Below, one piece after another: positions 1 to 64,000 of a DNA stretch of 64,000 nt (position 1 is the first letter of the stretch; each line of letters begins with the position of its first letter). A program made the position numbers and the translations under genes. The notes under the pieces are model-generated. The model did no database searches. It was not told the DNA's origin and saw only the letters and a list, made by a program, of their open reading frames with translations. Origin of the DNA: Hybos culiciformis (Eukaryota > Arthropoda > Insecta > Diptera > Hybotidae); NCBI GenBank assembly GCA_964007475.1, contig OZ023273.1:744001-808000 (forward strand), read 5' to 3'.

Positions 1-19
1 GTTACAATTTTTGTTTTAC

Positions 20-441
20 CTATTCTGTTTGATAGCTAAATCAGATCCAATTCTGGAGACTGTCACAACAGGATAACCTGCTTGTTTCGTCCATGAATCC
101 ATTATGTCTTTTACATTAATACCTTTAGGTAATGTACCGAGTTTGTGACCATATGCTGTCATTAAATTCCACAAATCATCACGATTAGCATTAGAGTAGC
201 TATATGATTTAAGAAAATTTTGAATAGCTGTTTTAAATGCTTCATCACCTACAAAAGAATTAACCATTCTAATTACAACACTTCCTTTAGAGTATGAAAT
301 TGAATCAAATATTCTTCGAATGTCTATAGTGTTTTGGACTGGAAATACAATTGGATGAGAACTTTTATCAGAATCTTGACGCATAGCTGAATTAAATATA
401 CTTAAAGACCAAGCTTCGAGGACTTTCCATTCTGGATAAAT
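20..441 (-). CDS. M1 aminopeptidase exon: start of C-terminal domain
   Basis: Starts after the acceptor ttctttccag with [11 protein letters not shown] and ends at a GTAAAA donor. It holds the helical segment after the zinc site, including [27 protein letters not shown] and [12 protein letters not shown], which are typical M1 blocks. Open reading continues upstream to 528, but that stretch is intron sequence. Confidence 0.9.
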
Positions 442-3400
442 CTGGAAAGAATAAATTGTTAAAAAAATGTTATTCTCGATATGATTAATAATTCTAATAA
501 AAAAAACAAATTTTTCAATAGGCCTCATCCCTGTGAAATGAATTTGAGATTTTGCAAAGATCGATTCAATTTTTTTTGTTAGTACGGTATAATACGTTTT
601 TTTATTGAGTTTCTTACACTATTAATAGCCAATGAACTCATGTATGTTGCAAATCCTTCTTTCAACCATAAATCGTCCCACCATTTGGGAGTTACTAAAT
701 TGCCGAACCATTGATGGGCCAATTCATGTGCCACTGTTCCAGCAACGCTTTCCGTATTCGAAGCAGAAGATGCTGATGCCAAGTCTCCTTGTGGTACCAA
801 CAGAGTTGAGTCCCTGCACAATAAAGTTAAAATTTATAATATTTAAGATAAACTCAAGGAATTATAAATATGAAATTTCGCTTTCTTCAATGCTTCTATT
901 TTTTATTTTTTATAATTATAAACTTGAAAAGTTGACAATAGTTTTTTCTAGAAATAGCAATAAAATGTTTTTAATTTGTCAGGTCATTAAAGTTATCATA
1001 TAGCGATTAATTGAATTGATAGAAATTCCCGTCATTCTTATAAATAATAAAATTACAATTCATATACAAAAGCATTTTGTTCCAAATAAAAAAAATTATT
1101 ATCGATTAGAATTTTATAATATGTACTCAGCGTTGTAAAAATTATGTACTTCATCTAGATGATTTATTTAATTAAATTAAAGTATCTATACAATAACTAA
1201 CTTTATTTATTATAATTTTGTCGTCACTAATATTAAAATAGATTTTTTTTCATTTTCTAATTTCAAAGTTACCCTTTAATTAACATTTTTCTTTAGTTAA
1301 TTTAACAAAACTTTACCTGAAAGTTGTTAAACCCCAATTCTCCATAGCTCCAAATCCAAAATCTGGAATTGATACTAAATCGAGTTTTTTTAATTGATAT
1401 GGAATACCGAAATATTTTTCATAAAATGGCAACAATTTTCTAGTCAACTTATATGAGAATTGTGCCATTTTCGAAACTTCTGGTCTAGTCCATACTTCAA
1501 TTCTAGGTGCCATATGCTCGTCTGTATCTGAAATATTTGATTTGACTAAATTTGAAACAATGAATGCAACTAAATAGGTTGGCATTTTTGGTGTCGTTTC
1601 AAAGTCTTCCTTAATATATCCAGGTCGATAAAAGCTAGAACGAAAAAAAAAGTTAAAATATGAAATAATTATCGATAAATGCTAGGCAAACAATATAAAA
1701 TTAATTTAATCGCAATAAGTTATAAGTTTTTTGTAAAAGTATTTACCTTTGGAAGAATGACGGCATATTTGATAGTGCCATCATTTTTTCTTGCTCATGA
1801 ACAATACTTATTGAGAAGTTCGCTTTTTTATCTGGGCGATCTAAACAAGGGAAGGCACGTCTAGCATCAATTGGAGAAAACTGAGTACTGATCATTGACC
1901 TTAAAATAAAAACTGAAATAAATATGCAATCTGAATATTATAGTTTTTAATAACTTACTCAACTTTACCAGAATATGCATTAATATAATTTGTTTCATAT
2001 ATTCCTTGTAATGTATTCGATAATTGACTTGTGAAATCCATAGAAATTGTTATATTTATATCGTCATCAAGGTTTATTTTTGAATCAGATTTAATTTTAA
2101 TAAAATATGATTCATTATTTTCACCAAATCCACTTTCGAATTCAATTGGTTTCGATGTTGTTGAAGATTTTACAAGTACATTTTCAATTGTTATGTCACT
2201 TACGTCAAGTACAATTGGAAGTAAACCACGAAAATTCTTATCTCTAATCAGTTCTATTGTTACGCTACCATTATTAGTAGATGTACTTAAATTTGGTTCA
2301 ATTAACAACCTGGAAAATATTTGAAAATTTGTTTTATTTTCATTCAAACATTTTTTTTTGTATTATTACGCTTTGAAGTTCTATAAATGTTTGAAAAACG
2401 ATAACCGTATTTAACGTTTATGTTTAATTTCAAACTATGAAAGTGTTCGATAAATAATTGAAATTGATAATTAATTTTCTAATTTTGATTATATATATAG
2501 ACTGTAAAAAAAATTTATACAGCTCGATAATAAAAAAATACATTATACATCATATAAAGTACGTAGTTTTAAACTATGTGCAAGTACATGTATGTATTTT
2601 TTAAATTAAATTTTATAGTTTCAAATCAACAGTGTCAAAGTAAATCCATGTTTCTCCATATTATCTCTGTGATGTTTTTATCCTAAAATTTATTAAACAC
2701 AACAACTTCTTCAAAACGAAAATATTGATATATGAATATAGTATTTAACGTACCTACAACTTTACACAATTTCGTCAAAAATCTTTGAAATTTTAGTTTT
2801 ACATATCAAATAGATTTAAATTTTAGAAGTAAACGTATTTGAAAGTACTGATAACATTATTGATCAAATTTATTATCAATCAGGTGTAATGAAAACCTCT
2901 TAAAGCTCAATAAACCTTATTTCCAATTTGTATTATTTATTGTTACTCAATGTTTTATAATGTTAAATTTTTTTTTTGCTTTTTAATTTTAACGTTCAAT
3001 GAAGAAGATTAACTTCTTACGAAGTTCTATTTTAATTAAAATTTAACACACAATTCTTAAAAAGTGGGATGTAACATTTACTTATTACAGCCGAAATCGT
3101 TCTAAAAATGTATGATTGATTTATTAAATAAACGCAAATACCTAATTCAATAATGGCCTGTACTGTGGTAGAATGTATTTGGATCAGCTCAAATACATTT
3201 CAAAATTAAAGGGATCTTTAAAAATTCAAAAATGCTTAAATTTTTTTGTTCAGAACTTCTATTTCGTCATTTTATTTAACCGACTGTTAGAGTACAGTAT
3301 TCAACAATTTTAGTATTCGGCATTTGAATGACATTAATAAACTTATGTATAAATTTAGGAATATTTAGGAGAATTATTATTATTCTAATGAGACGGTCGT

Positions 3401-6400
3401 TGCATTCAACTTTTTACTAAAAGTTTTAAAATAATCATTGACATAAAACGTATATTATATAAATTAGTTTTACTTTGTAATTTAAAATTTTCTGCAGTTA
3501 TCCCACCAATAAAAATGTTGATAGAATTTGTACAAAAAAGATAGTTCATTTAATGTGGGAATTCCTTGAAAACATAATTCCTGTTAAGATAAAATCAGAT
3601 CTTTTTTATTACAGTTTGAAATAAAATATATTTTCAGTATTATTTAATAACAATCAGTGGCATTGCACTTGTTGAATGGCATTACGTAATTATTATAAAA
3701 TTACAGATGCGCGTTTTTAATTGGTAAATGAATAGAAATATGTTGCGAAAACCATTTAATTATTATTGTATAAAAAAAATTTATGATATTTGGGTTACAT
3801 TCATATGTAATTAAAAAAAAAAGTTTTACAAAACTTTATATTAAACTTATTATTAATATTAACATGAATTCATTAAGTGCATTAAAAAAATGTTGATTAA
3901 AAATTCACTCAATGATTTCCTTTACAACTTTCAATGAACCCACAAAAAATTAAAATAATTTTCTTATAGTAAAATTGAGCAGTCTCCAGTGAATTAGTTA
4001 AGAAGTTCATTGTGAATCTATGTGAGTGTAAGATTCAAATGCGGGAAGAAAATTTACATACTTCAAAGAATAGAATAAACATAATTTGTAATATGTACAA
4101 CTTAAGGAGCAAAAGACATTACTTTTTATTGCATAACTACCCAACTAGCAAATTAGCTCTATAAGAAGATTCAATTCTTTTAGTAGAAAGCTTATGTATT
4201 CTAGTAACTGTCTATTAAGTATCACGAATCCTGTTATAACCTCAGAAGTGGCGAAAATTATAAGTATAATTTGTTATATAAGTATCTATAAATGGGTTAG
4301 TAAATGGCTAATAACATTCTTGAATTCTGTGACTAATCCCATTATTAGCCTGTATAACACTTTTTTTCATGAAAGAAAAGAGAAGGACAGCCATTAAAAA
4401 AAGAAGTGCATAAATATAGTATATAAAAAAGAAAATAGTTAAAAGAAAAGGAAAACCAATAAAATATAATAAATAAATATTTAGATGGGTATATGTAATG
4501 ATAAAATAAATGTATGTAATTTAACTTGTGCACATTTTAATTTTTAAATGTGTATTAAATTAAGTATATACAAAACTATTGCAATTGTTGAAAAAAATAA
4601 AATTGAATTTTTTTTTTTTTCATGCAATTGAAAAAATAATGCAATTTTTAATATTCTAGGATTAATAAATATGAAAACCTAGTGAAATTTATGATATTTA
4701 AATTATTTTAAATTTAAAAAGGCATTAAATTTGTTAAAATTTTGGTACATTTTAAAGTCATATAAGCAAAGTATGAGTAAAATGTAGTTTGCCATGGCAC
4801 AAATAAATAAAATTTAACTGATGTTCTATTCTTTTTATGTAGTTTTTTGAATTCATAGATTTTTTCAAAAAGAATCAACAATTTGCCAAATAATAAAATA
4901 TTTAGTTCTTCAAACAAACTTTTGCGTTTAAATAACTTCAATTTCCATAAAGTATTTTGTTCCTATATTCGGATAACCTATGTTATTTTTAGGAACTTTT
5001 ATAGAAAGATCCCAAAATTTTAAATTATTTCCTGTTTCGAAGTGGCGACATACAGTCAACCCTCCTACAACGCGAGAGATACGTTCTTAGAAAACGTCGT
5101 GTAGTAGGCAATCGCGTTGCAGGAGACATGAACTCTATAGAAAAAAAGGGGTTAGGTTCCAAGTATAAAAAAATGCAATTAAATTAATAATTAAATATAC
5201 TCAAGATTTTATTAGAAATCCTTCAATAAAATTATAATAAATTAATAAAAATTAACAAAATTAAAATTAAGAACTAAATCAAAATTCAAATTTATAAAGA
5301 TTAAAATGTAAAAAGGAATATTGATGAATATAAGAATAATATCACTGCTAACCGGATTATGCCGCGAACGTTTTGCTGGTGCTATATCCGAATCTGAACT
5401 ACTAAAACAAGAGATAGGTTCGTTAGCTCTTGCGGTCGTTTAAAACATTCCGAGATAAGCGATTTTTTTTAAAAAAATATTTTTTTTAATCACGTTGTAG
5501 GAAAAAAATCGCGTTGTGAGAAAAATTGCCGCCATTTATGAATCGCGTTGTAGCGAAAACGCGTTATAGAAGTGTCGCGTTGTATAGGGTTTACTGTACT
5601 TAAGTTTTGTTTATTGATTTTTATTTTTAAGGATATTATTTTTAATTTTTTCAATTGTTAAAAAACACTAAAAAAATGTTTAATAGGGATAAAAATTAAT
5701 TTAATTTTGTGAAACTAAAATAACAAATAAAAAAAATTAAATAGTCGTTTTTCATTTTTGAAGCAAAAATTAATCAAAAACGAATTTTCCTTATTTGATT
5801 GGAATTATTTTTTTAAAATTAATACTTTCGTGTTTTTTTACACGAAAGAGGTCTAGTGAAGTTAAACTATTCACTGGTATCATTCACTATAAATTTTTCA
5901 TCACAAAAAACTAAAATGGTAACCAACCTGTCTGTATTGCCATGTCTATAAATAATTTAAAGGAACATTTTGGAGTTCTAGGTACAATTAACAAGGATAA
6001 AAAAGTGCGAATTTTTAGACAAAACGGAAGGTATTAAAAATTCAACCTTACAATAAAGAATGCTATTAAATTCTTAGTCAGTAGTTTGATTTTATTTCCC
6101 AAAATAATTAATATTTTCTTAACAACGTAAAAATTCAGAAAATAATAATTATCCGGGAAAAAATTCTCACAAATTCCACCCAAGGATACGTCTAACTAAA
6201 AAATCCTTTAGGTTGATTTTCCGATCATCATACTCTTTTATTATTTCGGACCATTTGAACCTTTCAACCCTTACACAATAATTTTCTATTTCCGTACAAT
6301 AAGTGCATGATTTTAAAATCATGAATCTGCAAAGAATTTCCGCAAAATTATAATAAAAACGTCAACGTAAAGCAAGTCAAAGTGATAATTTTACAAACAA

Positions 6401-9400
6401 TAAACTCTTTCAAGTCCTTATTATATTTATATGGTTAGGGGATTAGTGCAATAACCTGGTAACACGGAATTTAAATTATTTTTGTTATTGTTTTTAAAAG
6501 CATACGGCAAATACGCATGAAACTATTTTTGTCCTCTTTTCTCATAGTGCAAAGTAAAAAACAAATGTAAAAGTTACTAGCAGGATCACGGCCGGCATTA
6601 AAGAACACTTTTTTTCCTCTTTTCTCATAGTATGAAGTGAAAGAGAAAAAAAATAGTTTTGTTATAAAAATAAAAGCTAATAGCAGGATCACGGCCGGTA
6701 TTAAAGAAAACTTTTTTTCCTCTTTTCTCATAGAACGAAGTAAAAGAGAAAAAAAATAGTTTTGTTATAAAAATAAAAGCTACTAGCAGGATCACGGCCG
6801 GCATTAAAGAACACTTTTTTTCCTCTTTTCTCATAGTATGAAGTAAATGAGAGAAAAAATAGTTTTGTTATAAAAATAAAAGCTAATAGCAGGATCACGG
6901 CCGGTATTAAAGAAAACTTTTTTTCCTCTTTTCTCATAGAACGAAGTAAAAGAGAAAAAAAATAGTTTTGTTATAAAAATAAAAGCTAATAATAGCAGGA
7001 TCACGGCCGGCATTAAAGAACTTTTTTTTTCCTTTTTACTCATTTGTAGGAGGTAAAAGAGAGAAAAAATAGTTTTGTTATGAAAATAGAAGCTAATAGC
7101 AGGATCACGGTCCGCATTAAAGAACATTTTTTTTCCTTTTTACTCATATGTACAAAGTAAAAGAGAAGAAGAATTTTGGGATAAGATGAATTCTAATAGG
7201 AAGACTGAAACCGGCATTAAAGAGCTGTTTATATTTTTTAATGAAATAGAATTCTTATAAATGTTGCATAATAAGATCACTATGATTCAGTATCACGAAT
7301 CCTTTTACTAGAATCTTATACAGCTTATAAGTGGTATAACAGTTATTTACAAGAATAATCTGCTAGTTGGGTATGTACATATGCATACAATTTATAAATT
7401 ATAAAAATATAAGATTGTAAAATGATTTTGTCACTGTCCAGAAGAAGAAGTTATCATAAATTTATAATTTTTCTGGATAATATTTCGTTGCTTACACAGC
7501 ATACATTTTATGTGCTCGTATAACCTGCGTGTACTTTTTGATTAACGTTGGCACTTCATTTTTTTTCAGCTCGCGCGCAAACAATTTTATTAAAAAGTAT
7601 TTTTTTATTTTTTTTTTTAGCTTAAATTATTAGAATTTCCTACAGCTCTAATGGTATCATTAATGAATTGTTTTAAAAAATGTAACATTACTGTAAGATT
7701 ATATCTTTAATTGAATAACAAAGGCGCTGTTTCTTGAAAGTATTTTTAATTAACTAAATACATATTATTATATGACATGTTAACAGACAAAAGAAAAGAA
7801 AAACCGGAATTATTTATAGACACAAGAAATATATATTGTTTGATTCTAATATGTACCATGCGGCCTGTAACTACTATTAAAATTAAAAATAAAATTAATT
7901 TTAATTTTACTTATATAGGATAAAGTTTTGATTGTTAAATAGAATAGGTAGAAGACATAAAATAAATCAATAAAAAAGCAAATTCAACTACCCCGAATGC
8001 ATTTCATGGCCGACTACAAACGGTAAAAATTAATAAACGAAAATATAAAAATCTTTCTTTTCTGATTTAGGTACTTAAAAAAAAATTAAATAACATAATC
8101 AATCGATCGCTATCATGAATTCCAGTTGTTATTTTATTTTTTGTCAGATAATGATTTGATTAATTAATATTAAGTATACTAATATAATAAGTGTATATTA
8201 ATTGTAAGTTCATTGAACGTTGATTAAAATAATTTTATTTAATCAGATAATTATAAATACTTTTATTGTTAGCCGCGGATTTATTTAGTTCTTTAATTAA
8301 AACAAGATTATTATTATAAATTAATGTGTCGGCTTTATTGTTTTCCTTTGGGGCGAATTTGGAAGGGGGGAATCGCTTCTGCTTCAACAATACAGCAAAT
8401 CGGGGTTTAAAAAAATGGATTTGATATACCCAATATAAGAAAACTTTGGGTGACTATGTCTCTGAAACGGACAACTCGATCGGAGGTATGAGTTTTTCGG
8501 AACTTTATTTTGTAGGTAAAGAATTATCTATATCAAAAAGTGATAGGTATACTTTTTTTTAAAACAAATAATAATTTTACAGCATTTATTTTTGCAAATA
8601 AACAAGCAAAATATTCTTATTATTAGATAAATAAAATTTTATTATTAAGCAATTAAAATAAATTGAGTATTATTTATCCAACTGGTATGTTCTTATGACA
8701 TCATTTTTAATTTCAAATTTTGACTTTTAATTAAATTTAATAAGTTAATTTAAAATAAAATCATGTTTTCGCAAATGAACAAAAAGAAATTCTATTTTTA
8801 TGTTAATGAAAAAATGAAACTAAAGACCTTAATTTTTTATAAGCACAAAACATTTTTCGGATGTTTTTTATTTTTCATTTTTATAAAGATGACAATTTTC
8901 AAATTCTAATACAACTCTTTCAAAATTAATCCTTAAATATTCCCAATAAGAAATGACAGACCAAAATCGGTCTCAAAAAAAAATGGAAATTTGAAATAAA
9001 AATTGAAAAAATTATCAAGATCCAAAATGAAAATAATTCATCAATCGATGAAGTAGGCAATTCGTTAAAATTAATATTTTTAAACCAAATTTACTCATAA
9101 TTTTTTAAAGTTGATCTTATAAGATATCACAAAATTTTTAAATGTGCAAAGGTATATTATAAAATCTATTTATATTTTTGCTCTATTACTTCAAAAAATA
9201 ACTCTTCAATAATATGCAATTTATTATCAAAATTAAAAATGAATGAATTCATCATAGTAATTAGAATTACATTCAAAATACCTTAATTTAAATTTTAAAT
9301 TAATGTATTGTACGAAAATTAGTTAACTTTTGTCTCTGCGAAAGTTTTCAATTTGAATTTAATCAAAATAGAAATGGCGCCAAAAAATAAACACATCAAT

Positions 9401-12400
9401 GTTATATATATGTACAATGTTCACTTTATTTTAGAATTTAAATTTTAATAGAAATCAATATAATATATTAATAATACTTTAAAATATGTTTATTTCCAAT
9501 TCTAATATATCTAAGCGAATTTTTTTTTTTCCTATTTTAAATTGAAATACATTATTTAGAAAATATTTGCTGTGCAAACATTAAAATGAACTTGAGAAAT
9601 TGAAAATTTATTGTTATGAATTTAAACTTATTATATAATTTATGAGCCTCATGCATTTAAAATTTGACTACCAGTTGTTACTAGCTCTCCATTATTTTAT
9701 ATACATTTGCAATATAATATATATTTTTTACCTGATAATTATTATAGAAATATATTGATTACAACACTGAAATATATTGATTACAACACAAAAAAATAAG
9801 TATGAGTATATTGTATGATAAATAACTTGATTTATTGAGTTTAAAAAATTTTTTTTTTGTATTTTCAGGCTTCCAAGAAAAAAAACTAAACTTAAAAACT
9901 GAGCTTCATGTTTTATTTATATAGTACATATATTGTTTACATACTCGTTTACATAGTTAAGATTGGAAAACTATTTCACAAAAATTAATCAAAATAGCAA
10001 TGATTCAATATTTTAAATATTCCCCGTAATTATATTTACAAGGTATATTTTGATAATTTTTTTTTTATAAAAATGGTTTTACATATTATAGAGAACATTA
10101 TTTTGAAGTTATTTATAAAAAAAAAAATTAATAAATTCATAAATTCGGAAAAAACAATTTGGGAAAATCATATTAAAAAAATAAGCTCACAAAACCCTTT
10201 CTTCTCACACCCAATGTGATGATAATATTTTTAGATAACATTGTTACTAAAATAAATGAAAAAATCTTGCGCGTAAAATAAATAGAAAGTAAAATTTTAT
10301 TTTTAATGTTTAACAAATGATCAATATTTTGTTGAATGAAATTGTGCTTTTTTTTTGTTCGACAGTTTTAAATAAGTATGTACAAAAAAAAAATTGACAC
10401 AACTAAATGTATAAACAAGTAGTTCTTATATATTCTCTAGGGAGAAGATAAAAGAGGAGAGAACATTAAAATAGTTCATCCACGCGTTAAAAAAGAAAAA
10501 TATTTTACTACAAATTTAAATGTTTCTGAATTAGTTTGCTTATTATTTCTGCTGGGTAAAATCAGCGACTGTGATAATTCTTTTTATTTCTTTCACCCAC
10601 TCAAAAATGGTTTTTTTTTTGTTATTTTTATTTTTAGTTTGTATATATGTATAAACCATTGTACGTACATTATATTGATTTGTAAAATAAAACAAGAATT
10701 AAAGAGTCCAATTTGCAACTTCACATAACGGTTTGTGTAGATAGAGGGTACCTTTTGTAACTAGCTTGCAAGTTTAAGTTATTAATGGATTTAAGTAAAA
10801 GTTAAAAATATTTTATTTAATAAATGTGTTAATAAATGTGTTAATAAATGTGTTAATAAATGTATTTAATAAATGTGTAAATGTGCTCTTTTCTTCTTGT
10901 CAATTAATTTATTTTCTTGATTCAATTTGTAAAACGGTAATTTTTTTTTAAAAGACAACTTATGCATGACTTTCGGCATACCAATCGGACGTTTTGAACA
11001 ATTTATTCGTTGGTATTAAATGTTTTAGAAATAAATTTTTTTCCATATATGTATTTTAGAACTAAATACTGCGTGGTATGAATAAGGCTAGTGAGTCATT
11101 GTCAATTTTTAGACTCTAGAATTATTGTCAATTTTTAGACCCTAAAATAATGTTAGGAAAATCCTTAATGAATCATCTCTAAATACTCCATTGTTTATTT
11201 TCCTACCTGAAGTGAACTCCCTAAATTGTATTTAGTATATGAGTTTGAATTAACAAAAAAATTGATATTTTTTAACAAAAATTTAAAAAAAATTCCTTTC
11301 TTGAAAGAAATATCTCTCTTTTATAATAAATTCCAGTAGTATATTGCGATACATCATTCAACGATTAATGCTTTAACATCTGATCGTAAAAGTCAATATG
11401 TATTTCTGTATTTTTTTTTAAATGCGGTTTTTATGTGTTTATCAACAAACAAGAAATTTTATTGGAATATTAATTATGAATGCAATCCCATTTCTCTCCA
11501 AGTTACATACACGTACGTACATATTTACTATGTAATATAGAACTTTGTCTTTTTAACATATTTGGTAAACTTTTGGAAGCGTATTTAAATAAATCAAGAT
11601 GTCAAAAAAATAAAAGATATACATTATAAATTTTTTTAAAATTTAATCTTAATTTTAATATATTTATGTAAATTTTTAAATGAGCATAATTTAATTTTAA
11701 TGAATTAATCTTTATGAAATTATGTAAAATGGCATACAAGTATGATTGCGATTTGTATTCTTAAATTCTGGTATGCATGTTTTATAAGAATGCTATATCG
11801 TCCACCAAAATATGGTAATATGCATTTCCATAATTAATTTAAAGTAATATTATAATTACAGACAAGATATATTTTCTTTGCAATCAGTCAGGAATGAAAT
11901 CAATTATTAAAATTTATTATGCGCTTCAATTATAAATCAGGTGTAAACGTATTTATAATAAAGACTTCAACATTATGCAGAATTATTGAAGTCAATCTTA
12001 TTATTTGAATTTAAAAGTAATACTCAAAACTGATTCAAAAAAATTAGCTATATATAACTGTTTACCTAAACATTATGCTGAATTATTGCAGTCAATATTA
12101 TTATTTGAATTTGTCAAAGTATTAATCAAAACTTATTCAAATAAATTAGCAAAATAACTATATAAAAACATTTAGGATAAAGAAGATAAGTGGTAAAGAA
12201 GATAATTTTATGACCTTTATTTTTTTTTTTTAGTAAACTTACGTGTACGCTTCAGGACTCCATCCTTCATGTAATTTGATATCTTTTATTTTAATTCCTT
12301 CAAAATTATCTTCATCTTTATTTGTTTCATCAGAAATTGATCCAGTTTCGTCAGTCTTAGTTGCACCTAGATGGAAAAATATTTTAATTATTCGTAAAAA

Positions 12401-12969
12401 CATGTATATTTTTTTTCATATTTTTCTTACCATTTTTTATATTGTGTGAGAAACCATTGAAAATACCAGCAGTTGCAATTTGTTCATTTGTATGATTCAA
12501 ATTTTTACCATTGTTGCAGCTAAACAATGTATATATAAAAACTATGTTATTAATTTTACTAATCCTAATACATATATAATTTATTTATTCTCTACGAGTG
12601 TTTAAAATTATGTATTCCTTCTTATGATCTATTCTGATATAACACATAACATACATAATAGGTGAATTCAACTTTATTTTAGAACATTAACTACTGATTT
12701 TAGATAAATATATATTTTTAATCCATCACGTTGAGACAAAATAAGTCTGTATAGCTAAAGTTAACTTAAATAACTAAAATAAAACAAAATATACCTGGTT
12801 GGCGTATCGTGTGCACTGGCAGTCAAAAAATATGTTATAACTATTGTTAATAAAATTGTTATTAATACAATAATCAATGTCAATATTGCACAAAATTTCG
12901 ATACAAAAACACCGTCGGAAGTTTCATTAACAATATATTTCTGTCCATTTTTTGATTTCAATTGACCAC
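20..12969 (-). CDS. M1-family zinc aminopeptidase, membrane-anchored, 3' end off the window
   Basis: Gluzincin aminopeptidase of the M1 (aminopeptidase N) family, which removes N-terminal residues from peptides, here probably at the cell surface. Coding exons in transcript order are 12969-12795, 12519-12431, 12366-12243, 2309-1959, 1899-1747, 1634-1317, 813-618 and 441-20. All have GT/AG borders and the reading frame carries through every junction. The protein has a short cytoplasmic head, one hydrophobic anchor of about 25 residues, a Ser/Thr/Asn-rich stalk, the N-terminal beta domain ([19 protein letters not shown]), [14 protein letters not shown], then [11 protein letters not shown] and WLKEGFATY, giving both zinc-ligand sets and the catalytic Glu. 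The last exon enters the C-terminal helical domain and ends at a donor at position 19, so the gene continues beyond the edge. The first exon is uncertain because the anchor exon has an acceptor before its first codon. The family call is firm; the substrate is unknown. Confidence 0.93.
618..813 (-). CDS. M1 aminopeptidase exon: zinc-binding site
   Basis: Encodes [14 protein letters not shown], then [19 protein letters not shown] (HExxH zinc ligands and catalytic Glu) and [14 protein letters not shown] (third zinc ligand Glu). Acceptor tgtgcag and donor GTAAGA. It joins phase 0 to the 441-20 exon, giving the common AINS-IYPEW junction. All visible catalytic residues are intact. Confidence 0.95.
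1317..1634 (-). CDS. M1 aminopeptidase exon: GAMEN motif
   Basis: Encodes [12 protein letters not shown], a [13 protein letters not shown] strand and [19 protein letters not shown] is the M1 exopeptidase motif that binds the substrate N-terminus. Acceptor ttctag, donor GTAAAG. In frame with both neighbours. Confidence 0.95.
1747..1899 (-). CDS. M1 aminopeptidase exon: [19 protein letters not shown] block
   Basis: Encodes the family signature between the N-terminal strands. The usual form is [18 protein letters not shown]; here the end reads [12 protein letters not shown], so the usual Glu before Pro is Arg. The exon joins the previous one by completing a GAG codon and the next one by completing AGC. 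Confidence 0.9.
1959..2309 (-). CDS. M1 aminopeptidase exon: N-terminal beta domain
   Basis: Begins [16 protein letters not shown], the first strand of the M1 N-terminal saddle, and ends NAYSGKVE at a GTAAGT donor. It is joined in phase 2 to the exon at 12243-12366 across an intron of about 9.9 kb. Sequence from 2310 to 2347 is open but lies outside the acceptor. Confidence 0.9.
5053..5596. mobile_element. pogo/Tigger-like MITE, 544 bp
   Basis: Imperfect terminal inverted repeats start CAGTCAACCCTCCTACAACG on the left and CAGTAAACCCTATACAACG on the right, flanked by TA on both sides as expected for Tc1/mariner-superfamily insertions. CAGTNAACCCT-type ends are typical of the pogo/Tigger branch. 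Internal copies of ACAACGCG-like motifs extend the inverted repeats. No transposase reading frame is visible. Confidence 0.8.
6528..7226. repeat. tandem satellite, about 103-bp unit, six to seven copies
   Basis: The marker GCAGGATCACGG starts at 6580, 6683, 6786, 6889, 6995 and 7099, giving periods of 103, 103, 103, 106 and 104 bp. A decayed seventh copy ends near 7226. Two alternating subtypes (GGCATTAAAGAACAC and GGTATTAAAGAAAAC) suggest a higher-order 206-bp unit. Small open frames across it are by-products of the repeat. Confidence 0.92.
9749..9790. repeat. short tandem duplication
   Basis: GAAATATATTGATTACAACAC is repeated directly in two copies of about 21 bp. Confidence 0.7.
10816..10880. 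repeat. 12-bp tandem repeat TTAATAAATGTG
   Basis: Four to five near-perfect copies of TTAATAAATGTG, the later ones degraded to TTTAATAAATGTG and AAATGTG. Confidence 0.85.
11969..12168. repeat. 100-bp direct duplication
   Basis: AACATTATGCAGAATTATTG starts at 11969 and a diverged copy starts at 12069. Both are followed by similar sequence through TTCAAATAAATTAGC. It lies just downstream of the aminopeptidase exon at 12243. Confidence 0.75.
12243..12366 (-). CDS. M1 aminopeptidase exon: stalk and start of ectodomain
   Basis: Encodes an acidic Ser/Thr-rich linker ([18 protein letters not shown]) followed by [12 protein letters not shown], which leads straight into LLIEPNL of the next exon. Acceptor ccatctag, donor GTAAGT, phase consistent on both sides. 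Confidence 0.85.
12431..12519 (-). CDS. M1 aminopeptidase exon: extracellular stalk
   Basis: An 89-bp exon encoding an Asn-rich stretch with potential N-glycosylation sites (NHT) and [10 protein letters not shown]. Acceptor ttgtttag, donor GTAAGA. It is identified mainly because it keeps frame between the anchor exon and the linker exon. Confidence 0.75.
12795..12969 (-). CDS. M1 aminopeptidase exon: membrane anchor
   Basis: Encodes [20 protein letters not shown] and then a hydrophobic run rich in Ile, Leu, Val and Thr (about residues 24-48 of the exon) ending [12 protein letters not shown]. The polar head followed by one long hydrophobic segment suggests a type II signal anchor. No ATG opens this exon: it starts after the acceptor atttcag in phase 1, so an upstream coding exon must exist. 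Confidence 0.85.
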
Positions 12970-15299
12970 CTGAAATAAAAATAAAATCATTGATTATTAT
13001 TTTAAGGTCTACTGATGGTGAAACTATTTAATTGATTTACTCTGATAAAATGATTACTTTGTTTCCATTTTCAGTTGATTAAAAAACAAAAACCTAATTT
13101 TATTATAAAAATTTTTAGAATAAAAATAATCTTATTATTACAATGTTGTAAATGTATCTAATTCTGTTTAAAGGAAAAAGATAATTTATAAATTTATGAT
13201 TTACAAATTAAGATAACGATTAAATAATAAATATGCAATTTATTGTTTTTTTTATATTTTTATAAAAAATAAATTTAAAATTAAATTTAAATTTTTATGA
13301 AGGTCGTTAATATTTTTTTTTATCTAAATTTTATGGTTGATATTTAAACATGTAAGTTTCAAGTCAATAATTTGATTGTGTTATATATTTTTTTTTTATA
13401 ACAAACACCTACTACAAATAAATTAAATGTTTACATCGCAAAGTGACATTCATTTCGAATTAGAAATATATATCAAATAAAAATCAAACAAAATAAAAAC
13501 ATTTTTTTTCTTATGTTTGTTTATTTTGTTTTTATTAAGAAAAAAATTTTTCGTTAAAGATTTTGTTTCGAAATTTTAATAAATTGATGTGAATAATAAC
13601 ATAGCATACGCATACGCTTACCCTATATGTCATATCCCGCTAAAGTTTATAAAATAATATTGTAAAATTTTTCAGAGCTCTTAATCGCTGGCGTTAATCA
13701 GTGTTAATTTAAGACAAGCTGTCTCCTCTAGAAAATTTTTGATTTGAGAATGATTAAATCAAGGTTGTGGAATTTAAAAAAAAAATGAATGTCCGTCCAT
13801 AATGTCTAGCCAAAATAAAATAAGAATTTTATAAAATTTTCTGTATTGGCAGAAATTCAAAATGAAATAATTAATGTGCAGACAAAATGCAATTTCTATT
13901 AATTTTCAACTTTTGTTTTATTGTATAAGGTTATTCAATATTTATGTATAAATTTAAAGGTATTTTACACAATATACAAATCAATTTTAAAAATAAAGCA
14001 ATTTTCATTAATAATAAGTCTATTTTTATTACCAGAAATATTATTAAAATATAGTTCAAAATACTTGAGAAATTGCCCTCAATATTTATTAAGAATTTCA
14101 AAAATTTCTATAAATATTTTGTGAATAATAGAATAGGAGACATTTTCAAAAATTACAAAAAAAGAATTTTATACCTATGTATCTGTCTTATGTTATTATT
14201 GCAGCTCAGCCATATAATACTCATAATGATGCTAAGAAATTTTTGTGTTAAGACTAAAAATTGAGGTAATTCGTGTAGAAAATTATTAGCAGCTTCGATA
14301 CAGAGTGTGTTTTATTATTTACGCTTGCATTAATAATAACATTAAGTCAAATACATTTGCACTAAGACGTTGCACTAAGTTGAAAATGAAATTAAGCACA
14401 TTATTTATAGATTGTTTTTTCTATTCCCTACTCTGTACGTTTATTATAGTTTTTTTTATATGTATATAATGTACTTAATGAAATTATAATTTTGCGGCAT
14501 AGCTTAGAACTCTAGCTTTACAAAATTTGTTTAGTTGAATAAGTTCTAATCAATTTCTAAATATTAAGATTTTCCGAGGCATTTAAAATTAACATAATTA
14601 TTATAAAAAAATGCTTAATAAATAGATGCATATTTGAAACAATATATTTCTTTGATGGATCAAACTACATTTGCCTATCTAGAAGAAGGTATAATATATG
14701 ATTTACATTTATAATAATCATATCATTGATTTGTAATGAGTTAAAAACAATTTTTTTTTTGTTATGGTTATGAATGACGGTTTTGTTTAGTTTTAATAAA
14801 AACGCCCTTTTCTTTTAAAATATTTTATTGATATCGGCATTCTATGTAGCATTTTAAGTGTGGTCATTTATTTAAAATTTTATTGATAAAAACGTTTTAA
14901 TTAAATCTGATTAACCGTTATGTGTTTTGTTTACAGAATTTTAGAATTTTTTTTTTTTTTTAATTGAATTATATTTTTTTTTAATTTCTGTTCTTTTCAT
15001 AATAATGTATCTTAATTATTTGATGGAGTTAAAAATGTTGATTGGTAAATCTTTTGTATAATTAAGTGATTTTATGGGATCTTAATTAAATATTTGGATT
15101 GTTTTTATTGAAAAGTTTTTCTTTGTTTGATACTGATTTTAATATTATGACAATAATAATGGACCGAAATAATTAAAAGATTGTTAGAATTTGTATTAAA
15201 AATCAAGTCAGGACTATCTTTAATCTGTTTAAATCTTATTTATATAAAAAACTATCCGGATCAAATTTTACAATTCCTTCCTAAATTCAATACCTTTTA

Positions 15300-15516
15300 C
15301 CATAGATTAAGAATACAGAAAGATTGGAAGTTTCATACAACATTTTTTCAGTATTTTTTGGTATTTTTATGTGAAGGTGTTAGTAAAACTAAATAAAATT
15401 CTTTTCATATATTGATAATTATCACGTATTTTATTTTGTTTTACTAACACATTCACATATAAATACCAAAAATAATGTCGTATGAAGCTTCCCATCTTTC
15501 TGTATTCTTAATATGC
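15300..15516. mobile_element. foldback MITE, family CCATAGATT, copy 1
   Basis: A 217-bp near-palindrome starting CCATAGATTAAGAATAC. Each arm carries TTTGGTATTTTTATGTGAAG and TTAGTAAAACTAAATAAAAT, with TTGATAATTATCA at the centre. TTTTA directly flanks both sides (15295-15299 and 15517-15521). The right tip is mutated to AATATGC. The small ORF at 15181-15396 overlaps it and is not a gene. Confidence 0.85.
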
Positions 15517-17427
15517 TTTTACTTAATATCTTTTTGCTAAATCAGATTGGTTTTATAAGGAAATCAAGCCTCCTAAAAGTACGCAATTCCGTTTCCAATC
15601 ATTGGCGCTTAATGTTACAAAAAAATTTTTTTTTTTTGGAAAATTTAAACTAGGTGTACATTTATGTACATGTATTTATTAAATTTTCGGATTTTTATAA
15701 TTTAATTTCATTACGTAAAATATTAAAATTATAATTTTAATAATTTGACAAAGATTTTAAATACTTTGTGATTCTTTTCGATATGATTAGCTAATTGAAA
15801 TTATTAATCGTGATAATTTTATTAAATTATAATTTGAAAGTGATTTATAAAATAAGCACATACAATATGTACATGTATGTTCGTATGTAGGTAGATACAC
15901 TTTTTAGTTTAGGTATCTAAATATATATACTTTTTTTTTTTAAATAAAATATAATTTTTTGTTTATGGTATACCGTAATTTTATTCTTTATAATAACGAA
16001 ATAAGATCCATATTATGTTAATTATCATTATCATGTACCTATTTCACATGACATGTAACTACTATGTTCATTTTTAGAATATAAATGTTTATTTCGTCGA
16101 TTTCACATACTGAATAATAAAAAGTACATATTTTGTTTTGCCATAGTCTGTATAAGTATATATAGTTTATTTGAAAATATTGTATTTATTTTTTATTATA
16201 TTTCACATTTAGAAAAAATTAGTGAATCGGATGAATCTGATCCAGCAATTATTCAAAATAAAGAAAATAGAGGTTAAACGTTAGTTTGGACCCTTGTAGG
16301 GAATATAAATAAATATTTTAAGGTTATGTCCCTCATTTTAAGAAACCGCACCAAATTAAGTCATCCACTAGTTCAATTTGAACTATGTACATAGAAAAAA
16401 AAATACAGAAAGTATAGCTGTCGCAGCTATATTTTTTTTTCAGTGTAGGAGCTAAAAATTTTATATATAATGTTGTGAATGTTTTAGCGGCTTAACTAAA
16501 GAAATGTTAATGTTTACTTGATTATGATTGTTACTTGTTAGCTTGTAACCTCTAATTATAATTGATAACGTAAATTTATAGTTTTTCTTATCAAAACATC
16601 GTATGCAATGCAACTGATTCTGCTGTCATATTTGACGGAGGTAAATAATAATGAATAAAAATTTCTAGTGGTAATAATTAATTATTATTAATATGGTATT
16701 ATTTTTATCTTGAAAATAAACTTTACATCTTATTCGAAAAATTTGTTTAATTTACTATCAATTAATTCTTGATTGTTTATAGTAGGTACTTTGATTGAAA
16801 TATATATAATTGTTTGTCATAAATTTGACAAAAAAAATTTCTTTATTTGTGTTAAAGACACCCACCGGAATTTCAATCACATTAAATTGGCATTATTTTT
16901 TTTTTTTTTATAAAAATGAGTTCATTTCAATCCATTTTAAAACATAACATTCAGTACAGTACAGGGTTTAAAAAACTCTTATGTAAATATTTTTTTAAAA
17001 TTTTTATTATTTGTTATTCGCGTAATTGGAATAATAAATAATAATTTTTTTTTCTTAATATTTTTTATTTAAATTATTAAACCAATTCTTTTCTTAAAAC
17101 TTTCTATTAAACTGCAAAAAATAATAATAAAGAAATAATCAAAACCAAATTTATATTCATCAAATGTGTCACATAATTTCCAAAAATAAATTCATCTATT
17201 AACACTTTTTTACATATCGCCTTATTTGATTTAATTTTAATTTGCCATTATTCGTAAGAATTTAGGGTGAACTGCAAAAAAAAATTGGGGTGTATGGATA
17301 AATAATATAACTTTTCATATCTCCAGTAGTCCAGTATTATTACTAAATAAATTATAAAAATAAAAAATGTTGATATTTTGACTACATGAATAAAAATACT
17401 TTAAAGTACAATTTACATTTTTGTATA

Positions 17428-17757
17428 TTATCATAAAGGAAGTATAAATAAAGGAATTAGTCCCATACAAAAAATGATAATAAAAATAGTGAAACAAAAA
17501 ATCCATATCACAACCCCATGAGCTTTTTTTTTTGTATTTTTTAGACTTCCACTCTCACAAAAGTTTTTAAAACTTTAAAAATTGTATAGAACTGTTGTTA
17601 TTTTTTAAGTTTTAAGAGCATTTGTGAGAGTGGAATTCTCAAAAAATACAAAAAAAAAGCTCATGGGGTTGTGATATGGATCTTTTGTTTCACTATTTTT
17701 ATTTTCATTTTTTGTATGGGACTAATTCCTCTATTTATACTTCCTTTATGATATTAT
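17428..17757. mobile_element. long inverted-repeat foldback element
   Basis: Left arm 17428-17575 and right arm 17607-17757 are reverse complements with few differences (for example TATCATAAAGGAAGTATAAA and CCCATGAGCTTTTTTTTTG on the left). A spacer of about 30 bp separates them. It abuts a TTATA-rich microsatellite on the right. The superfamily is unknown. Confidence 0.85.
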
Positions 17758-17885
17758 AATATATTATATTATATTATATTATAACATATTATATTATATT
17801 ATTTTATATTATATTACATGTATTATATTTTATTTTATTATATTATATGTATTATATTACTTTATTATATTATAAATAACATTAT
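17757..17885. repeat. ATATT/TATTA microsatellite
   Basis: Run of 5-bp TATAT/TATTA units, degraded towards the right, directly adjoining the long inverted repeat. Confidence 0.8.
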
Positions 17886-18277
17886 AATACAAATTTTTTA
17901 TCAAATACATTAATACGTACGTATAACCAGGGCTTTTTTTGTACCGGAGCTCACCGGAGCGCAGCTCCGGTAAATATAAATTAAATAAAAAATAAAAAAC
18001 CAATTCTTATTAGATTAAAAAAATTGTCGTTATTTTTCTCATGAGAAAAATTCGTAATAAACAATAATTTTTATCTAATAAAAATTTTAAATCATAGATT
18101 TGCTATAACTAGGTTTGCGATTGCTATTTTTTGGTTGCTATTTTTTTTCTATATTTTTTGTCTAGTTACCTATTCTGCGATTACTAATTATTCTACGTTA
18201 CTTTGAAGATTTCAGGAAGTGAAGAATTTAAATTTATTTTTCAAAGTGTCACTTATAATATAGTTTTTAAATATATC

Positions 18278-18758
18278 CAGCGCAGGATTTACGAATAGGA
18301 ACACTAGGCGCCTGCCTAGGGTGGCAGATTTGAAGGAGCGGCAAAATATAACATAAAACCGATAAAAAAAAAAAAAATCAAATAAATAAATTTTTCTATT
18401 TGTAGAATTGAATATGTAACTAATCTACAAAAAAATAATAAGAACGTATTTCGAAACTAGCATAATTGTTCTGCTGGAAGCTTGTTTTCTTATTTGAATA
18501 GAATTAAAACTTATCTTCGATCACAATTGAAAGAAACGAAATTAAATTACATTTCAATTATGCACATCGAGAACGAAGTGTTAAAAAAAATTTTATTTGA
18601 AGATACATTCGATAAATTCATAAATAAAAAAATTAAAAAAAAGAATAAGTAAATTGAATAAGTAAATTAAATAATACAGTTTGTTTCTTATTTAAATTAC
18701 AATCACACTGAAACTCTCAAAAAGTGCCTAGGGGCGGCATATTCATAAATCCGCCCTG
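18278..18758. mobile_element. hAT MITE nested inside the larger hAT element
   Basis: A 481-bp insert with TIRs CAGCGCAGGATTTACGAATA and, on the other strand, CAGGGCGGATTTATGAATA, flanked by a perfect 8-bp duplication AATATATC (18270-18277, 18759-18766). Subterminal CCTAGGGNGGCA motifs are present at both ends. Confidence 0.9.
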
Positions 18759-18887
18759 AATATATCCCAAGAATATGAAAATAATAAATAGTTATTTTAA
18801 TACCCTACCAAAAAAACTTAGAGGAGGCGAGATATGTAACGCATAGAAAGTTTCTTGCAATGTTCGAACGCCTAATCCGCCTATTAA

Positions 18888-19378
18888 GAGCCCTCACTGC
18901 GCAAAATGGGTCTTGGTTTTGCTTTGATTCTAGAGTTAATACAATCTCGACTGAAGTGATTTTTTGATATGTTAGACAGTATATGAGGCGGATATGAGAC
19001 AGTATGTGAGGCGGATTTTTTAAATTTTGAGTTTTGTTGGCCCAAATGAGCCTTAGAAAAACTTGAACATATTTGCTGAGATTATGCAGTAAAGGAAAAA
19101 GATAATAAAAAATCTCAAACGCAGAAATAAAGAGAATTTTGAATTTCTTAAATTTCCTAAACAATTTTAATTTAGTTTCATTTATTTCTAAAATTTTTTC
19201 AATTTTTTTGATAAATTCGAATTTTTGCACAGAAATAAAATTCAAATATAGTTTTGTGATTTTCTCGTAGAGGTGTTTTCGTACATTTTTTGTCGCATTT
19301 TTCACGGCCGTTTATTTTCTGTAAAATAAAACAAAAAAAACTGCAAAAATAGAAAACAGAATTTCACGTCGAGGGCTC
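18888..19378. mobile_element. TTAA-site element with GAGCCCTC ends, nested in the hAT element
   Basis: A 491-bp insert starting GAGCCCTCACTGCGC and ending ACGTCGAGGGCTC, flanked on both sides by TTAA (18884-18887, 19379-19382). TTAA duplications are used by piggyBac and Kolobok elements; the ends are too short to choose between them. Confidence 0.75.
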
Positions 19379-19501
19379 TTAATATTAATGTACAATACAA
19401 TCAACAGAAATTCAATTTCTGTATCAGTTTTCATTCTATAGAATTAAAAATAATATAGCGTTCCGGTAAATATTTTTTTCCAAAAAAAGCCCTGCGTATA
19501 A

Positions 19502-19712
19502 CCATAGATTAAGAATATTCTTAGCTTCGTACGACATTATTTTTGGTATTTTCATGTGAATGTGTTAGTAAAACAAAATAAAATACGTGATAATTATCAA
19601 TGTATGAAATGAATTTTATTTAGTTTTACTAACACCCTCACATAAAAATACCAAAAAAGACTGAAAAAATTTTGTATGAAGCTATAAATCTTTCTGTATT
19701 CTTAATCTATGG
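19502..19712. mobile_element. foldback MITE, family CCATAGATT, copy 2
   Basis: A 211-bp palindromic element from CCATAGATTAAGAATA to TATTCTTAATCTATGG, flanked by TATAA on both sides (19497-19501 and 19713-19717). Central TGATAATTATCA is shared with the other copies. The hAT element inserted exactly at its left junction. Confidence 0.9.
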
Positions 19713-22700
19713 TATAACCGACATGTTTTTCATGTAAAATTTGTTTAAATCAATATTTGCAGCAGAATAATATTTGATGATCGAATTTAAAAACATTCCC
19801 ATCTATCATATAACATTAGAAAAGGTGTAAGAACACAATTTTGACAATTATTCCCTCTTTGAACACTTTTTATATGTACTTAATTGACACTTTTTCACAG
19901 GCACAAAAACTAATTTAGATTTCTCATATCATTTTATTTATACTGTGAAATTTAATTAATGACGTTGTAAAATTTCTACATAAATTATTATGTTTAAAGC
20001 AGGCTCCTCCAATTTGTTTTTAATTAAAAGTTAATGTCAAATGTCATTTTCAATTATGCACATTATTAATTTAATTGTTATTAGTCGCAAAGACAAGACA
20101 AGGTCATTTTTTGTCAAAAATAAAAAGAACCCTTGACAATAATTTTTTAGAAGAAGGTTCAATAAAAATTTTTTTTTTGTTATTTTTGAAAAAAATTTAA
20201 AGAATTTTTTTTCTATTGAGAGGAATTTATTTTTTATTTTTAATTTAGAAAATAAATTGAGAAATTAATTCTAATACAATTAGAATTTTATTTTAATTTA
20301 AAATTTTATGCTTTCTTAATTGAAATACAAAAGAAAATGAAAAATACTTTTGTAAAATATAATTTGACAAATTGGTTAATCAGATTCAAAAATACGTATA
20401 CATAAAAAAAAATTTAAGTGTCTTATCTTTCGGAAAAAAAAAAATAATATCAGTCCAATTAAGTTTAATAAACATTATTATTATCAAATAATTTAATTAA
20501 AGTATTTAAAATACATAATATATAGTTGGTGGTTATTTATATTATTGTTTATTTTTTTTTTTAATAAAATCGTTAAATAAATTGAGAATGATTAGATTAT
20601 CAAGGATTGGAAAATTTCTTATAATGTCGAATGCTGCTAAATAATATACATTTATCATTTATAAAATGTTTTCAGATATTAGTATTTTTATTTTAGGTTT
20701 TTTATTTTACATAATATTTTTCAGTAAATTTTTTATGATAATTTTAGTTATTTTATCGGTTTTCTGAGCATGTTGTCAGTATCCTAAATTGCTGTCGCTT
20801 GATTTAAGCTTTATGAATTCACATAAAATAATATTATATTTCGATCATAAATAAGGGGAGTTATTAAAATTTATTGAATACGTCTTTTCATTAAGGCTAA
20901 AAAGCTATGAGTAATTCATTCATATAATTAAGTTCTGTTGTCTTAAAAAATACATAACACTGAATGTTATATTTATATAATAAACACAGGTTTGACACAA
21001 AAATGTCAATTATTTTTTATAACAACCAACCAATAAAGTTAAGGCTAAAAAAACTATGTTGATTTGATATTATGTGAGTTTAATCAAATTTTATATATTT
21101 TCGAAATCTTCTTGTTAATTTCGGAATTAATGGATTCCAATATTCAACGAATCCAATAATTTCAAACTGATAAGCGTATTTAAATATTGAATTTAATTTA
21201 TAACATTTAAATTTTGAAATAAAAAGTTAGAAAATTTCTACTGTCTTAAGGTTCTTATTATTATTTTTTCGGAATCTTAGTTATAATATATAATATCTTA
21301 TTCAAATCTTTTTGTCACCATAGAGCTTTAAATGAAACATGACAAATAAACAAAATTTTGTCAAATGAACAAATTTCTTTGAATATTGAAATAAAAATGT
21401 TTATCATATATAAGTCAAATATTCATTTTTATAATTTTGTTTAGATAACAAATTTATGACCAATGCATTTATGTGGCTATTAATAATAAAATTATTGTTG
21501 GAAAAAAAAACATAACAATTTTTTTTTCAAACTAAAATACTTTTGCTCTTAAATATTTGATATTTTTAATTCATTTGTATTTTTGTTCGTTTTGTGAATA
21601 ATATCTTAAGAAAAAAATATATTGATATGTATATATTTAGCATAACGAAAAAAAAAAAACATACATACATTTTTTTATGAAATTAATAATTTTATATATG
21701 TATATAAAAAAATTAATATTAAATTATTGAAAAATATTTAGGTCGAATTTTGGAAATTCACGTAAGATTTAATTAGATACATACTTAGAATCACTCTTAA
21801 TTGAAATTTAGAGTGGTTTTAACTTAATATTGTTCATTTTGTATAGCATTTGTTGCCATTATTATTGCTATTAGCGTGCAATATCTATAAATTAAAATGG
21901 GCATGCACAATTCTACATTAATAATTATGCACAATTTTATTTTATTTTGAAATCGAATAAAACGGTTGAAGTTCAATAACAATTTAATATATAATAAAAT
22001 CAGGTATGTTAGCATTATATGTTTGAATTATCAAACAAGCAATATACCTATTTCAAATATAAAAAAATGGTTCAAAGAAAAGAACGAACGATTCGATCAG
22101 TCAAAATGTGAATATATTTGGGCAAAAAATTACGTTATGTTCCAAATTAATTAATAAATAAAATAAATACTAATAACATATTATTGAAAAATTTGTTATT
22201 TTATTTTTAAATTTTTATAGAAATATGATAATAAAAAATAATATGCTAAAAAAAATAAATGTAGCGAATAAAATATGTGAAAAGTTATTGGTGCATAAAA
22301 ATTAAATTTTTGACATTGAAATTCATAATCCCCAAATATGTTTAATATTTTATAATTTTTATAAATTTAATTTTTTTATATATATTTTTACTTTACTAGT
22401 TACTACTACACTATGTATGTATCTATAATTGTATAATTATGAGTATTTTTGTTTATTTTTTATATTGTCCAACCTCTTTCTGTTAATAATTCATAATAAC
22501 ATTTATAAGCTTTCTAATTCTACCACTATGTTCTCTACGAATTCCAAATCTTTTAAAATTATAAATTAATTGTGCTTATCGTATTTGAATACTAGCATAC
22601 CAAATTTGATGAAACAATGATTTTTAAAATATGCTTTAATTCGTGTGGTTCGTTAGTTAACTATATAATCTTAATAAATATTATTGACCTTATCCAGTTT

Positions 22701-23706
22701 CTTCAGCGCTTTGATTTAAATCGCATTATGCTTCGAAATTAATATGTCTAGTTAAAGGTTAAGGCTGAATGGATACGATTTGAATTCACTTTAAATTTTC
22801 ATATATTTTAAACGAAACTTTTATCAATTCTTTTCTTATGAAAAGATATTCCACTCAAATCAGTTGAGTAATTTAGCCTTTGGCATAATTATATTGCCCA
22901 TTGAAACTAATTTCTAATAAGAAGTTAACTTTAATGAAAAGCGATGGCTTGAATATTTTTTTTTTTAACAAATTATGGTTTTGTTGACTTAATCTATACA
23001 ATTTTTACGGTAGCTCATATAATTAATTTTTATGATTAGATCATCAATGTTTGGTTTGAAAATTTAATTATACTGAAATTATAATGCAGACATGCATTAT
23101 TTATTTAAAAAAAAAAAAATCAATTTATTGAATTAAAAATTTCTTGCATCAGCAGGATTATATTTCGAAATAAATATGCTTAGTAATTTAATAAAATCAT
23201 ACTGGCATTGATTTATTTATAAAAATTGCATTAAAAGAATGATAAATGATAGGCAAGATCGTTATTAAAGGTTTTTTCTTTCCAAAGTTTAATAACCAAA
23301 AAAAAAAACATTACATTATGCTCTAATAATAGAATACATTTAAATTTTAGATTAATGTTAAAGTTTAACTTTTTGGAATTATATAGCCTCCATTAAAGAC
23401 AAGATTATTTTACAAGCGGAATTGTTTTATTTTCTTGTTACATTAAGAAAATTTATTAAATTCTCACTTATATTTAAAATAATTTTGTTCAATTATTAAT
23501 AATTGGTTGTACAGAATTTTCATCATTTGCAAAAAATATTCTTATCTCATTTATATTGTAACCTAATTTTGTGTTTATAAAGATAACAATACTACATAAA
23601 ATTTATGATTAAATATTATTTTAATATCCAATTGTATTTTGTTTCAAAACAAATAAGAACATGTAAAAACATAATACAACCAAGCGAAAGCCTGAAATCA
23701 ATATAC

Positions 23707-23725
23707 CTGCTGTAATTTGATGCAT
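23707..23725 (-). CDS. candidate first coding exon of the M1 aminopeptidase
   Basis: A 19-bp stretch reads ATG plus five codons (MHQITA) and one base before a GTATAT donor. Its phase exactly matches what the anchor exon needs, giving [16 protein letters not shown]. The implied intron is about 10.7 kb. The phase match could be chance, since a short ATG-to-donor stretch is common in AT-rich DNA. RNA evidence is needed to confirm it. Confidence 0.35.
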
Positions 23726-23830
23726 AACTTAAAAATATGAACTACCCGCAAATGAAGAACAAAAATTTTTTATTCAAATTAATTTATAAAAATAAATACT
23801 TAATAATAGTTATACTTTTTTTCTATAATA

Positions 23831-25266
23831 TTACAGCTTTATTAAAAATTTCCTCCTAAGCGATGTAATTTTCGTCTTTCTGGAACAAACTTTGCAAAAT
23901 TTTTGATTAAATTTTTGTGATTGATCATCACATTTTTGTTCGCACACATCACTGACATTTGTTTGACAACCTTTTTTACAGAACTCTTCACTAATTTCGA
24001 TGTCATCAGGTGAATTGCATTTTTCTTCACAGATTTCCTCAGGAAAGACATTACACCTGTTTGTGCAAAAAACATAATTTTCATTAAATTCAAATTTATC
24101 TTTGGCACATTTTGATTCACATAGATCGAATTGAAATTCATAACAATTATGTTCGCAATATTCATAATTTTGTAGAAAATTTATGGTTGTATTACAATTT
24201 TTATTACATAAATTTCGAACTATTCCCTTGCAGCCCTTCAGACAAAAATATCGATATCCCCTATAGTATCTAGCCTCTCCGCATTTGTCATCGCATATTT
24301 CTTTCGGATACTCATTGCAATACAAAAAACATAAATCTCTATTTTTCCTTAAAATGTCATCATAAGTGTTGCACTTTTCTTTACAAATTCTGGGCCCCAA
24401 GCCATCGCAAAATCTTTGACAATAATCAAAATTCAGAACAAGGTCACTATTTGATCGGCATTCATTTTTACATAAATCAGCACTCAAGTGATCACAATTA
24501 TATTTGCAAAATAATTTATTTGTTAAATAAATGTCAGTTCGACTACATTCTTTCGGACAAACCGTGGACTTTTTATCGCAATTATCATTACAAAATTGAT
24601 CAAAATAATTAGAAATAGAGCTACAATTTCTTTCGCAATCTGCTTCAGGCAGTCCTTGAACTGGATTGTCACTATAATTTGGACTAACGCTAACAATGCA
24701 TTTTAACGATAATAAAATTTGAATCTGAAATGTTTGAAATTTTAAACCGTGAATTTTTTGTAGTAGGTATGTATATAAAAATATAAATTATTTACTTTAA
24801 TATACATATATATTTTTTATTTCTATTTTTAGTTGTTATATTAAAAGTTTTTATTTCGAATGCATATCGTATATGGTTACATGCAATTACGAAATCCATT
24901 ATAGTTTGAATAAATTTCATTTGTCCCAAATTAAACTGATCCCTATCTTTATTTTAAAAAAACAAGCTATACCAATTATTTACTTAATTAAAAAATGCTT
25001 ATTAAAATATTTGTACAATGTTTAAGTATTTATTTTCTAATTCCAATTGAAAGTACGACTTTACGTTATTTTTAAAGGAACAAATTATAATTTTTTATAT
25101 ATTTTTTTCATTCTTAATGTTTACCAATATTACATATTGAAAAATATTTCTCATTAATAATGAAAGTTGTTTAATTGTTAGTATAATAGGCACTTATTTA
25201 TTATAATTATTCTATTTTTTATTTATTTACCAAATTTAATTTTACTATTTTTGATGTCAGAGTCAT
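23831..25266 (-). CDS. P1: secreted tandem CX3C-hairpin protein
   Basis: Two exons. Exon 1 (25266-25231) encodes MTLTSKIVKLNL up to a GTAAAT donor; exon 2 (24724-23831) follows the acceptor tttcag and continues phase 0 with IQILLSLKCIVSVS, completing a signal peptide. The mature protein has nine units of C-x3-C-x10-14-C-x3-C separated by 6-7 residues (CERNC..CNDNC through CEQKC..CKVC), about 35 cysteines. It is probably secreted and disulfide-rich, with no catalytic motif. A start at the internal MSADLCKNEC would cut off the signal peptide and two units, so I reject it. The C-terminus ends in a basic tail and lacks the SCLG tail of its paralogues. Function unknown. Confidence 0.85.
24725..25230 (-). 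other. P1 signal-peptide intron
   Basis: A 506-bp GT-AG intron (GTAAAT donor, tttcag acceptor) separating the short first exon from the large exon. No other feature seen. Confidence 0.75.
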
Positions 25267-25804
25267 GTTTGTAACTCTTAAAAGAAATTTATTGGACTAA
25301 ATTCAATAATAATTTTTTTTTCATTTTTATACTTCTTTACCAAATTTATGCAAGACTTAACTGTTTCAAGGCTTTTACATTTTTTTTTTGATAAAGATGT
25401 AAATCTATATATTATAAATAAAATATATATTAATTATATGCACAATCAATTAATTATAATGACAAAGATGAGGCCTAAATATAACAAAACTATATAAAAT
25501 GAAGAGATTTGCTTAAATCAAGATTAGTTGGTATTTAATTTTATAATTTTAAAACATTGAATATTAGTTCGGATAAAATGATTAGAGAATATTTTTTGTT
25601 ATTTTCTACCACATTTTCTACAAATAAGACTTAAGCGCTTATACAAATAATAATAAAAAAAATTCAATAATTACTTTCTTAATCTACGCCTTAATTTTTT
25701 ATCCAATGAATTTAACAGAATAATTTAATATATGAGGCAAGTAATTCAGTTTTAAAATATCGTCTACATGTTACTTTAAGATTTGATTTCCGGAAAACTA
25801 AAAT

Positions 25805-26677
25805 TTAGAAATAATAGTCGCATCTTTTAAGACAAGATTCCCTTAAAAAAGTTCTACAGCCTCTATTGCAAAAATCTTCATTTCTTTGATAATTAATTCC
25901 GCATTTTTTTTTACATACACCATCAGGATAAGGGTAGCAGTTTCTTGAACAAAAATTATTATTTAAGCTGAATTCTAAACTATCCAGGCAGATTTGATCG
26001 CAGAATTGCACCTTAAATTGATAACAATTTGTCTCACAGAAAACATTATTTTTTAAAAAAATATCAACATTGTTACAGTTTGTATTGCACAATATATCTG
26101 TTGGCTGCTCAATTACATTATTTTGTTCCAATCTTTTGTCTTGTACATTTCCACATAGTGAATTGCAAACAGCAAAGTTTTTTATCAAACCACTACAGTC
26201 AGCTTGGCATAGTGTTGTTATTAAATAATTGCAATTTTTGATACAAAAAAAATTATAAAAACAAAATTTCTCAGCCGTATTGCATTGTGTGGAACACAAA
26301 AGTTGTTTATCACAATTATCATTACAGAATTGGGTCAGATAATCATTAATAGTGCTGCAATTGCTTGAACAATCGATGAATTTATCATTTGGATTCTCAT
26401 AAAAATATGGATTTTGAGATGAAACACAATCCAATAAAAAACCAATACCAAGCTAGAATTATTTAATAAATATACACTTGAAAATAATAAATTACCAAAA
26501 AGTTTTATACATCTTCGTTAAACACAAACGTAATTAAGGTTAGATTAAATACTTTTCTTTTAAAAAAAATTAAAATTGTAGCTCCACGCTAAGAATTTTA
26601 ATCCTGTCTTAAACTAAAAGTTCCAATTTCATTTTAATATCAATTTTGTTTATATTTTTTACCAAAATTTTATTCAT
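25805..26677 (-). CDS. P2: shorter paralogue of the CX3C-hairpin family, truncated last unit
   Basis: Exon 1 (26677-26663) reads MNKIL to a GTAAAA donor; exon 2 (26452-25805) follows attctag with LGIGFLLDCVSSQNP, together a good signal peptide. Six full units are visible plus half a unit: the protein stops at CLKRCDYYF, so the final hairpin has only its first CX3C. Between units 3 and 4 there is an unusually long 21-residue linker rich in Asn, Gln and Glu (near QDKRLEQNNVIEQP). It could be a functional divergent copy or an early pseudogene; there is no frameshift. Confidence 0.78.
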
Positions 26678-27023
26678 AATTGAATCGAATGCTTCATTCC
26701 AATCCACTCACTCTCTGATACTGAGATAATACCAAAAAATGAATTCCTTTTATATTTCATTAAAACAATTTGTTTAACTCAATATATTTCAGTTTAAAAT
26801 GAGATTTCAATTAACACATTATTTTTAAAATAAAAAATAAAACAGGAAACAAACAAATCATATGACTTTTTACGATCTATTAAAAATTCATTTAATTTCA
26901 TATTTTTAATATTAATTGTATTTTGTGTAAGTTAGATTTAAAAAAAAAAATCTAAAACAAATTCTGTCCGAAAATAATATAAGTTTCGCATTATAGTCAA
27001 TTTTTGATTCCATAGAACTTTTG

Positions 27024-27029
<6 letters not shown>

Positions 27030-27061
<32 letters not shown>

Positions 27062-27191
27062 CAACACACACACTTAATTCAAGTGAGACAAATTTGAAAA
27101 ATGACACAAATTCCAGTCCGAGGTGGGAATCGAACCTACGACCGAACACGCCGTAGGATAATGGCAATACCACTACACCATGACGGCCGAC
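27030..27191 (-). mobile_element. tRNA-derived SINE
   Basis: Minus-strand reading gives a tRNA-like head with A box TGGTGTAGTGGTA and B box GGTTCGATTCC at the correct spacing, a short unrelated body (CAAATTTGTCTCACTTGAATT), and a GTGTGTGTTG plus homopolymer tail at 27030-27070. The head cannot form a normal acceptor stem, so this is a retroposon and not a working tRNA. Confidence 0.85.
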
Positions 27192-27927
27192 AAATTTTTT
27201 GTTCTAAATTTTAATGAGAAGGCTTAAATTTTACTTCTAGTTCGTTTTAATTGAAGAAAAGCATGTGGACAAAGGAACAAAAACATGTCTAAGAACATTT
27301 AAACGTGTGAACATTGTACGTGCACATACATTATACATATTACGTGAATACAAAGGTCAACATAAAAACTATAAAAAAATTTGAAAATCATAATAAAATG
27401 TATTTCCGACAATACCGAACATTCACATCTTTAACTATTCTTCTATCAGAGACAAGAGTTAAGATAAAGTGGACATTAGGTAGAGATTTAGTTAATTGGT
27501 AACGCTGTAACTAAAATCTTTCAAAATCTTTCTTAAAAATTACAAAAAAACTTTCTTCATAACAGTACCTTTTCTTGTGTTTTTGAAAATAAAAAATGAC
27601 TATTTTTGTAGAATCATATATTTTTAATTATTTTCGCTAATTTCAAAGATAATTAATTAATATTAATATGTACCATGTACATGAAACATAATAACATAAT
27701 ACGAATTTTAGTTATATTCAAATAAATGCGCAATTTAGATATAATGAAAATAACATTTCATTAAAATAGAAAAACATAAATTAGATTCTTCAAATTTCCT
27801 TTATTTGTACAATGCAAAACTTTTTTTTTTATTTATGTTTTAACATAAAAACCAACAAGACATGAACTTATTCATTACTATAATTGTATATTGTTGTTCG
27901 TTTCTGGACTTGTTTGATTTCAGTTTT

Positions 27928-28973
27928 TTAACCAAGAAGTGATCCTATTGCCTTTGCGTGTATGTAATAAATAGGCGGTGGAATTGTTGCACAGAATGAA
28001 CAAAAGCTAGAATTATTTAACTTTTCATCTGATTCTTGATTACATTTACTGCCACACCAATGGCAAAATTCCCTCGAAAAAACATCACAATATTTGATGC
28101 AATAATCATAATTCAATACGAATTCAGATTTTGTACTTAGACATTTTTCGGTACATAAATTATGTTTTTCTTTAACGCAAATTGTCCCACAAAAATCATT
28201 ATTTTTTAAGAAAACTTCAAGGCTACTGCAATGGTCAGTACACAAGTTAGCAACCTGTTAGACACAAATGAGAGTTGTTTTTAAAAATTTCTAATTTATT
28301 ACAATCGAAAAAACATCACAATATTTGATGCAATAATCATAATTCAATACGAATTCAGATTTTGTACTTAGACATTTTTCGGTACATAAATTATATTTTT
28401 CTTTAACGCAAATTGTCCCACAAAAATCATTATTTTTTAAGAAAACTTCAAGGCTACTGCAATGGTCAGTACACAAGTTAGCAACCTGTTAGACACAAAT
28501 GAGAGTTGTTTTTAAAAATTTCTAATTTATTACAATGAGCACACTTTATCGGGGAATTCTTTACAATAATAAAAACAGATGTTTGGATTAATCTTTGAAA
28601 TATCTTCGACAGAGTTACAGTTTTCTTTGCAAACATGTAAAGGTAAATCCTTACAATAATTTTTGCAATAAAATAATTTTTCAATCAAATCATTTGTCGA
28701 ATTACATTCATTTTCACACAATTCAAAAGTTAAATGGTCACAATTTTGATTACAATATTGACCATTTGATGAAAATTTTGTAGCATTGCTGCATTCTATT
28801 GGACACAATTCTGATTTATGATCACATTTTGTGTCACAAATTGCACTGTTAGAATAATAGTCGGAAATTGTTCCACAAAATTTCTGACAATTTAATTCTC
28901 CTACATATGAATTTTTAGTATGGGTATCATCACTTATAATACATTTTGTTAGTGAAAAAATCACAATTTGTAT
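27928..28973 (-). pseudogene. P3: frameshifted copy of the CX3C-hairpin family with internal 231-bp duplication
   Basis: The 5' part (28973-28530) follows a ttcag acceptor with IQIVIFSLTKCIISDD and about four hairpin units, then stops at FPDKVCSL. The unit pattern continues in a second frame (KCAHCNKLEIFKNN..CLTGC) and then in a third frame (VANLCTDHC onward, both in 28291-28476 and in 27928-28245). That needs at least two small deletions. A direct 231-bp duplication (28075-28305 and 28306-28536) adds a second copy of the penultimate units. The C-terminal tail ends SLLG where paralogues have SCLG. No convincing first exon is found upstream. Assembly error at the duplication is possible, but the frame breaks lie partly outside it. 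Confidence 0.75.
28075..28536. repeat. 231-bp direct tandem duplication
   Basis: Copy 1 is 28075-28305 and copy 2 is 28306-28536. I see a single difference (AAATTATGTTTTTC versus AAATTATATTTTTC). Both begin CGAAAAAACATCAC and end TCTAATTTATTACAAT. It is either very recent or an assembly artefact. Confidence 0.92.
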
Positions 28974-29982
28974 CTGAAACATGAATTTTATTAATAAACA
29001 AATTTTAGAACATCAGGTTTACTTAATGACTGTTATTTAAATCAAACATTCTGCTAAAAGGTTTCTCACAAAACAAATAGGTAATATAATGATGTTTAAA
29101 TTAAGGTTTCTGATTTTCAATGCATAAGTTGTTACGAATACATGGTAGTATTAAAACATAATTAATTAAAATTGTAAATCTAGAACACTATGTTTTCTAC
29201 CTGCTGTTCCGATTCAAAGTTTTTAAAATTTTTTTTGAAATGAGTACTATTCAATGTTTCCTGAAGAAATTTTCTTACAAAAAAAAGGTTCTATTTGACG
29301 CATAAATACTATAAGAAATTCGTTATCGTGTTGAAAACGGTACAATGCAGATTTTGGTTAAAATTGAATTTTGGCAGAATACAAAATCCAGAATTTTTCA
29401 AATAATTGATGTTTTACTACAATTAGAATACAACACCTTTTTTTATTTAGTTTTCTATCATATCACAATCAATGTTTCAATCTACATAATGCATATTTCA
29501 ATGTACATAATGCTGTTCAATCTCAATGCATTATCTGTACTTCTTTTATAATCATCTGCAACTTTATAATTATCCCTAGTTTGTCAGACCTTTAATATTA
29601 TATTACCTTCAGATTTTTCAATGGAATTATTAAAATAACAGATTTATTGTACATTTAGTGCGCTAATATTTATAGTCCGTAACATATAAGTACATAACAC
29701 TATGAATACATAATATTGGTGTACTTGATTACAATTTTATTAATTCGTAAATTTTTTTGAGTTGTATACAAAAAAATATTTCTTTTTATGGATTTTGTTG
29801 TAAAGTATTTATCAAATTTTTTTCGGGTGCCAACACCATAAAAGTGCATTACATTTTTTGTAAATGAAAGTAATAAGTCTAACAATTAGTGGTCGATAAT
29901 CGATATATATATATATATATATTTTTATTCCAATCTTATAAGCACAAAAATATAATTTAGTGAAAATATTAGAATTAATAAA

Positions 29983-31099
29983 TTAACCTAAACAAGATAA
30001 AACACATTTGCCTCCAATACTTAATATGTGTGGTGGAAGGTTTCGACATGCTGTACAAAAGTTTTTGTAAGAATCTTCAATGGCCACATTTTTGGGGCAT
30101 TTTGAGTAGCATGATTCGTCAACATAAATTCTACATCCTTTGACACACAAATTCAAATTGATTGTTATATTCTCAGGTGTATTACACTTTTCCTTACAAA
30201 CATCTGAATTGAATGCATTGCAATTATCAATGCAAAAATCAAAATTTAAATCAAACTGAGATTTGCTAGAAATACATTTCTCACACCATAACTTATATTC
30301 AAGCTCAATGCATTGAGTTCTACAGAAATTAACATTATTCAAATAATCTGTGGATGTATTACAATTTAAATTACACAAATTTAGTAAATAAACTTTGCAA
30401 CCGCCATAACAGAAATCAATATTTTTTAGGTAGTTTTCAATTGTATCACATTTTGGCGTACAGATTTCGTCTGGGTATTTTTTACAGTAAGCAGTACATA
30501 ATTCTGTTGATTTTTTATAATCATCAACAGTTTTACAATTATCTCTGCAGATATTTCTTCTTAATGGATAACAGTTGGAGCTGGAACATAAATCTACATT
30601 AGCAATCAAATCTTCGTGTGAAGAGCATTGGGTTTGACATGAATTTTCATTGGAATTCTCAGCACAAACACCAATTGCTAATAAGATAACAGATACGAGT
30701 TGAACCTAAAATTTTATTTTATGGTAAAATATTTAATTGAACAATTAGCGAGTATAGTTACGTCTTTCAAAATTCTGTGAGAAAAATGAACATGAACTAC
30801 AAATAACTAAGATTTAAGAGTATTCTTAAAAAAAACAAAGCATTCATTATAAAAGTACATATTATGTAAATATAGGTTATATAAATATGATATAAAAATT
30901 ACTCGAAAAAAAATTAAAAATTTTTTATCGTACTTTTTTCTTTTTCCTTGATTCACGTGAATTTATGAATGAATTTCTTTAAAATTTGTCTTAAAACAAC
31001 GCCTAAAAATTTTATTTTATTCAGCAGAATTTCTTAAACTTAATTGATATTTATATTATTTACCAAATTAATTTTAATTCTTTTTGTTGAAGAGCTCAT
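29983..31099 (-). CDS. P4: secreted tandem CX3C-hairpin protein, seven units
   Basis: Exon 1 (31099-31064) encodes MSSSTKRIKINL to GTAAAT; exon 2 (30705-29983) follows ttttag with VQLVSVILLAIGVCAENS, giving a textbook signal peptide ending in an Ala-x-Ala-like C-A-E site. Seven units run from CQTQC to CTAC, then the conserved tail NLPPH and a final CVLSCLG before the stop. The unit 1 second motif is CX4C and unit 5 has CX2C. It is a recent tandem duplicate of P5 (same first-exon layout, similar downstream sequence). Function unknown; extracellular and disulfide-rich by inference. Confidence 0.87.
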
Positions 31100-31894
31100 G
31101 ATGTGAACGCAGCGACAAGAAATATTATACTAAACTTGTTTTTAGACATTGATTTGATTTTTTGTTTCTTAATTTGTTCCAAAGCAGAATTAAATTTAAC
31201 GCATATGTGCTGTCTTTTGCAATTTAGAGAATTGTACGATGCGATGTATATTGCGATGAAATGTGTTTGTTATATTATGATGATAATTCTTAATTATTTT
31301 CTGATGCAAGAACAAGAACTCTGTATAAATACAATAATACGTTATAGAATTATGAAAACGGTGCGCTAGTCTCTAACACTACATTCAAGAAAAAATATTA
31401 TCAGATTTATGCACAATGTTATAATACATACATACGTATCGAATTAATAAATAATTACTATTTCATCCTGGAATAAAAGGGAAAATATGAAGTGCGTTGA
31501 ATAATATGGGATTTTTGTGCTTTATGTATTTTTACTTTCTTTTTATTGTGATTTTTTTTTAATTCGTTCACAAACATTTTCAAATGTCTCAAACCATTAA
31601 AATGATCCCAACTATGTTCACCACACTTAAAATTGCTTCTTTCTTCGGAGATATAAACGTGGTGAATTTTAGTCTACTGTCCTGTTAAAAAAAATAGTTA
31701 AATGGATTTGCTATAAAAATTTTATCAAATTTAACTAGTTTTTTGTAAATAAATTAGAATTTTTTTCTGTGTTAACACTATAAAATGGAATACATTTTTT
31801 TGTAAATGAAAATAAAAAGTGCAATAATTAGGTATTGATATGTATATTTATTTTTCTTTCTTATAAACACAAAATTTAAATTTTGGGAGACAAA

Positions 31895-33303
31895 TCAACC
31901 TAAGCAAGATAAAACACATTTGGTTCCTATACTGTATACGTGTGGTGGAAGATTTCCACATGCTGTACAAAAATTTTTGTAATAATCTTCGATATCGACA
32001 TTTTTGGGACATTTATGGTAGCATAAATCATCAAAATAACTTCTACATCCTTGTGCACACAAATCAAAATTGGATGTTATATTCTCAGGTGTAATACACT
32101 TTTCCTTACAAACCTCTGGACTGAATGCTTTGCAATTACCAATGCAAAACTCAGAGTTTAAATTAAACTCAGATTTGCTAGAATAATAACATTTGCCACA
32201 CCATAACGCATATTCAAGCTCAATACAATGAGATCTACAAAACTTAACATTATTCAAATAATCTGTGGATGAATTACAATTCAATGTACATAAATTTTTT
32301 AAATGAACTGTGCAACCGCCATAACAGAAATCCTTATTTTTTAGGTAGTTTTTAATTGTATCACATTTCGGCAAGCAGATTTCGTCTAGATGTTTCTTAC
32401 AGTAAGTAGTACATAATTGTGTTGAATTTGTATAATCGTCAACAGTTTTGCAATTACCTCTGCAGACATTTTTGCTTAGTGGATAACAGTTGGAGCTGGA
32501 ACATAAATCTACATTAGCAATCAAATCTTCGTGCGAAGAGCATTGGGTTTGACATGATTTTCCTCTGGAGTTCTTAGCACAAACACTTAATGAGATAACA
32601 GACAAGAGTTGAATCTAAAATTTAGTTTTATAGTAAAATGAGCAGTTGAGTGATTAATGAATAGCGTGTTTTCAAAAATTCTGAGAGAATAATAAACAAA
32701 AGGTTAATAATTACATTAAACCATAGATTAAGAATACACCAAGATGGGAAGTTTCATACAACATTTTTTCAGTCTTTTTTGGTATTTTATTGTGAAGGTT
32801 TTAGTAAAATTAAATAAAATTCTTTTCATACATTGATAATTATCACGTATTTTATTTTGTTTTACTAACACATTGACTTAAAAATACCAAAAATAATGTT
32901 GTATGAAGCTTGCCATCTTGGTGTATTCTTAATCTATGATTAAACTTAATCTGTAGTGCTTCTTCTAATAAAAAAATATACTTAACAAAAATAAGTATTC
33001 TGCATGTATTTTGCTAGTGTAATTTAATGTGAACCATAAATTAAATTGACAAAATACCTGTGGAATATTTTAATTCTAAAAAATATTTCAGGAGAAGCAT
33101 TATTATTTTTCTTATCTCCTAATTTACTCGACTTTAGGAGTGAGCCACCAACTAAATAAATACTAAATGTTTAAAGCAAGGAAGATTTTTCTTAAAAAGA
33201 AATAATTTTCATTAGGTTTTTTTCAGCAGAATTTCCAAAATTTATTGATATTTTATTTATTATTTACCAAATATATTATTATTGTTTTTGTTGAAAAGTT
33301 CAT
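31895..33303 (-). CDS. P5: secreted tandem CX3C-hairpin protein, closest paralogue of P4
   Basis: Exon 1 (33303-33268) encodes MNFSTKTIIIYL to GTAAAT; exon 2 (32614-31895) follows tttag with IQLLSVISLSVCAKNS. Seven units correspond one to one with P4, including the CX4C in unit 1 and CX2C in unit 5, and the tail NLPPH..CVLSCLG is conserved. The intron carries a foldback MITE (32721-32939). High similarity to P4 in both exons and 3' flank points to a fairly recent duplication. Function unknown. Confidence 0.87.
32721..32939. mobile_element. foldback MITE, family CCATAGATT, copy 3, in the P5 intron
   Basis: A 219-bp palindromic element, CCATAGATTAAGAATACACC to GGTGTATTCTTAATCTATGA, flanked by TTAAA on both sides (32716-32720, 32940-32944). 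It shares the arm and centre sequences of the copies at 15300 and 19502. Confidence 0.9.
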
Positions 33304-33589
33304 GATATAAACACTACGACGAGATAGGTTAAACTAAATAAACTTATTTATCTTGAATTGATTTGCGTAATTTGTTTTAAAACCGGATTAAAATGAAAGC
33401 GGTACACACAGCATAGTTTCTTGCAGTTTAAATAATTCAGAAATTCAGCTACATATTTGGGATTAAAAAAGTGTATAACAATTATGACCATATATCGACA
33501 TTTTAATAAAATTAAACTAAATAAATAAATAAGATGTTACATATTAAGTTAAAACAAGCTTCTGGTTTATTTTTCGATAAATCTTAAAT

Positions 33590-34050
33590 CCGACAAATTG
33601 TACATTGTGATTTGGGGAATTTAGTTTTAAAAACAGTTTACAACTATTTGAATGTTTTAAAATTATTAATAAAATTTCTATTGAATTGCATTTATGAGTT
33701 GTGCCATAATGGACTAAAGCCCTGTTGTTGCATACAGCTGAAACTGAAATTGAAACTGAAACTGAAACTGGTACATTGCTTTTCACATCCGTAAATAATT
33801 TTTTTTGCCGATTTTGACGTTTGTGTCTGTCATTCAGTATTGAAACAAGTCAAAACAAGTTCTTGCAGTTTCAGTTGAGTTTCTGTAAAGGATTGAATTC
33901 CATAATTCAGTTTCTGTTTCAGTTGCTAATGTACTGAGTTCAGTTTCAGGTTCAGCTGTAAGCGACAGCAGGGCTTAACTGTTTTACAATTATATCTGCA
34001 AACTTTTATCCATGATGGGTACCAATTTGGAACTACATCAAAAATTTGTG
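33590..34050 (-). pseudogene. decayed P4/P5-like gene fragment split by a MITE
   Basis: At 33979-34050 the minus strand reads VCRYNCKTV preceded by NWYPS, matching the P4 segment ICRDNCKTV preceded by NCYPL; nucleotide similarity to P4 around 30530-30600 is clear. Left of an inserted 258-bp element, 33600-33700 reads HKCNSIEILL, like PKCDTIENYL in P4. Only about two units survive, with lost cysteines and stops, so this is a third, dead member of the P4/P5 group. Confidence 0.68.
33718..33975. mobile_element. MITE with AGCCCTG ends and TAA duplication
   Basis: TIRs AGCCCTGTTGTTGCATACAG and, reading the other strand, AGCCCTGCTGTCGCTTACAG, both followed by CTGAANCTGAA. It is flanked by TAA on both sides (33715-33717 and 33976-33978). 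A 3-bp TAA duplication fits PIF/Harbinger-like elements. It includes a (GAAACT)n microsatellite at 33740-33770 and further CAGTTTC repeats near the right arm. Confidence 0.75.
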
Positions 34051-36381
34051 TTTTACATTAAATTGTTGCAGTTGCAGTAAACAACACCGTGTTATGAATA
34101 ATGTTTCTTGGGAGATTACGATCGAAAATAAAAATCTTACTAAAGAAGAATTTTTAATTTTTCGGACTTGGATTGTTTATCTAATTTGAATGTTTTAGGT
34201 ATGTATTGTTTCCATATATTATATAATTTAACTTTTTGACATTAATTTATCAATAATTCTGAGAGTGTAATATATATAAGATAAATTTATATTTTCGAGG
34301 ATAATAAAACGCCATTTATTTTAATTAACTACGTATTAACATTTTATTAATAACTAGCTAGTAAGTAGCTCTAACCCAGTTTTATATTTATATTTTATAT
34401 TTTTATAATTCAAATTACAAATATAATTTTATTAACTATGAAAAATAAAAAATGTTATAATTCAACGATTTATACCTACTACTAAAAGGAATGATTTTTA
34501 ATTTTATCTTATAGTGAAGTCTATAAAGATGTTTTATTTTTTCTATAGATTCTTAGAAAACAGACTTCACGTTATCATACTCAATACCATTAAAGAAAAA
34601 TTAATTTACTTACAGTGTGAATTAAACATTAAAGAAATGAGTATTAGGTAAATTATTTTTGTCCGGCACAATAGTTAACTTTTATTAAATTTTATGAACT
34701 ACTGTTCTTAATGTGATAATGATAATGGCGTATCATAAGAATTATAAATAAAATGTACAAGGTTAAAAAATTCTACTAAACACGATTCCAAGAGTTTTCA
34801 ATGTTTTTAAGGGGATGGTGGAGTAGTGGACAGAATTAGGATGAGTTTTTAATAAGTCGATAAGTAGCATTTGATATTTATTTTAACAATATTTAATTAA
34901 TAATAATTTTTATAACATAAAACAAACTACACAATCAGGTGCGGAGCTTTGATGTTCCGGGTCGGGAAGCATAAATTCGTGCTGCTCCAGTAAAGAATCA
35001 AATATTATACGTATGCTTTTGCTTTAATTTTATAATTTGACTAAAGTAACATAATTCATGATTCACTTGTTTTAATACATACATTAAAGGGTTATGAAAA
35101 TAATATTTTAAATAAAAACATCGTAAAAAAGATTTTCTTTTATCATCAATAATTTCATCAATATTTAAGTTATTAGCTTCATTGACCTCAACATCCATTC
35201 AGGGTTACCAACCTTTTCAAATGTTTCCCCCTAAAAAAATAAAATTTCCCCCTAAAAAACCCCTAAATTTTTTTTTATAGATATTATAACAGCTATACTT
35301 ATATACCTATGAGGATTTCAAATAGATGCTTGAAGAAAAATATCTAACGCACATCGTGAATAATAAAATTATTTATTTATAATAAAATTAGCAAATAAGG
35401 TATCTTATGAAATGCAATCAAAAATATTACAAATGTCATCTAAATCTTCGCTTTTAAGATCATACATCATACCCCTAAAAAAACCCCTGAAACAAATTAC
35501 CCCCTAAAAATCCCTCTGTCAACAAAAAAACCCCTAAATCTAGGGGGAAAACCCCTAAGTTGGTAACGCTGCATCCATTAAACTAAGGAACTTTAATTTT
35601 TCTTGCAAAGGTAAAGTAATTCAATGCCATAACCTAATTTTAAAATAACGACCTAAAATTAAAATTTAGCTTTCTAAAAATCAGGGTCCCCCAAACAGCC
35701 TTTCTAGCTAAGTTCAATTGTATAATTTATGAAATTGCCTATTAATATGTGTTTTTTTGTCATCCTACTTAAGTGCTTCTCGCAAAAATCAAAATTTAGA
35801 TTTCTCAAAATCAGCTCTGTTCTTGAAATAATATAGGTAGGTATAGGTATGTAGGTACTTAATATTTTAACGCATTATTTTTTAGTATTTTTCCTTATGC
35901 TAAATAAAAACATTTAATAGAAATACATTTTAATTAAAAATTTATTAGCTAGAAATAACCATATTTTCTTTCTACTTATTGCGTCACCACACCACTCCAT
36001 AAAATGCTTTTGAAATAAGTAAAATATTATAATTATTGAATATTCAATATCATTTGTTATTAATTGTTATGTTATTTTTAAGTATATAGTATATGATCCA
36101 TAAATACAAATTAAAAAATGAGATAAAAATTATTAAAAGATTGTAGTCACTACGCCATGGGGTAGTTCTTTCATAAGTTTTACCATTTTCTTATAATATT
36201 TTTTATTATATTTATTGTATATAACTATCATTTATCCTTCCTTTATGGTGTGACACGACATTTCGACTAAATTCTGCAAAACTTTTTATTTAAATTAAAA
36301 TATTTCACGTTCACGTCACGTTCGGTGATTTATTGGAAGATCCTATATATAAAACACCTAGATCCAGGACCGAAGAAGAAT
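34051..36381. other. gene-free spacer between the dead P4/P5-like copy and P6
   Basis: AT-rich, no supportable coding region. It contains the hAT MITE at 35200-35571. The rest shows no structure I can interpret. Confidence 0.6.
35200..35571. mobile_element. hAT MITE, 372 bp
   Basis: TIRs CAGGGTTACCAAC and, on the other strand, CAGCGTTACCAAC are flanked by a perfect 8-bp duplication CATCCATT (35192-35199, 35572-35579). Subterminal CCCCTAAA repeats (TTTCCCCCTAAAAAA, AACCCCTAAAT and others) occur in both halves. Confidence 0.92.
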
Positions 36382-36581
36382 NNNNNNNNNNNNNNNNNNN
36401 NNNNNNNNNNNNNNNNNNNNNNNNNNNNNNNNNNNNNNNNNNNNNNNNNNNNNNNNNNNNNNNNNNNNNNNNNNNNNNNNNNNNNNNNNNNNNNNNNNNN
36501 NNNNNNNNNNNNNNNNNNNNNNNNNNNNNNNNNNNNNNNNNNNNNNNNNNNNNNNNNNNNNNNNNNNNNNNNNNNNNNNNN
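36382..36581. other. assembly gap of 200 N
   Basis: Exactly 200 undetermined bases, probably a fixed-size placeholder. It removes the 3' part of P6. Open frames reported across it are meaningless within the N run. Confidence 0.99.
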
Positions 36582-38117
36582 CATTTTATTCATATCAAAT
36601 TCATTCATATTCCAAAAAAATTCACAAAAATCAAAATACAATGCAATATCTGTTGTTGTATTGCAATATTTTCCATAAAGCTCTGTTCTAATTTTCTCAC
36701 ATTTGCTGTTACAATAATTGAAATTGCTCAGAAAACTATAAATTGAGTTGCATGAAGAAGAGCATAGTTGTGCCTTATAATCACAAAAGTCCTCACAGAA
36801 ATCTGTATTATTAAAATATGAATTCACATTGCCACACTTGTTTGTACATTCAGAGGAAAAATATATATTACAAGTAGAACTACAAAATTTCTGATTTCGT
36901 ATATAATCATCGGTTGTGCGGCAACTTGATTCACACTTATTGCCAATACGATGACTGCACCTTAAAATACAAAATTCCTCTGCATCAAATGATTCAATTT
37001 CACTGCAATCAGTTTCACACTGTTGACTTTGCAAATTGTAACAGATTTTTTCGCAATCAGTTACAGATACTTCAGTTGCAATGAATCCACTTTCCTCAGA
37101 AGGAAGATAACATTTATCCAAGCACGTTTGTAGAAATTCTAATTTATTTTCAGATGTTTGTCCCAATATTTCTAATGTATTAAACACGATTGTGTATAAG
37201 ATTATCTAAAAAATATTTAACTATAACTTATTACCTCATTCTAGAAAAGGGTGCCTTTATTATACTTCGTTTCAAAATATGTATTATTAGCTGTACTAAA
37301 TTATTAGTCGTTTTCTTTAAACTATATTATATCTAATCGTAATATTGGTTATTGTGTTATGAAAAGAACTCTTAAAATTGGTCCAAAATTTTCATACATT
37401 TTTTAGTTAAATTTGTCAATCACAGCATCTCATGGAACGGTCATGAGATATTTTTTTTGAAAGTATATGTCCTGAATGTGATAGTGTTGGGTTTTTAGAT
37501 TGATCAGTGAAGGAGTTTATGGAGAGGTGTTTTTTTCAAATTTGTATAGAAAATTAATTTTAGCAATTTTCTCACTAACTTTTATCAAAAACCGCCCACA
37601 GTACGATCTCGAAATTCTTTTCCTGAAAACTTATGTATATTACATAAAACATAAAAATTGTTCATCTCAAACAAAAAACAAAAAAATTAGAAACAATCTA
37701 TCGACTAATTTCGAGTGTTCTGAAAAATAGAACATCAGAAACTTCTTCTAAGAGTGGGTTTTGTAAAAAAGGAATATGAATTCCACTTTTCAGAACATAC
37801 TCGAAATTAGCCGACAGATTGTGTATATTTTTTTTTATTATAATATTGGCAGTTTTTTGTTTCTGAGCCTTAACTCCTAATATCCTAGATCACGGCGATG
37901 GATAAAAATTGCATAGTAGTATGTATTATGGAAATTATGTACAATTTTCTAATTTCCACTATAAAGAAAACTAAAAATAATAATAAACAGAAATAATCAA
38001 TTTTTTTAATATGAACTTGAAAGCAAAAAAAAAACTATTTTATTAATTATGTTATTAAAAAATAAAAATTTAAACGCAATGAAAATAAATTTTATTTACC
38101 AAAAATAATTTTAACAT
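36582..38117 (-). CDS. P6: CX3C-hairpin protein, C-terminus lost in the gap
   Basis: Exon 1 (38117-38100) encodes MLKLFL to GTAAAT; exon 2 starts at 37205 after tttttag with IILYTIVFNTLEILGQ. Six units are visible. The first has a long 17-residue linker (CLDKC to CEKIC). The sixth reads YGKYC..CEFFW, so its outer cysteines are both replaced while the inner pair is kept. The frame runs into the gap after MNEFDMNK; whether the short open stretch left of the gap (RCFIYRIFQ and stop, 36330-36381) belongs to it cannot be decided. Possibly intact, possibly degenerate. Confidence 0.75.
37640..37835. repeat. inverted repeat around CTAATTTCGAGT
   Basis: ACAATCTATCGACTAATTTC (37690 region) is mirrored at 37800-37830 by GAAATTAGCCGACAGATTGT, with TGTTCTGAAAA on the inner side of both arms. 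It lies in the P6 signal-peptide intron and is probably a small foldback MITE. Confidence 0.7.
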
Positions 38118-38895
38118 TATGATGCTGACTGTAGATTCAGCTAACAAGAATACCGACAACTTAATATTTTTTATTTACAATTTGCATCTGCTTTTATATG
38201 TTAAGATTTTCTGTTTTTTTTTTATCTGCTGCAGAGCCTTAACCTTTTTGCAATATTTTTTCAGTGTGACAAGCTGGGAAATAAATATCAACTACACATA
38301 AATTTTTTTTTAGCTATTTCTTACAAGTATGCAATACAATGTACATTATAATGTTAAATAAAAGTATATGTACTATCAAAAAATGTGCATACTAAAACAT
38401 ATTCGCAGAAAGAATTCAAATGTAAGTAAAATATTTTAAATTGTGAATCTTTTTAGAGAACTGAGAATTAATTGTTTTCTTTCGATTTGTGCGTGTAGAT
38501 GCTAAATCGATTAAATGCAGTAAAGAAAATAATTTTTTAAATAATATTATAAGTTAAACAGAAATATACTAAGCACAATTTATAACTAAAATTTATCTCT
38601 TGTTTAGCAACTCAGTGTTATTTGATTATTAAGATAATTATTTAAGCCATAATTTTTGGGGTTTCTGTCAGCTGTTGTGAAAAGGTCGTATTTGATATGT
38701 AATTCGACAGTCAAAATATAAGATACGTATGTAGTTATTACAAGTCTAAGATTTTTTTTAAATTGATTTACAAAGTTCATTAAAAACAAAAAATATTGGT
38801 TTTATTTATTATTATTAGCAATAGTATAAAAAAAATTAATTTTACATTGCTAGTTATTGCTATTATGTAATAGTAGATTACAATACATTTTAAGA

Positions 38896-39050
38896 AAATT
38901 TGTTATTCTTGCGAGTTTTGTATACACACAAACACATAGACACGAGTCATGTTTATATCACGAGACCGAAGGTCGAGTGATATAATATTGACGAGTGTCT
39001 ATATGTTTGTGTGTATACAAAACGAGCTGTATAACAAATTTGATTAACAT
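38896..39050. mobile_element. foldback element with a 60-bp hairpin arm
   Basis: Left arm runs AAATTTGTTAT..GTTTTGTATACACACAAAC..TAGACACGAGTC; the right arm mirrors it as GACGAGTGTCTATATG..GTTTGTGTGTATACAAAAC..ATAACAAATTT. The centre CGAGACCGAAGGTCGAGTGA is itself partly palindromic. A weaker outer match (CAATACAT) extends both arms to about 38881 and 39060. Confidence 0.85.
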
Positions 39051-39207
39051 GTATTGTATACTGCTTTAATGTGCATGTGAGAGGGAGTTGAAAACAATAC
39101 ATTTATAATGAAAAAAATAAACAAAAAAGTTCAAAATGAAGCAAGGAAATAAAATTTAATAAGGAAGTTTATTTATTTATCGAAATGATTTCAAACCGGA
39201 AGATTCC

Positions 39208-39336
39208 TAAAATATTAAAAAAAAAATTAGTAATTTTTCCAAAAAAAAATTATTCATTTTCTTTTTTGCAAAAAAAAAAATCGAATAATTTTTTTTTAGA
39301 AAAATTACTAATTTTTTTTTTATTATTTTAGGAAAT
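39208..39336. repeat. AT-rich inverted repeat
   Basis: TTAGTAATTTTTCC (about 39226) and GAAAAATTACTAA (about 39299) with surrounding A/T runs and TTCCTAAAAT/ATTTTAGGAA outer ends form a long stem. It is probably an AT-rich MITE. Confidence 0.6.
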
Positions 39337-40044
39337 AATGGTCTTCTTAAATTTTACTTAATTTTATTTTTAATTATTAAAAAAAATAATAATAATTTTA
39401 TAATTATTTTTTTTATAATTAAAAATAAAATCAAATAATAATTATATAATTATAATTTATATTTACAATAAATAATCTCCTTGATGCTGCCATTTTCTTT
39501 GTTTGTTGATAGAAGAAAAAAAAATTCTTACTTGACATTTGACAATCACAGCAAACTTTATAATGACAACAAATATATTTTCAGGGTTACCATTGTTCTA
39601 TTTTTATTCATTTTGTTTTTTTGAATAAAAATAAGTCCAATTTTTGAAGTGTGGTTTAAATTTTTGTACTAAAATCCAACCACACTCGTTTAAAAATTTA
39701 GTAGTAGAGGTTCGAAGATCCTTTAAAAATAGTAGATTGAAACACATGTTAAGAAAATTCATCGACTGATCGACTGGCCGCTTTTTAGAAAAAAAAAAAA
39801 TAGCCGCGTATTTTTTTATTGGTTCTTTTTTTTTTTTTTGTTTGCTCAGAGGGAAAATATAGATTAGCTCAGAGGGAAAATTTAGATTTTAGCATTATAA
39901 ACTAAGCTTTGATTGACATTGATATGATGCATGTGAGAGGTATACATTTGCAATTTTTTTTTTTTTTTGGTATTTGTCTGTATTGAAATATTGTGAGTGT
40001 GAGTGATATTATTTTTGTTTATAGTATTACGCAGTTGAAAATGA

Positions 40045-40195
40045 AGAATGTAAATACAATATAGAGCAATGTAAATACAATTTACATCACAGGGAAATGT
40101 AAATACAATTTACATTCCTCTATAATTGCATGTGTATTGATGCATGTAATGGACCATTTACCGAGCTAAATTTGCGAATGTAAATACAACTTACC
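40045..40195. repeat. dispersed copies of AATGTAAATACAATTTACA
   Basis: The motif AATGTAAATACAA occurs four times (near 40047, 40068, 40095 and 40178), twice as part of the palindrome TGTAAATACAATTTACA. It lies just downstream of gene X. Confidence 0.75.
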
Positions 40196-40318
40196 GAAGA
40201 CATGCGCATTAAAATTATATACATTTAAACTTACAATTATAATTATATTTCTGCCCAATTTTTTTTAAACGTCGCAAGACCGTAGGACGAATTTCTTTTA
40301 TCTACTCTGAAAAAAGTA

Positions 40319-41200
40319 TTACCCAAGACAAGATAAAAGACCTTTATTACAAAGGGCTTCTCTTGGCGGAGGTGCTGAATAGCATATTTGACAAAATTCA
40401 GTTTCCGTAGGAATGTTAGGATCACAATGTTCAAAACAGTGTTTAGCAGCAGTTTGCCTACAACCTCTGAAGCAAAAGGATGAATTTTTTTTAATATTTT
40501 CTGGAGCATTACAATATTCATTGCAAACTTCATCTTCCAAATGGTAGCACCGATAAGCACAAAATTCATAATTTTGGTCGAAACTTCCTTTTGTGTTACA
40601 ACTTTTCTGGCACACGCTTTCAGTTAGATGTGGACATGATCTGAGACAGTAGTTTTTGTTTACCAAGAAATTTTCAACAGTGTTGCACTTATCATCACAA
40701 AATTTAAATATTGTATAAAAGCAGCCTTTATCACAGAATTCTGTATTATTTGAAAATTGTTCAAAATTTAAACATTTTGCATTACAAACATCTTTTGGAA
40801 ATTTATAGCAATACAAATAGCAAACATTTTTATTTTCCAAAATTTCCTCAAGATTTTTACATCGTTCGCCACAAATTTCAAGTCCTCTACAATTGGCGAA
40901 ACAAAATTGATTATTGACGACCAAATCTGAATTAGATACACAATCATTAGGACAAATGTTTGATGCTAGATGATTACAGTTTTCTTTACAGTACCAATTA
41001 TTGTTATAAAAATTTTGAGCGTTGCTACAGTTTTGGTTGCATAAGTCAGCTTTCTGCAAACAGGAATTATCAATACAAAATTGTGCATTCTTGTAGTAAT
41101 TTTCGGAAGAATAACAAAAAGGGTCACAATCTTCTTTTGTTGCCGTGCTAAGAACTTCAATTATTAACATGTTTATTGTCACTGCTAATAAAATGTTAAG
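40319..41200 (-). CDS. X: CX3C-hairpin protein, nine units, best-preserved member
   Basis: The large exon starts at 41200 after tatttag with LNILLAVTINMLIIEVLSTA, the rest of a signal peptide, so a short first exon with the ATG must lie upstream; I could not identify it. The in-exon ATG (MLIIEV) would give a weaker signal. Nine units run from CDPFC to CQIC, followed by SAPPP and the tail GLLSCLG and stop at 40319. Most linkers are 12 residues. Unit 4 is entered by a short 5-residue spacer (RGLEI). A decayed duplicate of its 5' end sits at 44893-45063. Secreted, function unknown. Confidence 0.85.
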   Translation of the reverse strand, partial: LNILLAVTINMLIIEVLSTATKEDCDPFCYSSENYYKNAQFCIDNSCLQKADLCNQNCSNAQNFYNNNWYCKENCNHLASNICPNDCVSNSDLVVNNQFCFANCRGLEICGERCKNLEEILENKNVCYLYCYKFPKDVCNAKCLNFEQFSNNTEFCDKGCFYTIFKFCDDKCNTVENFLVNKNYCLRSCPHLTESVCQKSCNTKGSFDQNYEFCAYRCYHLEDEVCNEYCNAPENIKKNSSFCFRGCRQTAAKHCFEHCDPNIPTETEFCQICYSAPPPREALCNKGLLSCLG

Positions 41201-42660
41201 CTAAATATACAAAAGAATAACTTCATAGTTGGAAAAAAAAAGTATGTATATCTTTATTTTAGTTACTATTATTGTCCTTTTCATTTTTGAATTCATAATT
41301 GTGACTGTTTAACGTTAAAATAATAACTAAATTTTAATTCTATTTTTATATCGATATTTAAACAGTGAAAGAGCTTTTTATTATATAAATTTATTCATTA
41401 ACATTATTAACTTCGCTGCATAATACATATATTATAGAAAGTTGGCTTAACGTTATGAATTACATTTGACAGCGGGAAGTGTAGTTTCCAAATACAACCT
41501 TATTCGTTCTTTGGAATTGCTTGTGTAGCAATTTACTTCGCCACATTAACGGTCGAAGCAGAGAAGAAAAACGTATGTAAACTTAACATCATTCAAAATT
41601 AAATATCTGGTCTTTATAACATAGGCAGATATTCTTCTATTATGAAGAGTTTTAGGTCAAGCAGCTGGCGTTGTGACTGATAGTACGCAATATTAGGAAA
41701 AAAATAAGGATACAACATGTCAGTTGTACAATTACCAGTTGTAGTTTTTTTTTGGACCAGTGGTACAATCCAAAATACCAATTGTACAATGGAGAATTTA
41801 ATTGTACATCTCGTTTTTTGAATTGTACAAGTGGTAAAAAGAATCCACTTCTACAATTGACTACTTGTACGAAGGAAAACCTTTTGTATAGACTCTTAGG
41901 ACTTGTACAATTCAATTGTACATTTAAAACCAGTTGTACAATCTCAATTTTTTCGAATGAACCACTTATATAATTTTTGAACAGTTGTAAATCTCTTCTT
42001 TTTTTTTATTAAACACTTGTAAAATTTTTTGATCCCTAATATTAGGACTTAGGATGCAAATGCTTTTTCGCGTGTCCCTGCGGGGCTTCAGGGATTAAAA
42101 CCTCCCTGAAACTGGATTGTTTAAGTCCTAAACTTTTCTGTATAATTGGATAAACCGATTGTACAACTCGTCAATTGTACAACTGGACTATTTTTTAACA
42201 CTTTTTTTACAGATAAAAATACCGGTTGTACATTTTTTTCTCGAGATAAAAAGTAGGACTCACCTGAACATTAAATATTCTTAAACAATATTTAATAAAT
42301 TTTTTTAACAAGCTCGATTCTTTTAAATTTTTATTATTAAATAAATAATATGCTTTTACAATAATTAGAAAAAAAATACCTTATGGATTATTTCACTTAA
42401 TATAAGTTATTATCAAAATAACTTCGTTTTCCTAAGGTTAAAAATGTTGTTCAAACAATTTGTTTCAGATTCAAACAAACTCAATGTTATAGAGTTATAG
42501 ACTATAGTCTATAAAATTAATTTTTTAATTAATTTTTTATTAATATTGAATTATAAAATAAACATTTTGATATCATAATTAAAGCGAATACTTCAATTTG
42601 ATTTTTTTTGTGATACTTGTTTTTTGAAGTCAAAAACTTTACTAACTTAAGTTCGATATT
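41201..42660. other. X-Y1 spacer, duplicated at 45064-45909
   Basis: Similar to the spacer at 45064-45909 (for example TTACTATTATTGT, CTTAACGTTATGAATTACAT, AACATCATTCAAAATTAAAT in both). The extra length here is explained by an insert at about 41703-42268. No gene other than a possible hidden first exon of X. Confidence 0.7.
41703..42268. mobile_element. insert rich in TTGTACAA palindromes
   Basis: Absent from the paralogous spacer near 45525. It contains more than a dozen TTGTAC/GTACAA motifs in both orientations between 41715 and 42230, plus a less AT-rich block (TCCCTGCGGGGCTTCAGGGA) near 42078. Its ends are not precise. Probably a MITE with subterminal repeats. Confidence 0.6.
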
Positions 42661-43000
42661 TAGGTTTTTAGCCAACACATGATAAAAGTGCTTTCGAACA
42701 TATTGTAGATGTAGTTAGTATCTGAAATTGTTGCGGAGGTTTTTCAATAAATGATGTCCGAACTTTCTGACAAATTGCACAAAATTTTGGATCCTTTACC
42801 ATTTCAATTTCTTTTAAAAACATTGGTTTTGGACATTCTTCATTACATAAATCTTTTACGACGGAAGCACATTTACTTGAGCAGTATTCTGTAGTTGAAA
42901 TAACGTAATTTTTAGTTGAACATTCTTTCTCGCAAACATCATTTGGAACATTTTTACATAACAGAATACATAAATTGTAATTTTTAAAAAATAATTCTAA

Positions 43001-43952
43001 TGCCTTGTTCACACTTCGCTAATTTAACATGTTCGAAAGGAGTTAAACATCTTTGGAAAATCGACCGTTCAGACGATGTTTTTCGTATGTTAACATGTTT
43101 AGCTCTGTCAGATAAAAAATTTCAAATAATACCGGAGATAAGCTCAAAGGAACTGACGCGCCCAAAAAAGTTAAAATATATGAAGTTGTGTCAAGGTTAA
43201 GAACTCGCGCGTCATTTATCATGAGTGTATCTCCACCTTTAGAAAATTTTAAAGTCAAAAATGGCATACCAAGTAAAAATTAATGCATACTGAATATTGC
43301 CTAACAAAATATTATTCAAAAATTACTCATTCATCCCTGAAAATTAACATGTTTTTGTAGAAACATGTTAAAGAACGTGTTTCTGTTTTAATTTTTTTAC
43401 TATGAAAAAACACCATAAAAAACACCAACGGAACATGTTCGTTGTCCGAACATGTTAAATTAGCTAAGTGTTATGCCTTGGACAGACTGAACTCGAAAAA
43501 CATGTTCTTGAGCACAAAAACATGTTATTAAAATCGACCGAACAGACTACCTTTAATGTGTTTCACAAAACAGATAAACATCTGTTTTTTTTTTTCAAGT
43601 TTAAAAACAAAAGTAAACAATACAATATACCTACAAATTCAATTCAAATTCAAAATAAAAAACAATAACAAACTTTTTTTTCATTTGTTTACAAATGAAT
43701 ACGACATAAAATTGTCAAAGTCAACGTCAAAAATGATACCCCAGTGAACATTAATGGCTTCCAGATATTGCCTCACGAAATATTTGTAAAAATTACTCAA
43801 CCCATCCTTTAATAACAACATGTTTTGGCAAGAACATGTTCTTGTTCTTGTTTTTATTACTATGGGAAAACTACTTCAAAAACATAAAATTAACATGTTC
43901 TTGATCAAGAACATGTTAATCGTGTCAGTCTGTCCAAGGCATAAACAAGCTA
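43001..43952. mobile_element. PIF/Harbinger-like TIR element inserted in Y1, carrying a nested relative
   Basis: Left end TGCCTTGTTCACACTTCGC; right end, read on the other strand, TAGCTTGTTTAACACTTAGC. TAA flanks both sides (42998-43000 and 43953-43955). Removing the element and one TAA gives TTCTAAGTTGTTAC, matching TTCTACGTTATCAC in Y2, so the borders are set by an empty site. Internal GAACATGTT palindromes are abundant. No transposase frame. Confidence 0.85.
43474..43941. mobile_element. second, nested TIR element of the same broad family
   Basis: TGCCTTGGACAGACTGA at the left and, on the other strand, TGCCTTGGACAGACTGACAC at the right. It sits inside the right end of the outer element, whose terminal AACAAGC reappears directly after it. 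Internal order (TATTGCCT, AAAATTACTCA, CATCC, ACATGTTTT, ACTATG) parallels the outer element, so the two are diverged copies. Confidence 0.8.
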
Positions 43953-44892
43953 TAAGTTGTTACAATTCTTTTTACAATTAATAGCATTGATGTTTTGTAA
44001 ATGTTATCGCACACTGGATATTTTTCAAAATCTTTTGAGGTTTTACAATTATCTTCACAAACAATTCTATGCAATATTTCACATTTATTTGCACAAAACA
44101 AACTGTTCTTATGTAACTGTTCTGGACTACTACATTTGGAATCACAAACAAAATCTTTGTTTTCAGTACATTGTTCATTATAAAAGTCATGCAGTAAAAA
44201 TGTATCAACGGTTTCAGTATAATTGTCTGCACATAATTTTAGCTTCAGATTAGCGCCTCTTTCACCACAAATAGCTATGTTTTGCATAAATTTTATTGGT
44301 GTATTGCAAGTTTCGTTGCATTCTTCGAAATCCAATGAAATCGTTTTATTTTCACTGTATTGGGGATCACTACTTTCTTCAACATTTTCTCCATCAGTGG
44401 AATAAATTAATAAAATAATTAAAAAATAAATCTGAAAATCATTTTTATTATTTTAATTTTTATTATTGTTTTATTTGTATTTTATGTTACCACTTTTTTC
44501 CCCATAATATTCTTTATCTGCAAATGTTGAGTATAAGTTTAACTTTGATGGGCTCGAGAAGTTTTTAAAGCATTTTATAGAACAGCTTAAAAATATTATA
44601 AACTGGTTTCGGTATTACAAGTTAAACTGGTATAAGGCAGAACTTTATCATGATGACTTTGATTAGCATACTTTTTTGTTTATTTACGAATTTAAATTTG
44701 ATAATTATTACGTTTTCGCTTTTCTCTTGCTTTTTTCAACTGAATAATCAACATGAACATGTTTCTTACTTGTTTAGGTACTATATTTATTTTTAGAATT
44801 TAGTAGTTCAAGAGCTCAATCCTTTTTTTTGGAATATCACAAAGTTGATGAATTTCTATTATTTTATTTTTGCTTTTTAAATACAATTCCAT

Positions 44893-45063
44893 TTAGCGTT
44901 GCTAGTTTTGGTTGCAAAGAGGAATTATAAATATACAAAATTGTGCATTCTTGTAGTAATTTTTAGAAAAATAACAAAAAAGTTTGCAATCTTCTTTTGT
45001 TGTCGTATTAAGAATTTCAATTATTTAGTTGTTTGTTGTCACTGCCACTAAGCTCTTAAGCTA
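44893..45063 (-). pseudogene. X': 5' remnant of a duplicated gene X
   Basis: Matches the first part of the X large exon (41030-41200), for example CAAAATTGTGCATTCTTGTA and CAATCTTCTTTTGTTG, with substitutions, a deletion next to GTTGCTAGTTTTGGTTGC, and a stop in the signal-peptide region (TTTAGTTG). Nothing of the rest of X follows to the left of 44893. Confidence 0.8.
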
Positions 45064-45909
45064 AAAATCAAAAAGAAAAACTTCCGACACGACATAGTTG
45101 GAAAAAAACTTATGTCTATTTTTATTTTAGTTACTATTATTGTGCTTTTTTTTTAATTCATAATTGAGAACGTTTAAATAAAAATTCTGTTTTTATTTCG
45201 ATATTTAAACAAAGAGCTTTTTATTATTAATTTTTCATTAACATTATTAATTCCGCTGTATAATCATACTAGAAAGATAGCTTAACGTTATGAATTACAT
45301 TTGATATCGGGAGGTGTAGTATCCAAATATAACCTAATTCGTTCTATGGAATTGCTTGTGAAGCCATTTACTTCGCCAAATGAACGGTTCATGCATAGAA
45401 GGAAAACGTATGTAAACTTAACATCATTCAAAATTAAATATCTGGTCTTTATAACAAAGGCGGATATTCTTCTATTATGAAGAGTTTCTAGGTCACGCAG
45501 CTCGCGTTTTGACTGATAGTATGCAACAGGAGGAAGAAAATTAAATTTTCTAAAACAATATTTAATAAATTTTTTTTCACCTTTGTGAGTGATTTCAAAT
45601 ATTTACCTATTTTGAATTAATACATTATATTATGATTTAAATTTACCAGTTCTAATAATACTCCAAATTATGTAAAATAAAAATTATGATAAATTTAATG
45701 ATTTTATTATATTTTATATTTAATTAGTTCATTGAATTTCGACCAAAAAACGTCTGTGGTTAACTAAAAAATTTGCAGTAACAAGTTTGCAATTGCTATT
45801 TATTTAAAGTTTATTTAAATAGCTAATTCGAGGTACAAAATTAATATTCCTATAATGAGCTAGGCACATGTTCAATAAGAGCTCTTAATTTATTATGGAT
45901 GACATTATT

Positions 45910-46790
45910 TTAGCCAAGACATGATAATAGTGCTTTCGAACATATTTCAGATGTAGTTACTACGTGATGGTCTTTCGGAGGTTTTCCAATAAATCCTGTC
46001 CGAACTCTCTCACAAATTGCACAAAATTTTGGATCCTTTACTATTACTTCTTCTAAAAACATTGGTACTGGACATTCTTTATTACATAAACCTTTTACGC
46101 CGGCAACACATCCACTTGAGCAGAATTCTGTATTTAAAATAACTTCAGTTTTAGTTGAACAGCCTTTTTCGCAAACATCGTTTGGATAATTTTCACACAG
46201 CAGAATACATAAATTATAATTTTTAAAAAACGATTCTACGTTATCACATTGTTTTTTACAATTGTCAACATTGACGCTTTTGCAAAGGGTATTGCACATT
46301 GAATAATTTTCGAAATCATTTATGGTTTTGCAAGTATCTTCACAAACAATTTTATACAATCTTTCGCATTTACTTGTACAAAAGTAACTGTTGTTATGTA
46401 ACCCTTCTGGACTGCTACATTTGTAATCACACACAAAATCTTTGTTTTCAGTACATTTATTATTATAAAAGTCATGCAGTAAAAATGTATCAAGGGTTTC
46501 AGTATAATGGTCTGCACATAATTTTAGCTTCAGATTAGCGCATCTTTCATCACAAATAGCTATGTTTTGCATAAATTTTATTGGTGTATTGCAAGTTTCG
46601 GTGCATTCTTCGGAATCCAATGGAATCGTTTTATCTTCACTGTATTGGGGATCACTACTTTCTTCAACATTTTCTCCATCAGTGGAATAAATTAATAAAA
46701 TAATTAAAAAATAAATCTGAAAATCATTTTTATTATTTTAATTTTTATTATTGTTTTATTTGTATTTTATGTTACCACTTTTTTCCCCAT
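45910..46790 (-). CDS. Y2: CX3C-hairpin protein, intact partner of Y1
   Basis: Exon 1 (46790-46776) encodes MGKKV to a GTAACA donor; a 59-bp intron follows; exon 2 (46716-45910) starts after ttttcag with IYFLIILLIYSTDGENV, a strong signal peptide. An acidic Ser/Glu stretch precedes seven units (CTETC to CAIC). Unit 2 reads CADHY..YNNKC, so its two inner cysteines are both Tyr. The tail has KPPKDHH and SEICSKALLSCLG. All frames are clean. Starting at MDSEEC would drop the signal peptide. Secreted, function unknown. Confidence 0.86.
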
Positions 46791-48425
46791 AATATTCTTT
46801 ATCTGCAAATGTTGAGTATAAGTTTAACTTTGATGGGCTCGAGAAGTTTTTAAAGCATTTTATAGAACAGCTTAAAAATATTATAAACTGGTTTCGGTAT
46901 TACAAGTTAAACTGGTATAAGGCAGAACTTTATCATGATGACTTTGATTAGCATACTTTTTTGTTTATTTACGAATTTAAATTTGATAATTATTACGTTT
47001 CGCTTTTCTCTTGCTTTTTTCAACCAAATAATCAAAAAACATGAATATGTTTTTTACTTGTGTAGATACTTTTTTATTTATTTATTTTTATGAATTTAGT
47101 ATAGTTCAAGAGCTCCATCATTCTTTTTGGAATATCATAAAGTTGATGAATTTTTATTATTTATTCAATAAATAATTTAACACATATTTATTAAAATAAT
47201 CTCATTGAATTCTAATTAGTAAAAAAAAATAAATGCGTTTTTGCTCTATTAATATTAACAACAACATTTTTTCATGACTTCCTTAATTTTTATTAACAAA
47301 AATGTTATTTTAGTATAAATTAGTTTAAAAGAAAAATATATTCAGCTAGAATTTTCAGAATTCACGATTACACCCATCATCAATGTCCATCATCATTCAT
47401 GTACTTTTCTTTAATTCTAATTAAAAAAAATCGGAATGTAATTCAGATACATTTATTAAACCAAATCTATAATGTAAGTAATCAGAAATGATTTCAGAAT
47501 ATTGAAAAAGATTCAATATTGATGAGATGTATACTGCACTACATTAATTTAAAATTGTCGGATGCATCTTCACATTGAAAAAGAACGTTAATTACTTTTT
47601 AACATTTATAAGTTCAGCGACTCCTGCAAAATCAAGTTTTATTTTAACTTTATTCACATATTTATTGTTTTGATGACGTTTTTAGTCAGAATAATAATTG
47701 GAAAAAATACGACTTCATTTTATTTATTAATTTTTATTATATTTTTTAAATTTAGAATTCATATTTTTACGATTTCAAAAACTAATTATTTTTTTTATTT
47801 CATAATATACCATCTTTATAAGGAAAAAAATTAGTTCGAATGATAAATGTAAAACTAGTTTTTCTAACAATGGAATAGTCATACAAAATTGTAAAAAAGA
47901 GGATAATTTGTAACTAGTAACACCAATACCAAAAGTTTAAAATTTGTGATGCCGTTGTAAGTCACAATGGAAATTTTGTTTATTTATTTAACTTTTGGAA
48001 TTAGTTATTATATCTGCAGTGAAAAAAAAAATTCAGCTATAATTTGCTATATATTTCTTGATGCGTTTATGGGTGGTTGGGTGGTTGTAAGGTAAGTGTT
48101 CATATAATTATAATAAAATTTCGCAAAAAAATTTTGTATAAAAAAATGTTTTTTTGTAATATATCTTTGACTAGAAAAAGTAATAAAAAAAACTATAATT
48201 TTGATGCAGCATCTTTTGCTATACAATTAATTTACTCTGTAAAGTTTTAGTTATAATAATTCTGCTATAATTTATAGCTGTTTACTATGAGTTTTTTTTA
48301 AGATTGTGGTTGATTTACCGGTTTTTACCCTCTAGATTAGAATGATTAAGTATTCTTCATTATAAAATATTAGTCACTAATTAATATTTAAAAAAAATAA
48401 TTAATTGTCAGAGTTCTTTTTTTTT
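46791..48425. other. Y2 upstream flank and AT-rich spacer
   Basis: The first several hundred bases (to about 47150) are near-identical to the flank upstream of Y1 (44506-44870), so this holds the duplicated promoter region, with the duplication fading after GAATATCAYAAAGTTGATGA. No gene seen up to the hAT element. Confidence 0.7.
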
Positions 48426-48433
48426 ACTAATGC

Positions 48434-49458
48434 TAGGGTTGCCAAATGAGTCAAGTAAAAAAAGAGTACATTTTTAAAAAAAATCTGAAAAAAAGAGAAC
48501 ATTCGGGTGAAAAAAAAAGAGATTCAAAAGAGACCAAAAAATATAATTTAGTATTTATTCAGTTTTTTTATACATTAATATAAATACTTCAGTAATGCAC
48601 ATAAAAAATGAAGTAATTCATTTTCACCTGTACAAAGCTTAATTCAATAAGTTTTCAAAATGTTTCAAACTTTAATTATTTATTGCAAAATTTTATAGAA
48701 ATTACACATTGTATTATTATTACATACAATTAACAAAATCAAATTTATTAAACAAAAATTATTTCAATAAAATTTCTCTGAGATAGTAACATTATAACTG
48801 ATAAACCAATTCATTTTAACTTGTTTACTTGTGTACAAAGCTAAATTTCAAACATTATGAACTTTTATTATTTATTGCGAAATTTCATAGAAATTATATA
48901 TTAATTTATAAATCCTACAGACATATTAAAAAAATCAATTTACTAAACAAAAATTATTGAACGAAATCATTTTGCCTGAGCTAGAAATTGTATTTAAGAA
49001 TTTTTTGTAATTTTTTATTAGGCAGTAAAAATCTTTACACGAGATATTCTTCAAGTTATATACTACTGCCATTATTCCTCCTACAGTTTCAGGAGTAAGA
49101 CTATTTCTCTCTTTGGTCCACTAAGCTTCTATTATAGAAAATACTCGCTCAACGTTTGCGTTTTGCCCAGGAATCGCAAAAAAATTGAGCCATTTTTATA
49201 AATACAGAACTAGAACATTGTTTGAAGAATTGAAGCGATTTTAAGCTAGATGGAAGCTTTTTCAAATTTTGTCATTAGTTTCTAATAAAAAAAACTTCAA
49301 ATCTGACAATTTGTCGAAAACAATTAAAATATCTTGAAAACAATTTTAGTCTAAAAAAGAGACTTAAAGAGATCATTTAAAAAACAAAAAAGAGAAAAAA
49401 AGAGTGAAGCAAAAAAAGAGACCATGTTCTCTTTTAAAGAGACCATTTGGCAACCCTA
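48434..49458 (-). mobile_element. decayed hAT transposon, 1025 bp
   Basis: TIRs TAGGGTTGCCAAATG at both ends, flanked by a perfect 8-bp duplication ACTAATGC (48426-48433, 49459-49466). Inner AAAAAGAGACC motifs recur near both ends. The minus strand keeps part of a hAT transposase C-terminal domain (see 48975-49175), so the original element was autonomous and has been deleted internally. Confidence 0.93.
48975..49175 (-). pseudogene. hAT transposase C-terminal relic
   Basis: The minus strand reads GQNANVERVFSIIEA, a stop, then WTKERNSLTPETVGGIMAV. This is the conserved hAT dimerisation-region signature (N-A-x-V-E-R-x-F-S followed by N-x-L-x-x-x-x-V). One in-frame stop replaces the residue before W. 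No upstream RNase-H-like part is preserved. Confidence 0.85.
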
Positions 49459-49466
49459 ACTAATGC

Positions 49467-52400
49467 ATTAATTTGCCAAAGCCTTTTTTAATTAAAAAAT
49501 TATCCCTAAATATTTTATTATGTTTTTAAAAATGGTTTCGGTAAATTTAATTTCAAAATAAAATAAAAATACAAGAATATGTATTCTTTCGGGTAGCGAA
49601 AAAGAACTTAAACCGGATGAATTATTTATTTATTAAGTATAATAAAGCATTTGGAATTTAATAACATCACTTTTGCTTTCGTTTCCAAATATTTAACCAA
49701 TTACTTAGTGGTGACAAAATGAATATATAAATTTTAAAAAAATTATACTTCTAGAGTTCACCTATAAAATCCAGTCAAGTAAAGTATTAATTTTTTAAAT
49801 CTTGTTTTTTTTTTTTAAATTCTGTTTTCAATAATCCTGACGGTATAAAAATCTTGGTTAAGATTGTTAAAATTTTCGTTTGACAATATTTATATGTCAA
49901 GATTTTGCAAATCATGATTTCGATTTGTAGTCAAGATTTTAAAAATTAATATTTTGATCAAATCAGGTTTTAGAAAAATTAAGATTTTAGCGATCAAGAT
50001 TATGTTACAGATCCACTTCAAGATTTTCGAAATATTGTTTGTTGAAATTTCTTTTTTTGCGCGCGCCGCAAATCCCACTGACCGACCACCAGTTCGCCCG
50101 CCCGCCACTACACACTCCCCTATTTGGATAAGGGATACCCCCTATACGCCCTACACAAAAATGGAGCCAATCGGGCCGGTAAATGTACTGTAATATTGAC
50201 ATTTACCAAAAGTAAACTCACATTCACCGGACTTCGCACATTCGCCGTAACATATACATTATTATGAAAGCATAATGAAGGAATGAATGTACGACAACAT
50301 AAACCAGGAAGCCGAATTCTATATGTACCCAATATTATGTTATTATATCAGTTTTATTGTTAATTAAAATATTTCTGGGCATTTGTTATAAAACAAAAGT
50401 AAATGTTCTTTATGAATCCCTCTTTGTTGCTTATTCGTGAGGAGAAAAAAACCTATATCATTTAACCTAAATGAACTTCATTTTGATTGATATTTCTTAT
50501 GAATAAATTTAATTAAAATAATATGATTGCACAATCATAAAATAATTTATTTTCAAATCTTCTTATTTGATGACGATTTCAATTTTACTTCCCGAATTTT
50601 TTAGTTGAACCTTTTTTTTTTATACTACAAACATGATTTAATGAATATTTAACTTAACTTAAAAAGGGTTTTTTGTTGTACAGTATGCTGAGCTGAGTTT
50701 GTTTTTCTTACAACTTTAAAAAAAAATAATGGTAATAATTATTACTTTAACATTTTAATTATATGTACCTGCCTGTTATAACAATATCTCGGAACGCGAA
50801 TTGTCAAAGTGTTTTGATTTTATTTTCATTGTAGTATTCGAACAGAACTTTGGTCAGTTTCACGTTTCACCTCATGTCTCAAATGGCATCTAAAAAAGTT
50901 TCAGAGTGACATCTAATAATTAATTAAAGAAAATACTTTTAGCATAATTCGGATCTATATAATATAAATAGAAAATCTAAGTAATTAAATGGTAAGGAAG
51001 TATCATATACAAACATTATACATTGTACGTGTATTTGTTGATTTATAATTATATAATAATAACCATAGAACAATCATGCATATCATCACAATTATTATAA
51101 GAAAATATTGAAAATAAATTGGGTCAATATTGAATTAAATTTTCCTGGGTTGAATAACATTAGATCAAATTTAATGCCGATAAAATCTATTAGTAGAGTT
51201 AACAGTTTCATTGAATAAATTAAATTTTTATTGAAATTTATGACATTTTAATAATGTGTAATATTGATTGATTTAAATAGGACATTAATGTAAACAGATG
51301 GACAATTTATATGAAAAGTATGAAATAGTGGGCACTACAAAGGAAAAAAAAGTTTTTTTTTTCATCACTAATATTGTAAGTTCAATTTAATTTTCTTTTT
51401 AAAACACTGAAATATCCAGTTTAAGAACTTTTTAACACTATTATATTACTAAAGTAAATTCCGTCGCCCTTGATAACGATAAATATTCTGAACCGGAAAT
51501 CTTCAATATTTTAAGCAAAAAAAAGTAAACGAATTGTCTTGTGTGTTTTTTCGATGCGACTACGATCAGCTAATTAACGACTACTAAATCTGAGTAAATA
51601 TTTTTACGACATAAAATATTTCTATAATTTATAATACATTACACATAATTGTGCTTAAAATATTTATGAAAATGTTCTTAGAACATTTTTTCATCTATTT
51701 AATGAATTTTAAATGCATAAAATTTTTATTTTCAAAGGCGTATTTTTACAAACTGCATTTGAAATTGTTCCACAGGGAACAATTTGTCTCAAGAATTAAG
51801 CGATGAAAGTGTATAATTTATTTTCCACAAACAAGTTAAATGCTCTTACGGCTTATAATGTGGATGACAAAATATTTTATGTGAAATTATTTTTTCATCA
51901 GAATACGCCCATTTAACCTATTATATAGATTCAATCGAAGTCTTTATTAAATACATAATATATAAATAACCAAGTTTCATATGTATCTTTTACCATTACG
52001 CAAATAGATATTGTATAAATTAATAAAATCGAAGCATATAATTTTTATTATATTTAAAAATATTTATTTCTCATTGTTTTAGATTTTCGAATTTGTCTAA
52101 AAAAATTGAAATTAAATTGTATCAAATTTATGCAATAATTTTTGATTACAAAAACTTCATTTCTTTTCCTTAATTTTTTTTCCATAATAACAAATAATTT
52201 AATTCAAATTTTCCCGCGCATTAAAATTATGTTTTTGTCTCTAATTTGACTTGAAAATGTATAAAACTGTCATTTTTGAAATTCTATTAAGAGTCTTTAA
52301 TTTTACATCAATCTTCATTAATTTTTTTTTTAATATATTCTTATTTAAACAAATATTATACATCTTTTTCCAGATTTGAATTAATTTCTTTCATGAACTG

Positions 52401-54082
52401 TTTTTGCCTTATTATTTTATTTTTCCAACCGCAGCAGATGTTAAAAAAAAATTTTTTTTCTGAATTATATATATATACATGTTTATGTACCTATAATGCA
52501 TAAATCATTATCATTATTTGCAGTTTTGTTCCTATTTTTTCAGTATAGGTTATTGTATCTAAATATTAAAAAAAAAAACAAATATTTGAAGTATGAAAAT
52601 AAAAAAAAACATATATGTATATTTATTATAATTCCAAAGGTTAAGGACTCATCAATATAGTTAGTATACGATGAGTGAATAATATAAGTTTGAATTTTTA
52701 TTTCGGTATTATTCTTGAATTAAAATATTTTTTTATATGTTATTAGAATTTTACTTGCTGATAATTTAATTAACTAAAATTTTTAAATTTATTTGAATAT
52801 ATAATTTGCATTGGCAAAATATGCTTCATATCATATGTTTAGTCGTAAAACATACTAACGAGATAAAGTATCTATGTATAATTTTTATCTTCCACCAAAC
52901 ACAGATCATACAAAAAAAAACAACTATGCCCAGAAAGTCAAAATAAGAATATAAAAGAGTTCTTTTGTTGAGAAACCAAAATAAATAATGTTCCATGTAA
53001 ATTACGGATGCAGGTAAAAATAAACATAAACAAATATTTATTATTTTCATATTTTTTAAATATAATAAATGTTTACAAATATTTCTCTTCTTATTAACAT
53101 TATCAAAGATCTTATCAAAGATCACGTCTATTTAAGTCATCATAATTTTCAAGGGCAGTTTCAGTTCTTCAAATAATAAGATAATGATAATATTTTATAC
53201 TGAATCTTTTTTTATCGATTAACATCGTTTATTTTATTTTTTATTTTTTCAATGTGTATTTCCATATTTATTTCTATCAACGTAAAATTTTCTAAACGAA
53301 CCTTTTTCAGATTTATTACTGTGTGTAGTAAATAATACCTAAATGTCTACAAAAACTTGAAAGCTATATTTGAATTCAAGTGGATTGCACTTTATTTTCA
53401 AAATTCGAAGAAGAATACATTTTATTTGACATAATATTTTTATTAAAGGTTCACAAATAGATACATAAGTAACGATTATTAGCAAATTAATGGATTTGCA
53501 TTTCATAATTTCAGTGTCATCATACATACTTTATAAGTTTTTCTATATATATTTACGTTTGATCTCTTCCAATTTATAATCATAGATAAGTATATATTAA
53601 TAGAATTAACTTGTGATAATAAAATCAATCAATCAATCTATTTTAGTTAAAATCATTTTGTGACTTGAATATATGGAAATCTTCCTAAAGTTTATTGATT
53701 TTAATTCCCAGAAGAATATTAAAATTTTTATTGTTAATAAATAAATATATAACAAAATTGAAAAAAAAAAAAAAACTGTTTGTCGTAAATCGTGATTTGT
53801 GTTGAACTTTTGTTTTGATAACATGTAGGTATGAACTCTTTAACTTTAATATATGGGTCGTTATTTACATAACTGTTGAATAAAATACGAATACGCACCT
53901 TGATCTAATGAATGAATTTGTTTGAGTGTTTATAGCGACGAAATGACGTAGAAAAAATGTTAAATTTATATGCATATATTTATTTTCAGAGTGAATGTAT
54001 TGTCGCTTGCTTATTTGTCATTATATACATGCATGGATTGGAATTATTTAAAAAAAAATAAATAAATAAATTAATCAGAAAA
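49467..54082. other. gene-free AT-rich stretch
   Basis: No coding region I can support. Notable only for degenerate TCAAGATTTT-type repeats at 49855-50040 and a GC-rich patch at 50058-50180 (GCGCGCCGCAAATCCCACTG, CCCGCCCGCCACTACACAC). The short ORFs around 50000-50330 follow from that base composition and look non-coding. Confidence 0.6.
49855..50040. repeat. degenerate TCAAGATTTT repeats
   Basis: TCTTGGTTAAGATTGTT, GTCAAGATTTTGC, GTCAAGATTTTAAA, AATTAAGATTTTAG, GATCAAGATT and TTCAAGATTTTCG occur at irregular spacing of 25-45 bp. Confidence 0.6.
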
Positions 54083-54433
54083 TAACCCAATATACCATCG
54101 CGCCAGTTCGCAAAGAAATGTCAAGTATTTGTACTGGCATGGGCGTCGATTACTGAACCGGCCTACAAGTTCACTCATAGTTAACATATTTTTGGCACAC
54201 CGGCTTAAAATATGCCTCCGACTTGTTTGTTAGTTTTGAAACTAACCTGAACACCAATAAACAGGAGTTTGTCCCGGCCGCCAGTTTTAAGGTCAGCTGA
54301 AAAGACCAATTTAAATTACCGACTTTTGTGTCGGATATTGAACTATGTTCTAAGTCGAAACAAATATTTGACCTTGCAGTCTATCTTATTTTTGAGTGTA
54401 AGCGACTTATTACGGTAATCTTTCTCTTCAAAC

Positions 54434-54612
54434 AGTTACTGGTTGTACATAAATGTCAGTTTACGTAAAGCTGACAGCAGCGTGAGTTATTTTTGTACAA
54501 ATAACTATTATAAATTGCTTATTATATGTTGCTAAATCAAAGGAAATTGCAAGGCGTACATAAGTGCCAGTTTACGTAAAACTGACAACAGCGTCAATTA
54601 TTTGTTGCTTTG
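54434..54612. repeat. tandem copies of a GTCAGTTTACGTAAAGCTGAC hairpin
   Basis: TACATAAATGTCAGTTTACG..CTGACAGCAGCG (54447) and TACATAAGTGCCAGTTTACG..CTGACAACAGCG (54557) are two copies of a segment of about 110 bp. Each core is a perfect or near-perfect hairpin around TTTACGTAAA. Confidence 0.75.
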
Positions 54613-54749
54613 TTGACTTTGTTGATAAGTTGACATTTATAATTTCATTATATTTGAAAAACAAACACGTGATGGAAAAAATTTAAATAACAATAAAATA
54701 AAATAAATAAAAAATAAAAAAAAGGTAAGTTTATTTTATTTTATTTATA

Positions 54750-55085
54750 TTTTATTTAATTTTTTTTTTAGATAAACAGTAGAGGCGTCTTTTGAAGAAT
54801 TTCCGGGAATTCCTTGTTGTGGTGGTCGGCGTAACTACAGTTTCCTTGAACCTCCCAGAATCGGCTGAAATTTGGACGGGGGGCAGAGGTGGTGCCAAAC
54901 TCCCAAAACTGAAATCAGTTCTTGAGACAAAGGCCCCGTTTCGGAGATAGGGGCCTCCAAAGTTTTCATACATTTTAGTATGAAAATTTTTTTTAGCCTG
55001 ATTTGCCCTATTTTTGGGTAGGTAATAGAGGTGGTCCCTAAAATGTTAAATCCGAGACAGTTGGTGTTAGGTACCAAACCTGCCT
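54750..55085. other. unclassified less AT-rich segment
   Basis: Contains GGCTGAAATTTGGACGGGG, GAGGTGGTGCCAAAC and CCCCGTTTCGGAGATAGGGG. It reads like an old repeat fragment. Two overlapping minus-strand ORFs (54752-54973 and 54835-55077) have no recognisable domain. Confidence 0.4.
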
Positions 55086-57104
55086 ATACCAATTTTAATT
55101 TTCTTTTGTTAAACTTTTAGTATCAACATCTGACATTTTTCTTAACATTTGCCACAGACAACATCAAAATTCCAAAGGGATTTAATGGTTATTTTTGGAC
55201 ATCAGAAGGTATTGCTGAAAATATTTTAGAATTTACGGAGCAGAAGGTAAATATAATTCAGAAAATTTTCTGAAATTTTAGAAACTATTTTTATTAGATA
55301 CCTACCTACCTACTACCTACTTAGTCATAATAATGTTGGACTTGACTTACATGGTAGCATGTATCTACCTACAATTTACACATAAATTAAAATGATCAAA
55401 CTTTGAGGTAAACCAATGAACTTGAAGGAAGAATGAATTATTCTTTCTTTTTTTTTTAATTACCTGCTTCATATAACATTTCGGTTTTCTTTTGAAATAA
55501 AAAATCAGAAAAAAAAAATTTAAAAATTAAACCAATTCATCAACACTCTACCTCATTCGGTACTGATTTAAATTGTGTATTTTATGTTCATTAATTACTC
55601 TGTTATCTGTAGTTAATAATAAAAATAAAATAAATTAAAAAAAAATTGTTAGACCACCATACAAAAGTTTTAGCAATTTTTATTTCAATCAAAATGTTAT
55701 CATAAAATAAAATAAGTAGAATCGGTGTTTGATTTTCCATAGTGTGATTTTGTTACTGTCGGCACTGAGTTTCTTCCGGTTTTGTTTGTTCTGTATCTAA
55801 GACCGAATTTTTTTTTGATCGGATTTATTTACAAGAATATATTTACTACTCGCCCCTTACTTATCGCCTTTATTAAATAGAACAGCCATCTTTTAAATTA
55901 AATAACAATAATTAAAACTAAGACACAAAATCAGAATTTTTAGCGTTAAATAATTGATCAAAGGAAATCTCTTTTAGTAAACTAAATTTATTTATTTTTT
56001 TTCTACATAGTAAAACACATTTTTCTGAATAAAATATTCTTTCTAATTTTATCATCGTACTTTGTAGTTTTTATATTAATTTTTTTTTTAGGTTCATCCA
56101 CAATATGTAAGAACATTAAAGTCAAATAAATCAAATTCTATTATATTAGCAAATTCCAAAGAAATGACAGTAACAACGTTCGATGACGGAGCAATAACTC
56201 GAATTTCAAAAGTAAGTACATTTATTGTATCTATATTAAATTTATTAATATTTTTCTTTTAATTTTTAGCTAATAACGGCAATGCAATTTATATGGGACA
56301 TTTTCGTAATATTAAATTTCTTGAACAAAATGAATTATTTTTGAGTTTTGTAAAAGAAGGCATTAACTATTTATATGTGTATAATTATAGAATAGGCTCC
56401 AGTCATTATGAAATGTATACCGTTGATGATGTTATTCAAGAAATCCAGCAAACATTGTTGTAAGTTATTATTTTTTGCCTTTTCTTTTAATTTGCATGAA
56501 TTACATTCAATCGTAGAAATGTATATTATGTAAAGCACATACTGAAATGCATTCAAAGAATCCTTGCCGAATTTTACGTATTAATGTATTTTGGTTTAGC
56601 ATTATTAATAATGTTTTTTTTTATTGTGACCCTTTTCCTACATCAACATTTTTTTTTCAAATTTAGTTAATTTATTTAATTTTTTTTTCAGAAAGTATCC
56701 AGAATATAATATAAGATTAAATTCATCATTATTTGGGAATGAAGAATTAGTTAAAAAATTATTAGCTATTAATATGAAGATATCAATAAAAGACAGAATT
56801 CAAAAGTTGTATAAAGATTATTATAAAGAAAAAATCAAATTTTATCGCCATCCAGAAGCTACAATTTATTTTATTCAGTGTTCGGACAATGCAGAAAACT
56901 TAAAAAGGTAATTTTGTTTAATTTTCTCTTGAATAGTCAAAATAATTTTTTTTTTTTTATCAAATTGCTTAAAATTAAATAATTTAAGAAGAGTAAACAA
57001 GTTTTTTTGGATTATTAATTTGGTAATTATATATCATTCATTTTAAAGCGCTTCTTAATATAATAAGTATAAGTAATTGAATTTTTATCTTAATTTTTTT
57101 TTAG

Positions 57105-57421
57105 ATATTTTATAGACGATAAAATTATAACAATTAAATTAATCGATAATGCATAAATTAATCGCATAATGCATATTGAATCTTTGAGTGATATAAATAA
57201 TTGTAATTTTATTGCTGAATCCCAAGAGTCAAATTTAAGTAACAAAGATTATAATGTTAGTTTAAATGGAAGTACATTGAACAGTTCGAGTACTCAAATT
57301 TCTAGGTGGTTTAGAAAAAATTATACTTTCGTTGTAGGAGATAGTCAGCAATTACCTCAGCTTTTACCAAAATTTAAACGGAGCTCATCAAATTATCGCA
57401 ATACAAAACCGGGGACAATAA
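57105..57421 (+). CDS. exon of the unidentified gene, contains in-frame stop
   Basis: Begins YFIDDKIITIKLIDNA then TAA; open again as INRIMHIESLSDINNCNFI and through FVVGDSQQLPQLLPKFKR to a GTAACC donor in phase 1. The sequence around the stop (GATAATGCATAAATTAATCG followed by CATAATGCAT) looks like a small local duplication that could have created the stop. Confidence 0.5.
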
Positions 57422-57482
57422 GTAACCGATATTTGAAGATATGGATTATTTGTTGACTTTTCAATATTTTTTTTTTATATAG

Positions 57483-57746
57483 ATATAACTGATCAGGAAA
57501 ACGATGGGAATTATTTGACATTATGTGAAACTTTAAAATCAGCAATAAATTCACAATCAATTCCTATTATGAATTTTACAATGAATCAGGAGTGTGATAC
57601 TTTTAAATCATGTGAACCATTTGCTATTGAATTAGTGTCAACAAATATTTGTATTTTGGGACAGCAAGAAAGTGATAGTTTTATTGGTTTGAGTCAGCAA
57701 TTACCTCCACTTGTGCCAGCTAACAGACAAGTTAAACAGAATCAAA
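57483..57746 (+). CDS. repeated exon B of the unidentified gene
   Basis: Starts phase 1 (NITDQENDGNYLTLCETL), contains SIPIMNFTMNQECDTFKSCE and GLSQQLPPLVPANRQ, and ends at a strong donor GTGAGC in phase 1. It resembles both the previous exon (SQQLPQLLP) and the next (ISIMN..DTFRSCE), showing exon duplication. Confidence 0.6.
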
Positions 57747-57810
57747 GTGAGCAGATTATAAAAATTCAGAAATAGTATAATTTTTAACTTAAATATCTTA
57801 TTTTTTAAAG

Positions 57811-58013
57811 ACATTATAAATCAAGAAGAGAATCAGCTCAGAGCTACGAAAATGATATCATGCAAAAATCTAACAATACCAAGAAATTCTGGATATATCT
57901 CTATTATGAATTCTCAGTTGAATGAAGACTTTGATACTTTTAGATCATGTGAAGCATTTGAAAATACAGATACAATAAAAACTAATCTATATTTTTTTTA
58001 CCATGAGATAAAT
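57811..58013 (+). CDS. repeated exon C of the unidentified gene
   Basis: Starts phase 1 (NIINQEENQLRATKMISC), contains YISIMNSQLNEDFDTFRSCE, and ends at the donor GTATGT after YHEIN. No following exon is recognised before the hAT MITE at 58350. Confidence 0.5.
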
Positions 58014-58349
58014 GTATGTACATTTTTGTTAAATTTAAAAAAAATAATTTTAACGAGAAAAACCATTTCACTTTTTATGGAAAACAATTCAAAAAATTTC
58101 ATTTATAATTTATACGTTTAAAAAAATTTTAATTTCTACGTATCAAGTAAGAAAAACGTTATTTTGCTGAAATTAAAATATTAGATTTATTGTATTTTTT
58201 TTTTATCAACGTAAAAATGTAAATGTCCAATTTTTAATTGAATTTATAAATTAAATTCGAATTATGGTGAATTCGGCTGTCTTTTTTCTGCAGCAATAAC
58301 ATTTTTGCATTTTTTTTTTTAATTTTGATAACAAGATATACGGTATATT

Positions 58350-58822
58350 CAGTGCTGAGCTGAAGGGGGCTCGCACGGGCTCGCAAGAGCCCCCTGATAA
58401 ATTTAAAAAAAATTTGCGAGCCCTCTGATAAACTTTAAAAAATACGCGAGCCACTTGATAATTTCAAAGATATTTGTTTGTACCCAATATTAAAATTTTT
58501 TGATTCAACAATCTGCGAAAAAGTATCGAAAATATCGATTTAAAATATTAGTACATTATTTGATACAATAAAAAAATCGTAAAGTTAATATAGAAATGTT
58601 TGATTTTGTATACTACTGAATGAAAAGTCCCGCCTTTTATATTTTTAAATTTAAACGATCGCCTAAATTTTAATGTAATATTTTAATATTTTATACATAT
58701 ATGTATATATACTAAACTATTAAAAAAATAAAATGCAGGTAAAAAAAAAAAAAAATTTTTTTTGTGAATCTATGAAATCTTGAATGCGAGCCCTCTGATA
58801 ATAATTCCACAGCTCAGCACTG
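58350..58822. mobile_element. hAT MITE, 473 bp
   Basis: Perfect 13-bp TIRs CAGTGCTGAGCTG, flanked by a perfect 8-bp duplication GGTATATT (58342-58349, 58823-58830). Subterminal GCGAGCCCTCTGATAA motifs are present four times in variants. No transposase. Confidence 0.94.
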
Positions 58823-59423
58823 GGTATATTGCATAATACGCTTTAATCAAAAATAAAAGAACAATATTTAAAATAAAATTATTTTTACTTTTACATATAC
58901 AAATAATAATTTCATATACAAATAATAATGAGCTCAATCTCAAGAATCCGAAATTTTCGGCCATATTAAGTATCTAAAAATCACAGAAGCTTATTAAACG
59001 AAAATTCAAGAAATATTCTAAAAGTTTTCAAATATCATTAAAATAAGTTTAGCATACGAAACGTTTTCATCAAAATCAAGTTTTATTTATAAAAATGTGC
59101 AACGATTTTTGCTTTTACAACCACATATACATCATTTTAATTATATTTATGAAGTACATAAGAAATGTATTTTGTGAAAAATAGATTCATTCGATAATTT
59201 TAATATTAATTACTAAAATCTTTCGTTTTTGAAAATTTATGTTTTAATTTTTATAAGAGAATTTATGTTAATTTGTTTGTTTTTATTATTTTTATGTTAA
59301 ATAATAAATAGTATTTCAACATTAACTGTATCTGATTCTTATTTTTGCCATTTTGGTTACAACAGTTTTTTTTACTTTAGCAAAGTTACCATTAAATGAT
59401 CTGACATTTTGTTAATTGATGTT

Positions 59424-59653
59424 AATGTTAATTGTAAAATATACTTTAATGTAAGCTCACCATTTTTGTCCTCCTAAAAGGAGGGCCTATTCAGAATATT
59501 TTTAGTTTTTCGCAAATATCTCGAAAATATGAATGGGTAAAAAACGCACCGTTTTCGAAATATTTTCGAAAAACTAAAAATATTCTGAATAGGTCCTCCT
59601 TAGGAGGACAAAAATGGTCAGCTTACATTAAAGTATGTTTTACAATTAACATC
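59424..59653. mobile_element. foldback MITE near the right end of the 6-kb segment
   Basis: Left arm TTAATGTTAATTGTAAAATA..TTTTTGTCCTCCT..TATTCAGAATATTTTTAG is mirrored on the right (CTAAAAATATTCTGAATAGG..GAGGACAAAAATGG..TTACAATTAACATC). The spacer is about 65 bp. The right outer end joins less AT-rich sequence at CGACGGCAG. Confidence 0.85.
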
Positions 59654-60060
59654 GACGGCAGTCATAGAATTGTCCTTCGATGTCCGTCATATAAGTGACA
59701 TTTAAGTAAGATTTACAACTAGCTTAGTAGTCAGCCTGATAACTGATCCTGGAGACAGTTTTAATTCTGACTTATATGTTAGTTTCATAACTAACGGCTA
59801 CGTCAGCTATATTCTTTACCTTAATGCTTGTCGTATACCTAACGTTCAGTCGTAATTTACGGTTACAAATAACTAGCTCGAAGGCACTTGATGTATGGGC
59901 AATGTCAGTTATTTGTCACCTATATACGATCCATGTCGTACTTTTTATATATCCTTATGGCTAACGTGTTCATATCATTAGTATACTAAGTTAGTTAACA
60001 AATGATGTTTTTTATTTCCGATGAACTAGACAAATAACTGACTCGTGGTATATTGGGTAA

Positions 60061-63000
60061 TATATAGGTTATCTGAATAAATAATTATGAAATATCTATT
60101 TTTCGACAATACTATGTTGTATGCAATAACGGCATTTTTTTTTATTCATTTTTGAAAAAAAAAATTATTTGTAGTTCAAAAAATCGATAACAGAAATTAT
60201 ATATATTTTTTTTTGTTATTGCTGCAATGCAATTATACTTAGAAGCATTTGTAGAGAATGCAATTTAATTTTATTTTTAGTATATATTATGTTTAATGTT
60301 TATACAACAATTTAATAATTTTATAAACAAAGTGTGGGCGGAAATCCGTAATTAAAATGTGTATCTTAGAGTAATAATGATATTATTAGCAATAAAATAT
60401 AAATAATAGTATAATGTATAAAACTTCATACTTTGCCATTAATTAGATTAACAATATCTAAATATCATTTGATTTGTCTCTGGGATAAAAAAAAAAGTAA
60501 TTAAAAAATTAAATTGAATTTAAAAAATGTTTGTATAATCTATACCGTATTGGTAAAACGTTTAATTTACAATATTTAATAATTTTTTATTAATAATGAC
60601 AATAAAGAGATATTCAAGGTGCAAACCAAATTGAATTGTTAAATTTTTATTATGTAGGTAAATAAATTGTGATGTTATTATTAATTAATGTTAGAAATGT
60701 CCAAGCTTAAGTTAATTCTGTATTTTGACATTTCGTTTAAGAATAGATCGCAACCATTATTTAAAAAATCAACAAGCTGATTACTATTTAAAAAACAAGT
60801 TAATTAAATTACAGTATTTATATATACATATATAACATCAAACCAACATGTTAATTTACAAAAAAAGTGTGGTATTAGTAGCGAATAAAATATAAATAAC
60901 AAATGATAGAAAAATCCTATTTTTTACGCGATACCTTGAAAAATGACAAATTTTTTTAATTTAAAGCGTGAAAATAGAATTACGTAGGTTACAGAAAAAT
61001 ATACATATATATATTCTGGTCGTCTGAAAACTACTAAATAGGAAAAATGACGTAATAATAAGATTTTTTTTTGGTATAAATTACTAATTTGCATATTATA
61101 GTAAAATGTTGATAAAAATAACCGGTTTAAATTGCAAATTTTTTTTTATTCATTCATTCATAAATATATAACAACAGGTTATCTCTATTAGTTTCGAATA
61201 AACTAATTTCTGTTCAAGATTAAAATCTTTAAAACTATTGCATTTAGTTACCACACTAAATAAAATATGTACTCAGAATAAAACAGCTGATTGAAATAAT
61301 AGTAATATTTAGATTTTTAGAATATTGATTAAAAAAAAAAATCAATAAAATTCTTAGGGGTGTTTAAAGGCAATATTTTATTCCGGGAGTAATATCCGGG
61401 ATAGTGAATTTAGTATCCGTGAAATTGAATGCGAATCCGAGATAATGATTGTCAAAATAGAGTTTTTAGAAAGTTTATTTGTTCGTATGTAATGGCGTCT
61501 GTATAATAATAGAACTAGATTACTAGATCATGTAGCATTCAATCCTACAGTATCCTATTTAGAAAGGCGTCGCACAGAATATCTGGGATCTTGTATCAAC
61601 GTCTGAAAGAGCCCTTTATATAAAGCTTAAGTAAATTTTAAAATCAGATAAAATAAATGAAATTATTAAAAAATACTAAAAACATACAAGATGTAGAAAT
61701 CAGGTAAGAATTTATTTCATTTTAAAAAACTATAAAGACATGGACTTTAGTCAATTTCAAATTCAAATTTTTAATTTTACTTCTTTCTTCAGATGTAAAA
61801 ACCAATTAATTTTAATACAATGGTATATATATGAATATATTTAATATATCTATTTGTGTCAAACCAACGCACGATTATCACGTGCATACATTTTTTTTCT
61901 GTCTAAAGCAAAAATTTTCGTAAATACCCCTACTAAAAATTATATCTTTTAAAATTAATTGGTCAAGCTAAAAATATAAAATATACAACAAAAATATTAA
62001 CCCCTAAGTATTATGTTTTTTTTTTTTAATTGAAGAGCAAGCAAAGTGTGGATAATCTAATAAAAATATGTAATTAGAGGAAGATTTACTTTTTTGCTTT
62101 TTAAGTATTTACATTATTTTATTCATAATATACATAATTATTTAAAGATCTATCAATGATCCACTAGGCAGCAATTAAAAATTTAATTTAAATTTGCTAT
62201 AAAATTATAATTTCAATTCAAGGTAATGTCAATATTTGAACAATTTCTATGAATGAATTATCTGTTTTTTATTTTATTTTGTACTTTAATCAAGATAATT
62301 TGTTGGCGCCAAATGTAAATAAAAATCTTAAAACATAAGAGCTTTAGATTCTATGTACAGTACACATCAAAATCTTGGTAAATATAATTATAGAAGCTCT
62401 TTATATTCTAAAATATAATATTATTAAAATATAATATATATGTAAGAATATTTACATAATGTTATTTATGTATTTCCTTTCCGAAAAATTTACATTGTAA
62501 ATTAAAAAAAAAAAAACCAATTAGGTAATATTGTTTCTAAAATCATATACCTAAGTATTTATTTATTATTTGAAACAAATTATTTACGATATTGAGATGT
62601 CAAAAAAAGCTACGTTTATGATGTCATATTCGTATTACATTTTCATTTCCCCAGAAAATTGTGAAATAACTAAAACAACAAATAAAATATTATTTAATTA
62701 TTACAAAGAAAAAACTATTTATTATTATTGCTGTAAATTTTTTAATTTAAAAAGTGAAACATTTTATTACATATAATATTTAGTTGAAGATATTGGATTT
62801 TAAACTAATTGATTGAAGCGTAGCTTAGTAACATGGTAAACTAAAAAACTAAACATATAAAAATTGTTTTTAATTTAAAATAAAAAAATTATTTCCAAAC
62901 TATGTGCATAAATAAACTTAATAAACATAAAACATTATTTTTGTTTACTTGGAAACGGAATTTTTTCTTGTTAAACAATAAGTATAATGTTTAGTTATTT

Positions 63001-63730
63001 TTCTATAAATCTGATTTATATCTGAATGGAGTATATAACAATTTTGTATTATTTGAAAATAAAAATCCCTATCAGTTATTTGTAAAAATATAATTTATGA
63101 GCAAAATAATATTATCATGATAATAATTAATAATATTCAAATCTATAAACTGAAGAAGTCCAAAGGAATTTCGTGTTTTGAGTTCATTAACTTTATTATT
63201 TAAAATATAAGTAGGTCATCCATAATCATTGTACTATATTTAAATGCACATGTATATGATACTTAATTTTATTTTATATTTATATTATAGTTTATAATTA
63301 GATATTTATTAAATATTTTGAAGTAAGTTAATCTGAAAGATATAAGTTTCCTGCAAACGGTATTTACATTATACATTAATTTAATGTACGTTAGAATTTT
63401 TTTTTTATTTCTGTGAATCGCATGAAAGTGAATATATTTTTAACTATACCTACTTTAATTTTTCAAATATTTCGATTTCTATTCTAAAAATCGAAAGCAA
63501 TCCGAAATCGAAAGTGATATGTCGTCGTAACAAATATTTTTTTTTATATGTATGTAGCTATTAAATTTAAAAGCTTATCCTCATTTATTGATTAACAACA
63601 ATGTTTAATAAAATTTATTGATAAATTAACCCAGATAAGAAAAGTATTTGAATTAAACTAATAATTTGATTCGAAGTGATTGGTAAGGGAATGTGTGTTT
63701 ATTAATTTGTTTTCAATTTCTCAGAAACTG
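60061..63730. other. gene-free AT-rich stretch
   Basis: No coding region or named repeat that I can support. A patch at 61365-61620 with TATTCCGGGAGTAATATCCG and GTATCCGTG is less AT-rich and may be an old MITE. The 68-codon ORF at 62570-62776 looks like chance. Confidence 0.55.
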
Positions 63731-63883
63731 GGGCCAAATTCTATAACTATTTTGTTCAAAAAAATGTTGCTCGAACAACATTTTTTTAACGACATACAAT
63801 TAGATGTCGCTTAAAAAATGTTGTTCGAGCAACATTTTTTTGAACAACATTTTTTTGAACAACATAGTTATAGAATTTGGCAC
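63731..63883. mobile_element. small foldback element with CTG flanks
   Basis: GGGCCAAATTCTATAACTAT on the left and ATAGTTATAGAATTTGGCAC on the right; inner arms consist of GTTGCTCGAACAACATTTTT and its mirror. CTG flanks both sides. A 19-bp direct repeat TTCAATTTCTCAGAAACTG ends at the left border (63712-63730) and recurs shortly after the right border (63890-63908). Confidence 0.8.
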
Positions 63884-64000
63884 CTGTACTTCAATTTCTC
63901 AGAAACTGAAAAACTATCAATTATAAAAACAAATGTTTATGGACGCTTCGTAATGTTATTTATATTTATAATTTTTAAGAAATGCTTCAGTCAAGGCAAA

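Follow-up and report, generated by a model that had tools for sequence, protein, structure and literature searches.

Hybos culiciformis, a dance fly, probably has a family of secreted repeat proteins that are all-helical, stapled by disulfides and restricted to its lineage. Eight genes or broken genes of this family, together with relics, are clustered at 23.8-46.8 kb of the window, the stretch of 64,000 nucleotides analysed here (C1:744001-808000), and all of them lie on the minus strand (Table 1). The proteins look secreted, have a cysteine content of 11-14% and consist almost entirely of CX3C-X12-CX3C units in up to nine copies. A six-frame scan of the window detected 49 matches to CX3C-X8-16-CX3C. 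Forty-eight of these are found at 23966-46605, each on the minus strand, and the remaining one sits outside the cluster at 19283. Thirty windows simulated with a first-order Markov model contained a mean of 0.17 such matches and a maximum of one. The repeat of the cluster is far beyond chance. These counts bear out the one-strand cluster of CX3C-hairpin units described in an earlier sequence-only reading of this DNA; the relics it listed were also found, whereas its seven genes are recounted here as eight genes or broken genes.

The spacings between the cysteines alternate 3-12-3-7, which with the four cysteines C1 to C4 gives a repeat period of 29 residues instead of the 28 reported earlier. 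Beyond the cysteines, the unit consensus has an aromatic or aliphatic residue at positions 11 and 17, Asn at position 14 (40 of 48), a hydrophobic residue at position 25 (32 of 48) and an aliphatic one at position 29 (40 of 48). The nine units previously assigned to P1 and X and the seven assigned to P4 are obtained once the C-terminal cap unit is counted. The cysteine spacings of P5 equal those of P4 except for one residue, and seven units in Y2 are reached only if the cap and a degenerate unit with two cysteines missing are both included. Exon 2 of P1 lacks the final two cysteines present in X and P4, and P2 has one extra cysteine besides its irregular units. P3 contains an exact 231-bp tandem duplication (copies 28074-28304 and 28305-28535) and seems to be either a broken gene or an assembly fault. 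Exon 2 of X0 ends in a 200-N gap (36382-36581). Y1 and R1 look like the halves of one Y-type gene, with an insert of ~0.9 kb bearing inverted repeats between them.

Table 1. Genes, candidate exons and relics of the cluster, in positions of the window.
Feature	Position	Strand	Description
P1 candidate exon 1	25231..25266	minus	12 codons, donor GTAAATAA
P1 exon 2	23831..24724	minus	nine units including cap; 297 codons and stop
P2 candidate exon 1	26663..26677	minus	5 codons
P2 exon 2	25805..26452	minus	irregular units; early end within cap
P3	27928..28973	minus	units over three frames; no convincing exon 1
P4 candidate exon 1	31064..31099	minus	12 codons, donor GTAAATAA
P4 exon 2	29983..30705	minus	seven units including cap
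P5 candidate exon 1	33268..33303	minus	12 codons, donor GTAAATAA
P5 exon 2	31895..32614	minus	tandem duplicate of P4; identity 180/238 residues
X0 candidate exon 1	38100..38117	minus	6 codons, donor GTAAATAA
X0 exon 2	36582..37205	minus	last unit without C1 and C4
X candidate exon 1	41267..41296	minus	donor GTAACTAA, also in copy at C1:134.32 Mb
X exon 2	40319..41200	minus	nine units including cap; 293 codons and stop
R1	42671..43018	minus	3' half of Y-type gene; inserted DNA truncates upstream side
Y1	43928..44431	minus	5' half of Y-type gene; frame lost at insert
X-like relic	44913..45541	minus	resembles start of X and its upstream region; between Y1 and Y2
Y2 candidate exon 1	46776..46790	minus	5 codons
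Y2 exon 2	45910..46716	minus	six regular or cap units and one degenerate unit without C2 and C3

An AG acceptor directly precedes the large exon in all eight genes. For seven of them, P3 being the exception, a candidate first exon of 5-12 codons with a phase-0 GT donor was found, and the intron in these seven falls inside the putative signal peptide. The donor GTAAATAA is common to P1, P4, P5 and X0. The candidate first exon of X is supported by the copy of this gene at C1:134.32 Mb, which has the identical donor GTAACTAA. Judged by eye, the N-termini obtained by joining the exons resemble signal peptides, in agreement with the secretion claimed in the sequence-only reading.

Structure prediction by AlphaFold2 for mature X with 10 family sequences yielded an all-helical model with a mean pLDDT of 86.6 and a moderate pTM of 0.64, the last 12 residues being below a pLDDT of 50. 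The model of a two-unit piece with 40 sequences has a pLDDT of 85.9 and a pTM of 0.66. The two-unit alignment (A3) used 40 of 41 pairs, leaving out one irregular pair of P3, and alignment A2 left out Y1. In both models, each unit has C1 and C2 on a first helix, then a helix of six residues, then one of seven residues that carries C3 and C4, and helices flank the loop of every unit on both sides, as expected of the hairpins proposed earlier. Four of the eight linkers in the X model are wholly helical, one is helical over five of its six residues, and the other three are partly helical. On the modelled helix running through the linker, positions 25 and 29 share one face with the residues C1 and C5. 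Since five of the eight linkers are wholly or mostly helical, the models suggest that the units are stacked, and the loose "bead array" of the earlier description is less well supported. The pairing of the disulfides was approached from natural cysteine losses. One unit of Y2 lacks both C2 and C3, and one unit of X0 lacks both C1 and C4; these two double losses are suggestive of the pairing C1-C4/C2-C3. Single losses occur too, but in broken copies (Y1 and the 28-Mb relic).

The family extends beyond the window. The assembly (342.37 Mb, 509 contigs) was searched with four family proteins (X, P5, the C3 sequence and P1); locus counts are lower bounds, and distant Y-type members may have been missed. 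At least four further loci were found on the contigs C1 (two loci), C2 and C3. An intact copy of X, 91% identical, is located at C1:134.32 Mb, and C1:28.36 Mb has relics of both X and X0. The noncoding DNA flanking X and X0 was copied along with them at 134 and 28 Mb, indicating segmental duplications. At C2:105.85 Mb, a dehydrogenase gene has one family frame of 291 residues between two of its exons, on the other strand. Two adjoining family frames at C3:40.77 Mb may be one gene with an additional intron. A further match on contig C4 (E 4e-4) was judged spurious, as no Cys-rich frame is listed there. The window has a GC content of 24.7%, and the Hybos culiciformis genome note, which presents the first genome for hybotid flies, gives 25, 24.5 and 24% for the chromosomes of 152.39, 106.42 and 48.25 Mb.

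Comparison of units between paralogues revealed that those of the same index, counted from the C-terminus, score 52.7, versus 37.6 for those of different index (permutation p 0.0005, five sequences), and units within one gene score 38.0. This comparison took P1, P4, X, the C2 gene and the second C3 frame, and left out near-duplicates and irregular or broken sequences. Because the units keep their index between paralogues, the array should be older than the gene copies. The rapid copy-number change of units supposed earlier is not supported by this result; whole genes, not units, have been copied and broken. No cysteine codon of the units has changed in three recent pairs, namely P4/P5 (0 of 30), X and its 134-Mb copy (0 of 36), and X0 and its 28-Mb copy (0 of 14), and the dN/dS values of these pairs are 0.58, 0.35 and 0.34, respectively, evidence that these copies at least have been retained as protein-coding genes. 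The P4/P5 value splits into 0.96 at surface sites and 0.31 in the core, and the surface sites of the X pair, at 0.46, are constrained. The ratios of Y1/Y2 (1.45, with 4 synonymous changes) and R1/Y2 (0.98) were rejected as signs of positive selection, since broken copies are involved.

No homologue was found among 5.77 billion proteins in a word-based search. X alone as the query gave 102 candidates, none of them at E 0.001, and with a profile of 8 family sequences none of the 1,852 candidates reached E 0.1. The search depends on shared five-residue words, and distant relatives may therefore be missed. With a conserved enzyme as positive control, all named proteins among the matches listed were from flies, which agrees with the insect-like genome assumed from the letters and shows fly coverage, not adequate sensitivity for the hairpin family. 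A rough tree placed the control gene next to Condylostylus, and an aphid parasitoid, considered for the low GC content, and an aphid were discarded as source. A search of viral contigs (8 stretches) yielded no relative. In Pfam, no model reached its cut-off with any of the eight proteins scanned. When 40 two-unit pieces were compared at E up to 10, the trypsin-inhibitor-like model TIL matched 21 of them (best E 0.052; one piece scored 8.2 bits against a cut-off of 24.5) and Stig1 matched four. STIG1 (PF04885) is a plant family that is Cys-rich and secreted like the fly proteins, and its best score, 23.3 bits for one 61-residue piece of X0, stays below the cut-off of 24.1, with 17.5 bits for the whole X0. 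Small Tim chaperones carry a twin CX3C motif as the fly units do; unlike the fly arrays, they have one motif per protein and are mitochondrial, and zf-Tim10_DDP matched one of the 40 pieces at E 7.4, too weakly for membership. A unit profile searched against PDB sequences with E up to 10 retrieved only PIT54 (E 0.069) and placed the repeats in no described domain family, and the PDB fold search gave no match, with no plant alpha-hairpinin among the matches listed. The absence of a named insect family noted in the first reading thus holds for Pfam, the PDB and the word-based protein searches.

Based on the models and the pattern of cysteine losses, we propose the following architecture. Each 29-residue unit would have three helices, of which the first bears C1 and C2, B is short and C bears C3 and C4, and the putative bonds C1-C4 and C2-C3 would clip the two sides of the unit together. 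The first helix of the following unit would start in the linker, so that a stiff rod of stacked units, with the cap unit closing its end, is probable. Selection would hold the core and the cysteines and leave the outer residues freer. Such a pattern, a conserved core inside a less restricted surface, would be in keeping with a scaffold for binding or protection, and our best guess is a stiff secreted rod of this kind, perhaps salivary. According to the genome note, both adults and larvae of Hybos culiciformis are predatory, which makes saliva a fair first candidate site. That the proteins are salivary or venom components acting on prey is a guess, and a doubtful one. The pI values of six sequences range from 4.7 to 7.7, with acidic residues about equal to, or exceeding, basic ones, which speaks against a membrane-lytic peptide. 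Asilidins, from robber-fly venom, are likewise novel secreted families of predatory flies, and CX3C-X12-CX3C repeats are absent from the ten asilidin cysteine patterns tabulated (PMC5793116).

Two other roles are conceivable, each of them rather unlikely and to the same degree. The proteins could be a structural secretion, such as larval silk, glue, eggshell or gut lining, in which a stapled rod serves as a tough building block. The high cysteine content and the rod-like repeat fit such a role, and fast gene turnover is common in structural secretion families; a low-complexity or cross-linking motif, however, was not seen. Alternatively, a reproductive or immune protein of the seminal fluid or haemolymph might bind a changing target, for which the tandem duplication, the broken copies and the near-neutral surface sites of P4/P5 would speak, but the surface sites of the X pair are constrained.

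Short toxins and defence peptides of plants include known helical hairpins with two disulfides, and the fly units have the CX3C-Xn-CX3C motif of the alpha-hairpinins, as the sequence-only reading had pointed out. We regard it as improbable that the array is a precursor from which single antimicrobial or toxic hairpins are cut, in the manner of the tandem alpha-hairpinins known from chickweed and wheat. The overall plan does match, as type-2 plant precursors are described with a signal peptide, 5-12 tandem CX3C-Xn-CX3C modules, linkers and a short C-terminal part (PMC7191063). Similar to the fly family, Sm-AMP-X and Tk-AMP-X have several modules per secreted precursor, and the plant tandem precursors, like the fly genes, have little or no intron (PMC7191063). 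However, dibasic sites occur in 4 of the 65 linkers, near the ~8% expected from composition, and no RxxR is present, so there is no sign that individual peptides are freed at sites of this kind; other proteases might cleave the linkers. The wholly helical linkers modelled in X and the near-neutral or acidic pI values also argue against a cleaved precursor, as does the conservation of units by position, which free peptides would not need. The fly family further differs from the plant one in its animal origin, in its units, modelled as stacked and with a third short helix, and in having no sequence match (Pfam Antimicrobial21, 9.2 and 10.1 bits against a cut-off of 27).

Scorpion kappa-KTx (CS-alpha-alpha) and other two-helix toxins have two helices linked by two disulfides (PMC11722136), as proposed for the fly unit, but these toxins are single short peptides whereas the fly proteins are arrays of 7-9 units. 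The likeness to both the plant tandem alpha-hairpinins and the scorpion peptides looks like convergence. The Hairpin Loop Peptides of fungi and insects described in 2026 are secreted and have two helices and mirrored cysteines like the fly units (PMC13357843). These peptides have ~85 residues, one hairpin and six cysteines in three nested bonds (PMC13357843), and the fly proteins, with four cysteines per 29 residues and seven to nine units, fall outside that definition. A metal-binding Cys-rich helical protein like the ascidian vanabins is highly improbable, as the Vanabin-2 match in Pfam (two of the 40 two-unit pieces, with E 0.021 at best) is below any usual significance and the cysteines come in fours, which fits internal bonding.

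To our knowledge, little work has been done on what small predatory flies secrete. The family combines a confident predicted structure with no relative found in the databases searched. A long ordered array of such hairpins in an animal would be either an independent invention of the tandem layout of plants or a new stable scaffold. Tentatively, it may represent a new class of extracellular scaffold in the dance-fly lineage, an all-helical solenoid with two disulfides per repeat that would offer several binding sites on one stable rod, possibly in the saliva of the predator.

Within the minus-strand cluster, a Y-type gene appears to be interrupted by about 0.9 kb of inserted DNA carrying inverted repeats, probably a MITE or other DNA transposon. 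The gene P3 contains an exact tandem duplication of 231 bp that could be an assembly fault. Elsewhere in the window, a 103-bp unit is repeated in tandem (5.8 copies). The M1 aminopeptidase exons encode Peptidase_M1 and M1_N domains. The three adjacent plus-strand frames resemble each other in D-F-[KR]-S-C-E phrases and gave no Pfam match above the cut-off, and are perhaps repeated exons of one unknown gene.

On another contig, C2, a farnesol-dehydrogenase-like gene has a family member on the opposite strand, in the interval between two of its exons. The two adjoining family frames on contig C3, with about 12 units in total, are perhaps a single gene with an additional intron.

Features in the window and in stretches extracted around the C2 (L005) and C3 (L054) loci
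Feature	Position	Strand
M1 aminopeptidase exons	19-2362	minus
103-bp tandem repeat	6568-7174	
P3 duplication	28074-28535	
Insert in Y-type gene	43019-43960	
Three similar frames	57157-58121	plus
C2 family member	L005 1462-2334	opposite to farnesol-dehydrogenase-like gene
Two C3 family frames	L054 5355-6782
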